Shown here one piece after another: positions 1-64,000 of a DNA stretch of 64,000 bases. How positions within the stretch are numbered: the first letter of the stretch is position 1; each line of letters begins with the position of its first letter. Made by a program: the position numbers and the translations under genes. Source of the DNA: a virus; the IMG/VR virus record IMGVR_UViG_3300008259_000023, positions 1 to 64,000 of that record; one strand, given 5' to 3'. The notes under the pieces are model-generated. The model was not told the origin of the DNA. It saw only the letters and a program-made list of their open reading frames with translations, and made no database searches.

Positions 1-19
1 GACCCATATGTTAAAGAAC

Positions 20-823
20 TTACTGCTCGATAGCAGCTAATTTTTTCGCTAATTTATCAACTTCTTTCCGAAGAGCAACGCTATTTTTCTCCGGCCATTC
101 AATATTTTGTGTTTTCCAGAAATTAATCGATCTTATTCTGCTCTCTTCTTTCTCCTTATTGAACTTCTCCTCACTGTAATCGTAGTTCTTATCTGCACCC
201 CTTGAAACAAGCTCTTCCCAGCTTGGCCAAACGAAAGCATCTTTCTCTTTTTGCTTTAGCGCAAATATCTCATCATCTTTATAGGTCTTCGAATCTTTTA
301 CCCTTTTATCATTTGATTCAATTCTTTTTTCAAAACTCTCAATCTCATTGCGAAGTTTTTCAGCAGCTGTCATTTTTTTGATTTTCTTCTGGTACTCTTC
401 TGCTAGCTCGTTCTTCACGGATTTGGGTAATCTAGTTTTGGTGATGTATCGATAGTGTAACCTTTGGATGTTGTGACCACCTGCGTAAATCACCTCAGTA
501 CTTAAAGGATACTCTTTTTCGTCTCTAACAATTATAGCGTCAATTTCCAAATTACCTTTAGGTGAAACACTGGTGCCAATTTCTTTGAGTTTATCATCTG
601 GCTTAGTGTGGTTACCAATCGATTTAACGAGGTCACTGATAACTGTCAAACGTGTTAATTCCTCGTCGTATTTAGACATTGGTTTTTCAAATTTTTTCTG
701 AAATTGTTTCTTTATTTTTTCAACAAGATCATGAATATCAGGATCAATTTCGTCCAATATCTTGGATAGAATATTATTCTTCGGTATCAAGGAGAAATCC
801 TCAAAAAGCATTAGGTTCTTCAT
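20..823 (-). CDS. leader-tagged protein of unknown function
   Basis: Encodes 267 residues. I do not recognise a family. The N-terminus (MKNLMLFEDFSLIPK) matches the short leader shared by several unrelated proteins in this window and resembles the capsid-targeting sequence of T4 internal proteins; no LxE cleavage-like site is obvious straight after it. The rest is highly charged. Residues about 140-185 (KKIKKMTAAEKLRNEIESFE and onward) look like a coiled coil, and the C-terminus is also helical and Lys-rich. The octamer GATATATA lies 7 bp upstream of the start codon and overlaps the stop region of the transglycosylase gene. A virion-packaged protein is my inference from the leader only. Confidence 0.75.
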   Translation of the reverse strand: MKNLMLFEDFSLIPKNNILSKILDEIDPDIHDLVEKIKKQFQKKFEKPMSKYDEELTRLTVISDLVKSIGNHTKPDDKLKEIGTSVSPKGNLEIDAIIVRDEKEYPLSTEVIYAGGHNIQRLHYRYITKTRLPKSVKNELAEEYQKKIKKMTAAEKLRNEIESFEKRIESNDKRVKDSKTYKDDEIFALKQKEKDAFVWPSWEELVSRGADKNYDYSEEKFNKEKEESRIRSINFWKTQNIEWPEKNSVALRKEVDKLAKKLAAIEQ

Positions 824-830
824 CGTGAAT

Positions 831-838
831 TATATATC
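831..838 (-). promoter_or_regulatory. candidate late promoter octamer GATATATA
   Basis: Minus strand reads GTGATATATAATTCACG before the ATG at 823, a gap of 7 bp. Same octamer as at many other starts in this window. Overlaps the stop codon of the upstream transglycosylase gene. Confidence 0.5.
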
Positions 839-1349
839 ACAGCCAATCATAACTAAGTGAAACCACCTGCCTTGCATATTCATTCACGATTGGACGTCCT
901 GTATTGTAAGCTCCTGCAGCAAGATCCCATCTTCCAAATCTCTTCTTGAGGTATTTCAAGATCCTCATCGATGTTTCGACGTTATAATCTATGTCGTTCA
1001 AAAGAAGAGAATCTGAATATTTCTTTGGAGCAAATTTACGGGCAGACCCTGGCATGATCTGCATAGCTCCAAGAGCTCCGGCAGAAGAAACCAATCTCCA
1101 TTCATAATTTCTATGATTGGGACCTCGATATCCTGTTTCCCGGTATGCAAATGCAAATGCAATTTCTTCCGGGACATTGTATTTTTCGGAATATGTCTTC
1201 AGTGCGAAATACATTCTAACTGAAGGAGATTTCCAATCGATAGAAGTGGGATCGTTAATACTAATAATGTCCTTTTCCGCACGGACTTTCCATACGAAAG
1301 AAGCGAAGATCACAGCGAAGAATAATATGATTATTTTAACAAATTTCAT
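837..1349 (-). CDS. lytic transglycosylase (SLT family)
   Basis: Encodes 170 residues. Residues 1-24 form a signal peptide or membrane anchor (basic start, hydrophobic IIILFFAVIFASFVW, then VRAEKD). The remainder is a soluble lytic transglycosylase domain. The catalytic Glu is E71 in AYRETGYRGP. GALGAMQIMP follows at residues 91-100, and AAGAYNTGRP near 144-153 is the usual substrate-binding segment. These enzymes cleave the MurNAc-GlcNAc bond of peptidoglycan with formation of a 1,6-anhydro product. Export suggests action in the periplasm, in lysis or infection. The start overlaps the end of the next upstream gene by 4 bp, so the two are probably cotranscribed. Confidence 0.9.
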   Translation of the reverse strand: MKFVKIIILFFAVIFASFVWKVRAEKDIISINDPTSIDWKSPSVRMYFALKTYSEKYNVPEEIAFAFAYRETGYRGPNHRNYEWRLVSSAGALGAMQIMPGSARKFAPKKYSDSLLLNDIDYNVETSMRILKYLKKRFGRWDLAAGAYNTGRPIVNEYARQVVSLSYDWL

Positions 1350-1687
1350 TTCTTAGGAAAATGTAAAGAATAATAATCGTAGATTATCATTCCTATCGTA
1401 TCATTATAGATAGTTATTTTGTTTTCTTCCCTATCCATAAAAACCAATTCCCCTCTGTCGTTGACAGACACGGAAACTGTTGTTCTACCTTTGGTCTGGG
1501 GGAACTTGTCTTTCTTGGGGTTTAAACCATCGGAAACCTTATCGTAATTAAGTCCAGCGTAGAACGCAATGGCCATAGACGCAATAAGAATAACCAGATT
1601 CCAGGTCTTATTAAGACCGGCTAAGAAAGATTTTTTGGCTCGAGCCTTGATGCTCAATCCAGGGAAAAATTGTTGGTTCTGTTCCAT
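1346..1687 (-). CDS. small single-pass membrane protein
   Basis: Encodes 113 residues of unknown family. Basic N-terminal segment (KARAKKSF), then one clear transmembrane helix at about residues 31-46 (LVILIASMAIAFYAGL). The exported or cytoplasmic tail contains a short beta-rich stretch (TTVSVSVNDRGELVFMDREE). Its stop overlaps the start of the transglycosylase gene by 4 bp, so it probably works with the enzyme, for example in lysis; that role is inferred from position alone. Confidence 0.7.
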   Translation of the reverse strand: MEQNQQFFPGLSIKARAKKSFLAGLNKTWNLVILIASMAIAFYAGLNYDKVSDGLNPKKDKFPQTKGRTTVSVSVNDRGELVFMDREENKITIYNDTIGMIIYDYYSLHFPKK

Positions 1688-1771
1688 AAATTCTTGATAT
1701 TTAATTATTAACTATAACAAATATCAAAAAATGGGCCGTGAATTAAAAAAGAGGGAAGTTTTTTTCTATAA

Positions 1772-2173
1772 TTAAATACTGATCTTAGGATTTGTTGTTT
1801 GAAAATCCTTTTTTCTCATGATTGTTTTCATTTTGAGATCAAGTTCTTTACTCCTAGGATCATACTCTATAACGAATGGAGTATTGATGTCAGTTCTCAT
1901 ATCTTGAATAACCGCTTCCGCTTTAACTGGCAGCTGAGCGATCTTTTTTCCTGACTTGGAATATGCACGTTTAAATAGACCTATTAGTTCTGCTGATGTA
2001 ATTGGTTTCTTATTTCTCTCGTCGTTGATCCTGTCCTTAAAATGCTTACTAAACTCAACGTCCAAGCCAACATCCGAAAATAATTTATCAGCGTAAGTCT
2101 CGACAGTTTTGATTTCCTCGGGGGAAAGTTTTTCGTTTAGAGTGTTCCAAGATTCAAAATTCATCATATTCAT
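1772..2173 (-). CDS. leader-tagged conserved phage protein, unknown function
   Basis: Encodes 133 residues. The first residues (MNMMNFESWNTLNEKLS) resemble the packaging-type leader of this phage and contain LNE, the T4 prohead-protease consensus. The body has a pattern typical of small proteins in T4-like phages (FSKHFKDRINDERNKKPIT, then a helical segment and a beta-rich C-terminus), but I cannot name a function. GATAAATA lies 4 bp upstream of the start. The gene is divergent from the plus-strand gene at 2227, which also carries a leader, and the two share a 53-bp intergenic region with a promoter-like octamer for each. Confidence 0.75.
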   Translation of the reverse strand: MNMMNFESWNTLNEKLSPEEIKTVETYADKLFSDVGLDVEFSKHFKDRINDERNKKPITSAELIGLFKRAYSKSGKKIAQLPVKAEAVIQDMRTDINTPFVIEYDPRSKELDLKMKTIMRKKDFQTTNPKISI

Positions 2174-2177
2174 ACTC

Positions 2178-2185
2178 TATTTATC
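2178..2185 (-). promoter_or_regulatory. candidate late promoter octamer GATAAATA
   Basis: Minus strand reads AGATAAATAGAGTATG; the gap to the ATG at 2173 is 4 bp. Forms a divergent pair with the octamer at 2213-2220. Confidence 0.45.
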
Positions 2186-2212
2186 TCTGCCAAAACGCTT
2201 CAGTCAAAACTG

Positions 2213-2220
2213 GATATATA
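2213..2220 (+). promoter_or_regulatory. candidate late promoter octamer GATATATA
   Basis: Plus strand reads GGATATATAATAGCTATG with 6 bp to the ATG at 2227. It is the only clear copy facing right in front of a plus-strand gene, showing that the motif follows gene orientation rather than strand composition. Confidence 0.5.
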
Positions 2221-2226
2221 ATAGCT

Positions 2227-2505
2227 ATGAAGAACCTTAAGATATTCGAAGATTTTCTCAACGAGAGCGACAAATATGAATCGTTTTTAGAGCGTATCAA
2301 AAAGATGCCTGAAGAAGAGAAAGAGTTTCTTTCGAATGTGTGGATGGATTCTGACGAGATTACCTCAACTATAGCCTCTGCACTTTGGACTTCAGCCAGA
2401 ACTGGAAACAGTTTTAAGGAGAATGCTTTGAGATTTCTTGCAAAGAAAGGTCTAACGGTTGGTGCTGAAAAAGCATTGGACGATTTTATCTATAAAAATA
2501 GCTAA
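2227..2505 (+). CDS. leader-tagged small protein, unknown function
   Basis: Encodes 92 residues and is one of only three plus-strand genes. The N-terminus MKNLKIFEDFLNESDK is the best leader in the window: LNE followed by Ser is an exact match to the T4 gp21 cleavage consensus (L/I-x-E before a small residue). After cleavage about 79 residues would remain, largely helical (KMPEEEKEFLSNVWMDSDEI and ASALWTSARTGNSFKENAL). No known family recognised. It converges on the minus-strand gene ending at 2508 with 2 bp between the stops. Confidence 0.75.
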   Translation: MKNLKIFEDFLNESDKYESFLERIKKMPEEEKEFLSNVWMDSDEITSTIASALWTSARTGNSFKENALRFLAKKGLTVGAEKALDDFIYKNS

Positions 2506-2507
2506 AA

Positions 2508-2840
2508 TTACCCGACCATCATCCGGTCGTTTGCCATCATTGTTTGAACCTGAATAGGCTGAAAATATTGTGAATAGATATCTTTCACGTTTGTTGGAAC
2601 CGGAACGTAACCGCCAGTCTCGTTGATCTTATGAAGCGGTAAGAAGTTAACCCCTATTTTATTTTCGTCAATTACTTTGCAGACAATCTTGCAAAAGGAT
2701 TTATCAGGCTCTGTTACACAACAAATCAAACTGAATCTTCCTTCCTCGGTTTCTACCGGATGCGAAAAGTTAATTCCGCTTAAATCTCGGTTTTGGTGAA
2801 GCATCATAAGATGCTCTAGAAGTTTCTTCCTAGCGTTCAT
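2508..2840 (-). CDS. hypothetical protein
   Basis: Encodes 110 residues, no family recognised. Mixed alpha/beta: a helical start (MNARKKLLEHLMMLHQ) followed by beta-rich segments (GRFSLICCVTEPDKSFCKIV) and a Met-rich C-terminus. The start overlaps the stop of the upstream gene (TAATG, one base shared), so it is translationally linked to the genes at 2840-3555. Confidence 0.65.
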   Translation of the reverse strand: MNARKKLLEHLMMLHQNRDLSGINFSHPVETEEGRFSLICCVTEPDKSFCKIVCKVIDENKIGVNFLPLHKINETGGYVPVPTNVKDIYSQYFQPIQVQTMMANDRMMVG

Positions 2841-3172
2841 TAGTTGATTTCGTATCTTGATAATCCGTCAACAAAGTCGGAATACTTCAGCATGGCATTA
2901 GGACTCATGATGAGCATGGGAAATGCTTCATCATCCTTGATCGCCATTCGATCAGAAACATAAGATGTGATCTCGTCTTTTTTATCAGCCGGAAAATTCA
3001 ATTCTTGCATTAAATTTTGAACAATCGAATCCAAGGACTGATCTAGTTGTACATCACCAGAAAACTGGTATGCTTTTTCGTTCTGATCCAGCCAACTATC
3101 AATCTTTGATCTGTCGAGGTTTGACAGCTCTAAATTCAAAATGTAGTCGGTGTATTCTTTCATGTGTTTCAT
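2840..3172 (-). CDS. hypothetical protein, helical
   Basis: Encodes 110 residues from the start MKHMKEYTDYILNLE. I chose the ATG at 3172 because it forms an ATGA overlap with the stop of the upstream HAD-like gene; a longer reading from 3217 would overlap that gene by 49 bp. The product is acidic and helical, with repeated Asp/Leu-rich helices (LSNLDRSKIDSWLDQNEKA, DVQLDQSLDSIVQNLMQEL). No family recognised. Confidence 0.65.
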   Translation of the reverse strand: MKHMKEYTDYILNLELSNLDRSKIDSWLDQNEKAYQFSGDVQLDQSLDSIVQNLMQELNFPADKKDEITSYVSDRMAIKDDEAFPMLIMSPNAMLKYSDFVDGLSRYEIN

Positions 3173-3555
3173 TCGAAGACTTGTATTTTCATTTCCTTTG
3201 TTACCAGCGGTGTCCATTTTCCTTTATATGTCGTCGCTCTCACAATATGGTTATCTATCCAATGATAATTTCCTCCTCTGGGTTTATTCATCAGTAGATG
3301 GTGATATTTATACCCGTTTCCATTTAACCAGGTTTCCGTGATCTCTCTTAGATCTTCGGTTCTGGATGTGAAAAAGGTTATAACGTGTCCCTCTTCATAC
3401 CATTGGTTGATAATCTCATTTGATCCCGGGTAGGGAAGACAGTGCTTCATTCTTTCCGGTTCCTCGTTCGGAACATCATCCGTGATTGTTCCGTCGATAT
3501 CGATCAAATAGTTTTTTTTATCCCCCTCTAGGACGGGGCTTACTGTTTCACTCAT
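3169..3555 (-). CDS. HAD-superfamily phosphatase-like protein
   Basis: Encodes 128 residues. It contains the HAD motif I DIDGTITDD at residues 19-27, with the nucleophile Asp and the +2 acid/base Asp, motif II at FFTSRTEDLREIT, and a C-terminal segment (NKPRGGNYHWIDNHIVRA) in place of motifs III-IV. It resembles small HAD proteins found in sugar or nucleotide metabolism gene sets. Substrate unknown. Second gene of a tightly overlapping run (2508-3555). Confidence 0.75.
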   Translation of the reverse strand: MSETVSPVLEGDKKNYLIDIDGTITDDVPNEEPERMKHCLPYPGSNEIINQWYEEGHVITFFTSRTEDLREITETWLNGNGYKYHHLLMNKPRGGNYHWIDNHIVRATTYKGKWTPLVTKEMKIQVFE

Positions 3556-3590
3556 GTATTTTCGGATTAAAATGCCGGTTAGTTGATAAA

Positions 3591-3776
3591 TTATTCTCCA
3601 GCAGAAGTTGACTTACCTAGATTTCTACGGATCAGCTTTCTTACATAGTGGGAGATACTTACTGGAGGCTCACCTGTAGTGATAGACTCTTTTGCGATTC
3701 TTTTGCTCAAATCGTTCAGATCTGATCTGCTCAGCAATACCTGGATTTTTTCGGTTTTTTCTTGTTCTGAAGACAT
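3591..3776 (-). CDS. small ribbon-helix-helix-like protein
   Basis: Encodes 61 residues. The pattern IQVLLSRSDLNDLSKRIA followed by ISHYVRKLIRRNL fits a ribbon-helix-helix DNA-binding fold (a beta strand, then two helices). It could be a small transcriptional regulator. The match is by pattern only. GATATATA lies 24 bp upstream. Confidence 0.6.
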   Translation of the reverse strand: MSSEQEKTEKIQVLLSRSDLNDLSKRIAKESITTGEPPVSISHYVRKLIRRNLGKSTSAGE

Positions 3777-3792
3777 GTCGTTAAGATTAATT

Positions 3793-4068
3793 TTATTTCT
3801 TATATATCCAGGATCTAATCCATTCTTGGGTGTAGACGAGACTCATCCATTTGTTGAGCTCCCCGCAGCGATCATAATCTTCCTCCAAGTAAAAAAAATC
3901 GAACATCTCCTGAAGAAGATGCATTTTGAGGGTTTCGTCTATACCACGATATTTAACGAATGAATAGTGATTCTTCTGGATGATATCAAATCCATCGTAC
4001 ATATTTTCGCAATAAGCTTCAAAATCCTCGATGTTGAGATCGTCTGTATTGAGCAAATTAATTTTCAT
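3793..4068 (-). CDS. hypothetical acidic protein
   Basis: Encodes 91 residues rich in Asp, Tyr and Phe (DLNIEDFEAYCENMYDGFD, FFYLEEDYDRCGELNKWM). No family recognised. Its start overlaps the end of the next gene upstream by 11 bp. It looks like one of the small acidic accessory proteins common between replication genes of T4-like phages. Confidence 0.6.
   Translation of the reverse strand: MKINLLNTDDLNIEDFEAYCENMYDGFDIIQKNHYSFVKYRGIDETLKMHLLQEMFDFFYLEEDYDRCGELNKWMSLVYTQEWIRSWIYKK
3801..3808 (-). promoter_or_regulatory. candidate late promoter octamer GATATATA
   Basis: Minus strand reads GGATATATAAGAAATAAAAT, 24 bp before the ATG at 3776. It lies inside the 3' end of the upstream gene. Confidence 0.4.
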
Positions 4069-4255
4069 CCCTCTTATTTATCTTATTTTCTATTTCGTAC
4101 TTGACCTGTGCTACGTAGTTGAATGATTCGGTGGAACCTTGTAGTGCATCTGCACCTCTATACAAGCTCTTGATGAATTCCTCATCATTTTGAGCTTTCT
4201 CTCTCAGCTTGACAAGTTTTTCAACTTCTGGAAGTATTCTGCGATTAAATGACAT
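4058..4255 (-). CDS. hypothetical small protein
   Basis: Encodes 65 residues, mostly helical and charged (RRILPEVEKLVKLREKAQ, VAQVKYEIENKINKRDEN). The start shares one base with the stop of the polymerase C-terminal gene (TAATG), so it is translationally coupled to it. Function unknown. Confidence 0.6.
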   Translation of the reverse strand: MSFNRRILPEVEKLVKLREKAQNDEEFIKSLYRGADALQGSTESFNYVAQVKYEIENKINKRDEN

Positions 4256-5412
4256 TAGAATAAGGCTGTTATGGTAAATAAATTAGGACTGATAGGATTA
4301 TGACCCATTGCTTCAATGAATCTATTTATCGGATCTAGAATCGTTTTGGTGAATTGCATATCATAGTCAATCGCCGGTGCAAATTCGTATGGGTATGTTC
4401 CTTGTGAATAAGCAAAAACATTGCAGTCTGTGACTTTTTTGGTTTTAACGAAATACCATCTGACCTTTTCTCCACTCTGTATTAGCGGGTATTTACTTTT
4501 GTATTTAGAATTATTCAGAAGGAAATTGTGGAATCCCGAAGCTCTTACGTGGATAGGACAGCTGCCTGCTACCTCGAGAGAGGTCGAATCGTTGAGTATA
4601 AACTTCTCGTAGTTATTAGATGTGATACCTGCAGAAATTCTATCGGGTTCTTGAATCTTGAATTCCTTCTTGATATCTTTGATCTCTTTAACGAAATTCT
4701 TTAACTCAAATTTTGAACCATGAGTAAAGATGTATTTGGTTAAGTAAATCAGCTTCTCCCGAACAAAAGGAGGCGTACCGCCCTTTACCATCTCAACACC
4801 AGTGAATTTCAATTCTTTCAAACTCTGGATAGTTATCCCAGAGTCATAAGCGAGGTTGACAACGTATTTCTTTTTTCCTAAGAAGATAGCATTGTGTGAT
4901 AGTGTCTCAAGCTCAAAATCCTGGCAGTTTTCTGTGCCCCATTTTTTAGCGTAGATATTCAAGCAATTCTTGAGATAATCGTTTATACGGTACTCGTTTA
5001 TTTTTAAGATCAAATCCATTGGAGTTCCATTCCAATCACACGATTTGACAACCTCCTCAAAAGAAACATAGTTCGAATCAGTGTCAATGTATATTACTAG
5101 AGGTCTAGCAATTCTTCGAACCTCTGTCAGACCAATCTTCTCGTGTAACTCCTTGTCTATATGCCAATGTTCATTGAAATACCTATTGATAATCTTCTCC
5201 GCAAACTTAATCAAGTCTTGTCCCTGCAATGTTACAGCTTCCGCCACATCGGGATTCTGACAAACGAAAAACGAGTTTCCTACAGCTCCATAAATCGAAT
5301 TCATCGTTAGCTTAACCGCCTGCTCTTCGTTCTTCAGTTCATTCTTAAGATTGGTTAGACGTTCTATTTCTTTTCTGAGATCATCCTTTGTTTTTGTTTC
5401 CATCTCCATCAT
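4255..5412 (-). CDS. DNA polymerase family B, C-terminal subunit (split gp43, part B)
   Basis: Encodes 385 residues covering the second half of a T4-type replicative DNA polymerase: the second fingers helix, palm and thumb. Residues 7-30 (KTKDDLRKEIERLTNLKNEL) form a charged helix, followed by motif B with the dNTP-binding Lys at K34 (KLTMNSIYGAVGN). Motif C is YIDTDSN, with catalytic D110 and D112. The exonuclease domain and motif A are absent; they are encoded 13.7 kb away at 19065-20480. Together the pieces total 856 residues, close to T4 gp43 (898). The C-terminus (NLFTITALF) could be a clamp-binding tail. Split gp43 is known in some Aeromonas T4-like phages, where the pieces lie close together. 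Neither piece can polymerise alone. Confidence 0.9.
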   Translation of the reverse strand: MMEMETKTKDDLRKEIERLTNLKNELKNEEQAVKLTMNSIYGAVGNSFFVCQNPDVAEAVTLQGQDLIKFAEKIINRYFNEHWHIDKELHEKIGLTEVRRIARPLVIYIDTDSNYVSFEEVVKSCDWNGTPMDLILKINEYRINDYLKNCLNIYAKKWGTENCQDFELETLSHNAIFLGKKKYVVNLAYDSGITIQSLKELKFTGVEMVKGGTPPFVREKLIYLTKYIFTHGSKFELKNFVKEIKDIKKEFKIQEPDRISAGITSNNYEKFILNDSTSLEVAGSCPIHVRASGFHNFLLNNSKYKSKYPLIQSGEKVRWYFVKTKKVTDCNVFAYSQGTYPYEFAPAIDYDMQFTKTILDPINRFIEAMGHNPISPNLFTITALF

Positions 5413-5465
5413 GTATTTTATACCAATTACTTTTTATGTTCCTCCACTTGATCATTTTTCAAAAG

Positions 5466-5488
5466 AAAAGCCTCTATAAGAGGCTTTT
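5466..5488 (-). terminator. hairpin terminator after the clamp gene
   Basis: Perfect 10-bp stem AAAAGCCTCT / AGAGGCTTTT with a 3-nt loop, followed on the minus strand by a T-rich run. It lies between the stop of the clamp-like gene (5510) and the start of the polymerase C-terminal gene (5412), separating the two transcription units. Confidence 0.8.
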
Positions 5489-5509
5489 CCATCTATGATA
5501 TCATACAAA

Positions 5510-6265
5510 TTACTTCTGGATTAACCCAATAGCAATGGTGTTTGATTTTTCTTCAGATTTAAAGATCATTCTGTTTTCGTGGATGTAGATAACCGATTGC
5601 TCTAAGTCTACATAGCCAAGCTGCTTCTTGTAAATATAGACAACCATATCTTCTTCAGCTGATATGTCCGATGTTCCGATGTTTAGTTTATATTCGAATG
5701 ACTGACCGGATGTAGTTACGCTTTCTGAATTGATTGTGAATTCCAAGAGTTCTTCCGAATTATTTTCTAATCCGCATAGAGAACCAAGCGTTTCAAAATC
5801 TGATCTGTAAAGTCGGAAATTACCGAGCGATTCTTCAGTTCCGTGAACCATTGCTACGATAGCATCTTCAACGTAAGACATGAGAGCTAAATCAGCGCAA
5901 ACGAAATTGATCTTCATCATGTCGGTATACACCTTCAATGAAGTGGCCACGAATTCTCCATCGGCTTCGGAAGTTACAATCTCCAGATGAACGATGTCTG
6001 TTGGCTTGAAATTTTTGAAGCAATCAATGAATCTTGAAACGTCAACCATACCGATCTTAATACGATCGTAATTGCCCGTATCAATAACTCCGTCAAAAAC
6101 CTGTGATATTGGGGTTTTAACAGACTTCATGACTGATTTATCTGGTGTGTGAATCTTGGAGAAAAGATCTTGGGTGTTCATCTCCAATAATACACTCTTA
6201 TCAACTGCTTTAAGTTTTCTTAAAAACTCGATAAGATTCGGAATGCTAGTGATGCGTAAATTCAT
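5510..6265 (-). CDS. probable sliding clamp (gp45-like)
   Basis: Encodes 251 residues, close to T4 gp45 (228). The sequence is beta-rich throughout with an internally repeated alpha/beta pattern as in PCNA-type clamps: LTNLIEFLRKLKAV-type helix at the start (IPNLIEFLRKLKAVDKSVLL), a middle linker (KINFVCADLALMSYVEDAIV) and a C-terminal strand set (VIYIHENRMIFKSEEKSNTI). There is no enzyme motif. It sits next to the polymerase subunit and topoisomerase genes, as clamps do in T4-like phages. The identification rests on length, secondary-structure pattern and context. Confidence 0.55.
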   Translation of the reverse strand: MNLRITSIPNLIEFLRKLKAVDKSVLLEMNTQDLFSKIHTPDKSVMKSVKTPISQVFDGVIDTGNYDRIKIGMVDVSRFIDCFKNFKPTDIVHLEIVTSEADGEFVATSLKVYTDMMKINFVCADLALMSYVEDAIVAMVHGTEESLGNFRLYRSDFETLGSLCGLENNSEELLEFTINSESVTTSGQSFEYKLNIGTSDISAEEDMVVYIYKKQLGYVDLEQSVIYIHENRMIFKSEEKSNTIAIGLIQK

Positions 6266-6290
6266 ATTTTTTAATTATAGCTATAAGGTT

Positions 6291-7697
6291 TTAAATATTT
6301 TCATCTTCTTCAGGGAAAGATTCTTCCTCTGCTTCTACCTCAGGCTGGTAAATCTCGATTCCGTCATCTGTTACTGTTTTCTCTGTGTAATCTTCCTCTC
6401 CAAATAAAGCCATGGCCTTTTTAAGTGCAACAGTGGGTTTTACCGTGAATGACTTCCAAATTTTTTCCTGATCTTTTGCTTCTTTGGTTAATTTCTTCTT
6501 CTGGCCTTCAAGCTCCTGTATCTGTTTTTTAACCTCGTTGATGGTGTCATTGGAGAGTCTAACCAATTCAATTTTAGAAAGTCTTCTAGCAATCCAATCA
6601 GGGTATTTAGAAATAAAGTCTGTAATTTCTTTCGATGTTCTTTTTGGACCAGACATGAATACTAGAAATTCAAGTTTGGCTTTGAGGTAAGAGATTTCGT
6701 TAGTGGCATCATCGAGATCCTTCAGAATTCTTTTCAATAGAACACGATTGTAGTGCTCCTTGAACTCGTCGAGATATTCCTTGATTGAATCATACTCTTT
6801 GACACCTCCATCTTTGATCAGCACTATATTTTCATTGACTACGATCTGAGTCAATTTTTTGATCTGGGCAGAAACGTAATCAAATTCCTTTGGAGTTATC
6901 TTCTTGAAAAGGATTTCAATGTTAACGGTCGATTGGGATTTGTTGCGGATAGTGTACTCATATCCCATCATTTCCAGCTTCGTTGTGAGCTTAATGATAA
7001 AGTTATCATATCTCATGAGCGGAGGTAAATCCTGAATCTCTACTGCCTTCCTGGATTTATCTTCCTTAAAATTCCCCTCCAATAGCCAGCATTTCTCAGA
7101 TCCCTGCAGTTTAGTAATCTTTCCGCTAAAATCTTTAAAGTGTGGCTTGAGCAGCTTATTCTGCCCTTGAATGTATTCCACCACATCCTCTAATTTTCTG
7201 GGAAGTATATTTGATCTGTATCCGACAGCGATTCCAACCACATGTGTAACTAGACCGATGGGAAGTTCAGTGTGAAGCCAATCGTATCCTCCCTCTTTGT
7301 TTTTTTCGTTAAGATCCAGATGTCTGAAAAGAATTTCCGAAGATCTGGGGTTAACCCTAACCGATGTGTATCTTGGAGCAGAAGGGTTCGGGTTCACTGG
7401 GGATCCGAAAAATCCATCTCCTTCCAGAATTTGGTGAGAGCATCCGAATGGCCTTGCAAGCTTGGATACTGCACCTGCTAACGATGAATCTGAGTGGTGG
7501 TATAATCCAGTTCTGATTACCTCACCTACTAGTCCTAGCGTTTTGTTAAATGTTTTGGGAGCGTGCTGAACGATCAGTCTCTGAACCGGGGTTAGACCGT
7601 CGTAAAAATTAGGGATTCCTCTTGATTGTAGAACATACAGAGCATAGCTTCTATACTGACTGTTGATCTGATCTGTGATAGTAATATATTTTTCCAC
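6291..7697 (-). CDS. type II DNA topoisomerase medium subunit (gp52-like, GyrA/ParC family)
   Basis: Encodes 468 residues (T4 gp52 has 441). Starts with GTG preceded by AGG. It contains the breakage-reunion domain: YALYVLQSRGIPNFYDGLTP, then GDGFFGSP and the catalytic tyrosine Y110 in SAPRYTSVRV, which forms the phosphotyrosyl DNA link. A coiled-coil segment follows (residues about 325-400) and an acidic tail (EEESFPEEDENI). It pairs with the ATPase subunit at 10587-12362. The two subunits are separated by DnaJ, UV endonuclease and small genes. Confidence 0.92.
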   Translation of the reverse strand: MEKYITITDQINSQYRSYALYVLQSRGIPNFYDGLTPVQRLIVQHAPKTFNKTLGLVGEVIRTGLYHHSDSSLAGAVSKLARPFGCSHQILEGDGFFGSPVNPNPSAPRYTSVRVNPRSSEILFRHLDLNEKNKEGGYDWLHTELPIGLVTHVVGIAVGYRSNILPRKLEDVVEYIQGQNKLLKPHFKDFSGKITKLQGSEKCWLLEGNFKEDKSRKAVEIQDLPPLMRYDNFIIKLTTKLEMMGYEYTIRNKSQSTVNIEILFKKITPKEFDYVSAQIKKLTQIVVNENIVLIKDGGVKEYDSIKEYLDEFKEHYNRVLLKRILKDLDDATNEISYLKAKLEFLVFMSGPKRTSKEITDFISKYPDWIARRLSKIELVRLSNDTINEVKKQIQELEGQKKKLTKEAKDQEKIWKSFTVKPTVALKKAMALFGEEDYTEKTVTDDGIEIYQPEVEAEEESFPEEDENI

Positions 7698-7717
7698 CTA
7701 TTTGCAATTATGATGGT

Positions 7718-8029
7718 TTATATTTTATCACTTATGAAAAATTTCCAAATGATCATGTCTGCGATGTACGAAAATCCGCTGCTGCAGAATGTAAGGATGA
7801 AAATATCCAACCATGGACTATCTGGAAAAATAATTAGGACATCGGAAAAGTTGAGTATTAATGCCTGGGCCAGTCCTACATAAACTGAAGCGCACATCAT
7901 ACAGGTTACCATGCTTCCCCAAAATGGTGAATTCAAAAGCAAGAATTTTCTCGCCCCTGAAAAAATCGAGCCATGCACAATGATATTAGCGATCGACCAG
8001 GCGTTAAATAATAGTATTAGTAAAATCAT
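7718..8029 (-). CDS. membrane protein of DUF1360-like type
   Basis: Encodes 103 residues with three likely membrane segments: residues 1-20 (ILLILLFNAWSIANIIV), about 34-60 (FWGSMVTCMMCASVYVGLAQ) and 72-98 (IFILTFCSSGFSYIADMIIW). The Trp-Gly-x-x-x-x-C-x-x-C arrangement in the middle recalls DUF1360-like small membrane proteins that are common in T4-like phages; the family name is tentative. The start overlaps the DnaJ stop by 4 bp. Confidence 0.65.
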   Translation of the reverse strand: MILLILLFNAWSIANIIVHGSIFSGARKFLLLNSPFWGSMVTCMMCASVYVGLAQALILNFSDVLIIFPDSPWLDIFILTFCSSGFSYIADMIIWKFFISDKI

Positions 8030-9045
8030 AAAATTTCTTCTAGTTCTCTCAATTTTGAGATTTTTTCTTCGTTAAGTTCCTTTGGCATTTCAAGAACTAT
8101 CTTAACAATTATATCGCCTTTAACTCCATTGGAGTGATTTGGCAATCCCTTGCCTTGCAGTCTAAAAATTCTTCCTGGTGCAGTTAATTCAGGGATGTTG
8201 AATTTAAAAGACCCGCCAAGAAGATTTGGTATTTCCAGATCCCCGCCAAGGCAAGCTTTAGTAAATGATACTTTCTTATTGCAGATCAAATCTAAATTTG
8301 ATCTCTCGAAAGTTGGGTGAGCATATTCTTCTATTTTGACAGTTACGTCGCCTGGAATTGTGCAACCTCTAACCCATTCTCCCTTGCCAGTCAAGATGAA
8401 GTTCATACCTGGGACAAATCCAGCTGGTATTTTAACCTCTATTCTTTCATTGGCGTGCACGAATCCGTTTCCAAAGCAAGAGATACAAGCGTTGGTAACT
8501 ATTTTTCCTTCACCTGCGCAATGTGGGCATGCCTCGTCCATAGTGATCTGACCAAAACCCGAATTAATAGACTTCCTTCTGAATCCTAATCCCATACACT
8601 GGTTACAAGTTTGAGCTTGTCCATTATCAGCTCCCGTTCCGCTGCACGGAACGCACATCGTTCTTTTTCGGAGTTCGATTTCCTTTTTTGAACCGGTGGC
8701 CATTTCTTCCAAAGTCAGATTAACCATGATCATCAGGTTAGGACCTTTAACAGATTTAGATCTTCGATTTCCACCACTGAAAATATCTCCCATATTGAAA
8801 TTGAAGATGTCTTCCATCCCTTGGAATGGACCCCATCCGCTAACGGGATTATCGTATTTTTGTTTTTTAGCTGGATCCGAAAGAGTATCGTAAGCCTCTG
8901 TCAGGTCAGTAAATTTTTGATTTAACTCAGGGTCTCCACCAGTTTTATCCGGGTGGTATTGGATGGCTAGCTTACGGTATGCCTTTTTGATCTGCTCCGG
9001 AGTTGCGTTCCGATCTACCCCTAATGTTGCGTAATAGTCCTTCAT
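8026..9045 (-). CDS. dnaJ: DnaJ co-chaperone
   Basis: Encodes 339 residues, slightly shorter than bacterial DnaJ (about 370-380). J-domain with HPDK at residues 32-35, a short Gly/Phe region (GWGPFQGMEDIFNFNMGDIF), and a complete zinc-binding region with four CxxCxGxG repeats (CVPCSGTG, CNQCMGLG, CPHCAGEG, CISCFGNG). Both C-terminal substrate-binding domains are present. It should stimulate the ATPase of DnaK; the phage also carries dnaK at 21916-23814. Phage-encoded J-proteins may help in virion assembly or replisome remodelling. Probably acquired from a host. Confidence 0.93.
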   Translation of the reverse strand: MKDYYATLGVDRNATPEQIKKAYRKLAIQYHPDKTGGDPELNQKFTDLTEAYDTLSDPAKKQKYDNPVSGWGPFQGMEDIFNFNMGDIFSGGNRRSKSVKGPNLMIMVNLTLEEMATGSKKEIELRKRTMCVPCSGTGADNGQAQTCNQCMGLGFRRKSINSGFGQITMDEACPHCAGEGKIVTNACISCFGNGFVHANERIEVKIPAGFVPGMNFILTGKGEWVRGCTIPGDVTVKIEEYAHPTFERSNLDLICNKKVSFTKACLGGDLEIPNLLGGSFKFNIPELTAPGRIFRLQGKGLPNHSNGVKGDIIVKIVLEMPKELNEEKISKLRELEEIL

Positions 9046-9047
9046 TA

Positions 9048-9389
9048 TTAGATAGTTGATTTTAACCAGGCTTTGATGTCGTCAAAACCTTTTTTGAGTG
9101 GTTTAGAATTGAATTTCTTCCATTTTTCAAGAAGCTGTGGCTTGGTATCCAGGATCTCGTTACATACCTCATACTCTTCTATACTTTCTCTGTACTTGAT
9201 TATTCCGTCACAGAATTCGTCGATCTCTTCCTCTGAGTCGAATATCAGCATGAATTCATCGTCTAGATTTCTAATGCTGATCAGAAATAGGTCCTGCATC
9301 GCACGCACAAGATGAGATTTGATCAGCTCAATTTGTGGATGGTCCGATGGGAACCTCGAGAATGGACTATTGAGAAACGGCAAACTCAT
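9048..9389 (-). CDS. hypothetical protein
   Basis: Encodes 113 residues with no recognised family. Acidic, with a segment of beta strands and helix in the middle (NLDDEFMLIFDSEEEIDEF) and a basic helical C-terminus. It is 2 bp from the dnaJ start and overlaps the gene upstream by 4 bp, so it is part of the UV endonuclease-dnaJ operon. Confidence 0.6.
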   Translation of the reverse strand: MSLPFLNSPFSRFPSDHPQIELIKSHLVRAMQDLFLISIRNLDDEFMLIFDSEEEIDEFCDGIIKYRESIEEYEVCNEILDTKPQLLEKWKKFNSKPLKKGFDDIKAWLKSTI

Positions 9390-9631
9390 TGCTTCAACAT
9401 TTCAAAAATTTTCAGAAATGTATCGTGGTTTGAGAGGTATTTGATTTCTATGCCGTTGGTTTCTAAAGTTTTCTGCACCTCTTCCTCCCCAAAATTCTCT
9501 GATAAGATATCGTAATGGATTTTTGAAGTGATCTCCTCGTCGGGTGTCCAAGTTACCTCTTTAACACCTAGGAGTTGTTTTTCGAAATCGTCAAATCTCT
9601 GATATGCTTCTTGGATTTTTTCGTCGCTCAT
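9386..9631 (-). CDS. hypothetical small protein
   Basis: Encodes 81 residues, charged and mostly helical (KIQEAYQRFDDFEKQLLGVK; FGEEEVQKTLETNGIEIKYL). No family recognised. Overlaps both neighbours by 4 bp, so it is translationally coupled to the UV endonuclease gene. Confidence 0.6.
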   Translation of the reverse strand: MSDEKIQEAYQRFDDFEKQLLGVKEVTWTPDEEITSKIHYDILSENFGEEEVQKTLETNGIEIKYLSNHDTFLKIFEMLKQ

Positions 9632-10551
9632 GCTTGGTTTTTAAGATATTTTAATAATGCGAGATCTTTCATTTTGACCTCGAATTCTATATCTATTTCA
9701 AACCCATAAGTTTCGATATTTCTGCTCCAAATCCAATCGGTGTGTGCAAGCAATTTGCTGCTTTCGTCCTCGTTCAATTTACGGGATTCTGAATAATGAG
9801 TGATCGGTGTAATCCCCTCCGGCCATGTAGATATTGAAACCTGCAATGCTTCTTTTTCGGAATGCCCATCTCGAGGGTTACAGAAGTAGTGCAGATAATC
9901 AAACGTCAATGGTATCCCTACTTTCTGGTGAACCAATTCATACAGATCGAAAGGGTTAAATTCGCTAGGCTTATCGTCGTTTTCCAGAACCAATCTTTTT
10001 CTGACATTCTCCGGAAGCTGTGAATAGGCTTCACAGAATCTAGCTGCTGCAGATTCCTTATCAGGCTTGGTTGTATTTATATGGATATTAATCGGATAGT
10101 TGAAATTCTGTTCAAGACCCATCAGATCCATAATCTCAGCATGTTGTCTCAATTCTTTAATTGAGTTTTTTACAACGTCTTCCCGTAGAGAAGAAATAAC
10201 ACAAAAGTGAGACGGGTGGAATGTTAATCTCTGTTTGTATATTTTAGATTTTGCCCCACACCACATGAGTGCTTTCTTGATCTCCTCGAAGTCGGGAAGA
10301 TCCGAAAGCTCATATTCCGAGCACCACGGGAATAGATCAGAGCTCATCCGGAACATCATTATTCCATTGTCCCTGTTCCACTCTATGATATGTTCCAGAT
10401 CTTGAACGTTCTTTAAAGCAAGCTCAGAAGCTTTCTTCAATCCGCCTTCAAGAAAGGTCTTTTTTGTGAGCGACCGGTTGGTGTAAATTCTTTCAGAATC
10501 TTTTTTCCCTTCGTTAATGGAAAGATTGATGCAGCAGTACCCATATCTCAT
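9628..10551 (-). CDS. UV damage endonuclease (UvsE/UVDE family)
   Basis: Encodes 307 residues, typical for the family. Begins MRYGYCCINLSI as UVDE proteins do, followed by the TIM-barrel metal-binding residues: HPSHF, IHINTTKPDK, the ENDDK segment (LVLENDDKPSEF), FDYLHYF and HYSES. UVDE nicks DNA 5' to UV photoproducts and other lesions and feeds alternative excision repair. T4 uses the unrelated DenV glycosylase, so this is a replacement. Head of a small operon running to dnaJ and beyond. Confidence 0.9.
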   Translation of the reverse strand: MRYGYCCINLSINEGKKDSERIYTNRSLTKKTFLEGGLKKASELALKNVQDLEHIIEWNRDNGIMMFRMSSDLFPWCSEYELSDLPDFEEIKKALMWCGAKSKIYKQRLTFHPSHFCVISSLREDVVKNSIKELRQHAEIMDLMGLEQNFNYPINIHINTTKPDKESAAARFCEAYSQLPENVRKRLVLENDDKPSEFNPFDLYELVHQKVGIPLTFDYLHYFCNPRDGHSEKEALQVSISTWPEGITPITHYSESRKLNEDESSKLLAHTDWIWSRNIETYGFEIDIEFEVKMKDLALLKYLKNQA

Positions 10552-10586
10552 ATGTCAAAAATAATTAAAAATCGCGATAGGAAAAA

Positions 10587-12362
10587 TTATTTCGAGGATA
10601 ACCAATCTTTTCTCAGTGAAGAGAACTTACCAAAAGCCATCTCCAGATTCTTCGTTCCCTTAGCATCCTTCTTAATTTGGATGAGTAGCTTATCAGCCAT
10701 CACGTAATCCCAGTCTTGGATAGAAAGAGAACCCAGTCCTTTTAAGTATCTAACCGATGATTTCTGACCCTTGAAATTGAGAAATTCGTCTACGGAATAG
10801 AAATACTTTTTAGTTCGATCCCCGATCGTTATAATGGGTGTTTCCATAATATAGATTTTTCCCTGCTCCACAATCCAGGGGAACCAGGCAGTAAACAAAT
10901 TAATGATCAAGGATCTGATGTGGTAACCATCATAGTCAGCATCTGTAGCTATAACAATCTTTTGGAAAGGACACTCCAATTTAGAGTTCTCCGGGTCCAA
11001 ATTTAAGATCTGCATCAGTTCCAGAATTTCCTTGTTCGTTGAAAGATCGCCGAGAGATCTGGCATTCTTTATTTTACCCTTTAGTGCATAGACAGCGTCT
11101 TTATGCGGTTGCCTTTTCTGAAGGATTGATCCGCTGGCAGAAAGGCCTTCTACGATAAAAAGATTTTCTGGTGATTTTGTCGAGGCAGGAAAATACTTAT
11201 GCGAAAATTTCACATTGATATTCTTCCTTTCCTTCCTAATCTTCTTTATCTCCTCCGATTTTTTTCTCTGATCTACCTCTTGTTTTATTTCTTTAAACAG
11301 AGGGGTCTTGTAGAATTGGGAAAGCTTGTTTCCGAGCGAGTGCAAGATGGTGGTTTCAATCTCTTCCCTTTTAGTGACAAATTTTGTCTTATTCTGATCA
11401 CCAAATCTAACCATAATCGGTGGCAGGTTAAGAATAAGAATCATATCATAAAAGTGGTGTCCTAAAGAATCATCCAATACTCTATTGATTTGATCCTGCA
11501 CGATCTTAATATGGACACCGGTACAGATCGCCGAATTTACGAAGGAGATTGTGCCAGAACCTTCGAAAGACTTTGCTAGCAATAATTCGCCAAGCTCGTG
11601 AGGATAAGCTATGTAATCGGGAAGGTTTGTATCTATTTCAATTGGATCGCCATCCCATGTGAAATTTATTTTGATCTTGGAAGTCTTAGGATCACTCTGT
11701 AAAACTCTTTTCTTCAGAACGAGAGTTGTGTAAATAATCTCCTTCTCCCAAGAGCAGTTATCAAATACATCCGATCTGGGAACGAACGAAACTGCTGTCC
11801 CGGTGGAAGAATTTTTTCTCTTCTTAATCTTAGGTTGGGTGGATTCAAATCGTTTCCATTCCTGCTCATACGTTTCGGATGAATTGCTAGTGCAGATTTT
11901 GAATGTCTCGCTCAACGCATTCACCAACGAAACACCAAGTCCATTTGTACCGATCAATGTTTCTTCAATACCGTCATTATCAAAATTTGATCCTGCTCTC
12001 AACATCGATACAGCGGTAGCAACGTTGCTCATCCCGCTCTTTGAATTAATCGCTGATCCATTCTGAAAGCCGTCGCCAGAATCACAGATTTCAATCATGT
12101 TAGTTGCTGAATTCACAGACACATCAATAGATTTCATCTGCTTAGTCATTCTCTTGGCCTCATCCACGCAGTTCGAAAAAATCTCATCGAATAATTTGTA
12201 CATCCCAACCGAGACTTTTCTATCCTCAAGATGTATCCGGGATCCTTTCAGTATAGGAATAGTTTCCTCGCTGATTTTCACCGATCCAACATATAAGGTG
12301 GGTCTGGTAACGATGTGTTCAAAATCTGATAAAACTTTAATTTCTTTCGATGCTTTCTTCAT
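10587..12362 (-). CDS. type II DNA topoisomerase large subunit (gp39/gp60-like, GyrB/ParE family)
   Basis: Encodes 591 residues. GHKL ATPase domain: SNCVDEAKR (Asn for Mg binding), CDSGDGFQNG and the ATP lid GTNGLGVSLVNALS. Transducer domain follows. TOPRIM domain at about residues 400-500 with FIVEGLSASGS and TDADYDGYHIRSL. In T4 the equivalent is divided into gp39 and gp60; here the two parts form one chain. Works with the medium subunit at 6291-7697 to relax or resolve DNA topology during replication. Confidence 0.93.
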   Translation of the reverse strand: MKKASKEIKVLSDFEHIVTRPTLYVGSVKISEETIPILKGSRIHLEDRKVSVGMYKLFDEIFSNCVDEAKRMTKQMKSIDVSVNSATNMIEICDSGDGFQNGSAINSKSGMSNVATAVSMLRAGSNFDNDGIEETLIGTNGLGVSLVNALSETFKICTSNSSETYEQEWKRFESTQPKIKKRKNSSTGTAVSFVPRSDVFDNCSWEKEIIYTTLVLKKRVLQSDPKTSKIKINFTWDGDPIEIDTNLPDYIAYPHELGELLLAKSFEGSGTISFVNSAICTGVHIKIVQDQINRVLDDSLGHHFYDMILILNLPPIMVRFGDQNKTKFVTKREEIETTILHSLGNKLSQFYKTPLFKEIKQEVDQRKKSEEIKKIRKERKNINVKFSHKYFPASTKSPENLFIVEGLSASGSILQKRQPHKDAVYALKGKIKNARSLGDLSTNKEILELMQILNLDPENSKLECPFQKIVIATDADYDGYHIRSLIINLFTAWFPWIVEQGKIYIMETPIITIGDRTKKYFYSVDEFLNFKGQKSSVRYLKGLGSLSIQDWDYVMADKLLIQIKKDAKGTKNLEMAFGKFSSLRKDWLSSK

Positions 12363-12403
12363 TCCAAATATTTTATTGTGATATCACGATTTTATTTCAA
12401 AGA

Positions 12404-12425
12404 AAAAGGCCGTTGCCGGCCTTTT
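12404..12425 (-). terminator. hairpin terminator
   Basis: Stem AAAAGGCCG / CGGCCTTTT (9 bp) with loop TTGC. It follows the stop of the leader-tagged gene ending at 12449 on the minus strand and precedes the topoisomerase large subunit gene. Confidence 0.75.
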
Positions 12426-12448
12426 AAAAATAATGAAGTTATAAGGTA

Positions 12449-12973
12449 TTAAGCTTTTGGCTTGTAGAATACCTCGTCTATTTTCAATGGATCGATGTGA
12501 GCTTTCTTGGTGTAGTCACCTTTTTTGTAGAAAGAATATGGAATTGCAATAATTTTTCCACCTTTTCCATCAGCATCTTTTTCAACTGAATCAACTACGA
12601 ATTCTGAATCGAAGAAGATATTTCTCTTATCGCCGAAACGGTCGATGTCGATGTCGTCTTCTTCAGGATCGTAGCCCTGTGAACGCATTTGTGTAGCAAT
12701 TCTTTCTCTTTCTTTTCTGATGATGTCCTGAACGTAGTCAGGTGCACCTTTTCCCTGTGTGGGGACATCAGCAACAACGGTGATCTCTTCGATCTCTCCG
12801 GCTTTCTTTCTTTCCAAGAATTCTTCGATGATGTCGATCAGTTCAGAATACTTGGCGGTGAAATCTGGCTCAGCAGCACCCGATGCTGACACTTCCAATT
12901 CATTGTAAACTGGAATAGCGGCTTCGAATACCTCTTTGACAGAAAAATTTTCGTAAAGGGTTAAGTGTCTCAT
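12449..12973 (-). CDS. leader-tagged protein, unknown function
   Basis: Encodes 174 residues. Leader MRHLTLYENFSVKEVFEAA, very similar to the leader at 25531 (MRHLRVFEKYS). VFE before Ala is a plausible prohead-protease site. The body is acidic with a helical middle and a C-terminal beta-rich part (IAIPYSFYKKGDYTKKAHID). No family recognised. It is a single-gene unit: GATATATA 39 bp upstream, after a weak hairpin, and a strong terminator at 12404-12425. Confidence 0.75.
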   Translation of the reverse strand: MRHLTLYENFSVKEVFEAAIPVYNELEVSASGAAEPDFTAKYSELIDIIEEFLERKKAGEIEEITVVADVPTQGKGAPDYVQDIIRKERERIATQMRSQGYDPEEDDIDIDRFGDKRNIFFDSEFVVDSVEKDADGKGGKIIAIPYSFYKKGDYTKKAHIDPLKIDEVFYKPKA

Positions 12974-13012
12974 TCTCTTTATATTTTAGATTAGCTTAGG
13001 TTTTTCTATCTT

Positions 13013-13020
13013 TATATATC
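13013..13020 (-). promoter_or_regulatory. candidate late promoter octamer GATATATA
   Basis: Minus strand reads AAGATATATAAAGATAG directly after the hairpin at 13022-13039 and 39 bp before the ATG at 12973. AAAGAG just before that ATG may be a weak ribosome binding site. Confidence 0.55.
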
Positions 13021-13021
13021 T

Positions 13022-13039
13022 TCGTTTAAAATTAAACGA
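13022..13039 (-). terminator. AT-rich hairpin, possible terminator
   Basis: Perfect inverted repeat TCGTTTAA / TTAAACGA with a 2-nt centre, 27 bp after the glycosyltransferase stop. No T-run follows immediately on the minus strand, so it may be a processing or regulatory hairpin instead. Confidence 0.4.
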
Positions 13040-13065
13040 GAGAAAAGCAAATATAATAAAAATGT

Positions 13066-14292
13066 TTAACTTTTCAATGATCCTACCTTACTTTTTTTCG
13101 CATCAAAACCTCTTTTATAAAGATCTAAATTTCTGGTGAGTCTTTCTTGCTCCTTAGGGTTCAGAGTTTTGAAAAAATCCGACTCAACTATAGCTGTGGT
13201 TTTCTCAATCGAAATCTCTGGATTTCCTGTGTAATATGCAGCTAGAGCATATTCATCAAGAAGTCTCCATTGCCACATTTCAGGCTCTACGAACAAGATA
13301 TCGGAGCATCCTGGGCTCTTCGTAGCAACGTTTCCGTATGCAAATGCTAGGACAAATCTTTTTTGCTCACGCAGCTTTCGCATCGTATGAAATGCAGCCT
13401 CTAATCTTTGCGGTCTATATTCCCATGCTTTTGAATAATGCGTAATAATATCATCAGATGATGCCTTCAATTTTTCTTTAATCTTGGCCATCATATAAAG
13501 TGAATAATAAACTTCCTCTTCCCATCCTCCAGCCTCTGCTCTTTTTTTGTAAGCAGCGTAAGCTTTATCGTCTTGCTGTGAATCGCGGTAGCTTTGAGCA
13601 AGATAGAACATGTATCTGTGATTTTCAGGCTCTGCATCTAAAGCTTTCTCGAGAATTTTTGCGTCATTTGCATATTTTTCCTCGACAGAAGAAGCTCTTT
13701 TGAGCGGGGAGATATCAGCCTTAACGTAGCATCCTTTGACCTGAGCATGATTCTGCTGTTCCTTGTCGGAATGCAAATATTCATGTAAAACACCTTTGTA
13801 GCACCATTCCTGACCGGATTCAACGATCTGTGCTCGGTAATATTGGAGTCCGCTCAATTTGTACTTCAACTGGAAGCAGTCAATACCTTCTCCACTTAAT
13901 CCAGCAAAAGGATTTTTAACGCCATCCTCCACTATAAATTCATCGTCCGCATCGATGATCCATCTGAAATCGCACTTGCCTTTTGCAAGTTCCAGCGATT
14001 CAGTTCTATTTACTTCGAAATTTACCCATGGTCTTTCGTGCAATTCGCCAGGGATGCCCAATTCTTCAGTTACCTTCTTGATTACGTTGAGCGTATCATC
14101 GGAAGATCCTGTATCAACAATCACCCAGTATGAAATGTAAGGAGCAACTGACTTCAAGCATTTTTCAATGCTGTCTTCTTCGTCCTTTACTATCATCACT
14201 AAGCAAAGTTCGATTTCTTGTTTTGAACTGTTTGTCGGAACGACGTGTTCCGTGATAACGATTGAATCTGTTTGGTTGGGTGCTAAAGACAT
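13066..14292 (-). CDS. family 2 glycosyltransferase with TPR-like C-terminus
   Basis: Encodes 408 residues. N-terminal GT-A domain: ELCLVMIVKDEEDSIEKCL, VIVDTGSSDDT (nucleotide-sugar binding) and WIIDADDEF, containing the DxD metal motif, at about 114-120. Residues about 220-380 form helical repeats of TPR type (LDAEPENHRYMFYLAQSYRD, AYAAYKKRAEAGGWEEEVYY). This SunS-like arrangement is common in Bacteroidota and phages. It could glycosylate a virion protein, DNA or a host surface; the acceptor is unknown. First 20 residues are a polar extension. Confidence 0.85.
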   Translation of the reverse strand: MSLAPNQTDSIVITEHVVPTNSSKQEIELCLVMIVKDEEDSIEKCLKSVAPYISYWVIVDTGSSDDTLNVIKKVTEELGIPGELHERPWVNFEVNRTESLELAKGKCDFRWIIDADDEFIVEDGVKNPFAGLSGEGIDCFQLKYKLSGLQYYRAQIVESGQEWCYKGVLHEYLHSDKEQQNHAQVKGCYVKADISPLKRASSVEEKYANDAKILEKALDAEPENHRYMFYLAQSYRDSQQDDKAYAAYKKRAEAGGWEEEVYYSLYMMAKIKEKLKASSDDIITHYSKAWEYRPQRLEAAFHTMRKLREQKRFVLAFAYGNVATKSPGCSDILFVEPEMWQWRLLDEYALAAYYTGNPEISIEKTTAIVESDFFKTLNPKEQERLTRNLDLYKRGFDAKKSKVGSLKS

Positions 14293-14360
14293 ATAGAATG
14301 TATTGAAACACAGATTATACCGAACAAATTAGAAATGTTTTCGTGTGTACTCAGAAAAGT

Positions 14361-14996
14361 TTAGGCCTTCTTGTTTTCGGCTTCCGGTTTTTCGCTTGCG
14401 ATCTTTTTGATCTTCAGTCTTTTGACAATCTTTTCGGAAACCTTTTCAGCATCACCGAGATCTTTAATCTCGATCATTTTCCTGCTCTTCTTATATTGGT
14501 CTATTACCGGAAGGGTACGAACTTCGTAATCTTGGAATTTTTCTTCTACAGCTGCGGAATCAAATTTCTTTCCATCTTTCTCAGCTTTCTTTCTTAGACG
14601 ATTCACAGCAACGTCTTTTTCTATATCAAGGAAAACTGCATGATTTAAGCCTATCCCCATTTCCCCCAAAACCTTATCCAGAATAACCGATTGCTTTCTG
14701 GTTCTAGGAAATCCGTCAAAAACTATATTTTTGCTAAGATCCAATGATTTGATTCTCTCTTTCAAAAGATCCATCATTCCTCTTTCTGTTACCACGTTGT
14801 CTTTGGAAGCTTTCGTAGGATCGCTGGTCATCAGCTCTTTCACTTTGACCTCCTGAAATTCGTAATCGTTTTTCAGAATTTTTGTGACTGTTCCTTTACC
14901 AGATCCTGGAGGGCCTAAAATCACTATAATTTTTCCCTGTGAATCAGGTAATTCTCTCTCAAAAAGAAATGATGAAAAGTCCAATATATTTTTCAT
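14361..14996 (-). CDS. adenylate kinase with packaging-type leader
   Basis: Encodes 211 residues from the ATG at 14996. That start is preferred over a possible one at 15017 because it gives the leader MKNILDFSSFLFERELPDS, shared with other proteins here, and lies 8 bp from a GATATATA octamer. The core begins at residue 22 with KIIVILGPPGSGKGT (P-loop); NVVTERGMMDLL, VFDGFPRTR and a LID-like region (RLRKKAEKDGKKFDSAAVEE) follow. Adenylate kinases normally start directly at the P-loop strand, so the 20-residue extension is extra; LFE before Arg could be cleaved. Lys-rich C-terminal tail. It interconverts AMP, ADP and ATP, possibly inside the newly infected cell after injection. Confidence 0.85.
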   Translation of the reverse strand: MKNILDFSSFLFERELPDSQGKIIVILGPPGSGKGTVTKILKNDYEFQEVKVKELMTSDPTKASKDNVVTERGMMDLLKERIKSLDLSKNIVFDGFPRTRKQSVILDKVLGEMGIGLNHAVFLDIEKDVAVNRLRKKAEKDGKKFDSAAVEEKFQDYEVRTLPVIDQYKKSRKMIEIKDLGDAEKVSEKIVKRLKIKKIASEKPEAENKKA

Positions 14997-15004
14997 ATCC
15001 AATC

Positions 15005-15012
15005 TATATATC
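15005..15012 (-). promoter_or_regulatory. candidate late promoter octamer GATATATA
   Basis: Minus strand reads GTGGATATATAGATTGG, placed 5 bp after the nrdA terminator and 8 bp before the adenylate kinase ATG. One of the four clearest terminator-octamer-gene arrangements. Confidence 0.6.
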
Positions 15013-15017
15013 CACAA

Positions 15018-15047
15018 AAATCCCCCTCCTGAAAAGAAGGGGGATTT
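15018..15047 (-). terminator. hairpin terminator after nrdA
   Basis: Stem AAATCCCCCT / AGGGGGATTT (10 bp) with a 10-nt loop, 7 bp after the nrdA stop on the minus strand. Confidence 0.8.
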
Positions 15048-15054
15048 GTGTATT

Positions 15055-17475
15055 TTAAGCAGAGCAACCGAAGCATTCGAAATCGCTATTCTCCGGTCTG
15101 GAGTTTTGCACTATTTCGGGCTTGCTCTCAATCGCTTTGGGTTTTTCTTTCTTCTCGATATCCATCGCCAAATGCTTAGCTCCTGTTGAGATAGCTTTGG
15201 TTCTGATGTAATAGGAGAGAGTTTTCAGTCCCTTGCTCCATGAATAGAAGTGAGCGGAAGATATCTTCGAAACACTTGGATTTGCCATGTACAGGTTCAT
15301 CGACTGTGATTGGTCTATGAAAGGTGCACGGTCGGCTGCCATATCGATCAAAGATCTCTGAGGTATTTCCCAAATGGTTCTGTACTTCTGAATCAAGAAT
15401 TCTATTCTTTGAACTCTTTTGTTGTAGTTCTTATCCTCCGAATCCAGGTAATTGTTGAAATTGATATTTTGGACCGATCCATCATTCATGATAATCTCGT
15501 TTTTCAGATCCTCGCACCATATTCCGATCTTTTCAAAATCCTGAATCAGATATTTATTCACTATCATGATTTCACCGCCAACCACTCTTCGGTTAAAAAG
15601 AGCTGAGTGTGCTGGTTCAGTCATTTCGAAAGATCCTGTAACCTTAGCAGAAGATGCGACGGGCATCTGGGCAGTTACCAAGCTATTACAAATTCCGTAT
15701 TCTGCAATATCATTTTTCAAGCTTTCCCAATCCCACAGGCCGCAAAGATCTGAACTGTTCAATCCCCACATGTTGAACTGGAATACACCTTCGGAAACGG
15801 GTGATCCCTTGAAGTAATCATATGGTTTGTATTTGCCACCCTTAACCAATTCGTTAGATTCGAAAAGAGCAGCATAATAGATCGTTTCAAAGATATTCTT
15901 GTTCAAACTTTTTGCCTCTTCTGAATCAAAGATTACATCCATGAGGAAGAATACATCAGCTAGACCTTGAGTACCAATTCCAATAGCTCTTTGTTCAAAT
16001 CCTCCTTTCTCACCTTTCTTGGTTGAATAGGAGTTTACATCGATTACAATATTAAGAGCTCTGACGATCTTTCTGGTTTCTTCAAACAATTTTGTTAAGT
16101 TGAAAGACCCTCTGGTTTTATCTACAAAATTCTTCAGAACTAAAGATGAAAGTGTGCAGATGGCTGTGGTTTTTTCATCAGTTGCTTGGAAGATTTCGAT
16201 GCAAAGATTGGATTGACGGATAACACCGATGTTTTGGTGGTTGGTTTTCCTGTTGGCACTATCTTTTGATGCCAAGTAAGGAACTCCTGTTTCTACCTGA
16301 GATTCGATGATCTTGAACCAAACGTCCTGAGCTTTCACTTTTTTACCCAATCCCATTTCAACAGCCTTGTTGTAGTTGGATTCGTATTCTGAACCGTAGC
16401 ATTCCTGAAGTGGCTTGATACCAGCCTTTAGAATATCGTTAGGACAGAATAGGTACCAATCCCCACCGTCCTTAACAGCTTCCATGAAGTTATCAGGAAT
16501 CCATAATGCGGTGAACAGATCACGTGCTCTCAATTCATCAGCACCGGTATTTTTCTTGATCTCAAGAAGGTCGAAAATATCCTTGTGCCAAGGCTCGATG
16601 TAAATCGCAGCCGAGCCAGGTCTTCTACCCTGCTGATTGAAGAATCTCAGTGATTCGTTGACGATCTTTAGATACTTCAAAAGACCTCCTGCATAACCTC
16701 CCGAACCAGCGATTCTGCTTTCTTTGCTTCGAATGTTCGACATGCAAAGACCAATTCCAGCTGCGTCAGATGAATAGGTTGAAATGTCTCTCATTGTGTT
16801 CAACAAACCTTCACGTGAATCGCCATCATTATAATGGAGAACACAAGATGAAAGCTGAGGAATCTTTGTTCCTGAGTTGATCATAATAGGAGTCGCAGGT
16901 GAGATGAGCTGATTAGATAATGAATTGTAATAATCCGCTGCGCTCTCAAAGGAATCTGTAACCCAAAGAGCAACTCTCATATACATGTGCTGGGGTCTTT
17001 CGAAAACTTGCCCATTAGATTTCTTTAGCAGGTACATCTCGTACAGAGATCTCCATGCAAAGTAATCAAAATTGAAATCGTTCTCGTGGTTTACCAAAGC
17101 ATCGATTTTTTCCGGTCCATAGCTTTGAATTCTTTCGTGGAAGGTAGCATTAATGATACCTTCTTCAAAGAGGACTTTCATAGTCTCAGAAAAACTAGGA
17201 AGTGTTTCTTTGTGGAATGAAGAAATCGATGTTTGTGCCGCTAATCTCGAATAGTCATGGTGTGTACCAGTGTACGAGGCTGAAATGTCGGCAATCAATT
17301 TATCCAATTGCTTTGTGGTGATCTCACCCTCTGTCGGAACCGAGGTGATGACGGCGATAAAAATCTCGTCTGGGTTAACAGATAATCCTTTCGACGATCT
17401 CTTAATTCTAGTATAAATTTTTTGTGGGTTGAATGATGTCTCTTCTCCGTTTCTTTTGATAATTTTCAAAAACAT
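15055..17475 (-). CDS. nrdA: ribonucleoside-diphosphate reductase class Ia, large subunit
   Basis: Encodes 806 residues. N-terminal ATP-cone (FLKIIKRNGEETSFNPQKIY), then the ten-stranded barrel. Catalytic residues are visible: PQLSSCVLHY and AICTLSSLVL (the reversible disulfide pair) and SNLCIEIFQ (thiyl Cys with Asn and Glu). RPGSAAIYIEPWH and MPVASSAKVTG are family signatures. The C-terminal tail ends CFGCSA, the CxxC relay re-reduced by thioredoxin or glutaredoxin. Overall it resembles the eukaryote/Bacteroidota-type R1 rather than the T4/E. coli type. Reduces ribonucleotides to supply dNTPs. Followed by a strong terminator; nrdB lies 18 bp upstream. Confidence 0.95.
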   Translation of the reverse strand: MFLKIIKRNGEETSFNPQKIYTRIKRSSKGLSVNPDEIFIAVITSVPTEGEITTKQLDKLIADISASYTGTHHDYSRLAAQTSISSFHKETLPSFSETMKVLFEEGIINATFHERIQSYGPEKIDALVNHENDFNFDYFAWRSLYEMYLLKKSNGQVFERPQHMYMRVALWVTDSFESAADYYNSLSNQLISPATPIMINSGTKIPQLSSCVLHYNDGDSREGLLNTMRDISTYSSDAAGIGLCMSNIRSKESRIAGSGGYAGGLLKYLKIVNESLRFFNQQGRRPGSAAIYIEPWHKDIFDLLEIKKNTGADELRARDLFTALWIPDNFMEAVKDGGDWYLFCPNDILKAGIKPLQECYGSEYESNYNKAVEMGLGKKVKAQDVWFKIIESQVETGVPYLASKDSANRKTNHQNIGVIRQSNLCIEIFQATDEKTTAICTLSSLVLKNFVDKTRGSFNLTKLFEETRKIVRALNIVIDVNSYSTKKGEKGGFEQRAIGIGTQGLADVFFLMDVIFDSEEAKSLNKNIFETIYYAALFESNELVKGGKYKPYDYFKGSPVSEGVFQFNMWGLNSSDLCGLWDWESLKNDIAEYGICNSLVTAQMPVASSAKVTGSFEMTEPAHSALFNRRVVGGEIMIVNKYLIQDFEKIGIWCEDLKNEIIMNDGSVQNINFNNYLDSEDKNYNKRVQRIEFLIQKYRTIWEIPQRSLIDMAADRAPFIDQSQSMNLYMANPSVSKISSAHFYSWSKGLKTLSYYIRTKAISTGAKHLAMDIEKKEKPKAIESKPEIVQNSRPENSDFECFGCSA

Positions 17476-17493
17476 AGTGCTTAATAATTTTTT

Positions 17494-18465
17494 TTAGAAA
17501 TCCTCATCGATTGAAAATCCTTCGTTCAGTTTCACCTTCTGATATTCAACGGTGCGACCTTCAAAGAAATTTCCTTTAGTTTCAACAGCAATCTGTTCCA
17601 TGAATTTGAAAGGATTCTCCACTTTAAACTCTTTTGAACAGTTGAATTTTACGAGCAATCCATCAACGACAAATTCCAAATACTGTTTCATCAGATTGGA
17701 ATTCATTCCTATTAGGGACACAGGCAAACTCTCTGTAATAAATTCTTTTTCAATCTCCAAAGCAGAAAGTAGGATCTCTTTGATCCTTTTTTCGCTGGGC
17801 CTGGTGGCACAATGGTTATTCAGAAGATGGATCGCAAAATCGCAATGCAAATTTTCGTCTTTGAAAATCAGCGAGTTTGCGTTGCAAAGACCGGGCATCA
17901 AACCTCTATTTTTCAACCAGAAGATGGAGCAAAAAGATCCTGAAAAGAAAATACCTTCAACTGCAGCAAATGCAACTAATCTTTCTTGGAAGGATGCATT
18001 CTCAATCCAATTCAAAGCCCAACTAGCTTTCTTTTGAACCGCAGGTAAATGCTCAATAGCTGTGAAGCATTCCAATTTTTCTTTGTGGTTAGAGATGTAT
18101 GTGTCAATCAAAAGACTGTACATAAGCGAATGGATATTTTCCATCGCCAGCTGGAATCCGTAGAAGAATTTAGCTTCTGGGTATTGGACCTCTCGATAAA
18201 AATTCTCAGCCAGATTCTCGTTAACAATTCCATCACTAGCAGCAAAGAAACTCAAAACGTTCTTGATGAAAAATCTTTCGTTGTCAGAAAGGGAATCCCA
18301 GTCTTTCAAATCGTTAGTTAAGTCAATCTCCTCCGCAGTCCAAAAGGCAGCTTGGTGCTGTTTATAGAATTCCCAAATATCATCGTATTGGATTGGGAAA
18401 ATAACAAACCGGTGCGGATTCTCGACGAGAATGGGCTCGGTCCCTGAATAACTCTGTTCCGTCAT
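17494..18465 (-). CDS. nrdB: ribonucleoside-diphosphate reductase class Ia, small subunit
   Basis: Encodes 323 residues. Radical site is intact: D78 in [12 protein letters not shown]109 and H112 in [11 protein letters not shown], and the radical tyrosine Y116, with the spacing found in the eukaryote-type R2 (Asp-31-Glu-3-His-4-Tyr). The second metal-binding helix contains [17 protein letters not shown] near the start is typical of the same type. The C-terminal peptide GFSIDEDF should bind the large subunit. Same operon as nrdA. Confidence 0.95.
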
Positions 18466-18492
18466 ATCTTTTTTATATTAAATTTTTTTGGA

Positions 18493-18978
18493 TTAGTAAC
18501 CCCCTGGTCTTTGCTGTCTTTCTATGTTGTGCTTGTTTTTAGCAACATAATAATTGAAAAGAGTTTTTGCGTCTAAGCCGACCGCAAGAGTTACGTTAAA
18601 TAAGAAATGCCAACGGTCGACTACTTCCATTTGCAATTCTTTTAATTCTTCAGGAGTTAGGTCTGTAAACTTTTTTTCTTGTGCCTCTTTGTGTTTACTC
18701 TTCCAGGGTTTCCAAATTGCTGCACCGTGTGAGTGAACACCTCCTAGAGCGTTGAAAAATTCTCTCCACTCGTCCTGATCTGCGTGATAATTCATATCAC
18801 AAAATGATTTCAATGACCCCAAAGTTTCTCTGATTTTTTCAAAGTCGTAACCGTACACACCCTCCTGAATATTCTTTTGCATAGTTAATAATTCGTTCAG
18901 CGTGTCGGTGCTGTTTGAATAGTGATCCTCGATCTCTAAATGAGAGCACTCTTGAAAATTTGTTAAATTTTGTTCCAT
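18493..18978 (-). CDS. dCTPase/dUTPase (gp56-like, all-alpha NTP pyrophosphatase)
   Basis: Encodes 161 residues; T4 gp56 has 171. The all-alpha dUTPase/MazG-type metal sites are E70 and E73 (DQDEWREFF) and E118 and D121 (MEVVDRWHFLFN). The start NFQECSHLEIE parallels the T4 gp56 start, and the end YYVAKNKHNIERQ is the family signature. It hydrolyses dUTP and/or dCTP to the monophosphate. In T4 this keeps unmodified dCTP out of DNA; whether this phage modifies cytosine cannot be seen here. First gene of the nrd operon. Confidence 0.88.
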   Translation of the reverse strand: MEQNLTNFQECSHLEIEDHYSNSTDTLNELLTMQKNIQEGVYGYDFEKIRETLGSLKSFCDMNYHADQDEWREFFNALGGVHSHGAAIWKPWKSKHKEAQEKKFTDLTPEELKELQMEVVDRWHFLFNVTLAVGLDAKTLFNYYVAKNKHNIERQQRPGGY

Positions 18979-19032
18979 CTTATTTTCCGTTTTCTTTGTT
19001 TTAAAAATGATGTGAGAATCGTTTGGGATGAT

Positions 19033-19040
19033 TATATATC
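19033..19040 (-). promoter_or_regulatory. candidate promoter octamer GATATATA
   Basis: Minus strand reads TTGATATATAATCATCC between the polymerase N-terminal gene and the dCTPase gene, 54 bp before the ATG at 18978. The longer spacing leaves room for a normal 5' leader. The gene downstream is metabolic, so this copy is the exception among mostly leader-tagged genes. Confidence 0.4.
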
Positions 19041-19064
19041 AACCCCATTTTTTTGTCCCCACCC

Positions 19065-20480
19065 CTATTTGAAATTTTCCAATTCTTTTTGTAATTTGTC
19101 AATTTCTAACTGAAGTGCTAACATTTGATCCTTGGTTTTTCTTCTTTTTGAGTATAGATCTTTTACAATCGTGCGGAGAATAGGTTTTTCTTCCTCCCCT
19201 CCAAAATATGCTCCTGAAGCAGTTCTTACCCATTCTTCTTTTGGATCCGCTACATTCTTTCCCTTATATGCTTCCGGCGAAATCCCCCACTGCACGATAG
19301 CGTTAGGATAAAGTGATGCAAAATCGTAACAAGCTACCCATTCATGTAATCCTACAGTTGGTTCCTTTACGTAACCACCAGCGAACTTGACGTGATTATC
19401 ATCTTTAGGGATATTCAGCAAAACCTGTTTTCTCTCTAAAAATTTTCTCAACATCATTACCTCCGTTGACCAGACTGGCGAAAGTGCACGGGATATCTCC
19501 ACTCCAGTTACTCCGGCAATCTTAAAATACGTCAGCATTGTTTTCAGCTTCTGATCGATGTAGTGCAGAAGAACACAGTCAACCGCGTTATAGAAAATGA
19601 ATTTTTCGAAGTCCGATTGATAAAGATCTCTAAGACTTCCGCTGTATTCGATCTTCTTCAGACCGATAGCTTTTTCTCCAACGTAGTCCAATCGATTGCT
19701 TTCTTTGATCTTGATCACCCTGTCCCACTTTTTATAGATATCGAGATAATCGACCATTAGTAAGTGTTGGGGTAATTGATTCTTTCCAATTAGATATCTG
19801 GAAGCTGAAATAATAGCAGGGTCGATATTGAGTCTTTTTGCTCTATTAACCAAATAGGGCCAGTCATATCCGAACCAGTTCCATCCAGTAATCAAAGCCA
19901 TTTTAGGAGCTAGATCTTTAAAGAACGTATAGAGCATGTCGAATTCTGAAACGAACTTTCTGTATTTGAAACTCCATTCCTCTCCGAACTTTTCAAAATG
20001 CGTGTTAAGCTTTTTATGAATCGATCCGATCTGCTCGCTTGATAGATCATCGAGACCCAAGACAATCATCTTGTTCTTGTCCGTTGCTATACCGATACTG
20101 AGAACTCGATTTTTGGCGTTTTCTGTGTCCAATGCATCTTTCATCTCCTCAGTAATCTCAACCTCAATATCGACAAAGTATTTGCGAGGATTTTGGTGTG
20201 CCCATAGTGGAGCAGTTAATTCCCGATCAGCTTCCTCGAGTATTTGTGCAATGCGGTATTTGTCTAATTTGTTAGACTTTACTTTTTTGACATGGCCGCC
20301 GTCCCAAGATCTCCAAACAGGATCTTTCTTGGCGTCATTATGCGGGCACTTCTCCCAGACGAACCTTTCCTCTTCTGGGATTGGAACGTTGATGAATGTT
20401 GGTTCCCCCTCTTCGGTAAAAGTAGAAATGTGCAGGTGGTCTTTCTTAGCTTCAATATCAACTATCATATCTGGATACAT
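19065..20480 (-). CDS. DNA polymerase family B, N-terminal subunit (split gp43, part A)
   Basis: Encodes 471 residues: N-terminal domain, 3'-5' exonuclease and first palm/fingers portion of a T4-type polymerase. Exonuclease residues are intact: D104 and E106 (YFVDIEVEI), D206 (GWNWFGYDWPYL) and Y297/D301 (FYNAVDCVLL). Motif A has catalytic D386 (CYDFASLYPNAI). The first fingers helix carries the triphosphate-binding basic cluster DLYSKRRKTK (441-450) and continues as a coiled-coil-like helix (LQLEIDKLQKELENF), then stops. Motifs B and C are on the separate subunit at 4255-5412. The break falls at the fingertip, between the two fingers helices, so the halves could join through their paired helices. 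Confidence 0.92.
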   Translation of the reverse strand: MYPDMIVDIEAKKDHLHISTFTEEGEPTFINVPIPEEERFVWEKCPHNDAKKDPVWRSWDGGHVKKVKSNKLDKYRIAQILEEADRELTAPLWAHQNPRKYFVDIEVEITEEMKDALDTENAKNRVLSIGIATDKNKMIVLGLDDLSSEQIGSIHKKLNTHFEKFGEEWSFKYRKFVSEFDMLYTFFKDLAPKMALITGWNWFGYDWPYLVNRAKRLNIDPAIISASRYLIGKNQLPQHLLMVDYLDIYKKWDRVIKIKESNRLDYVGEKAIGLKKIEYSGSLRDLYQSDFEKFIFYNAVDCVLLHYIDQKLKTMLTYFKIAGVTGVEISRALSPVWSTEVMMLRKFLERKQVLLNIPKDDNHVKFAGGYVKEPTVGLHEWVACYDFASLYPNAIVQWGISPEAYKGKNVADPKEEWVRTASGAYFGGEEEKPILRTIVKDLYSKRRKTKDQMLALQLEIDKLQKELENFK

Positions 20481-20488
20481 ACATTATT

Positions 20489-20791
20489 ATGAGGATAGTC
20501 GAAAGTTTCGAAAATTATGTTGCAGAATATTACATTTCAGCATCGCCTGGATCGGTTGTAGTCCCTGGCGAATGGTATAAAGACAATGTAAATTCTGTTA
20601 ATTATGTAGATAAGAAACAGCCTCTTCCGATGGTAATTGACCCCATGTTTGAAAAGGATAAAATCTATATCCACCTCGATGAGTTATCAACTAACGAGGA
20701 CTTCGTCAATCTTTTACGCTCAGAAGGATTGGGTGCTAAGAAGGTTATCGAATTTATTAAAGATTGGCTTTACACCAAGCACCTCTCTTAA
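20489..20791 (+). CDS. leader-like small protein, unknown function
   Basis: Encodes 100 residues on the plus strand, divergent from the polymerase part A gene with only 8 bp between the starts. N-terminus MRIVESFENYVAEYY resembles the packaging leader (FENY, then VAE). The rest is mixed: PLPMVIDPMFEKDKIYIHL and a helical C-terminus. No family recognised. Converges on the glycosylase gene with the stop codons overlapping. Confidence 0.65.
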   Translation: MRIVESFENYVAEYYISASPGSVVVPGEWYKDNVNSVNYVDKKQPLPMVIDPMFEKDKIYIHLDELSTNEDFVNLLRSEGLGAKKVIEFIKDWLYTKHLS

Positions 20792-21201
20792 GGTAACCGA
20801 TCGTTACCACCTTCCTGCAAAAAAATATTTAATTTTTTATCGGTTGGAGTGAATCCAAAGTCCCTGTCAACAAAAATTCTCCAGGACTCTAGTGCATATT
20901 TACCAACACCAGGAAGTTTTGAAATTTCTTGATCACCCGATGCCCACTTTTTACTCATCTTTACGATGCGGTCGGCTTTCACATTTTGAAATCCTGTCGG
21001 TCTGATTATTTCAGCTATCTGTTGGATACCCGTTGCTGATGCCTTTCCAGCATCTGGGATGAGCTTAAACAGATCTTCGAGTATAGGCCTAACCTGTTTA
21101 TTGTTGGTTTGATTTAATAGTATGCAGACAACGACCATCTTCCATTTATCATGGATGTATTCTTCCTGAATTAGCCTTTCCGTTTCAAAAAAATCCTGCA
21201 T
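20788..21201 (-). CDS. MBD4-like mismatch-specific DNA glycosylase (HhH-GPD)
   Basis: Encodes 137 residues, a compact HhH-GPD glycosylase. The helix-hairpin-helix is LPGVGKYALES at 96-106 and the catalytic Asp is D121 in FTPTDKKLNIFL. The order HDKWKMVVVCILLNQT, IIRPTGFQNVKADRI, GVGKYALESWRIF parallels the catalytic domain of eukaryotic MBD4, which removes T or U opposite G (the deamination products of 5-methylcytosine and cytosine). No [4Fe-4S] cluster cysteines are present, as in MBD4. Probable role: repair of deaminated cytosines in phage DNA. Confidence 0.85.
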   Translation of the reverse strand: MQDFFETERLIQEEYIHDKWKMVVVCILLNQTNNKQVRPILEDLFKLIPDAGKASATGIQQIAEIIRPTGFQNVKADRIVKMSKKWASGDQEISKLPGVGKYALESWRIFVDRDFGFTPTDKKLNIFLQEGGNDRLP

Positions 21202-21209
21202 ACAAAAAA

Positions 21210-21239
21210 AAAGATTTCCACGAAATTATGGAAATCTTT
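21210..21239 (-). terminator. hairpin terminator after the ferritin-like gene
   Basis: Stem AAAGATTTCCA / TGGAAATCTTT (11 bp) with an 8-nt loop. On the minus strand it is followed by a run of T, 22 bp after the ferritin-like stop codon. Confidence 0.75.
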
Positions 21240-21261
21240 CTTTAATAAAAAGTATTTAGAA

Positions 21262-21825
21262 TTAGAAATAAGTTTGTTCGAAGTAAAGGATCTCGAATTT
21301 GTTATTGATATTCACAAGCTCGAGAGCATTCAATAGATCAGAATATTCTGCTACTGATTCGTTTTGGATATCAACGAATTTCTGAATGAAATTGAAAGTT
21401 GCTGGATGTGTATCAGACAATGCACTCTGCATCGCTGAATAATTAAGCAATAGATTATATTCAACATCGTAAGCTACATCAACGATTCCAACCAATGATT
21501 TGAATTGAATGTTTGGATCTACAGGCATCATCTTAGGAATGATATTCCATTGGGTAAGGTAATCCATCAACATGTTAGCATGCTCCAATTCGTAAGCTGC
21601 CTCAGCTTCGAAGAATGCCGCAGCCTTTTTGTAGTTCATATTCTTGCACCAGTTAGCTGCATTTCTGTAGGTATAATGTGCGTTATATTCTCCTGCAATT
21701 CTTTTTTCGATCTCTGTTACGATGTCCGCAGGTAAAGTTTTAGGCTTTGTAATTTCGGGCATAGCCACCATACTCAATTCGATTGCCTCGTTATTATTAC
21801 CTTTGAAGTGCTTAAATGATTCCAT
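21262..21825 (-). CDS. ferritin-like protein with leader-like N-terminus
   Basis: Encodes 187 residues. Residues 33-170 form a four-helix ferritin-like bundle with the expected ligands: E46 (IAGEYNAHYTY), E79 and H82 (YELEHANML), a Glu in the third helix (VEYNLLLNY) and NESVAEYSDLL in the fourth. It could store or oxidise iron or protect DNA. Residues 1-32 (MESFKHFKGNNNEAIELSM) are an extension not found in ferritins and resemble the packaging leader loosely. GATATATA lies 18 bp upstream, directly after the dnaK terminator, and a terminator follows: a stand-alone cassette. Confidence 0.8.
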   Translation of the reverse strand: MESFKHFKGNNNEAIELSMVAMPEITKPKTLPADIVTEIEKRIAGEYNAHYTYRNAANWCKNMNYKKAAAFFEAEAAYELEHANMLMDYLTQWNIIPKMMPVDPNIQFKSLVGIVDVAYDVEYNLLLNYSAMQSALSDTHPATFNFIQKFVDIQNESVAEYSDLLNALELVNINNKFEILYFEQTYF

Positions 21826-21843
21826 GAATTTCCTTGTTTTATC

Positions 21844-21851
21844 TATATATC
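21844..21851 (-). promoter_or_regulatory. candidate late promoter octamer GATATATA
   Basis: Minus strand reads CTGATATATAGATAAAAC, 15 bp after the dnaK terminator and 18 bp before the ATG at 21825. Confidence 0.6.
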
Positions 21852-21866
21852 AGAATTTACTAAAAA

Positions 21867-21890
21867 AAAGTCGGCATTAAGCCGACTTTT
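21867..21890 (-). terminator. hairpin terminator after dnaK
   Basis: Perfect stem AAAAGTCGGC / GCCGACTTTT (10 bp), loop ATTAA, with further T residues on the minus strand. Confidence 0.85.
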
Positions 21891-21915
21891 GAACTTGCTT
21901 GTATGAGTGATCCGA

Positions 21916-23814
21916 TTATTTTGATTTGGAGCCTACTTCTTCGAATTCTACATCCTCGAAATTCTCTTGACCCTCTTGGGTCCCGGTTGTACTCGTGCTT
22001 TCGCTTTCAGAATTTGGAGTTGAGTAGATACTAGCAGAAATCGCGTTCATCAATTTCATACACTCATCAATTTCTTTTTCTAACATATCGATATTCTCGG
22101 CATCTTTCAATTTCCTGATTTCGGATATCTTGTCATTGATTTTTGATTTTTCGTCATCGGAAACTTTGTTCCCGAAATCATCCAAAGCCTTTTCCGACTG
22201 CATGCAAGCATTCTCAGCATCATTAATAATCTGGGATTTTCTCAGTCTTTTCTTATCTTCCTCCTCGTTTTCTCTTGCCTCGTTTTTTAGTCTTTCGATT
22301 TCCTCTTCAGAAAGCTTTGATCCTGATTCGATCCTCACGTTTTGTTTTTTTCCAGTTCCTTTGTCCAAAGCAGTCACGCTCAAAATACCATTGGAGTCAA
22401 TATCGAAGGTAACCTCGATCTGAGGGATTCCTCTCATTGAAGGTGGGATATCTGTAAGCTGAAATCTTCCTAGTGTTCGGTTGTCTGATGCCATGGGGCG
22501 TTCTCCCTGTAGAACGTGGATATCAACTGCTGGCTGATTATCCACAGCGGTTGAGAACATTTGGCTTTTCTTCGTTGGGATTGTTGTATTAGATTCAATT
22601 AGTTTTGTAAATACACCACCCATAGTTTCAATACCCAAGCTTAATGGTGTAACGTCAAGAAGTAGTACGTCTTTAACCTCTCCACCTAAAACTCCTCCTT
22701 GAATTGCTGCACCGAGACTAACCACTTCATCTGGATTTACGCTCTTACTTGGTTTTTTACCAAAGAATTTTTCGACCTCCTCCTGGATCTTAGGGATTCT
22801 ACTTGTTCCACCAACCAGGATCACTTCATCAATATCCGAATTTAACAATCCTGCTTCTACCATTGCTGTTGAGCAAGGAGCCAATGATCGCTTAATTAGA
22901 TCATCTATCATCTGCTCAAATTTTACTCTTGTTAATTTAGAGACGAAGTGTTTAGGACCTTCGCTTCCTGCTGAAAGGTATGGTAAATTGATCTCAGCTT
23001 CAACAGAAGAGGAAAGTTCAACCTTTGCCTTCTCCGCTGATTCTCTAACCCTCTGTAAAGCCATTGCATCCTGACCAATATCGATCCCGCTTTCGTTTTT
23101 AAATTCTGATATGATCCAGTCAACAATTCTCTCGTCAAAATCATCACCACCCAAATGAGTATCCCCGCTGGTTGAAAGAACCTCGAATACACCAGAACCA
23201 ATTTCTAGAATTGAAACGTCGTGGGTACCTCCGCCGATGTCAAAAACAACTACCTTTTGGTCTTTGTCTTTTCTGTCCAATCCATAGGCTAGTGCTGCAG
23301 CGGTTGGCTCGTTGATAATTCTCAAAACTTCCAATCCAGCAATTTCGCCCGCTTCTTTTGTTGCCTGTCTCTGACTGTCGTTGAAATAAGCAGGCACGGT
23401 GATCACTGCTTTGGAAACTGTTTCTCCCAGGTAATCTTCCGCAGTCTTTTTCAGATTCTGTAAAACCATAGCAGAAATCTCTTGAGGGATATACTCCTTC
23501 TGGTTTGCTTCGATCAAAACTTTATCACCAGTTCCTTTTTTAACCTTGTAAGGCATTCTTTGAGCTTCCTTCTTCAGCTCAGAGAATTTAGACCCGATAA
23601 ATCTTTTTACAGAAAATAATGTTTCAGTTGGGTTGGTCACGGCCTGACGTTTTGCTGGATCGCCGATTTTAATTTCTCCATTTTTAAAACTCACAATACT
23701 TGGAGTTGTTCTCTTTCCTTCGTTGTTAACGATTACTACAGGTTTTCCACCCTCTAAGACGGAAACACAAGAATTTGTTGTTCCTAAATCAATACCGATA
23801 ATTTTATTACTCAT
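21916..23814 (-). CDS. dnaK: molecular chaperone DnaK (Hsp70)
   Basis: Encodes 632 residues, the full bacterial length. ATPase domain: [67 protein letters not shown]. Linker [19 protein letters not shown]. Substrate-binding domain and helical lid are complete, ending in an acidic [14 protein letters not shown] tail as in cellular DnaK. The sequence is close in style to Bacteroidota DnaK and was probably taken from a host. It would work with the phage DnaJ at 8026-9045; no grpE is visible in the window. Upstream lies a 136-bp region with direct repeats. Confidence 0.97.
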
Positions 23815-23888
23815 AATTTTTTCTAATTTTTAATAAGCTTATTGAAAAATTTGTGCCACCAGGAAATATTAGAAATTTCGTCCCAAAA

Positions 23889-23948
23889 AGGTGACAAAAT
23901 TTCTTAGAAATCAAGATTTTTGAAATCTTGAGGTGACAAAATTTCTTA
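23889..23948. repeat. direct repeat flanking a hairpin upstream of dnaK
   Basis: AGGTGACAAAATTTCTTA occurs at 23889-23906 and again at 23931-23948. Between them is a perfect hairpin, CAAGATTT / AAATCTTG with a 3-nt loop (23912-23930). The unit lies between the stop of the gene at 23951 and the dnaK start at 23814, so it may be a terminator for the former, an operator or promoter for dnaK, or both. It does not match the CIRCE (HrcA) element. Confidence 0.7.
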
Positions 23949-23950
23949 AA

Positions 23951-24205
23951 TTAAGAATGATCGGTTGCTCGGGAGATTGCTTCCTCTAGGGAAACCCATT
24001 CAAACATATCCGAGTCTTCTTGAGAATCAACTGCAAGAAGCATTTTACCTTCTGTTGATTTAGCAACAGCATAAGTTCCAAGTCCCTCACAGATTTGGGA
24101 TTGGTAATGATTGTTTTCTAAAGTATTGAAGATTTCCTGGTAATCGAAATCATTTAAGCCGAAGCCAAAAGCTTCGTCGTACTGTTTGCTGAATTCTGCC
24201 ATCAA
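23951..24205 (-). CDS. hypothetical small acidic protein
   Basis: Encodes 84 residues (or 83 from the second Met). Starts MMAEFSKQYDEAFGFGLNDF, followed by a helix and a beta-rich part (YAVAKSTEGKMLLAVDSQED). No family recognised. Last gene of a run that starts at about 26690. Confidence 0.6.
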   Translation of the reverse strand: MMAEFSKQYDEAFGFGLNDFDYQEIFNTLENNHYQSQICEGLGTYAVAKSTEGKMLLAVDSQEDSDMFEWVSLEEAISRATDHS

Positions 24206-24211
24206 TGAAAA

Positions 24212-24892
24212 TTATTGCATTTTCTTCATTGTAGCGATGAAATCATCAAAGTTCTTTATTGCAAGATATTTTTTTGGCTTGTCCTTTTTGCCCTTAGGCA
24301 ATTTATACATTCCTCTGGCATCTAATCTATCACCTGATCCAACTGCTGAAGGATCGTAAAAAGATGCGTTTGTTCCTGTATTAGTAGGAGAAACAACGTC
24401 TCCCATACCTTGAACTGTTGCTACTGTTGCATATCCAGCAGCGGGCGCTCCAGGAGCTGCTGCAGAAGCAGAATCCTCTCCAACTAAAACCTCATAATCT
24501 GATGAATTATATCCTTCCTGCTGAAGGTATGTGCTGATAGCATTAAAAGTCTTTTTGTCTGCAACGAAATCACCTTCCTCATTAAGATCAGCCATAGAAT
24601 ACAGATCAGAGCCTTCGAAAGACTCCTCAGCTGACTTATTCAAGAATCTAAATCTTACTTCCTCTTCATATTCATTCATGGTCTCGTTAACCTCTTCCGA
24701 AGCAATACCCATCTCGTTGAGATACTCCTTGACCTGCCATGTTTCCATGCAGTAGTTGTTCTCATCTAACCATTTGTTAAGCTCATGAAGAGCTATTGTA
24801 TCATTTGATTTAATTGGGGCCATCTCATCTTCGTTACAGCATTTGCAAACGATGATTCTTCCTCCTGTTGTTTTTCCTGTTGGATAGAACAT
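24212..24892 (-). CDS. probable virion-associated protein
   Basis: Encodes 226 residues. The N-terminal part has a Cys cluster (VCKCCNEDE) and helical segments (LHELNKWLDENNYCMETWQV). The middle is Ala/Gly-rich (ASAAAPGAPAAGYATVATV) and is followed by GMGDVVSPTNTG and AVGSGDRLDARG; low-complexity linkers of this sort occur in structural proteins of T4-like phages. The C-terminus is Lys-rich (KGKKDKPKKYLAIKNFDDF) and contains an NFDDF resembling the leader motif. Function unknown. Confidence 0.6.
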   Translation of the reverse strand: MFYPTGKTTGGRIIVCKCCNEDEMAPIKSNDTIALHELNKWLDENNYCMETWQVKEYLNEMGIASEEVNETMNEYEEEVRFRFLNKSAEESFEGSDLYSMADLNEEGDFVADKKTFNAISTYLQQEGYNSSDYEVLVGEDSASAAAPGAPAAGYATVATVQGMGDVVSPTNTGTNASFYDPSAVGSGDRLDARGMYKLPKGKKDKPKKYLAIKNFDDFIATMKKMQ

Positions 24893-24893
24893 A

Positions 24894-25121
24894 TTATAGA
24901 ATTTTTGTGATTAAGTTCTGGGCGATCCTAACTGTTTGACCGCCTTTATCTATTGCTATATATCCCACGATGTCTCGATATGAATCTCTAATTGCCTCTA
25001 GTATCAAAAGCTCATTCCCTTTATAGTCGATCACGGTCTTTTTTTCCAAGCGAAATGGCTCAGCGTATTTTGCATGATCCGCTTTTGAATATTCCTGTGC
25101 CCGTCTATTACAATTACACAT
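24894..25121 (-). CDS. hypothetical small protein
   Basis: Encodes 75 residues. Starts MCNCNRRAQEYSK; the rest is predicted beta-rich (VIDYKGNELLILEAI; VGYIAIDKGGQTVRIAQ). No family recognised. The start shares one base with the stop of the gene upstream, so the two are coupled. Confidence 0.6.
   Translation of the reverse strand: MCNCNRRAQEYSKADHAKYAEPFRLEKKTVIDYKGNELLILEAIRDSYRDIVGYIAIDKGGQTVRIAQNLITKIL
24957..24964 (-). promoter_or_regulatory. possible internal promoter octamer GATATATA
   Basis: Minus strand reads GGGATATATAGCAATAG inside the small gene 24894-25121, 64 bp before the ATG at 24892. It could drive the virion-like gene 24212-24892, or be a chance match. Confidence 0.25.
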
Positions 25122-25531
25122 TATCTGAAATCGCCAAGGTTTGCTTTGCGCCTAAGGTATTGCCATAGGAACAAAAAAGCTCTTCTATAATCCGATTCGT
25201 CCTTAAATTTTGGATATTTGAATAATACATTTCCGCTACCTGCAGGGGTTTCCTCGCTTTTCGGCGGGTTGTATCTTCTAATAGAACCAGATGGATGGAT
25301 AGTGTAAAACACCTCACCAAATCCGTCCTCTGACTGTTTATGTCTCGAACGAACAAACTTGATGGTGTTATTCAACTCTTGCTGAAACGAGGTGTCTTCT
25401 TTGAATCCCAAATCAATAATGTCCCGATACTCCTGCATCGAACGGACTTTTTCAAGATCCAATGAACGACGACTATCGGCCTTATATTCTTTAAATGGGC
25501 TATATTTTTCGAAGACCCTCAGATGTCTCAT
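25121..25531 (-). CDS. leader-tagged protein, unknown function
   Basis: Encodes 136 residues. Leader MRHLRVFEKYSPFKEYKADS, nearly the same as the leader at 12973 (MRHLTLYENFS). Body: helical EKVRSMQEYRDIIDLGF, beta-rich GEVFYTIHPSGSIRRYNPP, then a helical and basic end (RRAFLFLWQYLRRKANLGDF). No family recognised. Overlaps the gene upstream by 4 bp. Confidence 0.7.
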   Translation of the reverse strand: MRHLRVFEKYSPFKEYKADSRRSLDLEKVRSMQEYRDIIDLGFKEDTSFQQELNNTIKFVRSRHKQSEDGFGEVFYTIHPSGSIRRYNPPKSEETPAGSGNVLFKYPKFKDESDYRRAFLFLWQYLRRKANLGDFR

Positions 25532-26481
25532 TTTGCAGTGCTTGGTTTAAGGGATCCAGGAATACCTTCAATAACGTCGCGGGTAAGTACGCTTTTGAAG
25601 CGATTGAAAAACGTTTCGTAATCGGGGATCATTAGATCAATAACCAATCCTAACATTTTATCATAAGCTACTCTGAAGCTGAATGGATCAAGAACTTCTT
25701 TTAAGTGGTCAATTAAAGCATCAACCTTATCTCTTTCTGACATGCGCATTTCGTTGACCCCGTGGGTATTTAAAAAATTATCAAACTCTTTGATAAACTT
25801 CATTCTCGAAGGAGCTTTTTTTCCGGTGTTTTCCCACCAGGATTTTCCCTTCCCCGCGTCCCAATTGAAATTAGGTGTTGTTTGTAGATCAGAGGATCCG
25901 CCTGGAACTGCTCCAATGTAATTAGAAGGAATCTGCTTAGGTGATGCTGTTTCTTCAACACCAGCAGGACCGGGCTGAGGCCCATTATCTCTCACGTGAT
26001 GTGGGAGAGCTTTAGTCTTGGTCTGAGCGAATTTCTTCAGTTCTTTATCGGTCATATCTCCGAATGCAATCTTTTCAATAGCATCGCGATAGATTGGATT
26101 GATGTCTTCAGCATCAATTTCTCCTGTTCTTAAAGCCCAAGCTTGTCCCATCAATCTTTGCTGAGCTGATGAAACGGACTTTTCATTCATTTGATACATG
26201 TTGTTAGTGTAATTTTTGTTTTCTGATGATTCATTGATTCCATCGGGATTAGCCGATTCGAGGTAAGCATTCTTAAGAACAGCATCCATCTCCTTTTTGG
26301 TCATTTTCTTACCGTATTTGTCCCAGAGTTTATTAGGGTTAACGATCTTTTTCTTTCGTTTTGCCCAATCTCCATAGGTCCAGATCATACGGTTGTATGC
26401 TTTACCAACTGTTTCAAATCCTTTATCTCCTGGCTGGATAAGGATTGGAGACTGTGGTGGGAGATAAGATTTATCACTCAT
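25528..26481 (-). CDS. DUF3008-like protein with an internal leader-like segment
   Basis: Encodes 317 residues. The stretch SSAQQRLMGQAWALRTGEID at about 104-123 resembles the core of DUF3008-type proteins of T4-like phages (QQRxMGxxxAxxxG), function unknown. A Pro/Gly-rich linker follows (NGPQPGPAGVEETASP). From residue 227 the sequence MKFIKEFDNFLNTHGVNEMR is a good copy of the leader motif, followed by a helical domain. The Met at 25803 could be an internal start giving a 91-residue product. It may be a fusion of two virion proteins. Confidence 0.65.
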   Translation of the reverse strand: MSDKSYLPPQSPILIQPGDKGFETVGKAYNRMIWTYGDWAKRKKKIVNPNKLWDKYGKKMTKKEMDAVLKNAYLESANPDGINESSENKNYTNNMYQMNEKSVSSAQQRLMGQAWALRTGEIDAEDINPIYRDAIEKIAFGDMTDKELKKFAQTKTKALPHHVRDNGPQPGPAGVEETASPKQIPSNYIGAVPGGSSDLQTTPNFNWDAGKGKSWWENTGKKAPSRMKFIKEFDNFLNTHGVNEMRMSERDKVDALIDHLKEVLDPFSFRVAYDKMLGLVIDLMIPDYETFFNRFKSVLTRDVIEGIPGSLKPSTAK

Positions 26482-26483
26482 GA

Positions 26484-26690
26484 TTAATCTAGTACTGCTT
26501 CTATTTTACTCTTTGCTACATTCACGACCTCATAAGACATCGTTGTTTCTCTAAAATGCTCGGCAACTTTCGTTTCTACTTCTAGAACAGATTCAGCTAC
26601 CACTAAAAATTCAGCTTTGGTGTAAGCCGGTTCTCCTTTGCGATTTAACTCGCCTGTGTCAATGTTTACTTTTGTGTTGTAATAAGCCAT
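26484..26690 (-). CDS. hypothetical small protein
   Basis: Encodes 68 residues, probably a small alpha/beta protein (FLVVAESVLEVETKVAEHF; YEVVNVAKSKIEAVL). No family recognised. First gene of the run to 23951, led by a GATATATA octamer 6 bp upstream of its start and directly after a terminator. Confidence 0.65.
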   Translation of the reverse strand: MAYYNTKVNIDTGELNRKGEPAYTKAEFLVVAESVLEVETKVAEHFRETTMSYEVVNVAKSKIEAVLD

Positions 26691-26696
26691 ACTTGC

Positions 26697-26704
26697 TATA
26701 TATC
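26697..26704 (-). promoter_or_regulatory. candidate late promoter octamer GATATATA
   Basis: Minus strand reads TGTGGATATATAGCAAGTATG, 6 bp after the terminator stem of the histone H1-like gene and 6 bp before the ATG at 26690. With such spacing the mRNA would be leaderless or nearly so if the octamer is a -10 element. Confidence 0.6.
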
Positions 26705-26710
26705 CACAGC

Positions 26711-26738
26711 AAAAAAGCAGTCCGAAGACTGCTTTTTT
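26711..26738 (-). terminator. hairpin terminator after the histone H1-like gene
   Basis: Perfect 12-bp stem AAAAAAGCAGTC / GACTGCTTTTTT with a CGAA tetraloop and a T-run in minus orientation. Confidence 0.88.
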
Positions 26739-26763
26739 TGAGAATAAGAACTTGTGACTAAAC

Positions 26764-26943
26764 CTAAGCTACTTTGTTCTTAATTTCTTGTACTTCCAAA
26801 CGCAGATCCTGCGAAAGCTTTTTGATCTGTTGCAAAGAAGTGCGAAGACGTGTGCCTGCGCTGCTGTTACCCTTGTCGTAGAACTTGATAGCATCCTGCT
26901 CTGCAGATTCCAACAACGCTTTTAATTGATTGAATTTCTCCAT
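26764..26943 (-). CDS. Bacteroidota-type histone H1-like protein
   Basis: A 59-residue protein translated by hand from this gap: starts MEKFNQLKALLESAEQDAI, continues KFYDKGNSSAGTRLRTSLQQ and ends LEVQEIKNKVA. GNSSAGTRLR followed by a Lys/Gln-rich helix is the signature of the Hc1/histone H1-like proteins of Bacteroidota. It has no lysine-rich tail. Such proteins bind DNA nonspecifically in the nucleoid. In a phage it could compact DNA or be packaged. It supports a Bacteroidota host and transfer from one. A strong terminator follows and the next gene is on a separate promoter. Confidence 0.85.
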   Translation of the reverse strand: MEKFNQLKALLESAEQDAIKFYDKGNSSAGTRLRTSLQQIKKLSQDLRLEVQEIKNKVA

Positions 26944-26997
26944 CTGTTTGTAATTTATTTGATTACTTTAGCAAAAATAACCGAAAAGTTTCAAAAA

Positions 26998-27540
26998 TCA
27001 ACGACTGATTATCAAACTTTCAGGGTTTGGACCCTGCTGTACTGACCACTCATCACCAAGAAATTGTGATGCGGTTACCTTCATGTCATCTATATAGTCA
27101 CGATCTGGGAAATCAGCATTGACCTGCATTTCATCGAAAATTCTGATAACCTGAGGATTATTCTGGAGGTAATCGAGCAAAGCTTGTGCGCAAGTTTCCA
27201 ATAATCTCGTAGCCATCATTCCTTTAACCACAAATTTCTCCTTATTCAATAGAGGCACATCGGCTTTATCTATTGCTAGGTCCTCTAATAATTGCTCAGA
27301 GATCTTGTTCAATCTCATAACAGTATAAGAGTTTTTAGGACCGGGTGTGTCTTGGAATTCCGAGTATTTACCCAATGACAGGAAGAAGCAATTCTCGCTC
27401 TGATCCTCATCTTCAACCTTGAAAAAGTAGTTGTAGATGTTGCCGGTTCTTTTCTCCAAAAATGGGAGAGTTCCGAACCCATCGGACTCATTCACCCCGT
27501 TGGTGAGGAAAGAATCGTAAGAAAGAATGTGCTTTGTCAT
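26998..27540 (-). CDS. leader-tagged protein, unknown function
   Basis: Encodes 180 residues. Leader MTKHILSYDSFLTNGVNESD: VNE before Ser fits the prohead protease consensus. The mature part has beta-rich segments (GNIYNYFFKVEDEDQSENCF), helices (KISEQLLEDLAIDKADVPLL) and an acidic C-terminal region. No family recognised. GATATATA lies 13 bp upstream. Confidence 0.75.
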   Translation of the reverse strand: MTKHILSYDSFLTNGVNESDGFGTLPFLEKRTGNIYNYFFKVEDEDQSENCFFLSLGKYSEFQDTPGPKNSYTVMRLNKISEQLLEDLAIDKADVPLLNKEKFVVKGMMATRLLETCAQALLDYLQNNPQVIRIFDEMQVNADFPDRDYIDDMKVTASQFLGDEWSVQQGPNPESLIISR

Positions 27541-27553
27541 AAAACGTATTCTC

Positions 27554-27561
27554 TATATATC
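27554..27561 (-). promoter_or_regulatory. candidate late promoter octamer GATATATA
   Basis: Minus strand reads GATGATATATAGAGAATACG, 13 bp before the ATG at 27540 and just after the stop of the metallophosphoesterase gene. Confidence 0.55.
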
Positions 27562-27567
27562 ATCGAT

Positions 27568-29070
27568 CTAGACATTTGCCATCAGGGTAGATCTAATTCC
27601 TTTTTCCTTGTGGACGACATAAGCATGTAAAGATCTTGTTGATCCTTCGTATCCATTATTGTGGTGCCATCTATCAGATCCTGATAAACTTGGCATCTGG
27701 AACACTTTAACACCGTTGATATCTTTAACCATCTCGTGATGTAAATGACCTGTGAAGAACGCTTTGTATTTGGCTTTGGACCAAAGTTCTGGTGCTTCCG
27801 CTGCCATTCTATATGGAAGATCGGTTAATTTCGTAGAATCCCCGTGCGTGAATCCCATCAAGGTGTTTCCGTAGTTGAAGTATTGTCTGAATCTATGACA
27901 CTTGGTAACAGTTACATCGGTGCACTGTCTGTAATAAGCGGCTAAATGCTCGAGCAGAACGTGTGATAATGTGAAATCGTGATTTCCTGCGGTGAGAATG
28001 ATCTCAACGTCAGCAATTTTTCTCATCATCTCAATGAACTCTATCATCAATTTTTGTCCTTCGACCATGATTTGGATAAATGTGCCGTCGCAGTCCTGTG
28101 GTGTTCCTTTTGTTGTGGTGCCCGAAAGTGTATCGATATGAAAAAAATCGGACCCTACTGGAATGATCACTTTATCAACATCATATTTCACGATGTCGCT
28201 AATTAACTCGTTAGTTTTTGAGATGAGGAGATCACGCGCAATTTGACGATTGTATTCCTCCATGACTTCACCTCCCCAAGCATACTTGCCGTAGTGTAGG
28301 TCGAAAGGACTGATGACTACAGCATGTTTTTCACCCGGAGGCAATTGGAGTTTCGGAACGATAGGACTTGCCAGGGTTTCCTCCAGCTTCTCGATCAAAG
28401 GGTTTAGAGTTAATCCCTTGAAAGCCCACCAATTGTTAGCAGCGTCCCGGATCATCTTCTCTTCCTTCCTAGTGTATTTCTGGAAGAAAGAAAACTTTCT
28501 CTTTTGCAAGGCATCTCTCACCATTTCCTCCTCGTCACGATTCATCATTTCCTCGTCAGTGAAAGGTTCTGAATCATGGCTCCATCCAAGGATGGTTTTC
28601 AGTTGGGTAAAGATGTTTCTGGGTATTTCGAAGTTCCTACAAATCTGGTTGATTGATTCCGGAGAACCGTCCATGTTTGAGTATCTAGACTTCATATCAC
28701 GGATTATCGTTCCTGTGAATTTGTAAGGCTTCGATTTAATGTAAACTATGTAGAGATCTTTTGCATCGTCGTAGTAGTAAGAACTGTGATGCTGGTATGA
28801 AGGAGAATATTTTTCGTCCAAATCATCAGGATCTAATTCGCTCTCAAGTGTTTCATCGATTAGTGCTTCTACGAATTTGCCATCCTCGATTGATTTAACA
28901 TACGAACTAATAGCTCTTCGGAGCGAGTCAATTTGATAATTTCCTAAATCTATATCGAATTCGGAAACTAAGATTTTAGCAATCTGGGATGAGGAGTAAC
29001 CTTTTTCGTTCAGATCTAAAATTTCATCGGAGTACTTTCCAACCAGAGCTGGTAGAATAACTTTTGCCAT
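27568..29070 (-). CDS. metallophosphoesterase with N-terminal HTH-like region
   Basis: Encodes 500 residues. The C-terminal half (from about 248) is a calcineurin-type metallophosphoesterase: D257 and H259 (ISPFDLHYGK), GSDFFHIDT, TAGNHDFT, GFTHGDS and GHLHHE, the complete metal-binding set. The N-terminal part has a helix-turn-helix-like segment (LDLNEKGYSSSQIAKILVSE) and an acidic region, so it may bind nucleic acid. Such proteins act on DNA ends, cyclic nucleotides or phosphoproteins; the substrate is unknown. GATAAATA lies 23 bp upstream. Confidence 0.85.
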   Translation of the reverse strand: MAKVILPALVGKYSDEILDLNEKGYSSSQIAKILVSEFDIDLGNYQIDSLRRAISSYVKSIEDGKFVEALIDETLESELDPDDLDEKYSPSYQHHSSYYYDDAKDLYIVYIKSKPYKFTGTIIRDMKSRYSNMDGSPESINQICRNFEIPRNIFTQLKTILGWSHDSEPFTDEEMMNRDEEEMVRDALQKRKFSFFQKYTRKEEKMIRDAANNWWAFKGLTLNPLIEKLEETLASPIVPKLQLPPGEKHAVVISPFDLHYGKYAWGGEVMEEYNRQIARDLLISKTNELISDIVKYDVDKVIIPVGSDFFHIDTLSGTTTKGTPQDCDGTFIQIMVEGQKLMIEFIEMMRKIADVEIILTAGNHDFTLSHVLLEHLAAYYRQCTDVTVTKCHRFRQYFNYGNTLMGFTHGDSTKLTDLPYRMAAEAPELWSKAKYKAFFTGHLHHEMVKDINGVKVFQMPSLSGSDRWHHNNGYEGSTRSLHAYVVHKEKGIRSTLMANV

Positions 29071-29093
29071 AAATTGAATAAGATATTTATCCG

Positions 29094-29101
29094 ATCGTTA
29101 A
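29094..29101 (-). promoter_or_regulatory. candidate promoter octamer GATAAATA
   Basis: Minus strand reads CGGATAAATATCTTATTC, 23 bp before the ATG at 29070. Variant form of the octamer. Confidence 0.35.
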
Positions 29102-29152
29102 ATCGGTTACTATTCTTAGTAAAAAACTTAGAAAAATTTCATTTTCAATGAG

Positions 29153-31048
29153 TTAACTTTCTTTCGAATCAAGCTCTTGCTTGAACTTTTCGAAGAAATT
29201 AACATGGATAGCTTTTGGAACCAGCTTCTTAAATAGTGTATAGTTACCCTCTTTAATCAGTTTCAAAATGCTTTCGTCCCTCGTTGGTAATTTGAGGTCT
29301 GCGATCTCTGGTTTTTCTACACCGTCAGGGAAAGAATATAATTTATTGAAGTATTCCAACTGCTTCTTGAAATCTTCTAGATTTTTCGTCTCTGTTCCAA
29401 TCAACTTAGGATGCAGATTTTTTTCATAGCAATCTTCTAGTGCATTAGTCAAAAGATGCTTCTTAGTCCTAATTACGCCCTGAATCTTATCATTTGATGA
29501 TGCTAGAGAATCTATAGAATCCTTAATCGTTGGGTATGAAATAGGGAATTCGCCTTCGTGGTCAAATCCAGGATGAACGATACAGATAATTGTTTTCAAC
29601 CCATTTTGTTCGTAGAGATGATCGATTATCTTCAGATCTAAATTATCGAACGGCTGGAATTTCCCGATGATAAGATTCACCTCATTCTCGGATGAAGGCT
29701 TCTTCATCGGTAAAATTTTGGTCTTCTCTTTATCCTGACTTTCTATCGCATCGATAAATTTATCGGAAGTAGAATTTTCATCGTCTTCCTCTGTCAGGTA
29801 ATCTACTTTCTCATTAATATACTTCTGTCTGAAGCTCAAGAAATCTGTGAACTCTATTTCAGATTCGGTGATAGCTTTTTCAGGAGTTCTTACGTATTTT
29901 TCAATATCCTTAACCAAAATGTTGAATTGACCCAGCATGTCTGGTGTAACAATGCTGCCGGGCTTCTTTCTGATTTTGCGGAAAGAATTTAAGATCAGCT
30001 TGAATAGGCTTTCAAAAGAATCGTCTTCCTGAACCCATTTTCTTGCTGCTCTGGATTTTAGCATTTCTGAATTAAGTCCGAATTCCTCTTTTTTCAAATG
30101 CTCTGGCTCATTGAGATCCATACCTTGATAGCGATCGGAATACTCATTCATGAATTTCACAAAAACATCAGAGATGAAGCTAACGTATCTTTCGTCGTCG
30201 GTTTCACCTTCAATGGAAAATGATTTTAATCCTTTACTGAGTATAAAATTCATCACATCCAAAACCACTATAGCCAGGATATCATTTGATTTCTTGTGTC
30301 CACCGATGGGTTCTTTTGACCGGGCAATTTCTGAAAAAACAGGATCTACCATTTTGGCTACTACCGGATCTTTTTCCTCGTTTCCGAATCTAAAAACCAA
30401 TCCTTCTATGGGTTTATCCAAATCGCTGTTAAGTGTGCTTTTCTCCATTTCCGGATTGAGGATCGAAAGAATGAATCTCACGAAACTTTTGGTTTGAAAT
30501 TCTTCAACGAGATCGGAAAGAGGGGTATTAACAAATTCCAAAATGGATTGTTTTTGATCCTCGCTCAATTTACCTTGGAAAACAATCGGAGGTTTAGATA
30601 TACCTAAGACCTCAGCCCAAAGATCGAGTTTTTCCTTGTCGTGGATGGTCTCAACGATATTCCCATTCTGATCTCTCTTATGAATGTAAGAAAGAATTAG
30701 ATTATTCTTAGGAAGCTCGTCATATTCAATCTCCTGCGGTTTGGATGATGAGAAATACTCGGTACCAAATCTCCAGCCAACTGGGATTTTAGAAATCACA
30801 TAAGGTGGAAGAGATTCGACATAGCGAATCGGTTTCTCGTAGTACTTCATTAAAGTACGATCAACCAGAGTTATAGGGCTGCTTTGGTCTCTTTTGAAAA
30901 ATAGGAATTTTCCGGATGGTGTTTTTTCAAAGCTGAAGCATGATCCATCCATCTTTTCGTTGATGGTAACTTCAGAGTTGAATAATTCCTTGAGGAAATC
31001 CTCACCTTTCTTTTTGTAGATATCGTATAAGTGATTTATCCCAGACAT
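29153..31048 (-). CDS. RNA ligase-like / nucleotidyltransferase-like fusion protein
   Basis: Encodes 631 residues. N-terminal covalent nucleotidyltransferase (ligase) domain: motif I EKMDGS with the predicted adenylated K32, FLFFKRD, motif IIIa near WRFGTEYF, motif IV EGLVFRFG and motif V VVAKMVDP. A long helical middle region follows. Residues 459-631 look like an NMNAT/NadR-type nucleotidyltransferase: LIIGKFQPF at the start and a C-terminal TRDESILKLIKEGNYTLFKK segment. However, the catalytic HxGH that should follow GKFQPF is replaced by DNLD, so this half is probably inactive. It may act in RNA repair or NAD-linked metabolism. Confidence 0.8.
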   Translation of the reverse strand: MSGINHLYDIYKKKGEDFLKELFNSEVTINEKMDGSCFSFEKTPSGKFLFFKRDQSSPITLVDRTLMKYYEKPIRYVESLPPYVISKIPVGWRFGTEYFSSSKPQEIEYDELPKNNLILSYIHKRDQNGNIVETIHDKEKLDLWAEVLGISKPPIVFQGKLSEDQKQSILEFVNTPLSDLVEEFQTKSFVRFILSILNPEMEKSTLNSDLDKPIEGLVFRFGNEEKDPVVAKMVDPVFSEIARSKEPIGGHKKSNDILAIVVLDVMNFILSKGLKSFSIEGETDDERYVSFISDVFVKFMNEYSDRYQGMDLNEPEHLKKEEFGLNSEMLKSRAARKWVQEDDSFESLFKLILNSFRKIRKKPGSIVTPDMLGQFNILVKDIEKYVRTPEKAITESEIEFTDFLSFRQKYINEKVDYLTEEDDENSTSDKFIDAIESQDKEKTKILPMKKPSSENEVNLIIGKFQPFDNLDLKIIDHLYEQNGLKTIICIVHPGFDHEGEFPISYPTIKDSIDSLASSNDKIQGVIRTKKHLLTNALEDCYEKNLHPKLIGTETKNLEDFKKQLEYFNKLYSFPDGVEKPEIADLKLPTRDESILKLIKEGNYTLFKKLVPKAIHVNFFEKFKQELDSKES

Positions 31049-31049
31049 A

Positions 31050-31520
31050 TTAATTTAAGCAAGATATGAAAATCCCACATTTAGTTTTAGCTATAGCAAA
31101 TGGAAGAGTATCCATTTTATGAATCCCGTTATTGTTACCAAATATTATCATTCTGAGGAGTTGATCGTAAATTATGGAAAGAAATATTTTAGATTTATAT
31201 TGTATATTTGGATTCAAAAGAAGTTCCTTTATTGTTTGCTTAGAATCAGATAAAGAAGAGATTTTAATCTCTCTGGTAATAAAATCATAGATCGCTGGTT
31301 CAAGTTTATACTGAAGCTCACCGCCGATCCACATTTCCCAAGACTTGTCATTCCTGATGAATTCACCGATCTCCTCTTCTTTGGTGAGGAAGATAACCCC
31401 TTCTTCGCCATTTAGGATTTTCGAAGGAACTTCTCCACTGAAAAATACAATGCTTCCAAAAATCATCTCCTGAGGATTAATATGTGCTAGTGATTGATTT
31501 TCCATTGTATGAGTCTTCAA
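31050..31520 (-). CDS. hypothetical protein
   Basis: Encodes 156 residues (151 if it starts at the Met at 31505, MENQSLAHIN). No family recognised. Beta-rich start (EMIFGSIVFFSGEVPSKILN), then a WEMWIGGELQYKLEP segment and a helical/beta C-terminus. It lies 1 bp from the ligase fusion start, so the two are probably one operon. GATATATA lies 23 bp upstream. Confidence 0.6.
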   Translation of the reverse strand: MKTHTMENQSLAHINPQEMIFGSIVFFSGEVPSKILNGEEGVIFLTKEEEIGEFIRNDKSWEMWIGGELQYKLEPAIYDFITREIKISSLSDSKQTIKELLLNPNIQYKSKIFLSIIYDQLLRMIIFGNNNGIHKMDTLPFAIAKTKCGIFISCLN

Positions 31521-31543
31521 GATTTTTATAATCTGGGTAGACT

Positions 31544-31551
31544 TATATATC
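31544..31551 (-). promoter_or_regulatory. candidate promoter octamer GATATATA
   Basis: Minus strand reads TCCGATATATAAGTCTACCC, 23 bp before the ATG at 31520 and 38 bp before the alternative ATG at 31505, just downstream of the UvsW stop. Confidence 0.4.
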
Positions 31552-31556
31552 GGATT

Positions 31557-33080
31557 TTACAATTTCACATTGAATATCTTGTATTCAAATCTTTCCCTCT
31601 TGTAAATGTCTATCCTTGCCTTGGAATGTCTCATCAGATAATTCTCGTACTTGCCGCTAGAGAAATCATCAACGAAATCGATTACATTAACTTTCTCCTT
31701 GCCTTCCATCTGACGCATACCTCTTCCCAAAGACTGCTTAATTAGCACTTCGCTCTTGTATGATTCTACCAGAAAGATGTTATGGATGTTTTTAATCGAA
31801 ATACCAGTTGAAAAAGTACCATAGGTGGCAATCAGTATCTTGTTGTCGCCTTTCTCCATCCTTGATTTATATTCTTCCCGTATTTTCTCCTCCGTATCTC
31901 CATCCACATAGAATACTTCCTTGCCTTGGCTAGATTCTCTTATCTTGTGAAATATCTGCTTACCGTATTCATTCATAACCGACTGGAAAAGAACCAACGA
32001 ATTCTTGTTGGCCTTAATTATAAAATCAACAATGAAATCAAGTCTTTTCTTAGATTCGATCACCAGTTTTCGTTCGAGATTGTAAACTTCATTTCCCTCA
32101 ATGTTATTCGAGTTTAATTTTAGATCGGCTAATTTATTTTTGATCTCGTCATCTAGCCAGTCCATAATCACAACTTTCACCGAAACCGGAGTTGCATAAT
32201 TGTTATCGAAAAGAAATTTAGGTGTAATCTCCATAACCAATGGACCCAGAAATTGCTGGATAGTTAGGTATTCAGCAGATCCTCTTTTAGTTAGGGTACC
32301 GGTTAATCCGAAACGCCATCCGGAGTCCAAGCATTTTGATATTATCTTCTTGATCGACATTGATGATGTACCGTGTGCCTCATCGACAAAAACCGCATCA
32401 ATCTCGGTGAAAAATTCCTCATCAAATTTAACAAGTGATTGATATGTTCCTATGATAATATCGCAGTCACCACGCTGCTTTGCTCCACCACCTATTTGCT
32501 GGATTTTGCATCCCAATTTATGTAAACCGAAATCTACGAAATCCTCTGTTCCTTGGATTACGAGGTTTGTATTAGGTACGATCATCAGGAATTTTCTGAT
32601 CAGATTGTTCGACTTTAGATAAGCCAGAACAAGAAAAGAGATCAATGTCTTTCCAGAGGAGGTAGCGATCTCGCTGACCGAATACCTATATTTCAATATT
32701 CTCCATGCGGAATCTATTTGATAGTCTCTAGGCTTATAAGTGGAGTCCTCAAAAAATTTGTTTACCCAATTCGTAAAATGCTCCAGGGTCAATTCGTTGT
32801 GAAATATTCTGCTTTTACCTTCAACCTCAATAGTTAAAGAATAGTCTTCTGCAATCTGTAGGATCTCCCTCCATAGACCAATCGGAACACGCCACTGCGG
32901 TCCCTTCTTATCGACGAAGCAAATAGCCCCGTCCCACAATTTTTTCTTCACAAGGGGATGAAAAAAGTGATTGTGTATTTTTTTAGTTAAAGAAAGCTCA
33001 ATCTGCTTCCTCTCCACTTCTTCGTCGAAGTGAACGAGCTGCAACCATTTTCTATCATCTGTTACTACGAATTTCAGCAT
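31557..33080 (-). CDS. UvsW-like superfamily 2 helicase
   Basis: Encodes 507 residues; T4 UvsW has 503. Residues 1-110 match the UvsW N-terminal domain in type (small substrate-recognition domain). Helicase motifs: Q-motif-like YKPRDYQIDSAW, Walker A SEIATSSGKT (about 136-145), motif II VDEAHG (232-237), motif III FGLTGTL, motif V DNKILIATYGTFSTGISI, motif VI QSLGRGMRQ. UvsW reverses forks and branch-migrates recombination intermediates, and removes R-loops to switch T4 from origin- to recombination-dependent replication. Next to the UvsY-like gene, as in T4-type genomes. Confidence 0.92.
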   Translation of the reverse strand: MLKFVVTDDRKWLQLVHFDEEVERKQIELSLTKKIHNHFFHPLVKKKLWDGAICFVDKKGPQWRVPIGLWREILQIAEDYSLTIEVEGKSRIFHNELTLEHFTNWVNKFFEDSTYKPRDYQIDSAWRILKYRYSVSEIATSSGKTLISFLVLAYLKSNNLIRKFLMIVPNTNLVIQGTEDFVDFGLHKLGCKIQQIGGGAKQRGDCDIIIGTYQSLVKFDEEFFTEIDAVFVDEAHGTSSMSIKKIISKCLDSGWRFGLTGTLTKRGSAEYLTIQQFLGPLVMEITPKFLFDNNYATPVSVKVVIMDWLDDEIKNKLADLKLNSNNIEGNEVYNLERKLVIESKKRLDFIVDFIIKANKNSLVLFQSVMNEYGKQIFHKIRESSQGKEVFYVDGDTEEKIREEYKSRMEKGDNKILIATYGTFSTGISIKNIHNIFLVESYKSEVLIKQSLGRGMRQMEGKEKVNVIDFVDDFSSGKYENYLMRHSKARIDIYKRERFEYKIFNVKL

Positions 33081-33084
33081 AAAA

Positions 33085-33528
33085 TTACTTTACTGTGCTG
33101 CCGCGGAGGTATTCCTCCAGAGCGATTCTTTGACGTATGCCGTATAGCATGTGATCAACAGTTTGTACTGTTTGATCTATAAATTTTCTATGACCATCAA
33201 CTAGTTCCATCTTGGAAACTATCTCGCTGAGTAAGCCGTCGAGGATCATTGTTTTTTCATTACTCCCGTATTTATAATCCGCATTCTCGCTGATCTCACG
33301 GAGTTTTCTTGCTTTGTCAGTTTTGTATTTGGTATTCAGCCTGGAATATATTTTAGCCAATTTGTACGAATACTCCAGCAGTATTTGGCGGGCTCCGAAC
33401 AGATCAACCTGGGCTGTCGCTACGGTCCTTATATCTTTCAGGTGAAGAGCATAGACTTTGATCTTCTCAGTCCACTCAGCTCTTTCATCATCAAAAATTT
33501 TAGAAAAATCCTCTTTTATTTCGGTCAT
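33085..33528 (-). CDS. probable UvsY-like recombination mediator
   Basis: Encodes 147 residues; T4 UvsY has 137. All-helical, charged: LEYSYKLAKIYSRLNTKYKT, KYGSNEKTMILDGLLSEIV and a final helix MLYGIRQRIALEEYLRG. The helical layout with a central lysine-rich region and a terminal arginine helix fits UvsY, which loads UvsX recombinase on gp32-coated single strands. The call rests on length, pattern and its position next to uvsW, not on identifiable motifs. Confidence 0.5.
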   Translation of the reverse strand: MTEIKEDFSKIFDDERAEWTEKIKVYALHLKDIRTVATAQVDLFGARQILLEYSYKLAKIYSRLNTKYKTDKARKLREISENADYKYGSNEKTMILDGLLSEIVSKMELVDGHRKFIDQTVQTVDHMLYGIRQRIALEEYLRGSTVK

Positions 33529-33788
33529 CAGAATAATCCTCCTTTACCTTTTTTACCCAACTGTATGGTTTTTACTTTGTTCATATTACGTGGCTTCTCC
33601 GGCTCTCTAATTTCAGGGACCGGAAATTCTAATTTAATGTTGTCAAATTTTTCTTCGCTGAAAAAAAGTGGGAATCTGAACTTCGGCTTAGAATCTTTCT
33701 CAAGCGAATCCTCCCAATTGTTCTGAGCATCTATTCCTTCGTGTTCCATTACAGAAACTATTCTTCTATTTATCCTTCTATAAACCAT
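33528..33788 (-). CDS. hypothetical small protein
   Basis: Encodes 86 residues as the longest reading (MVYRRINRR start), or 73 residues from the ATG at 33749 (MEHEGIDAQNNWEDS). The latter is preceded at 17 bp by GATAAATA (33767-33774), whereas the longer form overlaps the primase by 19 bp; I cannot decide. The product is Pro/Lys-rich (KPKFRFPLFFSEEKF; EPEKPRNMNKVKTIQL). No family recognised. Stop/start shares one base with the UvsY-like gene downstream. Confidence 0.55.
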   Translation of the reverse strand: MVYRRINRRIVSVMEHEGIDAQNNWEDSLEKDSKPKFRFPLFFSEEKFDNIKLEFPVPEIREPEKPRNMNKVKTIQLGKKGKGGLF

Positions 33789-34840
33789 CTAATATCCAAT
33801 TTATCGTTTGTGAAGTATCCTTCGAATCTTTTTATCTTAGTCCCGGTGGATCTTAAATAATTCACCAGATCATTCAAATCCCATTTCCCATTAGTCGATA
33901 TGGAATGGTCAGCTAAGAATTTCCCCCAATTGAATACAAATTCGCCATTCATTAATCTTTCGGTTGATTTACTTCTTCCCGCGTCGTCCCAGTCATCCCA
34001 GAATCGGAGTCCATCCATCTCGAAAGGAACCTTGTTTTCTACAGAGCATGTTGCAATCGAGTTTGGATAAAGGAAAGAATCGAGAGGTCCTTCAAACACT
34101 GTAACCGGTAGTGATAGATTAACAGTACCTATCCCAAAGATACTCGAAATGGGATCTAGCCGATAAGTTTTTTCTATGAATTCACTATCCGTTGCTTTTA
34201 GCATTTTAGTCCAGATTCCAGAAAGCTTATAGGTCAGATATTTGGAAGATCCGGGATATCTGCTTTCCATGTTTCTTGTCTGGAGACCCAGTATGTTTTT
34301 ATCCTTTGTGAGATTCAGAATGAATATTCTCTTTCCGTATGCATCCCATAGGAACCTATCATCTGGAACTTGATTTCTGGATCTGATATACCCTTCAATC
34401 TCTGTTCCTATGACGGAAACGAGAGAAAGTTTTTTCATCAGGAAAGATCTAGGAATTACAATATCGCTAAAATCACCATCCAATACCTCAAAAACATCAA
34501 AATCACCATATCTGGTTACCCTCTTTTCTTTGTTCTCACGTATCTGGAAAAGTATATCCGTCTTTTCACCAGAATTAAGATTATCAAATTTTCTAAAATC
34601 CTTCAGGAAAGTTATGCCATCCTTGAATATAGAGCATCCACCATTGTAGCACTTGAAACTAAGCGTATCCAGATAGAAATTACCCCTTTTCTTGTGACCT
34701 GATTTTGAATCTCCACAATAAGGACAGGAGAAGTTTAGTCTATTTCCGGAGACATAGACCTTTTGCCTTCTCGCATCATTAGGAAATTCGCTGGCTAGAA
34801 TATCCTGTACGAGCGATTGAACTCTGTTAATATCCATCAT
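33770..34840 (-). CDS. DNA primase (gp61-like, zinc-binding)
   Basis: Encodes 356 residues from the ATG at 34840; T4 gp61 has 342. The zinc-binding domain has Cys39 and Cys42 (FSCPYCGDS) and Cys64 and Cys69 (FKCYNGGC). The TOPRIM-type catalytic part includes VFEGPLDSFLYPNSI and FWDDWDDAGRS, with the acidic metal ligands. A longer reading from 34888 would run through the terminator at 34851-34878, so I reject it. Makes RNA primers on the lagging strand. The helicase partner (gp41-type) is not in the window. Confidence 0.85.
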   Translation of the reverse strand: MMDINRVQSLVQDILASEFPNDARRQKVYVSGNRLNFSCPYCGDSKSGHKKRGNFYLDTLSFKCYNGGCSIFKDGITFLKDFRKFDNLNSGEKTDILFQIRENKEKRVTRYGDFDVFEVLDGDFSDIVIPRSFLMKKLSLVSVIGTEIEGYIRSRNQVPDDRFLWDAYGKRIFILNLTKDKNILGLQTRNMESRYPGSSKYLTYKLSGIWTKMLKATDSEFIEKTYRLDPISSIFGIGTVNLSLPVTVFEGPLDSFLYPNSIATCSVENKVPFEMDGLRFWDDWDDAGRSKSTERLMNGEFVFNWGKFLADHSISTNGKWDLNDLVNYLRSTGTKIKRFEGYFTNDKLDIRWFIEG

Positions 34841-34850
34841 TAGGGGAAAA

Positions 34851-34878
34851 AAAAGCCCACCCTGAAGGGCAGGCTTTT
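34851..34878 (-). terminator. hairpin terminator after the SSB gene
   Basis: Stem AAAAGCCCACCC / GGGCAGGCTTTT with loop TGAA. The two mismatches on the plus strand become G-U wobble pairs only in RNA made from the minus strand, and a run of T follows on the minus strand, which shows the orientation. Confidence 0.85.
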
Positions 34879-34894
34879 CGATGAACAATCAGAA

Positions 34895-35893
34895 TTATAA
34901 ATCAGCGTATAAATCCTCGAGAGAAGACATCTTATCATCGCTGTTCGAGCCTGAATTAGATGGCTGTGACTTTGCCGCTGGTGTTTCTGAAGAGTTAAAG
35001 AAATCGTCAATGCCGGTTTCCTTAGTCTCATTTTTAGCGGGTGCTGATGGAGATGTATTTTGTTTAGGCTGGGAATAAGACGAAGAGCTAGATTTTTGAC
35101 TGCTTGCTCCGCTTGTGATCTCGTTGATCAACCTACCGTCTGGGACTGTGTTACGAATAACCGTCATAACTTTCTCGGTCAATTCGTCATCCCAATCTTT
35201 ATAATCGAAACTTGTTAGGTTAGAAGGACCGGTCTTAAGATACTCAACGATCTTTTCCATGTCGTCCTGTTTTTTCTGCATTTTTTGACCCTCAACTTCG
35301 ATTGAAGTTCTTTCGCCGATAAATTGGCAAAGATCGTAGTTGTTCCAATCGCCAACCTTTCTTACATGGACAGCGAAAAGTTTACCATCAAAAAGATCGT
35401 AAGGATTGCAAGCTTCTCCATACTCAGGCTTTAACTGAGATTCGATCATATCATTTACTTTCTTACCGAATTTCCAAAGCATCACTTTGCCTTCCAATTC
35501 GGGTTTATTAGGATCCTTCACGATTTGGATCAAAGAATAAAAATCTTCTTTACGTGAGAAGCTTTTTGATAATTCTTGATCTGCTGCCGAATGGGATTGC
35601 TTTAGCTTCCAGAAAAGATCTTTCAAGACACTTTTCTTTCCTACTGTGCTAGGACAATCAACTGAAAAAGCGTCTCCGGTAACGGGATCTTTCAAATACA
35701 CATAGTACTTGTGGATTTTGCTTTTAGCAGGTTCAACAGGATTCGGAACGAATCTGATCAGGGATTTGTACACGCCATCTTTGCCATTTTCAGCATAGGG
35801 TTTGTAAAATTCAAGATCTCTTGATTCTTTTTGTTGTGTTTGGGTAACGAACATGTCGTTGCTCAGATTGAAGATGTCATTTAAATTACTCAT
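34895..35893 (-). CDS. single-stranded DNA-binding protein (gp32-like)
   Basis: Encodes 332 residues; T4 gp32 has 301. The OB-fold core follows the gp32 order: SLIRFVP, YYVYLKDPVTGDAFSVDC, IVKDPNKPELEGKVMLWKFG, GKLFAVHVRKVGDWNNYD. The T4 zinc ligands (His, Cys and the CxxC) are reduced to a single Cys at about 80; the region that holds the CPVC in T4 reads KKSVLKDLFWKL, so this SSB seems not to bind zinc. The C-terminus is a Ser/Pro-rich linker and an acidic end, SSLEDLYADL, the usual partner-binding tail. Coats ssDNA in replication and recombination. Confidence 0.9.
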   Translation of the reverse strand: MSNLNDIFNLSNDMFVTQTQQKESRDLEFYKPYAENGKDGVYKSLIRFVPNPVEPAKSKIHKYYVYLKDPVTGDAFSVDCPSTVGKKSVLKDLFWKLKQSHSAADQELSKSFSRKEDFYSLIQIVKDPNKPELEGKVMLWKFGKKVNDMIESQLKPEYGEACNPYDLFDGKLFAVHVRKVGDWNNYDLCQFIGERTSIEVEGQKMQKKQDDMEKIVEYLKTGPSNLTSFDYKDWDDELTEKVMTVIRNTVPDGRLINEITSGASSQKSSSSSYSQPKQNTSPSAPAKNETKETGIDDFFNSSETPAAKSQPSNSGSNSDDKMSSLEDLYADL

Positions 35894-36624
35894 AATTTCT
35901 CAATTTTTTTTGTTTTTGTTGTTTTCTTTTTAATTGTTTTTTTCTTTTTGGTTTCAATTTGTTCAAAATTTCCTTCAACGATGTCTTTTAAAAAGAGTGA
36001 TATCCATGTGGCATCAACTAAATCGTCTACCGGTTTATTAATCTGTAGAGATGGGGTTATCCAATTGTTTCGATTTTTTTCAAGTATGTCGCAGAGCAAG
36101 GGAATTCTTTTGGAAGCTATTAGAGAATCATACATCTCATCCTTCTTAAAGTTGCCCTTTCCGGCGAATTTTTTTATTTCTGTTGGCGAAAAAACGTGGA
36201 ACCTCTCGCTATCTATAGAGTCAATGATTTTTTTTCGGATCAAAGCGGTGGCCATGGAAATGTCTATCAGAGCATTTCCAGCCGACATAAAACTTAGTCC
36301 TTCCATAGCTACGTAAGCGTTGGTTACGTCTACATGGCTTAGTATTTTATTCCAGAAAACTTCAACAAGCTCCTGAAAGTATGCGATTTTAACCCTTTCC
36401 TTCTGACTGTAATCATCCGGCAATTCCTTCTTATCAAGAAAGAAAAGATCGAACTGTTCAAATCCATCCAAAATGGCATAGGGCTTGTCCTTAGATTTTT
36501 TTAGAGATTCGGAGGTCCTATCCGTGCGGGTCAAACTGCCCCACATTGTTTCTTTTTCAGTAATTATACAAAAAGCTGGGGAGTTGAGTGAAAAATCTAT
36601 TCCTATATAGCAGGTGTTGTTCAT
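35890..36624 (-). CDS. RuvC-like (RNase H fold) nuclease
   Basis: Encodes 244 residues. IGIDFSLNSPAFCI at 7-20 provides the first Asp of the RNase H fold, VAMEGLSFMSAGNALID the catalytic Glu, and VDDLVDATWISLFL the last acidic pair, as in RuvC-type Holliday-junction resolvases. The C-terminus is a long Lys/Thr tail (KKKKTIKKKTTKTKKIEKL), probably for DNA binding. T4 uses the unrelated endonuclease VII (gp49). Start/stop overlap (4 bp) with the SSB gene places it in the same operon. Confidence 0.8.
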   Translation of the reverse strand: MNNTCYIGIDFSLNSPAFCIITEKETMWGSLTRTDRTSESLKKSKDKPYAILDGFEQFDLFFLDKKELPDDYSQKERVKIAYFQELVEVFWNKILSHVDVTNAYVAMEGLSFMSAGNALIDISMATALIRKKIIDSIDSERFHVFSPTEIKKFAGKGNFKKDEMYDSLIASKRIPLLCDILEKNRNNWITPSLQINKPVDDLVDATWISLFLKDIVEGNFEQIETKKKKTIKKKTTKTKKIEKL

Positions 36625-36639
36625 GCGAATTTTTACAAT

Positions 36640-37464
36640 TTAAGCTGTAGCTCCCGCCCAGGTCACCGATGCAATGACAGAGGGGATTGCCGGACGTAAT
36701 GGACCTGAGGTAGGTCCTTGATAATACAATAAAACATCTTCGTCGGTCGAAGACCAAACTAATTCAAAATAATCTCCGCCCGAAGCCGCGATCACGAAGT
36801 TCCATGCGGCAACCACTTTAGCGTTATTTCCAGGAAGGTACAGGGAGGTGTTACTATCGGGGAGGTTTGCTCCATTTTTAGAGAGCCAAAGATCTACGAA
36901 ATCGATACCGCTATCCGTTTTGTCTATTTGTGCGGAGAATTGGATATTATAAATTCCGGGATACTGTACGGTCATCCTGGATCCGCCAGTCACATAAACG
37001 CCATTGGTTATAGTCGTGGTGTTAAATGTAATAATATTAGCAGCAGTTATACCACCGCTCAGCTGTGATGTTGTATCATAAAATGACCCGCATGGCATGA
37101 ATGCGCCGGTTCCTCCCGCAGGATAGCTAGAACCAACAATATCTTCAACGGTTATGGTATTTGTAAGTTGTGTTAAATTTATAATGGTAGGGAAAACAGC
37201 ATCGGACCAATAAGCTTTAGATAGAGCGTTTAATAAACCACCAAGAATATTGTTGCCATTTCCAGTTTTGAAAAGGGTAATTCTAGTTCCGTAATAGTAT
37301 TTTCTACTGTTTATCTCACCAGCTAAAGTTGCAGAAACTGAATCGAAAAATAGGACCACAGCATCCTCGGTTGAATATATCTCCGAAATTGCTTCCAGCG
37401 GGAATGATTGGGTAGTGTTCTGTCCCGAACTATTTGTATTCAGTATGAATTGAACATATTCCAT
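36640..37464 (-). CDS. virion protein with C-terminal jelly-roll-like domain
   Basis: Encodes 274 residues, Thr/Gly/Asn-rich and beta-rich. The last 110 residues (GSRMTVQYPGIYNIQFSAQI, FVDLWLSKNGANLPDS, YFELVWSSTDEDVLLYYQG) have the pattern of a C1q/TNF-like jelly roll, typical of receptor-binding tips of phage fibres. First gene of the tail block after the replication block. Probably a fibre tip or decoration protein. Confidence 0.65.
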   Translation of the reverse strand: MEYVQFILNTNSSGQNTTQSFPLEAISEIYSTEDAVVLFFDSVSATLAGEINSRKYYYGTRITLFKTGNGNNILGGLLNALSKAYWSDAVFPTIINLTQLTNTITVEDIVGSSYPAGGTGAFMPCGSFYDTTSQLSGGITAANIITFNTTTITNGVYVTGGSRMTVQYPGIYNIQFSAQIDKTDSGIDFVDLWLSKNGANLPDSNTSLYLPGNNAKVVAAWNFVIAASGGDYFELVWSSTDEDVLLYYQGPTSGPLRPAIPSVIASVTWAGATA

Positions 37465-37468
37465 TATC

Positions 37469-37810
37469 TTAGGGATATATTAAAATTCTTTTCTGCGTGA
37501 TGTAACCTTGAGAAGCGAAATCTAAAAAGATGAACGTTTGTGTTGATGTTGTATTGTTAACAGCTTTTTGCCATGATGAATTCATAAAATCACCGCTTCC
37601 CGCCGGACCAGTAAAATTATAAGCAGTACCATAAGCTTCATGACCGGGGTTGGTCACAGATAGATCAACCGTGGAGTTAACAGCTTTAGAAACGATAGAG
37701 AAAGTCGTAGAAGTAGATTCCGTGGTTGTAACCAAATCGGGATTAATTAAAACCGATAGGGTCTTACCGGAGCTATCCCAGCCATAGATTATTCCAACGA
37801 GACCAGACAT
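37469..37810 (-). CDS. probable virion protein, small
   Basis: Encodes 113 residues, Thr/Ser/Gly-rich (LVTTTESTSTTFSIVSKAVN; YNFTGPAGSGDFMNSSWQKA). Predicted beta structure throughout. No family recognised; composition and the 4-bp spacing to the next gene place it with the tail genes. Confidence 0.6.
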   Translation of the reverse strand: MSGLVGIIYGWDSSGKTLSVLINPDLVTTTESTSTTFSIVSKAVNSTVDLSVTNPGHEAYGTAYNFTGPAGSGDFMNSSWQKAVNNTTSTQTFIFLDFASQGYITQKRILIYP

Positions 37811-37813
37811 TCA

Positions 37814-38047
37814 TTATTTGCTTGGTACGTTTTCACCTTGTTTGCCAGTGAAAGCGTATTCTTTAACAAGTTTATCGTAACACTTCTTCATCTGATCCTC
37901 ACTTAAACAAGCTACGATGTCGTTCAATACTCTTACATCGTTTCCTGCTGCAGTGATAAGATGGTTTTTCATCAGATCCTTCTCGTCGTACAAAGGTTGT
38001 CCGTACTTCATTTCATTAAGTCTCTGTATTTGGGAAAACGTTTTCAT
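37814..38047 (-). CDS. leader-tagged small protein, unknown function
   Basis: Encodes 77 residues. Leader MKTFSQIQRLNEMKYG closely resembles the T4 capsid-targeting sequence (MKTYQEFIAEA), with LNE at residues 10-12. The rest is a helical protein (KNHLITAAGNDVRVLNDIVA; SEDQMKKCYDKLVKEYAF). No family recognised. GATATATA lies 28 bp upstream. It sits in the tail block but appears to be a separate cassette. Confidence 0.7.
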   Translation of the reverse strand: MKTFSQIQRLNEMKYGQPLYDEKDLMKNHLITAAGNDVRVLNDIVACLSEDQMKKCYDKLVKEYAFTGKQGENVPSK

Positions 38048-38075
38048 TGTCTTGCTTTTATTTCTATTTGTTTAC

Positions 38076-38083
38076 TATATATC
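38076..38083 (-). promoter_or_regulatory. candidate late promoter octamer GATATATA
   Basis: Minus strand reads TTAGATATATAGTAAACAAA, 28 bp before the ATG at 38047. Confidence 0.55.
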
Positions 38084-38090
38084 TAAACTC

Positions 38091-38654
38091 TTACCCAGTA
38101 ACTTTTTGATCCATGTGAAGTTGGATGTGCATGAAATTACTTTTGAAGCCGACACTGAATGTGCTGACCTGGGGTGAATTCTGTGTGTAATTGAGCTGAA
38201 CGTCCGAAATGGAGCTAATTATAACGTTTTCGAAGTTGTTCGTAACCAAAATATCACCATTTGTGTTCAAAAAACGGAGTGGCAAAGTTGGAACATAGAG
38301 CTGCTCGTTTTTGAAATTTTGGAAATTCAAAATCGTATCTAGCATAATCCAATAATTTACAAATCCATCAGTCATTCTAAAGCTAACAGAAAATTCCTGA
38401 TTGAATAGATCCTGAACCGGGGTTGCGTCCTTATAAACCACCTTTTTGCCAAGATATCTAACCTGCTGGGTTGATCCCATGCTCATGCCTGGAAAATTTA
38501 TACTCTGAATAGTAGAATTCATGAACTGCGTCAAGGTATCAAACGGAGTTTGCAAGCTCTTAACATAGGGCATATATTTCTCAACAACGACCTCCGGAAA
38601 AAATCCCTTAGGGAAAACAAAGTAGAAACTACTGGCTCTAGAATTTAAAATCAT
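38091..38654 (-). CDS. probable tail tube-type structural protein
   Basis: Encodes 187 residues. Similar in size and pattern to myovirus tail tube proteins (T4 gp19, 163 residues): an early FPGMSMGSTQQVRYLGKKVV, a central EFSVSFRMTDGFVNYWIMLD and a beta-rich end (FENVIISSISDVQLNYTQNS; FSVGFKSNFMHI). No definitive motif. Could also be a tube-related baseplate protein (gp48/gp54 type). Overlaps the start of the gene upstream by 4 bp. Confidence 0.5.
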   Translation of the reverse strand: MILNSRASSFYFVFPKGFFPEVVVEKYMPYVKSLQTPFDTLTQFMNSTIQSINFPGMSMGSTQQVRYLGKKVVYKDATPVQDLFNQEFSVSFRMTDGFVNYWIMLDTILNFQNFKNEQLYVPTLPLRFLNTNGDILVTNNFENVIISSISDVQLNYTQNSPQVSTFSVGFKSNFMHIQLHMDQKVTG

Positions 38655-41047
38655 AGCATTCTACCTCCCTTTGTTGCTCTATTTTCAAGATCATTTGATG
38701 TATTTCCACCACCGGTTTGAGTTACTCTCCCTTTATTTGCTGCCTGTCCACCATTTGTTCTTCCGCTCTGCGTGTTGCCAAAGTTATCGATTAGACCTAG
38801 ATCAGCAGCAGAGAAAATCCCCACAACAGCTAATTTGAAGTCCTCTTTGGATAAGTTGTATAAGCGATATCCAATTTCACCTGGCTTCAAGAAGTATGCA
38901 ATTATGCGTTCTATTGTCCACCCCTTGTCTACAAATCCTTCAACTGAAGCAGAAACTGCAGAGAGTTTTTCATCGAGAGTTAGATTGGATGTGTTAAGAG
39001 GACGGCTTCCACCGGATCTGCCTATTGCTGAACCACCAGTTAAACCGGCTGCAGCGACAGGAGGTGTATTTCTTAATAGATTAACACCGTCGGGCTGATT
39101 GGAAGCAGCTATAGGTCCTGTAGGACCGAATGGTCTAGTACTTCTGATCGGACCGGTTGCTCCGGTTGCTCCAATAAATCTTGAAGATTCTTTTTCAGAT
39201 TTCCAATATCCCCAATAAACCACTGAAGAAGCGGGGATGCCGAAGATATTATTTAGAGATATGTTATTTGAAGACGTTGTAGTAGCACGAACATCTTGAA
39301 TCGATACCGCGGTAGAGACAGTATTATCCTTAACCTGATTATCTTCCCCTGGCTGCGGAGATCTATTTGTGATATAGAAGGTACGATCAGTAAACTGAAG
39401 TATCTTTGTCGAGAAAGTCTCGTCTATTTTAAAAGCCAACTCACCTTTGGCTGGATTAGCAATATTTGAATTCGAAATATTAGGTATTGATAATTTCTTT
39501 CCGTTGTTATCAATGAATTGGATGTAATAAGTACCACCAGTGTCGAAATTCATGGCTTTAGGTGTTGTGCCTGTTGAGCCAAGAATGACAGTAAACTTAA
39601 AGTAATTATCGAACGGAGAAATATCAATCTCTGATTTGCCCTTTCCATAATAGATAATTCTAGCCGAGGTAGAACTTCCAGATGGATCAGGGGTGATTGA
39701 ATTATTATTAATCGCAAGATTGGTTATGCCTAGATTAACATTCGTATTATCTACAAAAACGTTGTTGATACGGATAACCTCCCTAGCTCCCAGCTGAGAG
39801 TTAAACACGTCAGATGATAGCTGAATGGCAGGTGCTGAAAGAATCTTATTATAGATTTTCTGAACCTGAGGTGCATTAGACAGCGTTATTGGCTGAATTG
39901 TGGTACCGTATGAATGTGGATCAGTGCTGGTGTATGAGCTTACTCTGACAACACGCTGTTGATTTGCGTTATTGACAAGGGTCATAGTATACTTTAATGT
40001 GAAAGAAACTGCAACCGCTGCATTTCTGATGATCGGACGGTAAAGATTTGGTATATCGTATCCGGTTGTCTGAAGAGATGTGAAATTGGAAGTTTCAATC
40101 AAAGCTGCTCCGATCTGCTCCAAAACTTCAATCTGGTGGGAAATCACATAAGCGTTTCCGATTGAATTCTGGAAGAGAATAAAATCTTCAATGAATCCGC
40201 CATCGTAAGTGGCAAAGTATTCAAAAAACTGTCCATTAACTGATGGTGCAATGTAAGCTGCAACTTCTGAGAATGGATCTTCAGCTTCGAGACTTAGGGT
40301 ATCAATTGTTTGGGTTAAATAGTTATCATAACCATCAACGGTTTGAATCGAACCTACCTGGAAAGCTGTAATTCTAAGAGGTGAATTCGTTACAAATCCA
40401 AAGCCACTCTTGGAGATCTTCGATGCTAACTGAGCACTCTTACTACCAGCCGGAGCCGCTTCGTATGAGTTCATCATGGACGGTAAACTCGGAATGCTTA
40501 TCTCGAAATATTTGTCGTAGATGCTCGATCCAACTGAAAGAGGACTAGGAGAAAAAGTATAGAGATCAGCGCTAGTTCTTCTAAGTAGAATCTGTGACAA
40601 TGTCACGAAACTTAAATCCTGGTCCTGAGCTTGTATCTGAACGATAACACCATCGATGTTTGAAAGGTTATATCCTGCAAGTATCCAATATCTTACCGAA
40701 TCGTAAGTTATTGATAGATTCGAAGGAAATGACACGGTCATCTGTGACGAAGGTGTTAGCTGTGATGTGTAATCGTTATAAGGAACAATCAGATCTTGGT
40801 TAAGTGTAACAAATCTCTGATCGCTGACCTGTACTACAGAAACTGCAGCTGTATTTTGGGTTTGAGTATAGTCACCATTCAGGTTGAAAGCCTGGACATC
40901 ATTATCTCTGTACCCGTTGACGATTCTATTATATCCAACGTCATTTGTTGTGTACACCTCGGGATTTGGATTGTCCGCATACATGTACTCCATCAACAAC
41001 CAGGAGGTCAGCTGAACGTATTTAGATGTCGTTGAATATGTTGCCAT
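38651..41047 (-). CDS. large virion structural protein (baseplate or tail)
   Basis: Encodes 798 residues. Beta-rich, Ser/Thr/Asn-rich body (TTSKYVQLTSWLLMEYMYAD at the start). Near residue 630 a short collagen-like/TG stretch occurs (FIGATGATGPIRSTRPFGPT), followed by a flexible Gly/Pro/Asn-rich segment and a helical domain (LDEKLSAVSASVEGFVDKGW). The C-terminus is Gly/Asn-rich (GRVTQTGGGNTSNDLENRAT). No family recognised. Context suggests a tail or baseplate protein. Confidence 0.7.
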   Translation of the reverse strand: MATYSTTSKYVQLTSWLLMEYMYADNPNPEVYTTNDVGYNRIVNGYRDNDVQAFNLNGDYTQTQNTAAVSVVQVSDQRFVTLNQDLIVPYNDYTSQLTPSSQMTVSFPSNLSITYDSVRYWILAGYNLSNIDGVIVQIQAQDQDLSFVTLSQILLRRTSADLYTFSPSPLSVGSSIYDKYFEISIPSLPSMMNSYEAAPAGSKSAQLASKISKSGFGFVTNSPLRITAFQVGSIQTVDGYDNYLTQTIDTLSLEAEDPFSEVAAYIAPSVNGQFFEYFATYDGGFIEDFILFQNSIGNAYVISHQIEVLEQIGAALIETSNFTSLQTTGYDIPNLYRPIIRNAAVAVSFTLKYTMTLVNNANQQRVVRVSSYTSTDPHSYGTTIQPITLSNAPQVQKIYNKILSAPAIQLSSDVFNSQLGAREVIRINNVFVDNTNVNLGITNLAINNNSITPDPSGSSTSARIIYYGKGKSEIDISPFDNYFKFTVILGSTGTTPKAMNFDTGGTYYIQFIDNNGKKLSIPNISNSNIANPAKGELAFKIDETFSTKILQFTDRTFYITNRSPQPGEDNQVKDNTVSTAVSIQDVRATTTSSNNISLNNIFGIPASSVVYWGYWKSEKESSRFIGATGATGPIRSTRPFGPTGPIAASNQPDGVNLLRNTPPVAAAGLTGGSAIGRSGGSRPLNTSNLTLDEKLSAVSASVEGFVDKGWTIERIIAYFLKPGEIGYRLYNLSKEDFKLAVVGIFSAADLGLIDNFGNTQSGRTNGGQAANKGRVTQTGGGNTSNDLENRATKGGRML

Positions 41048-41838
41048 TAGAATTGTAAGATTTTAGGTGAATAGTGTATTCCAATTCCAAGATATGGGCC
41101 AAGATTATAGCCGCTTGGGGTGAAGCCCAAGCCATATCCAAGATTGAATCCTACTCCGAAATTTTTCCGACTATCTCTCAGAGCTCTTCTGCTTTCAGCG
41201 TTGTCAACTATTTTAATTCCGTTGACGTTTGCGAAGCTGATGCCCGGGAAATCTGTCGATAATCTGATTTTGAGAAGCTTAGTTTCTGGATCTGTGTATA
41301 GCCCAGCAACAACATCGATGGTTTGTTCAACTGTTAGCTTGGCGTCTCCGTTTGGAAACACAGCATATTTTGATAATGATCCGCTATCCCTCAATTTTCG
41401 GAGAAGATAAGGTACATCTCCTGAAATAGCAAATTTATTTTTGCCTGGAAGTGTTGGTGTGTAAGATAATTTAAAGTTTCCTGTCGAATCGGTTGTCTTC
41501 GCCACGGTAGAAGTTGCCTTAATACCGGTGTCTCTGTAAACCACTTCAGTCTGAATAATCATCTCAGGCTGCTTAGCATTGGAAAATTCCAATCTTTTAA
41601 TCAAAGCTTTTTGATCTGAATTGAGTTCGGAAACTTTGAGCTCTAAAGAACTTTTTTCTACAACCATTCTGCCATTCTCAGATTTAATAATCTTCAAAGT
41701 GTCAGACATAGCCAGAGCATTTCTCTGCAATCTTGCCAATTCTTCCTCGGCCGCAGAACTTGAGTTACATTGTTTTAGTAGTAAGAAAGCTAAAATTCCT
41801 ATAGCCAAGAATAATAAGCTAGTGTATGCTGTTTTCAT
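41047..41838 (-). CDS. membrane-anchored protein with outer-membrane-like C-terminus (spanin-like?)
   Basis: Encodes 263 residues. One N-terminal membrane helix (LLFLAIGILAFLLLKQCNSS), a coiled coil at 30-80 (EELARLQRNALAMSDTLKII; LELKVSELNSDQKALIKRLE), a periplasm-type domain and a C-terminal amphipathic beta region (GVGFNLGYGLGFTPSGYNLG) ending in Phe, as outer-membrane proteins do. This links both membranes and fits a spanin-like role in lysis, but no spanin family match can be claimed. Similar proteins occur in Bacteroidota phages. Confidence 0.6.
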   Translation of the reverse strand: MKTAYTSLLFLAIGILAFLLLKQCNSSSAAEEELARLQRNALAMSDTLKIIKSENGRMVVEKSSLELKVSELNSDQKALIKRLEFSNAKQPEMIIQTEVVYRDTGIKATSTVAKTTDSTGNFKLSYTPTLPGKNKFAISGDVPYLLRKLRDSGSLSKYAVFPNGDAKLTVEQTIDVVAGLYTDPETKLLKIRLSTDFPGISFANVNGIKIVDNAESRRALRDSRKNFGVGFNLGYGLGFTPSGYNLGPYLGIGIHYSPKILQF

Positions 41839-42100
41839 CGTTTTGGTTTATCCATTCTAAATTTTGCGTATCGAGATATCCCGATCCGTGAGTTTGAGCC
41901 AATTTTTCGTAAAGAATTCTTTCTTCGTCTCTCAAACCATTGAGATCGCTTAGTTTAAAATTCATGTCATTCGAGATTTCCTCCATTTTTTGCTCCAACC
42001 CCTTAATCTCGTCGTGACATTCTTTGTATTTAAGCATCAATAATTTTACTTTGTCCAGATCTTCTTTTTCTAATTTTTGTCCCATGTATTTATCTTTCAT
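41819..42100 (-). CDS. small coiled-coil protein
   Basis: Encodes 93 residues, a charged coiled coil (KVKLLMLKYKECHDEIKGLE; SDLNGLRDEERILYEKLAQT). Alternative start at 42085 (MGQKLEK). It overlaps the start of the membrane protein gene by 20 bp. Function unknown; may partner the neighbouring membrane protein. Confidence 0.6.
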   Translation of the reverse strand: MKDKYMGQKLEKEDLDKVKLLMLKYKECHDEIKGLEQKMEEISNDMNFKLSDLNGLRDEERILYEKLAQTHGSGYLDTQNLEWINQNDENSIH

Positions 42101-42134
42101 CCATTGTATCCAGTTATCTAATATTTAGTTTCCA

Positions 42135-43643
42135 CTAAGCGTTCATATTAACAAAAGCACCGGTCGCTCCAATATTATAAAAGAATGAGGATTGATCTCC
42201 TGTATATGTTAAAGTTAGGATTTCTACGTCATCTGGATTTGGAAAATCTATTCTTCTTTCCAGTATAACAGCATTATTACCAATGTTTTTCTTTTCCTGA
42301 TATGCAATGCCATTCAATTTGTAACCGGTCCCACCATTAAAAATCTTATAAACAGAAACATGTCCGGGATTGGATATCTTTATGTCTAAAGATGGTGAAG
42401 GAAGTGAAACGTAAAATCTGGGATCGACGTATGACGTGTTTATGTTCGACGGGAAAGCCAAATAGATTTTATTGACGTTGAAGTAATCGGGACTTGTCAA
42501 ATCGACAATACCATAAGTGATTGATCCAGTTGATCCGGTTGGGATAAACTTGCAATCGATGCTTCTGAAGCCATCAACGATGTGTGCACCGGTTGACCCG
42601 GTAAGCCCAATTACAGTCTGTGAATTCTGCTTGGTCTTAAGAAGGTTTATGCCATCAGTATTGTTGATTTTTAATAAATCTGGGCTAGATGTTGCACCCG
42701 CTGACGTCAGTATCAATCCACTTTTGAATAGGCTGCCCTCGACATCGATCTTGTATGAGCCGGTTGATCCTATTGCTTTGCTCAAGATAAGAGGAACGTT
42801 CAAAGTGTTTTGATTTCCTCTAAAGCTTAATTCGGTGGAAGTTATCTGGATAGAAGGATCGGATGTTATTGAAATGTTTCCAGTTGCTCCTAGAGAAAAA
42901 ACTCCTCCTGATTTAAAATCTAGGACGGAAGAAGAAAGATAAAAAGTTGAATCTGAATGTATTCCAAATTCTTTGCCTGATGTAATGCTCAAAGCAGAAT
43001 TGGTTTCGAACGAAAGACTGTAATCTGTTCCGGTAGAAGCCCAATAGAAACTTGGATAACCTGGTGCATTCGTGGTTGTCTTAGAAAATCCGAGGATCGC
43101 TCCATCGTTCGATTCGCTATCAGTACTAATTAAAACCTTCGCTAAATTGGGATTGGCGTTGATAGCCGAAAATACAGTGTCAGAATAGACAAAAGTAGTT
43201 CTGGCTTGGCTTCCGCCAGTGCCGTTAATAACAATTGCGGAATAACCTGTAGCTCCTTCTGGTCCCAAAAGTGATTGAACACCAGCAAAGACCCCATTAG
43301 TTCTGAGAGATGCTCCCGAATCAACCCAACCAGAAGTTGGTCCGGCATAGTAATAAACCTGGTCTTGATTCGTGCTAGAAGTGTTTATCCAGTAATCATA
43401 AGGACTTGCTCCTGCTGTTGAAGGAGAAGTGTTCTGCTGATACCAATTAGAACCTCTTACACCTGTAGCTCCTTGTGGTCCATCAGGCCCAATTTTTCCT
43501 ATTACGCCGGTTGGCCCCTTAACTCCATTGAAGCCGGTTCCACCAAATCCACTCGCTAGAATTTGATCGAAGTTGAAATTCGATTTATCGATGATTGTAG
43601 AAGCAGGGTCGCCTGTTCTAATATATTTATTGTTAATTTTCAT
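42135..43643 (-). CDS. collagen-like tail fibre protein, paralogue 1
   Basis: Encodes 502 residues. N-terminal anchor-like region (residues 1-30), a Gly-x-y collagen-like run at about 32-70 (GFNGVKGPTGVIGKIGPDG and following), ending RGSNWYQQ. Then a WINTSSTNQDQVYYYAG segment, a beta-rich shaft with repeated strand-turn motifs (VLDFKSGGVFSLGATGNISI) and a C-terminal domain (YLAFPSNINTSYVDPRFYVS). Shares this plan with the genes at 43640-45247 and 45482-47008. Probably a trimeric fibre for host binding. Overlaps the next gene by 4 bp. Confidence 0.8.
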   Translation of the reverse strand: MKINNKYIRTGDPASTIIDKSNFNFDQILASGFGGTGFNGVKGPTGVIGKIGPDGPQGATGVRGSNWYQQNTSPSTAGASPYDYWINTSSTNQDQVYYYAGPTSGWVDSGASLRTNGVFAGVQSLLGPEGATGYSAIVINGTGGSQARTTFVYSDTVFSAINANPNLAKVLISTDSESNDGAILGFSKTTTNAPGYPSFYWASTGTDYSLSFETNSALSITSGKEFGIHSDSTFYLSSSVLDFKSGGVFSLGATGNISITSDPSIQITSTELSFRGNQNTLNVPLILSKAIGSTGSYKIDVEGSLFKSGLILTSAGATSSPDLLKINNTDGINLLKTKQNSQTVIGLTGSTGAHIVDGFRSIDCKFIPTGSTGSITYGIVDLTSPDYFNVNKIYLAFPSNINTSYVDPRFYVSLPSPSLDIKISNPGHVSVYKIFNGGTGYKLNGIAYQEKKNIGNNAVILERRIDFPNPDDVEILTLTYTGDQSSFFYNIGATGAFVNMNA

Positions 43644-45247
43644 GCCTCGTAAAGTAATCCTGAAAATTTATTAGCCTCGAAGAAAACCCTCCAGCTACCA
43701 GTTGCTCCGTTGTTTGGTAATCTCATGACATGGAAAGTAACAGCCGGTGACGCAAATGGTAAAATCTGCCATTCGGAACCAACTGACGGATTCGGGAAAG
43801 GAGATGCTGGATTAGAATAAGTTCCAATCCCAACAGCTTTAAATGAATGGTCTTGCGTAGTCCCTGTTACAGTGAGGGAGAATGATCTATTTTCTTCGAT
43901 CATCTTAGCAAGAGGGTTATTATTCATTCCTGATCCGTAAGTGCCTAAAAAGCTGACCCCATTAAATGGATTGCCCGCTGTTCCACCACCTGTTAATCCC
44001 GAAGGACTTACTATTACGGTGTTAAAGTATGCAAGAGAACGATCGGCAGTAGGTCCGACCGGTGCTGGAGAAACCGATGCCCAATTTATATAATATCCAG
44101 TGCCACCACGGGTATATGCTCCCGTTGCGCCAGATAAAACGGTTAGGTCCTGGTTATATGATTCAGATAAATTTGCAAATCTCGTTTCGCCGTCTGCTGT
44201 GCTTAAGAACAGTGGGTTTGTGATTGAATCGTGGACTACGTTAACTAAGGAGATTTGAGAATCCTGTAGATTGAGTGAGCTTGGTGTAGTGTAGGTTATT
44301 CTAACATTTCCACCGTCAGTAATATACGAATCTGAAGTAACTCCCGGAACCGTTGCTGAATCCGAGTTAATCTTTAAACTGCCGGAGAGTGATAGACCGG
44401 TAGCTCCTAAACTTGTGCTTGTTGATGAAAGATAAAAATCTGACCCGGTTGATACCTCAATGTTTTCTTTAGAAAATTGAAACAGAGAACTTGAATTATC
44501 AAAAATGATCGCTCCGGTAACTCCTATTTCAAAGTCAGAAGTTTGGGATATCATAGCCAAATCAGAAGCAGACAAAAAGAATCCTCCGCCGGTCATTCCC
44601 CAAACTAGACTGTAATCATTCGGTGTTGCATCAAATTCCCATGCAAAATATGGATGTTTCGAAGCTTCCGCACCGGTTCCGTCCTGTAATTCAGATTTAG
44701 AGAATTCTAGGACATTTCTACCAGCTGATCCAATAGTGGATATTTGGAATTTTGAATATTGACTGTTACCATACGAAGTACTCGTGGTGGTATCAGACAA
44801 AACCATGGTTGTTGAAGATGGGGTAGATGTGAATTCGACGATTGCATTTTTAGTCTGATCGCCGGTTCTATCCTTGATGTCTTCGATTTTGGTGAAAAAC
44901 TGAGTTCCGGTTAGAAATAAACCGCTTGGAGTCCAAACCCCGCCAGTTAAAATGTAATCTTTGAAGTCATCAGTTGATACTACCCAATGGTCACCATCAT
45001 AATATCCGGTTAGTCCTGTGGGTGGTTCTAGATTCGAGACAAACCATTTAGATCCTCTGATACCAGGTGATCCATAGTCTCCAGTTGGACCTGTTAGCCC
45101 AGGGTTGCCAATTGTTCCTGCCTGTCCAGTCCTTCCATAGGTTCCTCCGCCGGAAGAAAGTATCCTTCCGAAATTTTGATTTAATTTATTTATGAGTACC
45201 GTTTGGGTATCTCCTTTTGTAATCCGAACAAGCTTTAAATCGGCCAT
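43640..45247 (-). CDS. collagen-like tail fibre protein, paralogue 2
   Basis: Encodes 535 residues. Same order as its two neighbours: KGDTQTVLINKLNQNFGRIL (a segment also seen as KLNYNFEQI in paralogue 3), collagen-like run (GRTGQAGTIGNPGLTGPTG), junction GIRGSKWFVSNLEPPTG, the GDHWVVSTDDF strand, a beta-rich shaft and a C-terminal globular part. GATATATA lies 5 bp upstream. Likely fibre or short tail fibre subunit. Confidence 0.8.
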   Translation of the reverse strand: MADLKLVRITKGDTQTVLINKLNQNFGRILSSGGGTYGRTGQAGTIGNPGLTGPTGDYGSPGIRGSKWFVSNLEPPTGLTGYYDGDHWVVSTDDFKDYILTGGVWTPSGLFLTGTQFFTKIEDIKDRTGDQTKNAIVEFTSTPSSTTMVLSDTTTSTSYGNSQYSKFQISTIGSAGRNVLEFSKSELQDGTGAEASKHPYFAWEFDATPNDYSLVWGMTGGGFFLSASDLAMISQTSDFEIGVTGAIIFDNSSSLFQFSKENIEVSTGSDFYLSSTSTSLGATGLSLSGSLKINSDSATVPGVTSDSYITDGGNVRITYTTPSSLNLQDSQISLVNVVHDSITNPLFLSTADGETRFANLSESYNQDLTVLSGATGAYTRGGTGYYINWASVSPAPVGPTADRSLAYFNTVIVSPSGLTGGGTAGNPFNGVSFLGTYGSGMNNNPLAKMIEENRSFSLTVTGTTQDHSFKAVGIGTYSNPASPFPNPSVGSEWQILPFASPAVTFHVMRLPNNGATGSWRVFFEANKFSGLLYEA

Positions 45248-45252
45248 GTATT

Positions 45253-45260
45253 TATATATC
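45253..45260 (-). promoter_or_regulatory. candidate late promoter octamer GATATATA
   Basis: Minus strand reads ATCGATATATAAATACATG, 5 bp before the ATG at 45247. Also contains the T4 form TATAAATA, overlapping by a few bases. Confidence 0.55.
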
Positions 45261-45284
45261 GATAATCTCTAAACGGCCCTATTA

Positions 45285-45470
45285 TTAATTATCATCTTCT
45301 TCCAGCACGGATTTGGATCTTAACTTCCTTTGGTTTAAAAAATTTTGATAATCTATATGGCTCATCCAGTTCAGGTCACCGTTTGGTGTCATAACTAGTA
45401 AACCATCTTTCGTCTCATGTAAGACCGAGATTTCCCATTTGATGTCGCATGAATTTCCGCAAGTCAACAT
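45285..45470 (-). CDS. hypothetical small protein between fibre genes
   Basis: Encodes 61 residues: MLTCGNSCDIKWEISVLHET, a beta-hairpin-like middle (GLLVMTPNGDLNWMS) and an acidic/basic C-terminus. No family recognised. It sits between two fibre paralogues with its own start. Confidence 0.5.
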   Translation of the reverse strand: MLTCGNSCDIKWEISVLHETKDGLLVMTPNGDLNWMSHIDYQNFLNQRKLRSKSVLEEDDN

Positions 45471-45481
45471 AAATTTATCTA

Positions 45482-47008
45482 TTAAAGCAATCTACCCGAC
45501 CCCTGATTCGATGAATAAAGAATTCTGCTGCTAGTTGCTGTGATACCGTCTCCCCTGAGAACTTCCAATTCAGCCTGGTTCAATCCTGAGCCAAATTTTA
45601 TATATTGGCCTACCAATGGTGGAGAACCAGTGTAATATCCTAGATATTTGATTTTTTTCATCGGATCGTTCGTGCTAGTTAGAACGTTTATTTTCATGGA
45701 CTGGTATTTTTCTAGCAAGTTCATAACGTTATCACCGTCTCCAGATCTTACGTTAACGGCCACACCGATATCGTTGGCCGGATTTACATCAATAAGGAAT
45801 GTATTATTGTAGGACAGGCTAGATGCAGTTATGAAATACCAGGAGATTATCAATCCACTTCCATAATCTATTGAGATAGAATTTGAAGAATTGAAAACCG
45901 GTCTTTTATTGTATGCGGTTCTTTTCTTAGCGTAAAATACTCCATCGCTTCTAACTTCGAGTAAATTGGTTTGATCCTTCTTTGCAACCATTAAATGATT
46001 GCCACCTGTGGCAATACCGGTTGCTCCCAAGAATAAGGATGTCCCTGAAGGGTTGTCTATCCAGAGAGAGTAATTACCGAAAACCGGATCATTTGATGGG
46101 GATTTACCAGGTATAGTCTGGATTTTCAAATCAGCATCAGTTTCCAGCCTTGTACTATTTAGGGATAAATTTGATGCTGTAATACCTAAAGATCCGGGAG
46201 TATTGAAGAATGAAGGACCTCCTGAAGTGAAATCTATTGTTGATTTGCTGGTCAAAAAGAGTGAATCATCCGCCTGGAAATTTGCCTTATTTGTGACGGT
46301 TCCGGTTATTCCCGACTTGGTCAAAATAGTTAGCCTATCGCTAGGGACAGCGAAAGCCAAGTTATAGTCATTATCCCCGCCAGTCCATCTCCAAATTGGT
46401 CTTTTGAAATAACCTGAAGCTCCAATTATAGTCGCATCGCTGCGAGAGAACTCCATGATCGGATACTGATTAACCCCAGGGTCTGTCGTGATCAGGAAAT
46501 TTGTATAATCGGGATTGGTTAATTCAATAGATGGATTACCGTCGCTTAAAACGAATGTGTTTGACGATGGTAAAAGAGTGTTCTGGACAATTGCCAAAAA
46601 ATTAGAAGTTGCACCAGTGGCTGTAATTAGATCAGGGATAAACTTAAACTCGTCCTCGGGTATCAAGTCATAGCCTGTATCAAGCCATCCCGATGGACCA
46701 AAAACATAAAGAGTTTTTTCTATAGCATCGGTATCGATCCAGTAGTCTCCTTCAACCGTTACATCTCCATATCCTCCAGTCGGTGCTTCAATCCCGCCTA
46801 CAAACCATCTACTTCCTCTCGGACCGGTATTACCGGTTGGACCAATTGGACCGATCTGTCCTATTAATCCAGTAGCACCAGTTGGGCCGATTGGTCCTTG
46901 AACCCCACCATCTGCGGCGGAGATCTGCTCGAAATTGTAATTTAATTTTCTTACAATCTCTAACTGATCGTCGGAATAATTAAATGATAGTATACTTGGT
47001 TCAGCCAT
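45482..47008 (-). CDS. collagen-like tail fibre protein, paralogue 3
   Basis: Encodes 508 residues. [20 protein letters not shown] at the start, collagen-like run ([19 protein letters not shown]), junction [35 protein letters not shown] strand, beta-rich shaft and a C-terminal domain ending [16 protein letters not shown]. It has the longest collagen-like tract of the three. Probably paralogous to the other two through duplication. Confidence 0.8.
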
Positions 47009-47011
47009 CTG

Positions 47012-50000
47012 TTAAATTTTTTGTATTCCAAAACTGAAGTTTAGAGACCAATTAGAGGTTGCTGGTACATCATAAGTGAACGTGTAAACCAATTCACTTA
47101 TTTTAACCAGGCTTAAACCATCCTCCGGTTTATAGCCTTCCTTGTATCTATCCTTACCTAAAATATCACCTACTACGTAACGCAGACCGCCATTATCTGT
47201 GGATGGATCGGAAACCTGCTTGACATAGAGGTTAAATGATTGTGCAGTGAAGATCGGAATTACGTTCAATGCGATATATTCTCTGATATCATCTTCAATG
47301 CTGTTTGGGTTGCCCACACCAAATTCAGATATCATATTCTGCTGGAAAACATTCTTTACTCCAGCATTCAACAAGAATCTTCTTAGAATTCTATCTAATC
47401 TGATAATACCGAATAATTGGTTCGAATCAAGAAGCTGATAGAATACTTCAACATCAGGATATATGTTCAGATCAAGAACCTGAAGATCTACTGAAACAAA
47501 AGCAGTGTCCAATTGTCCTATTCCAGTCCCGCTGGATGTGATAGGCATATTTTGGATCTGGGTAACTGCAGCTGCTGCAGCGAGATTTATTTCATCAACA
47601 TTACTATTACCGCTCAAACGTGAAACTGGCAATGTGATGAATGTAGAAGCCAAAATATTATCAGGGGTTCTCATCATCTTCGAGCCAAAGAAAGAGTTAT
47701 ATTCTTTCATAGACCTGGTTCCAGCAACTGGTGTTTCAGAAAAAACGTCGCTGAATAAATTATAATAGCCAGATTCCCAATTGGATTGGAAGATCGAGAA
47801 ATCCTTTTTAGCCACTGGGGTTAAACCAACCAATGGATAAACAGGTCCCTGAGGGAGATTAGCGGCCTTGTCCAGCAATCCCTTATTCGTGCTCACCTTG
47901 GTATAACACAAATTCTTGATTAGTCCAAATCCCTTCTGGTTAGGAGCGAAAGTACAATTTCTGAAAGAAAGATCTATAGCGGTGTATCCAACAATAGTAT
48001 CAGTCTTATCGTTTTTGAATAGAATGCTTTTGCGAGTTAAAGGCTCATACCCACCATTATAACGAGCTAGGTCAGAAGCATATTGTATTCCACCATCAAC
48101 AATGTCGTAAGTTGTAATCGTAGAAACACCCAGGGTAGATGGTCCTTGAACTGATGGAGCCGGTCTTAAACCAGTATTTCTTGAAAGATAACTAGGCTTC
48201 AAGAAGTTCATGTTCAATGATTGGGTATCTACCAAAGTAGAAGATGTGGCTGAATCCCAATAGTACGAATTATATGAGATATAGGGGTTTAAGTTATTAA
48301 ACCTTTTTGCAATCTCTGCAGTGGATATCCTTTTTATAATGAAATCAAAGTAGTTCTCTCCGCCCGATAATTGGAAAACCGGTTTATCCTCATAAGTGAG
48401 CTTTGATCCGAGAGGGATTGTCGCTGGTGAGGTTGGTGAGAACGGAATATTAAAAGTATAATTGAGAGAATCAATTGGTCCAAAATTAACAAAAGAAATA
48501 GATCTTCCGGTTGGCCAAGGATAGGTTGATGTGTTGCTAGGAACCGAAAAACTTCCAGCCCCGGTTGATCCAATCAGAGTATTTGCTCCTTGTGGGTAGA
48601 AAAGATTAATCTCTTCTCTCAAATCACTATCATAATCTGGGTTCGGAATCGAATAGATAACACCCGGATCAGTGAACGAAGTAACTGAGCTTCCAGACGT
48701 CACGCTCAAATCAAGAGCTACGCTGAGCTTTGTGTCTCCTATCTTATAAAGTTCTTGAGGTGTGCTAGCGGTTAAACCTATACCGCTGTTTTTCTTCTTG
48801 TCTATCAGAGAATACATCAAGATGTAATCCAGATATGGTGAAAAACCGGTTGCACCAGTGTGTCCTAATACATTAGCACGGTAGTCATTAATCGTAACGT
48901 AGCAAACCAGAAGAACAAATTGCTGGGTTGCATTTTCGATTACCTCATACTGTACCGGACTTTGGATTGAGGTGCTATCCTCTTCTACTATCCGTAAGAT
49001 AGCTGAAAATTTATATCCTTCGTATCCACGATAATTAGGAACATACCGATCAAGATCGTTAGTCGGGTTGGTTAAGGTTGATCTTTTTCTGAATTGGATC
49101 TTTACCCCTCTGAATAGTGTTTCATAAAAACCATTGGATTTATTGAAATATAGAGGAGTGAAAAATTCTTTCGTTGGTAAAGTCGAATTCGAATAAGCCC
49201 CTAGATAGTCTGTTCCCTCGACTGTGAAGGTATCGCTGAAATACAGAGAATTAGTAGGATCAGCGCTTCTCAAAGTATCTAGATCTACTTTATATGGTAG
49301 ATAGCTATTTTGATTTTCTAGAGCTGAAGGAGGGTATTGCTGTGGTAATCCCTCTAAAACAAACCATTCGTGGGTTAAATAGTTAGGATCTGGTGTTTCT
49401 TTCTCTAAACTAGGTGAAAAGTTTGTAGTGGAGAAAGCAGGTGTCAGATTTAGTCTGTACATGTTTCCACGTGCATCCGTACCGCCTGTATAAACCCATT
49501 TATTTACGATCGGAACGATACGAGAAAAATTGGCTCTGCCGGTCGTATAGTTCTCTTCGAGATAATCATACTCATTCGTGAGTTTATTCCCTTCGAATTG
49601 ATATTCTTTTGGTGTAAGATTGGGATCACGATTTATGGTAGAAATTGATTCAATCCCGATAAATCCTTGGAATTTCCCAATATTGTTCTCAGCATCAACT
49701 GGAACGTTATACGTTGCCGAAGAATCACTATAAACAAGCTTAGTAAATTCCGCCGGTACAACAATTGATTTTGGTCCGCTCTGAATGTTATCTATGAAAA
49801 GATTTGCAGAGCTGGTTCCTATGAATATTTTACCAGGTGTATAAACCGTTCCATTGTAAGTGATAGAACCAGTCTGAACCAGATATTTTACGCCATTAAT
49901 GATGTTTCCTGCCTGATTAGAAATAAGCTGGAAATATCTATAGAATTCCGGTGTTGGAGTCGTTGCATAAACAGACGAATAGAAATCGAAATCAAGATCC

Positions 50001-52483
50001 CTAACGTCAAAAAATGTAAATACACCTGTTGAAAGTTCGGTCATCTTAAAGGCGTTGAATTGCCTATTGGTACCGAAACTCACGATGGCATTTTGATCAG
50101 CCAAAACCGCTACAGATAAACTATTGTATCCATTCCATCCGCTAGGAAATCCGTTCGTGAATGAAGGTGAGTCAACGTATTTGTCAACCTGCTTGATTAT
50201 TGAGAATCCTGTGGTGGTTTCGATCCAATTACCTTTTACAACGGAAAGATCATTCTCCTTGCCAAAAACTACTCTAATCTGGTTAGAATCAGTTCCTCCT
50301 CTAAAATGGACAGGACCTGAAATTGAAGTAGCGTCCTTACCATCCAAAAAGATTGTATCAGAAAGTGACGTATCACTTAATGAATAGTATTTTTGCCAAA
50401 AAACTGGATCACTATCGGGGGTAAGATTTCCCGTGATAGTAGAGGGAACAGAGGCGATCGATTGCCAATACTCTCCTCCATATAAAACAATTACGCCGGT
50501 GGGATAAAATGAGGTTGTATTCCAATCGCCCACATAGCTTGTAGCAAAAATTTGATAATCGTCGTGGACAGAAACTCTGTAAGTTTTGTTTCCGTAACTT
50601 CCAGGTACGACTAAGCGAATAACTGAATCAGTCCCAGATGGTGCTGAAATCCAGCCAATCGAAGTAATCTCTCCAGCTGCTCCGGAAAAACTTTTAGCAA
50701 TATCACCGGTTCCACCTTGGCCAATTAAACCATTGAAGTAATAATCATTACCAACGGCATAAGAATCACCAGGGATCCAGCGTATTTGCGATCCGGAAAA
50801 ATCCCCATTCTCTACGAGATCGAATTTTTCTTGAAGCGTTCCTCTGCTTCCTTCCGGCCAAGCAATTCTAAAAACTATTTTTTTGCTAACTGGTATCTCA
50901 TTCTTAAATGTGATTGAGATATAAGAGCATCCTGCATCAACAGGAGTAGATCCGTTGAATGATCCTAACTTATCGTCTGGACCGGTGAAGTCCAATAGAT
51001 TTACTTGCTGATCACCAATAACTAGACTTCCAGAAGTCGCACCAACAAAACCTGTGGTACCAAATCCTCCTGTTATGCCCAGCCAAGGTCCGAATTCAGC
51101 ATAATCTGGAATGGAAGCTTCCGGTGTTCTTTTCAAAGAATATAATCTATCCAGCTTATCAGTAATATAGAAAAGCTTATCTGGATTATTCTGGTTAATG
51201 TCCAATGCACCAGGAATCCATCCGGTTGCTCCCTCGTAATAGAGACGAACACCGCCGGTTGAACTCTGGAAAGCACTAACATTGTTATAGTAATATCCTA
51301 AATTGTCTCTGGTGGGTTTGGGTAGATTTAAATTTCCGGGTTCATCTTTGTAATCCCAGAAGAAATCACCATTTAATTTAAAAGATCCTGTATCATTTCT
51401 AGAAACGTATGCTCCGAAGTAACGATTGATCGTGTAAAGATCAGAATCGTCGTCATCAAAATAGAATTCTAGATTCAAAAGATTGGCACAAACTATCCCA
51501 TTTCTTTCAAATCCTCCAGTCATTGTGGCTTCGAAGTCGATCATAGGGATCGAACTCGTGCTTCTAAAATAAGAATCAAGGATTTCTCCTTTTTGTCCTA
51601 GCACTCCGGAGGTCAGGTTTACACCATTCCAATACGTGTAGGCATTGCCCATTCCGAAAGTAACCGGAGATTGGTTATAATTCTGGTCTCGGTACAGATT
51701 ACGGATATAATTTCCGATTGTTGTTCCCTCTCTAAGATCAAAAGTAGCAATACTCTGACAATTAGGAAGTATCTGATCTTCGAAATACGCAGAAACATCG
51801 CTAACCTCAGGATAAAATGCAAGCTCGTCAAAAAGCGCAACGTTACCCTGTCCAGAAATGATTGTATAAGTTGAATAAGAATCTACACCGGTGATAAACT
51901 GTCCCGCTGTGTAAGTTACTGGATTACCAGATAAATCGATTCCATAGCTAACAGAAAATACATCAGAAGAAGTAGGGTTTTGGATCACTTTATATGTTTT
52001 CCCAGCAACAATACTTGTTACGTTTGTTGTGTAAGGAAAAGAAAGTGGGTTTGGAACTTTGAATATAACAAAGTAATCAGGAATAACATCTTTAATCCAT
52101 AAAGGAGCAAAGTATCTGAAATTTTCCGGATAGTTTTTATCAACCAGAGTTGAAGCACCAGACGCGTAGAAAAAATCATACTGATCGTTGAAGGTGGTGC
52201 TCGACTGTAGGTTTCCGTCTGTTAGACTGGCAGACTCGAAGATAACCTCGTTAGGGGTTGATCCTCTTTGAAAAAAATTGAAGACATCAGTAGCATAAGA
52301 TTGCTGACCTGTAACCTCAAATTTTTTGTACCTATTATTTGATAGCGTGGTGTTTACATCCAAAGAATTCAGCCAAACTTTATTCTGGGAATCCACCGCG
52401 ATGCGGAAATTCCCAGTTAGTTTAGGATTCGTTCTAAGAATTTGAAACGAAGTATTACTATCGTATAATTTTTCTCCTGCCAT
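47012..52483 (-). CDS. very large virion structural protein (tail/baseplate)
   Basis: Encodes 1823 residues, the largest product in the window. Starts MAGEKLYDSNTSFQILRTNP. Beta-rich throughout with many Tyr, Asn, Ser and Gly, and scattered short GxTG tracts (FGTTGFVGATSG; FVGATSGSLVIG). The C-terminal 250 residues include helical parts (DEINLAAAAAVTQIQNM; SIEDDIREYIALNVIPI) as in baseplate or sheath-associated proteins. I cannot assign a T4 counterpart. In T4 the large baseplate proteins are gp6, gp7 and gp10. Confidence 0.7.
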   Translation of the reverse strand: MAGEKLYDSNTSFQILRTNPKLTGNFRIAVDSQNKVWLNSLDVNTTLSNNRYKKFEVTGQQSYATDVFNFFQRGSTPNEVIFESASLTDGNLQSSTTFNDQYDFFYASGASTLVDKNYPENFRYFAPLWIKDVIPDYFVIFKVPNPLSFPYTTNVTSIVAGKTYKVIQNPTSSDVFSVSYGIDLSGNPVTYTAGQFITGVDSYSTYTIISGQGNVALFDELAFYPEVSDVSAYFEDQILPNCQSIATFDLREGTTIGNYIRNLYRDQNYNQSPVTFGMGNAYTYWNGVNLTSGVLGQKGEILDSYFRSTSSIPMIDFEATMTGGFERNGIVCANLLNLEFYFDDDDSDLYTINRYFGAYVSRNDTGSFKLNGDFFWDYKDEPGNLNLPKPTRDNLGYYYNNVSAFQSSTGGVRLYYEGATGWIPGALDINQNNPDKLFYITDKLDRLYSLKRTPEASIPDYAEFGPWLGITGGFGTTGFVGATSGSLVIGDQQVNLLDFTGPDDKLGSFNGSTPVDAGCSYISITFKNEIPVSKKIVFRIAWPEGSRGTLQEKFDLVENGDFSGSQIRWIPGDSYAVGNDYYFNGLIGQGGTGDIAKSFSGAAGEITSIGWISAPSGTDSVIRLVVPGSYGNKTYRVSVHDDYQIFATSYVGDWNTTSFYPTGVIVLYGGEYWQSIASVPSTITGNLTPDSDPVFWQKYYSLSDTSLSDTIFLDGKDATSISGPVHFRGGTDSNQIRVVFGKENDLSVVKGNWIETTTGFSIIKQVDKYVDSPSFTNGFPSGWNGYNSLSVAVLADQNAIVSFGTNRQFNAFKMTELSTGVFTFFDVRDLDFDFYSSVYATTPTPEFYRYFQLISNQAGNIINGVKYLVQTGSITYNGTVYTPGKIFIGTSSANLFIDNIQSGPKSIVVPAEFTKLVYSDSSATYNVPVDAENNIGKFQGFIGIESISTINRDPNLTPKEYQFEGNKLTNEYDYLEENYTTGRANFSRIVPIVNKWVYTGGTDARGNMYRLNLTPAFSTTNFSPSLEKETPDPNYLTHEWFVLEGLPQQYPPSALENQNSYLPYKVDLDTLRSADPTNSLYFSDTFTVEGTDYLGAYSNSTLPTKEFFTPLYFNKSNGFYETLFRGVKIQFRKRSTLTNPTNDLDRYVPNYRGYEGYKFSAILRIVEEDSTSIQSPVQYEVIENATQQFVLLVCYVTINDYRANVLGHTGATGFSPYLDYILMYSLIDKKKNSGIGLTASTPQELYKIGDTKLSVALDLSVTSGSSVTSFTDPGVIYSIPNPDYDSDLREEINLFYPQGANTLIGSTGAGSFSVPSNTSTYPWPTGRSISFVNFGPIDSLNYTFNIPFSPTSPATIPLGSKLTYEDKPVFQLSGGENYFDFIIKRISTAEIAKRFNNLNPYISYNSYYWDSATSSTLVDTQSLNMNFLKPSYLSRNTGLRPAPSVQGPSTLGVSTITTYDIVDGGIQYASDLARYNGGYEPLTRKSILFKNDKTDTIVGYTAIDLSFRNCTFAPNQKGFGLIKNLCYTKVSTNKGLLDKAANLPQGPVYPLVGLTPVAKKDFSIFQSNWESGYYNLFSDVFSETPVAGTRSMKEYNSFFGSKMMRTPDNILASTFITLPVSRLSGNSNVDEINLAAAAAVTQIQNMPITSSGTGIGQLDTAFVSVDLQVLDLNIYPDVEVFYQLLDSNQLFGIIRLDRILRRFLLNAGVKNVFQQNMISEFGVGNPNSIEDDIREYIALNVIPIFTAQSFNLYVKQVSDPSTDNGGLRYVVGDILGKDRYKEGYKPEDGLSLVKISELVYTFTYDVPATSNWSLNFSFGIQKI

Positions 52484-52501
52484 TATGCTCTATATAACGT
52501 T

Positions 52502-55500
52502 TTATAGACTCGGTGAGACATTTGTTAATGGAGAGCGTAAATCATCGGTCTTGAATCTTCCTGTTACTTTTACATCGAAAGAGAAAACGTCAGAATATCT
52601 GGGTTTGATATCAATTCCGATAGTTTTTGAATAAGTAATATTAGTTAAATTACCATTTAATCTAAATCCTCCTATGTAACCAAGCTTGTCCACTGGTCTG
52701 AATTGGAATATCACTGGGATGATAATTGAATTGGAAATTCCAGTCCCAATAATTGTTGTAGATAAAGAAGTTGTTCCAGGAACTTGGATCGACGAATTAG
52801 TAGCTGGTGCTAAGAACAGATAAGAACCACAAGAGTATTTACCTATTAAGAACTCGTCATTCTGTTCAAATCCCAATTTCATCGGATACATCGAATCTGT
52901 TCTATTAGAACCAGAAGGACCGGTAACAAAAGGAGTATTAACCTGTCTGTAACCTAGCTGTTTGTAGTAATCATTCTGATTTACGTCGGTCTCGAAATAA
53001 AGAGATTGTCTGAACGCAGGATAAACGATAGTACCGTTTGCATAATTAGGCTTAACTAATTCCTGGAATGCAGTTCCATTCCCGTTATTAAGTGAAGGAT
53101 GATTAATATGCACGCTGAATTCTGATAATGGACCATTACCGATAGGTGTTCTTGCCCCGGTGCCACCTGTATATCCGCCTGACCAAACAGAAGCGTTAGA
53201 TCCGCCACTTAAAGATCCACTTGGACTGATCAAGGTAGGATCATGAGGAATTAGCTGGTTACCGTTTACAGGAACCGCTCCCGCATAATCATAATTTGAT
53301 GCATAAGCGGCATCATTAATTACATAGAGTGTTCTATCACCTCCAACGGATTTGTATCTTGGATACATCCATTGGCTGTATAAGTTTGCTGAAGCATATG
53401 GAGGTGCTTGTGAGGTTGACATGTTGTCAGGACTTCCTGTAGGACCGATAATATCGGCTGGTTCCAAAGATCTTTGGCTTACAGGTACATCCTCGTATCT
53501 GAGATTCTGAGCATAACCAATTAACGGCGGAATAGAATCAGAAACCTTAACACTCATAGAACCTGGCAGCAAAGAAGATAATTCAAGAGGACTTGCTGCT
53601 ACATTCGAAATCTTCAAGCTTAATGTAGTGGTACTGATCTTTCCTGCGTCTGTTGTTAAAGGATTCTGGTAAACATTTGAAAATGGTTGAACTTCCAATG
53701 AAACTGTCGATCCGGGAGCAACAGAACCCGCAGGGATCTGCAGATCTGAGCTGATGATCTCCACTGCCAATTCTCCAACCTGCTGGTTAACAAGTGCACG
53801 CAATGCGTCAACCTGATTCTGAAGGTCGACCAATTTTTGGTAGAGATTAATAACCGTTCCATCATTACCAAAGAAACCGGAAGCAATTCCGTTTGCTGTG
53901 TGATAGAAGGTTCTATTATTAGTCTCAAATTGCTCGGACAAGTGAGAGTTCAATCCTTGAGCAGATAATTCCTGCTTCATGATGACCAATGCTTGATCCG
54001 TGCTATTGTTTAATACTGTAGTTAATTGTGATTCAGTTGTTAAATTCTCTGGGAATGTAACAATAACAGAATTAGAGTATGGAGAAAGGAGAGGATTGTC
54101 TGGCCATCCAGCTTCTGAGATCGATAAGATCTGGATCTCTAACTGCTCACCTTTAGTGATAGCAATATCTAGCTGATTGATGTTGACAACGTCTGCATTA
54201 TCTGGATTTTCATCCGCCCAAACATAAGTTCCTGATTCAATATTATAGATCTTTTTTCTAACCTCAGTTTTAATAACTACCCAGTTAGAAAAAGCTCCTG
54301 TTTTTCTTTCGCCATTTAAATCTTGGTATTCGATTTGTTCGGTTGGTTGAACCGCACCCGATTGGCTTCTATACCTGTAACGGATTTGGAATTGAATAAC
54401 AGCCTGTGGACCCGTTTCTGGACTTTCCTTTGGCTCGGGAATAGGCCAAAAACCTCTTACACGATATTTAGGTGGTTCAGAAAGCTGAGGTACATCCAAA
54501 GACGTTGTTCTGATAGACTGAACAACAGAATCATAAAGTTGAGATTTTTGATTCCTTTGAATTGTTAAGCTATTTAATTGTGACTGTAAAGAATTTACCT
54601 GAGAAGGATCCGATACCTGGTTGAAGGAAGGCTGAGTTATAGCCACCAAAGAAGATAAACCTGACGTTTGAACCGTTGAAACCGGACTGGTCAAAGATAA
54701 TCCACTTGTTGGAAGCGAAGAAACGCCAACCGAACCCTGTAAGGTATTCACTTGAGATCTCACTCTATTGATTGCCTGGTCAAGCTCTGAAATTTCGCTT
54801 TTTAATTGAGATTTCTGAGCCAGCAGATCATTCAGTTGCGTGGTACTTGTGTTATCCGTTAATTGCTTATTGATCTGGACAACTTTGAAGTCTGTGGTAT
54901 TAACAACTGGAGTGTTCGGGATTAAACCTTGGATGGCAGAAACTTTTCTTTCCTTAGCCATTCCAAAGAAAATCTGACCAATGTCAGCAACCTGTGTGTT
55001 GTAATAGGTCTCAAGACTTTGAACTCCTAATGGAGTTGTGATGGTCAATTCTGAGCTCCAGAATGTAACCCCTGTTGACCATTGTGAACCAATCAGATTG
55101 AAATTATCGTCTAGGGTTTTGAAGAAAATACCCTGTCTTTCGTTGTATCCGACATTAACGTCGATATACTTGGGAGAAAATTGTTGGGAAACAAAACTTA
55201 AGGAATTCTCACCAATAGAAATTGGCTGATATCCAGCAACTCTTGTTACCTGAACCGATCCTTGGCTTCTGTCGATAGAAACGATTCTATATCTTGATCC
55301 GTCTTCTGTTGCCAATAGATCGTTTACATCAAGGGTTTTTCCTCCTTGTATATTACTAGTGACATCAGTATAATTAAGTGTATCTAAGGAATAGTTTCTT
55401 CTAGTCTCCTGTCTGGCTGTTCCGGATGCATCATATACAGTTACAACATCATCATAAACACCTAAAACACTGAAATTTCCAACATTAGCTAGTGTTCTCA

Positions 55501-56143
55501 AAGGAAGTTGTAAAATGTCCTCGTCAACAAAATAGTTGATACCAGCGTTGGTCAATTCCGTGACAAATTCTGTATAGGTAAGATCGTTCCTACCTTTGAG
55601 ATTACTGTCGAAGAAAGTTCTTTCTGTGTCTGTTAATGTGTTAGCGATGATTCTGCGGCAAAGGATACGATCTGCATTCTCGACCATCAATCTATCATTC
55701 TCTGATAAGGCTGATATCTGATTGGTAAGATCGATTTGAACGTAGAGAAGAGGCGTTAAAAAGCTCTCAAAAAACCAGTTATTTTTGGTTCCGAATGTTT
55801 TTGGAACATTCAAACCAATTAATGCAGGAGGATCCTGCAGTGGCTGGGCTTTATAGATTTGAGCGTACGTCCCGTCCGCGTTTCTAACAGTAGAAGCATT
55901 TGTGCCTAAACCGGCCAAAGCTTCAACGTTATTATCGAGTCTATCGATTTGATTTTGCAGATATCCAAATCCTGGTACGCTAACTACTCGAGGTGTTCCA
56001 TTTTCATCCAAAATTTGGATTTCTACAGATTCGTTTGTCGAGGTAGCAACCTGATTTAAACCTTGAATAATTTCAAGAGCGTTTGTTTGTAGCCTCAGAA
56101 ACTGGGCGATTAAAGAACTTATCGAATTCTGGGTAGCAGCCAT
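52502..56143 (-). CDS. large virion protein with coiled coil and FN3-like region
   Basis: Encodes 1213 residues. N-terminal helices (SSLIAQFLRLQTNALEIIQG), mixed domains, a coiled coil at about 430-475 (LNDLLAQKSQLKSEISELDQ), a Ser/Thr/Gln-rich linker, a fibronectin III-like beta domain (KYRVRGFWPIPEPKES to SEAGWPDNPLLSPYSNSVIV) and a second coiled coil (LYQKLVDLQNQVDALRALVN). The C-terminal 400 residues are beta-rich with Gly/Asn/Pro loops. Likely a baseplate wedge or tail fibre hinge protein; no T4 homologue can be named. Confidence 0.7.
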   Translation of the reverse strand: MAATQNSISSLIAQFLRLQTNALEIIQGLNQVATSTNESVEIQILDENGTPRVVSVPGFGYLQNQIDRLDNNVEALAGLGTNASTVRNADGTYAQIYKAQPLQDPPALIGLNVPKTFGTKNNWFFESFLTPLLYVQIDLTNQISALSENDRLMVENADRILCRRIIANTLTDTERTFFDSNLKGRNDLTYTEFVTELTNAGINYFVDEDILQLPLRTLANVGNFSVLGVYDDVVTVYDASGTARQETRRNYSLDTLNYTDVTSNIQGGKTLDVNDLLATEDGSRYRIVSIDRSQGSVQVTRVAGYQPISIGENSLSFVSQQFSPKYIDVNVGYNERQGIFFKTLDDNFNLIGSQWSTGVTFWSSELTITTPLGVQSLETYYNTQVADIGQIFFGMAKERKVSAIQGLIPNTPVVNTTDFKVVQINKQLTDNTSTTQLNDLLAQKSQLKSEISELDQAINRVRSQVNTLQGSVGVSSLPTSGLSLTSPVSTVQTSGLSSLVAITQPSFNQVSDPSQVNSLQSQLNSLTIQRNQKSQLYDSVVQSIRTTSLDVPQLSEPPKYRVRGFWPIPEPKESPETGPQAVIQFQIRYRYRSQSGAVQPTEQIEYQDLNGERKTGAFSNWVVIKTEVRKKIYNIESGTYVWADENPDNADVVNINQLDIAITKGEQLEIQILSISEAGWPDNPLLSPYSNSVIVTFPENLTTESQLTTVLNNSTDQALVIMKQELSAQGLNSHLSEQFETNNRTFYHTANGIASGFFGNDGTVINLYQKLVDLQNQVDALRALVNQQVGELAVEIISSDLQIPAGSVAPGSTVSLEVQPFSNVYQNPLTTDAGKISTTTLSLKISNVAASPLELSSLLPGSMSVKVSDSIPPLIGYAQNLRYEDVPVSQRSLEPADIIGPTGSPDNMSTSQAPPYASANLYSQWMYPRYKSVGGDRTLYVINDAAYASNYDYAGAVPVNGNQLIPHDPTLISPSGSLSGGSNASVWSGGYTGGTGARTPIGNGPLSEFSVHINHPSLNNGNGTAFQELVKPNYANGTIVYPAFRQSLYFETDVNQNDYYKQLGYRQVNTPFVTGPSGSNRTDSMYPMKLGFEQNDEFLIGKYSCGSYLFLAPATNSSIQVPGTTSLSTTIIGTGISNSIIIPVIFQFRPVDKLGYIGGFRLNGNLTNITYSKTIGIDIKPRYSDVFSFDVKVTGRFKTDDLRSPLTNVSPSL

Positions 56144-56145
56144 TC

Positions 56146-58356
56146 TTACGGATTATTTGTTAAAGATTTACCTACGATATCAGCTTGGAAAATTAAATTT
56201 TCATCGTCCACACAAACGATATCTATCGTTGGTATATTAGACTCTTGGGCGAAATCGTCCTTGTCCAAGACCAAGATAGTAGTTGAGTATGCAATGCCAC
56301 TAGGTGAAGATAAAGGATATCTTCCTAATGCGTTTGTCAAAATTGTTACTACGAAATCGTTCGGATATACTTGATCTCCGAAAGATAAACGAAGTGTTTG
56401 ACCTCTTTTCCAATTATTAGAACTATCATCAATGCGGATAGTTAAATCGGATGTTAAACTGAGAGGAGTACCTCCGTTAACATGTTTATAGTAGTTACCA
56501 AAAGGTAGCAATGGAACAATGTTATTAGATGACGTACTAAACGTCACCACGTTATTTCCTGCACCGATTGTGTAGTTCTGAGTATTGTTCGAAATTGTAA
56601 CCTGATTAGGAATATCGCGATTAACCAAAACTCCTAATCCCTGTCTAATTACGTCCAAATTATAGGAGATTTCGATAGAAGGAATATCATTATTGATAAT
56701 CGCTCTGATCAATTCGTAATTCTGATTAATCAAACCTACAATTGCCTGGGTATTGGTGAAAAGAGCCTGATTGGCTGCAATCGTTGATTCCAAAGCATTT
56801 ATTCTTTGATTCAAATCCAAAGCTGAATCTGAAGTTAGAACCAGATTTTCTAGACTGGTAATTCTTTGCTCGAGTGATGTGAACTGAGCTGCACCGTTAT
56901 TTAAAGTTGATGAAGCATCTTGAAGAACATTCACAGCGTCCATGAACATGGAAAGTGAGAATGGAGAGTAGTCGTTAATAGCCTGCTCAACACCAGTCTG
57001 GTCAACATCTACGTCAAACTTCAGGTTGATTTTGAAGCCGTACGAGTTTCCGTTGAGTTTGGTTACGATGTTTGGTTTGTACTTCTTAAGACGAGGGATG
57101 TATGTTTCGCCACCTGATGTTACAACATCATCTAAGAATAAAACTCCATAGAGGTTAGTTGCCGAATCACCTGGATTTGCAGGATCATAAACATCATAGT
57201 AAATAAGAACCGCATTAAAATCAAAATTCTCTGCATCCGCCGTAGCGTTGTACTCAGAGAAAGTTGAAATACTTGGGTTTGTTATAATATCATAATAAGA
57301 ATTGGTATCGAAATCGATCCCAATTGAATCCAGCTTTGTCCTAGCATACGTTAAACTGTTGTATGGTGGAGTTGCTGTGTTTGTTTTTGTTAAAATTAAA
57401 GAAGTAGGATCGGTGAAAGTAGCATCGTTGAAATACGTATTAGCTACTGCTCTTGGAGAATACCAGTTTCCTGATCCTGTTGTTCCGTTTGTTGTATCGG
57501 TATAGGTCGCACTAGGCTGGCCAATAACATCATCGTCGAAAATAGCTAAAGTTGACAATCCGCTAGGATTGACTTCAGTATAAGATCTTCCGCTCAAATA
57601 TTCGTCATTCAATGGATCGGTTGGATTATTAGTCCAGGTTGTATCCAATGTATAGTTTTGATCTACTACATTTTTGAAGAGAACGGTTGGCGTAGATCCA
57701 TCTTTAGTAGGAACGTAAACATAAACTTCAGTGTATGCGTTATTCTCGTTCTTAACTGAATTTACGATGTCTAATTCTCCAACGTATTGAACAACACGAT
57801 TGTAAGTTGCTCCTGTCAATCCAAATGAACCGGTTACTCCAGCTACAGGATCACCTTCAACATATCTTTTTTGTGTGATTGGTAATCCGTCTGTAACTAT
57901 GACAGTATTCTGGTCGAGCGTTGAAGCAACCTCAGTTGATGATGCGGGTTGGAAACGCATAGCTCCAACCTCCTTCAACCATTTGAAGAAAACCCTTTCT
58001 GAAATATTCTGCTTCAAAGTAGGATCGTATTCATCCGTACTTGTGATAGTCGTTTCTAGATTTAAACAGTAGCTCTGGAAACTTTGAGAAAATGCTACAT
58101 TTCCATCAGCGGGGACAAGAACATTACTTCCTGAACTCCAATCAAGAAATGCTGAATCCGGTGCAGGCAGTTTAACTGTATTCCCTGTTGCGTCGAAATA
58201 ATCAATATCTGGGATGTTTAAAAGAGCAAACTTCGAAAACTTAAATTTATTAGTTGAGTTATTGAAAGTAAACGACAGATCCTCTGCAGCGGACGTGAAC
58301 GTATAAAAAGTTCCGCCGGTCAGCTGTAAAGGTTGTATAAAAGGGGTTTTAGCCAT
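56146..58356 (-). CDS. large virion structural protein
   Basis: Encodes 736 residues. Beta-rich N-terminal part (FYTFTSAAEDLSFTFNNSTN), a coiled coil near 500-560 (QFTSLEQRITSLENLVLTSD; LDLNQRINALESTIAANQAL) and a C-terminal beta domain ending in VCVDDENLIFQADIVGK. GVTGSFGLTGATYNR is one of the scattered GxTG tracts. Probably baseplate or fibre-attachment; the neighbouring gene is 2 bp away. Confidence 0.65.
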   Translation of the reverse strand: MAKTPFIQPLQLTGGTFYTFTSAAEDLSFTFNNSTNKFKFSKFALLNIPDIDYFDATGNTVKLPAPDSAFLDWSSGSNVLVPADGNVAFSQSFQSYCLNLETTITSTDEYDPTLKQNISERVFFKWLKEVGAMRFQPASSTEVASTLDQNTVIVTDGLPITQKRYVEGDPVAGVTGSFGLTGATYNRVVQYVGELDIVNSVKNENNAYTEVYVYVPTKDGSTPTVLFKNVVDQNYTLDTTWTNNPTDPLNDEYLSGRSYTEVNPSGLSTLAIFDDDVIGQPSATYTDTTNGTTGSGNWYSPRAVANTYFNDATFTDPTSLILTKTNTATPPYNSLTYARTKLDSIGIDFDTNSYYDIITNPSISTFSEYNATADAENFDFNAVLIYYDVYDPANPGDSATNLYGVLFLDDVVTSGGETYIPRLKKYKPNIVTKLNGNSYGFKINLKFDVDVDQTGVEQAINDYSPFSLSMFMDAVNVLQDASSTLNNGAAQFTSLEQRITSLENLVLTSDSALDLNQRINALESTIAANQALFTNTQAIVGLINQNYELIRAIINNDIPSIEISYNLDVIRQGLGVLVNRDIPNQVTISNNTQNYTIGAGNNVVTFSTSSNNIVPLLPFGNYYKHVNGGTPLSLTSDLTIRIDDSSNNWKRGQTLRLSFGDQVYPNDFVVTILTNALGRYPLSSPSGIAYSTTILVLDKDDFAQESNIPTIDIVCVDDENLIFQADIVGKSLTNNP

Positions 58357-58382
58357 TTTCCTGAGCTATTATTTAATTAAAA

Positions 58383-59288
58383 TTAAAAGGACATGTTAGT
58401 AGCTCCTAGTACTACCCATGATCCTTTTTGTGTTGCTTGCGCACCAGCCACTCTTGGTTCCCATCTCAAAGTGATTGAAGATTGATATTGAGAGTTGGCT
58501 GTGACAACGATACCAGCTGAAGGCCAGTTTCCGTATGCTGCAGCTGTATTGAAGCCTGTATAATAAGAGGTAGAACCAGTTACACCGGTGAAGATGTATC
58601 CCGTTGCTCCCTTAGTGTTAACGATAGTGACAGTGAAACCTGCAGGAATGTTAGAAGCTGTTCCGCCAGACGTTTCAGAAACTTTCATGTAAAAACCTGT
58701 TGGACCGCAATCTGCGAAAATCACATTCTCTGTTCCGGTGATTGCATAGGGTGAGTTAAGTGATGAAGTTACACCACCACCGCTAAGCGAAGCATTATTT
58801 GATGCAGGGAATTCCTGACTGGCTGTTAGACCGGTTGTGTAAGTGGTATTTCCCAAGAGGGTAAATCCTGCTGGACCGATTGCCAAAGACGAATTCGCAT
58901 TTAATCTTCCGTTGAAGTTAGCTGTTCCGCCTGCTGTGAATGTTCCGGTTGAGGTCACGGTGGTTGTTCCACTGAATGTAACTGCTCCAGAACCAGTTAA
59001 GGTTGTTGTTGAAAGACCGGTAAACGATCCTGCACCATTAGAAAGAATCTGTGCTGCTGCAGTTGATCCTGTTGGGACCTGAATGGAATTAAATTGTCCG
59101 ATTTTCGCGGATACCCTTCCGGTTGGCTGGGTGGAAATATCCAGGATTCCATTATTTGTATCAATTCCAAAATTGGTGGAATAGGTGTTTACCCAGTTTT
59201 CCAGAGTGATGAAATTGGAATTGATGGTTGTTCTTGATCCAGAGATAGAATCAGTTCCCAAGATTTCGGTGATGCTTATCGTTGACAT
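58383..59288 (-). CDS. tail fibre protein with beta-repeat shaft
   Basis: Encodes 301 residues. Residues 75-145 are low-complexity Thr/Gly/Ser repeats (FTGLSTTTLTGSGAVTFSG; TTVTSTGTFTAGGTANFNGR), typical of trimeric beta-prism fibre shafts. Then a globular C-terminal half with Gly/Thr-rich loops (VTIVNTKGATGYIFTGVTGS). N-terminus: MSTISITEILGTDSISGSR. Likely a receptor-binding fibre. Divergent from phoH. Confidence 0.7.
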   Translation of the reverse strand: MSTISITEILGTDSISGSRTTINSNFITLENWVNTYSTNFGIDTNNGILDISTQPTGRVSAKIGQFNSIQVPTGSTAAAQILSNGAGSFTGLSTTTLTGSGAVTFSGTTTVTSTGTFTAGGTANFNGRLNANSSLAIGPAGFTLLGNTTYTTGLTASQEFPASNNASLSGGGVTSSLNSPYAITGTENVIFADCGPTGFYMKVSETSGGTASNIPAGFTVTIVNTKGATGYIFTGVTGSTSYYTGFNTAAAYGNWPSAGIVVTANSQYQSSITLRWEPRVAGAQATQKGSWVVLGATNMSF

Positions 59289-59316
59289 AGTTTTTTTTCT
59301 TATTTCAGCTGTTGAA

Positions 59317-59324
59317 TATATATC
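59317..59324 (-). promoter_or_regulatory. candidate late promoter octamer GATATATA
   Basis: Minus strand reads CTCGATATATATTCAACAGC, 28 bp before the ATG at 59288. Located in the 46-bp space between divergent fibre and phoH genes. Confidence 0.4.
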
Positions 59325-59334
59325 GAGTTCATAT

Positions 59335-60024
59335 ATGACGACAAATTCAAAAATCCGCGTGTCTCAGAAAGATTTCTTTGACATTTCTCTTAGTAAAAAC
59401 CAGCACAAATATTCCCAATCAATCTTAGAAAATATTATTACTTTCTGTTGGGGTCCTGCCGGTAGTTCTAAAACTTTTTCAGCCTGCTATTCAGCTTTGA
59501 AGCTTTTAGCCAAAGGTCAGGTGAAGAAAATAATTCTAACAAAACCCATTCAGGAGTCTGGAGAAAAGTTAGGAAGCTTGCCTGGTGACGTAAATGAAAA
59601 GATTGCTCCTTTCATGGATTCTTTCGTTTCAACCATCGAAAAAATTATTCCAAAAGAAAAAGTTCTCCAGCTTTTAAGAGAGGGAATTATTGAATTCAGA
59701 CCATTGGCTTATATGCGTGGATCGACATTTGATGACTGCATTATGATTTTAGATGAAGCCCAAAACTGTGACATGAAGCAGTTAATGCTTTACACTTCAC
59801 GTCTTGGAAAAAATTCTAAAATGGTTATTGCAGGCGACGTGACTCAGCATGATATTTCTTATGAAAAAGTTGCACTCCCCGAATTTATCGATCTGGTTAA
59901 AGATATCGAAGGCGTATCGGAAGTGGTTTTCACTGACGCTGATATTGTAAGATCAGACATCCTCAAAGAGATAGTAAAGCGTTACGAAAATTGGAAATAT
60001 AGAAATATGGCCAAAAGGTCTTAA
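59335..60024 (+). CDS. PhoH-like ATPase
   Basis: Encodes 229 residues from the ATG at 59335 (MTTNSKIRVSQKDFF). I prefer this start because the longer reading from 59185 would overlap the divergent fibre gene. P-loop GPAGSSKT at 40-47, then GEKLGSLPGD, PLAYMRGSTFDDCIM, Walker B ILDEAQN and the TSRLGKNSKMVIAGD motif: the complete PhoH core. PhoH proteins are common in phages and have been linked to RNA helicase activity; the phage role is not established. Converges on the next gene with a 4-bp stop overlap. Confidence 0.92.
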   Translation: MTTNSKIRVSQKDFFDISLSKNQHKYSQSILENIITFCWGPAGSSKTFSACYSALKLLAKGQVKKIILTKPIQESGEKLGSLPGDVNEKIAPFMDSFVSTIEKIIPKEKVLQLLREGIIEFRPLAYMRGSTFDDCIMILDEAQNCDMKQLMLYTSRLGKNSKMVIAGDVTQHDISYEKVALPEFIDLVKDIEGVSEVVFTDADIVRSDILKEIVKRYENWKYRNMAKRS

Positions 60025-63000
60025 TCTATAGGTCTAAATGTAGCGTCTGGATCGTTTTTCAAAAGTAACGGGGATCCTTTAAGATTCTCACCAGCTTGTC
60101 TCAATATTCTCATTTGCTCAGCTAATAAATCTTTAGAAAGATCATTAATCTTCACTTCCTGGGTTTGTTTAGGAACTGTGTAGCCGTAGTCTGAGGAATT
60201 TACTACAAACGGATCCGGATCATCTTCTTTTTTAGCGGTATGATCAACGACCTCGATGAAAGCATTCTGGGTTATCTCATAGACGTTCCCGTTTGCATCC
60301 TCTACAGAATTTTCTAGAGTATAGAAACCAGGCTTGATAAACGTATAAATGAAATAAGGTACTTTTCTTACATCCAAAATCTTATCGCCAGATCTCGAGT
60401 CGAGCAATCTCCACGTATTCATATTCTTCCCGTAGATATCAGAAGGATAGTTTGTCATGAAGACCGTGCTCATGAGAGGGATTTTGAAATTAGATCCATT
60501 CATGTGCACATCGCACCAATTACAGGATCCTTCGCCATATCTGGAATCAACGTTTCCGTAATTGATACCGATCGGGGGATTATACTGGGCGATTTTGAAA
60601 ACAGAAGGTATTTTAGATACCGAAGAAGGCAAAGCAATTCCGGTTGCTCCAGTTGCTCCTGAATGAGTTATGCTATAGTAAAGATTAGAATCTGCATCGT
60701 AAGCCAGAGATAGTCCTGCAACCTCAATTTGGTTGGATGTTAAATCTAGAGTATCATTCAAAGTACCAGATAAAGATAATTTATAAGCTTTGTAATAGCC
60801 AGTTGTACCTGTCGATCCAAACTGTTTCATATTCAAAACGTATTCATCTCTCTCGGTGATGATAGACTCGTCTAAGAAAGCAAAAGAATCATTGATCGGA
60901 TAAGAAAATTCTTTCTTAATCATTCCATTCGGAGTGAATCTTTGAACGTAGAATGAAGTACCTCCAGTAACTGAATATGATCCTTGGTTTATTGAATAAT
61001 TAGGATTCTGTTCAGTTATGGTAGCTACAGAATATAATCCTTCATGTGAGAAAGCAAAGACGCCATAATTTTCGTCGTCGTAGAAACCTCTTTTAACAAT
61101 CTGAATTCCTTTACCTGTCACTGTTCCATTTCTGTCAGTTACGAAGAAGAAAGGCTCGTGTCCAAGATTGTTAGCTGCAGTTGAACCAGTACTACCGAAT
61201 GTGAAATTTTGGTTTGTAGATCCGGTTACCAGAATCGTGTTTGAAGATGAATCCTGAACTGACTGGTTGAAGTGTGTGTTACCAGTTCCTGCTGTTATGA
61301 AGCTATCATAGAGATTCAAATCTCTATCAAGCTGAATCATACTGCCAGATTGTAGATATCCTGATGAGTATGATGAAAATTCAAATGGGTTATTATTAGG
61401 AAGATCGTTAGTAAATTCCCACTGGTTTGCTAGAGTGCTATATCCTCCAGATACACCAAGAACCACATTGACCCATTTATTTCCCGCATCCAAATGAATG
61501 CTTTCGGTATTCAAATAGCCAAAGGTTCCGGTTACACCAGTAGCATCAAAATCGCTTGCAGCAATCGGGAAGTATCTAAAGTTTTTTACTTTATAAGATC
61601 TTTCAAATCCACCGGTTACTCCAAAGTTGATGTCACCAAAGCTCATGCTAGATCCAAGATTGTGGTCAATCTCTAGAACGAATAATGACTCTGCATCATT
61701 TGAGATCAAGGAAGGGTCTGGAATAAATGGACCACTCACTGATGCGGTTGCTCCATTCAGAATCCAAGGGTACTCAAAGGTTGGACCAGTGATACCTGGG
61801 TAATATAAAGAAGACAATCCAATAGGTCCTCCGGTTGGACCGGTGATCCCTGTTGTTGTTAGAGATGCAGCGTTCGGATATACGTTATTATAAACAAATT
61901 TGCCAACTTCCAAATATCTGCGGAAAGTTCCAGCTACGAAGATTGATTCGTCGTTGAATCCAGAGGAAACCGAAAGTACCTTAGTTGAATATCCTCTAAA
62001 AGGAATAGCACCTAAAGGCTGTCCCGATTTTGAATAATAAGCCAAGAAACCAGCATTCAAATTAGACCCAGCCGGAACAGGTGATCCTGCGTTGGTTGGA
62101 TTCGGGTTTGCGAATTGGACATAGTTTGATCCGTTCTTATATCCTAAATAAACGCCAGCTGCATTAGTATAACCACCAACTATTACATTACCATTATTGG
62201 TGGTAGATGTTGTGATGTATGCGGTTCCTCCTGTTGCACTAACGATGAAAGAAGATCCGGTTAGGCCTTCTGCAGTTTGGATCTGAGAGGATAAAGGAAT
62301 TGGTCCAGCAGAATAAAAATTAGGATTTCCTACCTCACCAGTGATAATAGATTCTAAATCAGAGTTTACGAAAAGTAATCTAGGATCTGTCCCAGGATGC
62401 TGTCTCATCAAATAATCGAAGTCGTCCCCGCTCCACGATGGATAATCCCAAGTGTATTTGTTTGCTTTTGGTAATCTGAGTGAATCTGTGTTGGTATAGT
62501 CTACAAAATCCCATCCAGTTGCGCCCTCGTAATCCGATGTAGCTCTTACGTGTGGGATTACGTATGAGAACTGAACTAAATCATTATAACAAGATATCCA
62601 GAGATCGTTTGTGTAATTCCTGAAATTATCATTTTGTGTATTTTGGGATATCAGTTCAGCGGAGATGATGTTGTCGTTTGGTAAATCGCCCGTTGATACA
62701 TCGAAATTGGTAAGAAATGATCCATTAAAATGGTAAAGTCCTGTTCCCTGCTTCAATTCCCCTTCCCCTGCTGAAAAGAATATATGACCATTGGGTCTAA
62801 CAGTTATGGTAGTTATAAGATTAGACGAAAGATTGGTAAATGATGATGAGTTCCATGCTTGCCATTCGTTAAAATCATAGAAGCAAAATCCAGATTCTGT
62901 GCCTATCCACACATTACCATTTTCATCAAATTCGATTGCTCTAATTTGATTTCCTGGTAATCCAGAATTCTCAGTGGTAAGAACCTTAACGTGAGGTACG

Positions 63001-63635
63001 TAGATACTTTCCGAGTATAAATTTTCTGTCTGGTAATAAGAATCTTTAAGGATCCAGATACCGTTAGATGTTCCTATCCAATATTCATAAGAGAATCCAT
63101 CTAAACCTCTTGGCTGAATAGTATAAACACGAGGAATAGTATTACCTTCTCCCAGAATATTTCTCCACTCCCTCGCCTCTGTGTTATAGATTAATAAATT
63201 ACCCGCGGTGGCTCCAATAAATCCTGTTGTTCCGGTTACACCTATGCCATCATTCAAAGAATTGATGAAAGCTAGAACTTCTGATCCATAAGGGCTTGCC
63301 TCGATTACCGGACATTGATAGTATCCTCCGGTGAAGCCAAGTTCGGTGAATGTCCAGGATTCTGATTTTTCATTGTCCTGACCATATAATTTGGTGACCG
63401 CAACATCTGAAATGCATGGTCCATTAGCGCATCCAATCCATTTGCTCTGATCAGCATCAATGCTTAAGCACCGGGTATCTAGATAATATGGATCGTTGCT
63501 CGGAAGAGCAGAATTTTGATAGTTTAGGTATGTCCAATTATCTCCATCAAAATAAGAAATATCTTGTCCTACTGCCCAAACCCTATTCTTGTTGTCGAGC
63601 TTTATCTGTGTTATCTTTAAATCGTTAGCGGGCAT
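60021..63635 (-). CDS. large virion protein with beta-propeller repeats
   Basis: Encodes 1204 residues. The N-terminal 350 residues contain repeats of the two-component-regulator propeller type (ITQIKLDNKNRVWAVGQDI; IRAIEFDENGNVWIGTESGF; TTITVRPNGHIFFSAGEGEL), each a four-stranded blade with a W-I/V-G end. A long Gly/Thr/Asn-rich beta region follows with many GxTG tracts (FGVTGGFERSYKVKNF; GITGPTGGPIGLSSLYY). The C-terminus is a helical Lys/Asp-rich tail. Probably a fibre or adsorption protein that contacts the host surface. Confidence 0.7.
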   Translation of the reverse strand: MPANDLKITQIKLDNKNRVWAVGQDISYFDGDNWTYLNYQNSALPSNDPYYLDTRCLSIDADQSKWIGCANGPCISDVAVTKLYGQDNEKSESWTFTELGFTGGYYQCPVIEASPYGSEVLAFINSLNDGIGVTGTTGFIGATAGNLLIYNTEAREWRNILGEGNTIPRVYTIQPRGLDGFSYEYWIGTSNGIWILKDSYYQTENLYSESIYVPHVKVLTTENSGLPGNQIRAIEFDENGNVWIGTESGFCFYDFNEWQAWNSSSFTNLSSNLITTITVRPNGHIFFSAGEGELKQGTGLYHFNGSFLTNFDVSTGDLPNDNIISAELISQNTQNDNFRNYTNDLWISCYNDLVQFSYVIPHVRATSDYEGATGWDFVDYTNTDSLRLPKANKYTWDYPSWSGDDFDYLMRQHPGTDPRLLFVNSDLESIITGEVGNPNFYSAGPIPLSSQIQTAEGLTGSSFIVSATGGTAYITTSTTNNGNVIVGGYTNAAGVYLGYKNGSNYVQFANPNPTNAGSPVPAGSNLNAGFLAYYSKSGQPLGAIPFRGYSTKVLSVSSGFNDESIFVAGTFRRYLEVGKFVYNNVYPNAASLTTTGITGPTGGPIGLSSLYYPGITGPTFEYPWILNGATASVSGPFIPDPSLISNDAESLFVLEIDHNLGSSMSFGDINFGVTGGFERSYKVKNFRYFPIAASDFDATGVTGTFGYLNTESIHLDAGNKWVNVVLGVSGGYSTLANQWEFTNDLPNNNPFEFSSYSSGYLQSGSMIQLDRDLNLYDSFITAGTGNTHFNQSVQDSSSNTILVTGSTNQNFTFGSTGSTAANNLGHEPFFFVTDRNGTVTGKGIQIVKRGFYDDENYGVFAFSHEGLYSVATITEQNPNYSINQGSYSVTGGTSFYVQRFTPNGMIKKEFSYPINDSFAFLDESIITERDEYVLNMKQFGSTGTTGYYKAYKLSLSGTLNDTLDLTSNQIEVAGLSLAYDADSNLYYSITHSGATGATGIALPSSVSKIPSVFKIAQYNPPIGINYGNVDSRYGEGSCNWCDVHMNGSNFKIPLMSTVFMTNYPSDIYGKNMNTWRLLDSRSGDKILDVRKVPYFIYTFIKPGFYTLENSVEDANGNVYEITQNAFIEVVDHTAKKEDDPDPFVVNSSDYGYTVPKQTQEVKINDLSKDLLAEQMRILRQAGENLKGSPLLLKNDPDATFRPID

Positions 63636-63653
63636 TGCTGTATTTATTCATTA

Positions 63654-64000
63654 TTATAAACTTCCACCATAATACCATCCTCCGCTGGGACCTGGGATGA
63701 TACCAGGCATCGGGTTAAGCTGGGTCTGATCATCTACGCAACCAAGCCATGAAGCATACCTGAACCTTGCGTTAGCTGGGTTCAGCCAATCGCTTGGGAA
63801 TGCAGCAGGTCCAGATAGTCCTACCCCGGTTGAAGGTGCTACGACAACTGTCCATTGTACGAGTGATGAATTATCGGTGATCTCTATTCTAGTAACTGTT
63901 GCGTCAATTGATTCGATTAGAATACCGTGGTAATCAGATCTGTTATTGTATCCCGTTAGTCCATAGACAAAATTTGTAGGAACGAAATAAGGATTGTAAT
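63654..64000 (-). CDS. virion protein, C-terminal part only (runs off the window)
   Basis: Open frame from the right edge to a TAA at 63654, about 115 residues seen. The C-terminus reads PGPSGGWYYGGSL, and upstream are Gly/Pro/Asn-rich beta segments (WLGCVDDQTQLNPMP reading toward the end; ITRVTATDISEILIGYHDR). Composition matches the fibre genes. Start lies outside the window. Confidence 0.6.
   Translation of the reverse strand, partial: YNPYFVPTNFVYGLTGYNNRSDYHGILIESIDATVTRIEITDNSSLVQWTVVVAPSTGVGLSGPAAFPSDWLNPANARFRYASWLGCVDDQTQLNPMPGIIPGPSGGWYYGGSL

Follow-up and report, generated by a model that had tools for sequence, protein, structure and literature searches.

A T4-like capsid-targeting leader predicted on many unrelated proteins of a huge-phage clade

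The window analysed here, a 64-kb stretch of viral DNA, contains ten genes whose proteins were described in the initial annotation as sharing a short N-terminal leader, and all ten starts given there were correct (Table 1). The common element is an aromatic-x-x-aromatic core (ArxxAr) near the N-terminus, which lies within the first 13 residues in nine of the ten proteins, the exception being 37814-38047, where Ile replaces the second aromatic. A hydrophobic-x-Glu site, given initially as LNE, VNE or LFE and said often to follow soon after, is present in most of them, and a clear [LI]-x-E closes the tag in seven of the ten; it is weak in 20-823, 25121-25531 and 21262-21825. The first two are the listed leaders without a canonical cleavage site, 25121-25531 having the ArxxAr core and no [LIVM]xE nearby, and the leader of 21262-21825 carries F4 and F7, as in the T4 register, followed by NNNE, so that P3 is not hydrophobic. 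The strict pattern ArxxAr(0-6)[LIVM]xE was matched by six of the listed ten (65 window genes; chance P = 4e-4). The length of the predicted propeptide has a median of 14 residues and a 5th-95th percentile range of 11-19.

Table 1 Predicted leaders and upstream elements of the listed genes in the window.
Feature	Position	Strand	Leader sequence	Predicted cut, remarks
Leader of ORF 20-823	749..823	-	MKNLMLFEDFSL...	ArxxAr core; first LxE = residues 23-25
Leader of ORF 1772-2173	2132..2173	-	MNMMNFESWNTLNE	Predicted cut, then KL
Leader of ORF 2227-2505	2227..2265	+	MKNLKIFEDFLNE	Predicted cut, then SD
Leader of ORF 12449-12973	12923..12973	-	MRHLTLYENFSVKEVFE	Predicted cut, then AAIPVY; possible earlier site after SVKE
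Leader of adenylate kinase ORF 14361-14996	14958..14996	-	MKNILDFSSFLFE	Predicted cut, then RELPD
Leader of ORF 20489-20791	20489..20527	+	MRIVESFENYVAE	Predicted cut, then YY
Leader of ferritin-like ORF 21262-21825	21787..21825	-	MESFKHFKGNNNE	Predicted cut, then AI
Leader of ORF 25121-25531	25487..25531	-	MRHLRVFEKYSPFKE	Conserved ArxxAr; no canonical cleavage site
Leader of ORF 26998-27540	27487..27540	-	MTKHILSYDSFLTNGVNE	Predicted cut, then SDGFG
Leader of ORF 37814-38047	38012..38047	-	MKTFSQIQRLNE	Predicted cut, then MK; F4-x-x-I7
GATATATA element	831..838	-		Upstream of ORF 20-823
GATATATA element	2213..2220	+		Upstream of ORF 2227-2505
GATATATA element	13013..13020	-		Upstream of ORF 12449-12973
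GATATATA element	15005..15012	-		Upstream of ORF 14361-14996
GATATATA element	21844..21851	-		Upstream of ORF 21262-21825
GATATATA element	27554..27561	-		Upstream of ORF 26998-27540
GATATATA element	38076..38083	-		Upstream of ORF 37814-38047

The proteins behind the leaders are mutually unrelated, as had been claimed: 49 leader proteins from the window and the related contig G006 gave only two matching pairs, namely the adenylate kinase orthologs and two G006 proteins. Pfam names only two bodies in the window, the adenylate kinase 14361-14996 (ADK, E=3e-22), whose start at 14996 is an ATG lying 21 nt into the longest ORF, and the ferritin-like protein 21262-21825 (Ferritin, E=9e-20), in which the domain begins at residue 39. 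PHROG gives no function for most of the window bodies; that of 1772-2173 resembles the end of phrog_23027, and 20-823 has weak Pfam matches only. When 50 leader proteins were compared with Pfam, most had no family, and the remainder included adenylate kinase, ferritin-like, PG_binding_1, SLT transglycosylase, GDPD, RimK-like ATP-grasp, DUF2201/VWA metallopeptidase and LRR proteins, with sub-threshold matches to Hydrolase_2 and OmpA. PADLOC returned marginal matches only.

The window is 99.83% identical over its entire length to IMGVR_UViG_3300008450_000005 (G002, 116 kb), which is the same virus and adds the head genes. More distant relatives include phage LR756500 (462 kb) and IMG/VR contigs that reach 373 kb; all relatives found are uncultured. 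As to a possible identity with the published bS21 freshwater phages, a bS21 gene occurs in only one of nine records (G006), where it is distant from the head genes.

Further leaders, for which the initial annotation had proposed a search, are present elsewhere in the same genome and in its relatives. Using the pattern ^M.{1,8}ArxxAr.{0,6}[LIVM]xE and genes called by a custom script, with counts that shift modestly with the choice of start, we found the core with its site at 6-14% of N-termini versus 0.8-1.7% of internal Met residues of the same proteins in seven relatives. The N-termini exceeded the internal Met residues in every relative (Fisher P 2e-14 to 3e-4; 1.7e-10 for LR756500), and internal-Met, shuffled and any-window controls were all several-fold below the N-termini. 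In six related contigs (1119 proteins of at least 100 aa), the start of the pattern peaked sharply at residue 7 with 51 proteins, flanked by 18, 23, 11 and 11 proteins at residues 6, 8, 9 and 10, against a background mean of 1.7 per position over residues 21-60. Two positions outside the search pattern are also biased, P2 being Asn in 63 of 125 (background 6%) and P1' being Ser, Gly or Ala in 70 of 125 (background ~20%). A looser pattern gave 55 tagged proteins in G006, ~44 of them above chance. Leaders were also seen in 14 of 158 proteins sampled from LR756501 and in 6 of 96 from LR756504.

The same search recovered IPII and IPIII in T4 and also flagged four short proteins (61.1, 61.4, e.8 and pseT.1), and by eye T4 IPI (MKTFKEF...ITE19↓A, the arrow marking the cut) follows this layout too, its spacer being long. 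In Tenacibaculum phage PTm1 the N-terminal pattern was at background relative to internal Met (P = 0.88), Lak-A1 was near background (2/113 proteins versus 4/354 internal Met), and a 50-kb part of cyanophage syn9 gave a single match, near background as well. The initial annotation had listed equal frequency in replication genes among the findings that would refute the idea; the leader was found in 0 of 117 replication and nucleotide-metabolism orthologs versus 159 of 1582 others (P = 7e-6). Two of 76 tail and head core proteins carry it. Strong clustering of leaders next to head genes was tested as well; three genomes gave P = 0.02, 0.13 and 0.06, so that the clustering is only weak. A DNA-level origin of the leader was ruled out by mixed codons; codon use in the leaders is mixed and the signal thus lies at the protein level.

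Many of the leader genes are preceded by the element GATATATA, an association that emerged as an unplanned result. Of 131 leader genes, 64 have it in the 45 nt upstream, versus 113 of 1158 others (P = 2e-25), and it is found ahead of 3% of replication genes; within 60 nt upstream in the window, it precedes seven of the ten listed genes versus five of the 55 others (P = 1e-4). In G006 the element also stands before the protease gene and some tail genes. The element is probably a late promoter.

Orthologs of the leader proteins keep the ArxxAr core and the Glu boundary while the length of the spacer varies, as expected of a detachable tag with a cleavage site. The clearest set is that of 26998-27540 (alignment A3, 21 sequences), in which the second aromatic never changes, the spacer may be absent or as long as ~10 residues, and Glu nearly always stands immediately before the conserved body (S)DG[FY]G. 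Similarly, the orthologs of 12449-12973 (G004, G006, G011, G019 and G023) have ArxxAr and then Glu right before a conserved [IL]P body, the adenylate kinase orthologs read RFSDFVNE↓RELPD and TFEDFALNE↓RQLPD, and the orthologs of 37814-38047 retain [VLI]NE↓M. For the ferritin-like protein, the G019 ortholog begins with MKTFKHFKGGTNE, after which the predicted cut is followed by GL. An AlphaFold2 model of 26998-27540 has a short low-confidence helix at the core (residues 8-14), a low-confidence linker containing the site (residues 15-23, unstructured) and a confident body folded after about residue 27; a PDB fold search with this model gave nothing significant (best E 0.011).

A gp21-type protease, the other component that the initial annotation had suggested looking for, was found as Peptidase_S77 in six records, G002 and five other relatives. 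In G002 it occupies 6755-8719 and is a 654-residue fusion with a scaffold-like region, and the next gene encodes the major capsid protein (MCP, 8738-10441); PHROG names both, the former as head maturation protease (E=3e-31). The catalytic-region motifs GELDHP and SSRA are conserved, and the only solved relative found was T4 gp21, with a weak match (5jbl, E = 0.013). Conserved leader proteins are encoded on both sides of the protease and MCP genes, one of ~265 aa upstream and others of ~380, ~310 and ~85-90 aa downstream. In ~20 of 30 fetched IMG/VR loci, a conserved HSLNE↓SAG stands near residue 44 of the MCP. This leads us to predict [LIV]NE↓S as the site of the S77 protease, and the LNE↓S of the MCP is the same as that of the leaders.

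C-terminal to the S77 protease domain are tandem 14-residue repeats, KNISYSEYLAENLD, with the core ArxxAr[LIV]xE. Scored on complete loci, with incomplete ones left out, there are 11-15 copies in most of the 30 fetched IMG/VR loci, mostly spaced exactly 14 residues, and one distant member has six. The repeat core YSEYLAE is nearly identical to the T4 tag YQEFIAE, and no other protein in the proteomes searched contained three or more such cores. Residue preferences differ between the two elements, with F..F and LNE in the leader and Y..Y and LAE in the scaffold repeat. The repeats also occur in the uncultured phages LR756501 (735 kb), LR756502, LR756504 and LR745206 and are degenerate in LR756500; LR756502 has few leaders within 100 kb, though the repeats are present. 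AlphaFold2 modelled the protease-scaffold fusion poorly (mean pLDDT 54), with the repeats as one long helix. Neither these repeats nor the GATATATA element had been noticed in the initial annotation.

In T4, aromatic residues 4 and 7 of the capsid-targeting sequence serve targeting, residues 8 and 10 serve processing, and the propeptide is 10-19 residues long (PMC9026906). The leader residues coincide with these mapped positions, and the likeness to the T4 sequence proposed initially was borne out. The leaders have every feature of T4 capsid-targeting sequences that can be tested in sequence, and very probably they are T4-type capsid-targeting propeptides. Cargo would be made late in infection with a 10-19-residue N-terminal tag, the ArxxAr face of the tag would dock on the core of the prohead, and the S77 protease would then cut after [LIV]-x-E, mostly [LIV]-N-E↓S/G/A; the cargo would remain in the head and then enter the cell with the DNA. 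A single short, apparently removable tag on dozens of unrelated proteins would probably serve both packing into the head and injection. We conclude that the leaders point to a payload system like that of T4, but greatly expanded, in a clade of huge phages.

Other readings of the leader were weighed. It might be an address for another destination, such as the tail or baseplate, a membrane or the phage replication compartment, with [LIV]xE coincidental. Many of the cargoes have no known function and the leaders are spread over the genome rather than limited to the head region, as such an address would allow, but we consider it improbable, given that the Glu boundary is kept in orthologs despite changing spacers, that the P2 and P1' preferences fit the MCP site LNE↓SAG, that in T4 the same mapped residues belong to a known capsid tag (PMC9026906), and that the prohead protease/scaffold is the only protein of the proteomes to match in multiple copies. 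Less probable still is that these N-termini mark scaffold or core subunits, analogues of T4 gp22, gp67 and gp68, which would build the prohead only and carry no payload. The conserved leader proteins beside the protease and MCP would suit such a role; however, the cargo includes adenylate kinase, ferritin-like and RimK-type ATP-grasp proteins, SLT and other wall hydrolases, GDPD, DUF2201/VWA metallopeptidase and LRR proteins, none of which is a scaffold protein, and T4-tag fusions are packaged and delivered into the cell (PMC9026906). Chance, or the N-terminal composition of Bacteroidota phages, can be practically dismissed: AT-rich phages often have lysine- and aromatic-rich N-termini, but PTm1 is at background, Lak-A1 and the part of syn9 are near it, the controls in the relatives are several-fold lower, and the mixed codons place the signal at the protein level.

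The reading of the leaders as capsid-targeting propeptides can be refined by assigning the docking surface to the scaffold-like part of the protease, with its tandem ArxxAr-[LIV]-x-E array. Because this surface would be an array of the tag's own unit, the tag would act as a detached scaffold repeat. We tentatively propose, as a serious possibility that falls somewhat short of probable, that the tag copies the scaffold repeat in detached form, that cargo with a single ArxxAr-[LIV]-x-E unit is taken into a scaffold of ~11-15 such units, and that the fused protease later cuts them all. The proposal draws on the shared seven-residue core and on the multi-copy protein being the predicted binding partner, and it would be a new and plausible mechanism. 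Counter to this link, T4 has the tag without tandem repeats and LR756502 has repeats with few leaders.

The pattern offers a sequence rule to predict which huge-phage proteins of unknown function are carried in the virion and probably reach the cell as infection begins, with adenylate kinase, ferritin-like protein, RimK-type ligase, wall hydrolases and metallopeptidase as candidate injected enzymes. It also gives a testable answer, the scaffold repeat, to the question of what the T4-type capsid tag binds. If true, a short repeat inside the scaffold has come to serve tens of effectors across the genome as an import signal in huge phages, the 735-kb LR756501 among them, which would suggest, too, what the T4 tag mimics.

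In a partial coverage of the literature, neither leaders nor scaffold repeats of this kind turned up for huge phages. The parts of the sources on phiKZ and SPN3US consulted here (PMC9026906, PMC13282480) describe many head proteins of these giant phages, including inner-body and ejection proteins, as ejected and as substrates of a diverged gp21-like protease that cuts behind Glu, a cleavage like that predicted here. The motif given there is S/A-x-E with few other determinants, and those parts describe no common short aromatic tag on unrelated cargoes; our leaders have L, I or V at P3 in the pattern matches and mostly N at P2, and the MCP site is LNE↓SAG. PTm1 ORF-300, a fused prohead core scaffold and protease, resembles the S77 protease-scaffold fusion here but is without the aromatic 14-residue repeats, and PTm1 leaders are not above background. 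The closest system is the T4 capsid-targeting sequence of IPI, IPII and IPIII with gp21, which shares the 10-19-residue N-terminal tag, aromatics at i and i+3, the hydrophobic-x-Glu cleavage site, an S77 protease and unrelated cargoes, all deduced here from sequence, and the long spacer of IPI is found in some leaders here too. In contrast to T4, with its handful of tagged proteins, there are ~40-55 in one genome here, the core usually starts at residue 7 rather than 4, the preferences are F..F and LNE↓S rather than Y..F and IAE↓A, the protease is fused to a tandem-repeat scaffold with the same core, and the tagged genes have a common upstream GATATATA element.

The GATATATA[A/G] element is probably a late promoter, and it also precedes some tail genes. 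Frequently just 4-6 nt separate it from the ATG, so that transcripts starting from such a promoter would be leaderless.

Coordinates of the upstream elements and of two genes in related contigs
Feature	Location
GATATATA[A/G] element	window 831-838
GATATATA[A/G] element	window 2213-2220
GATATATA[A/G] element	window 13013-13020
GATATATA[A/G] element	window 15005-15012
GATATATA[A/G] element	window 21844-21851
GATATATA[A/G] element	window 27554-27561
GATATATA[A/G] element	window 38076-38083
gp21-type protease fused to C-terminal 14-residue repeat array	G002:C1:6755-8719 (L073:6755-8719, L132:6755-8719)
Ribosomal protein bS21	G006:C1:40696-40851

The protease-repeat fusion of G002, a 116 kb contig that matches the whole window at 99.83%, has YSEYIAE as its repeat core and also occurs in uncultured phages of 634-735 kb. 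In T4, the N-terminus of 61.1 (L119:18966-19130), MKTFKEFIKE|D, resembles the tag of the internal proteins IPII and IPIII; 61.1 may be a capsid cargo missed so far.

Reading of the window proteins also points to phage-encoded DnaJ and DnaK homologues (8026-9045 and 21916-23814) and a DNA polymerase that appears split into two separate genes (4255-5412 and 19065-20480) ~14 kb apart. The transglycosylase-like protein at 837-1349 appears to carry an N-terminal hydrophobic signal in place of the leader, whereas the SLT protein (89027-89899) of the related contig G006 bears the leader. The bS21 gene of G006 lies apart from the head genes, unlike in published bS21 phages.

Follow-up and report, generated by a model that had tools for sequence, protein, structure and literature searches.

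Identity and conservation of the gene

The gap between positions 26691 and 26997 of the window (the whole stretch of 64,000 nucleotides that was analysed, nearly the whole of a 64-kb virus record) raises the question of whether a genuine gene for a histone-like protein lies there and, if so, what its product would do for the phage. The first-pass annotation had placed in this gap a Bacteroidota-type H1-like gene of only 59 residues carrying the signature GNSSAGTRLR, and had proposed that its product could compact DNA or interfere with the host nucleoid. An ATG-to-stop ORF running from 26943 to 26764 on the minus strand was found to occupy the gap between the genes at 26484-26690 and 26998-27540 (Table 1), and the signature is located at residues 25-34. 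The profile search suggested for the Hc1/histone H1-like family was significant, as the protein matches the Pfam Hc1 model (PF07432) along its entire length (E = 7.9e-23, 80.5 bits against a gathering cut-off of 23.5 bits, model positions 1-57 of 57). The linker-histone family was absent from the Pfam scan of the protein, and a search of PHROGs v4 with it gave no match.

Table 1. Features in and around the Hc1 gene of the window
Feature	Position	Strand	Evidence
C-terminal half of DUF4494 (PF14902), 68 aa, fixed downstream neighbour of Hc1	26484..26690	-	Pfam 25.3 bits (cut-off 27, just under); synteny
GATATATA, late-promoter-like element before the next gene (26484-26690)	26697..26704	-	strand bias of the motif
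Intrinsic terminator, 12-bp stem, UUCG loop, T run	26711..26738	-	folding; script found an 11-bp perfect stem
Hc1-family (PF07432) small protein, 59 aa	26764..26943	-	Pfam match, synteny, purifying selection, AlphaFold hairpin
Promoter-like element GAAAC-N17-TAAAGT, about 21 nt upstream of the Hc1 start codon	26965..26992	-	upstream comparison
180-aa protein without Pfam match, conserved upstream neighbour	26998..27540	-	synteny, 41-46% identity in most relatives

A comparison with the 80%-identical copy of contig L003 gave a pN/pS of 0.15, and dN/dS values between close relatives range from 0.015 to 0.15, being mostly below 0.1; these ratios indicate that the phage gene is under purifying selection. 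A chance ORF is excluded by the Pfam E-value, these ratios and the constant place of the gene in a gene block. An identical copy is contained in a 116-kb contig of the same phage (L002). The relatives are 56-63 aa long in phages and 58-65 aa in bacteria, so the length of 59 residues stands while the impression of an unusually short protein does not: this is the usual length of the family, neither truncated nor odd.

The core KGN..A[GA].R.R is shared by the phage protein and its relatives (124 distinct sequences). Over the same set, in phages and hosts alike, R32, R34, Q38 and R48 are conserved in 100% of the sequences and K20, K24, K41 and Q45 in at least 95%. The phage protein has a net charge of +3 and a pI of 9.45. 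Net charge varies from 0 to +6 among the phage copies (mean +2.1) and averages +3.8 in the host copies, and at least about half of the copies have a pI above 9.

Distribution and ancestry

The family was found in 148 of the 248 genomes sampled from Bacteroidota (the phylum of Sphingobacterium), mostly as a single copy, and in one Bacteroides only among 14 control genomes. The best bacterial relatives of the phage protein are likewise from Bacteroidota, with 56-66% identity, and relatives occur on at least 192 IMG/VR contigs. The family assignment and its Bacteroidota character are thus borne out. As a pointer to the host phylum the gene is supportive; alone it is not decisive, because a Synechococcus phage has a weakly matching gene annotated as histone H1.

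In the 124-row tree, a branch (91/88) has the syntenic phage copies on one side, with the host copies apart from them, which is moderate evidence only, as the alignment of 59 columns gives little resolution. Tree and synteny together indicate that the phage gene represents an old, vertically inherited phage lineage of the short Bacteroidota Hc1-type protein. They also rule out a recent capture from a host, within the limits of so short an alignment.

Gene block and neighbourhood

The Hc1 gene belongs to a jumbo-phage gene block and is conserved within it. The recurring order is RNA ligase, (exonuclease), 180-aa gene, Hc1, DUF4494 and genes of 317, 136, 75, 226 and 632 aa, and dozens of IMG/VR contigs, among them contigs of 270-434 kb, carry this block completely or partially. 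Within the block Hc1 usually exceeds the genes on either side in conservation, showing mostly 54-69% identity against mostly 41-46% and 46-60% for the latter. The 632-aa protein (21916-23814, minus strand) matches phrog_22485 very strongly (832 bits), and its full-length identity to the counterparts in relatives of the block is 69-70%. In other phage lineages the neighbours of Hc1 (ribonucleotide reductase, glycosyltransferase, aminotransferase and HAD hydrolase) gave no functional hint.

In the window, Hc1 sits in the replication and nucleotide-metabolism region. The replication genes are T4-like and include a split family-B polymerase, topoisomerase II subunits, ribonucleotide reductase, helicase, primase, SSB and exonuclease. 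The polymerase is encoded by two minus-strand genes about 14 kb apart (19065-20480 and 4255-5412), which match phrog_262 positions 112-496 and 494-840, respectively.

The strong terminator that had been noted beside the gene was also recovered: its stem begins 25 nt past the Hc1 stop codon, and the fold of 26763-26695 has an energy of -20 kcal/mol (z = -4.1).

Promoter-like elements

Two classes of promoter-like element were distinguished around the gene. The motif GATATATA occurs 13 times on the minus strand of the window against 2.0 expected, and once on the plus strand. The minus-strand sites are at 59324, 45260, 38083, 31551, 27561, 26704, 24964, 21851, 19040, 15012, 13020, 3808 and 838; ten of these lie 5-39 nt upstream of an ORF start, and the motif is also found in the relatives L003-L067. 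Its strand bias and placement make it the probable late promoter of this group of phages. Though it precedes many neighbouring genes in the window, GATATATA was not seen in front of Hc1.

Hc1 has instead an element of its own. Among the 30 distinct upstream regions compared within the syntenic group, 26 contain its counterpart GAAAC/GGAAC-N15-20-TATAA, against 0.6 in shuffles. The TATAA-like element ends 14-28 nt before the Hc1 start codon in these upstream regions; the window has only a weak -10 half, the degenerate TAAAGT. As the motif was derived from the same upstream regions, independent support comes from its coding-strand bias in four large relatives, where 68 sites lie on the coding strand and 19 on the other, compared with 27 and 15 for a reversed-pattern control (the sums count overlapping matches; the strand that carries Hc1 was treated as coding, and in each relative it is also the one richer in sites). 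In the genomes behind L004, L029, L042 and L048, GAAAC-N16-18-TATAWW appears as a promoter-like class with strong coding-strand bias. The GAAAC/TATAA class precedes a UvsX-like recombinase gene in one relative. Since GATATATA is missing before Hc1 and a GAAAC/TATAA element is present in its place, Hc1 probably does not belong to the late genes; the motif is directly observed, and the expression timing is deduced from it.

Two other candidates were set aside. A Bacteroidota sigma-type promoter, TTG-N19-TATTTTTG (27001-26972), is probably coincidental, because the pattern occurs 4 times on the minus strand against 2.1 expected and the upstream comparison favours GAAAC/TATAA. The T4-type TATAAATA showed no clear enrichment (4 against 2.4).

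Predicted structure and possible function

AlphaFold predicts a two-helix hairpin (helices 2-24 and 27-58, no strands) with a mean pLDDT of 96.5. Reasoning from the positions, heptad spacing would bring R34, Q38, K41, Q45 and R48 onto a single face of helix 2. Foldseek searches of the hairpin against PDB and BFVD returned nothing at E <= 0.001. The best viral structure match is BFVD A0A1V0SJN2, a 131-aa Klosneuvirus protein (E 6e-3, 32% identity); this protein may contain an Hc1 domain, which would place the domain in a protist-infecting giant virus. A small-terminase identity suggested by the fold hits was rejected, as none of these has a significant E-value and genes of the family are common on bacterial chromosomes.

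The best reading, to which we give a probability of roughly 45%, is a nucleoid-type role in which the basic stripe is the putative contact surface. By analogy with chlamydial Hc1, the hairpin would probably dimerise or oligomerise via its hydrophobic face. The basic and glutamine stripe of helix 2 (R34, Q38, K41, Q45, R48), together with K20, K24, R32 and K55, would most likely contact nucleic acid. The protein is probably expressed from a promoter that belongs to it and differs from the late-like ones of the genes on both sides, and such a non-late-like promoter makes action inside the cell most likely, rather than packaging as a virion protein. It would thus most likely be an architectural, nucleoid-type protein of the infected cell, placed on phage or host DNA and acting alone or together with the host homologue. 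Counted in favour are the full-length Hc1 match, the hairpin, the invariant residues, the charge of +3 with pI 9.45, the low dN/dS, the single host copies, the jumbo-phage core block, the own promoter-like element, whose class also stands before a UvsX-like recombinase gene in a relative, and the replication region. Counted against are the absence of the DNA-binding part of chlamydial Hc1, the modest net charge and the lack of a significantly similar solved structure; in addition, the conserved basic residues could serve salt bridges of the oligomer instead. The histone-like interpretation stands for the family and the host phylum. DNA compaction by the phage protein, or interference with the host nucleoid, is not established, because only the N-terminal part of Hc1 is present and the Lys-rich, DNA-binding C-terminus is absent. 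The literature searched contained no functional study of the short Bacteroidota proteins.

The phage protein may alternatively join host Hc1, with the dimer interface kept, so that mixed oligomers would rewire or disable the host protein. This is possible though somewhat unlikely. The conserved core common to phage and host copies (56-66% identity), the single copy in most Bacteroidota having the family and the non-late promoter-like element are consistent with it, and phage-carried H-NS oligomerisation domains, which are stated to relieve host H-NS repression, offer a precedent (PMC3097231). However, the host copies are equally short, so the phage copy is no truncated poison version, and its distinct lineage in the tree gives no hint that it closely mimics one particular host. 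A broader form of this idea, that large Bacteroidota phages keep a dedicated early/middle Hc1 copy to mix with host Hc1 and reorganise the host nucleoid, is speculative and unlikely; if true, the mixing would be the Bacteroidota counterpart of phage proteins targeting H-NS.

The missing DNA-binding half and the modest charge would also fit a family that is no nucleoid protein at all, for example an RNA- or protein-binding adaptor whose histone name was inherited through similarity to the Hc1 dimerisation domain. The invariant basic stripe and the pI above 9 in so many copies speak against this, and we consider it decidedly unlikely. Very unlikely is a virion or packaging protein condensing phage DNA for the capsid. 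Such a role was put forward for moraphages (PMC12619734), and the fold weakly resembles the hairpin of helices in T4-like small terminases (E 1.5, not significant). Yet the protein is without a Lys-rich tail, the late-like motif of its neighbours is absent before it, and recognisable structural genes are absent next to it.

This study adds a further phage member of the family, its conserved gene block and its dedicated promoter-like element to the Hc1 genes already known in Bacteroidota jumbo phages (PMC12619734). The histone label is no proof of DNA compaction. As the short family is present in more than half of the sampled Bacteroidota genomes, the phage protein, being conserved, provided with its own promoter-like element and easily expressed, offers a way into the function of the family at large.

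Comparison with known systems

In chlamydial Hc1, according to the passage of PMC2848022 that cites Pedersen 1996, dimerisation is the task of the conserved N-terminus and DNA binding that of the Lys-rich C-terminus. The dimerisation region aligns with the phage protein (residues 4-49 to model positions 7-51 of 121), whereas the phage protein ends at residue 59 without the C-terminal region; its NCBIfam match to the HctA equivalog (NF051889) is partial and weak, with 19 bits (E 0.0018) far under the cut-off of 100. The eukaryotic linker histone H1 has a winged-helix globular domain, whereas the phage protein is predicted to form a two-helix hairpin. The histone H1 gene of Synechococcus phage S-SRM01 (QPX48246.1) aligns over 35 residues at 48.6%, but it is a weak match (E 0.02) from a cyanophage with other gene neighbours.

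The moraphages, for which Hc1 genes were reported in 2025 and genome compaction was suggested (PMC12619734), are likewise large phages of Bacteroidota with the same Pfam family; their reported sizes are 200-307 kb, whereas the relatives found here reach 434 kb. The short Bacteroidota proteins of Pedobacter, Mucilaginibacter and Sphingobacterium share with the phage protein the Pfam model, the invariant residues, a comparable length (58-65 aa) and 56-66% identity. The phage copies differ from them in being somewhat less basic, in standing on their own branches (91/88 for the syntenic group) and in belonging to a phage gene block with a phage promoter-like element.
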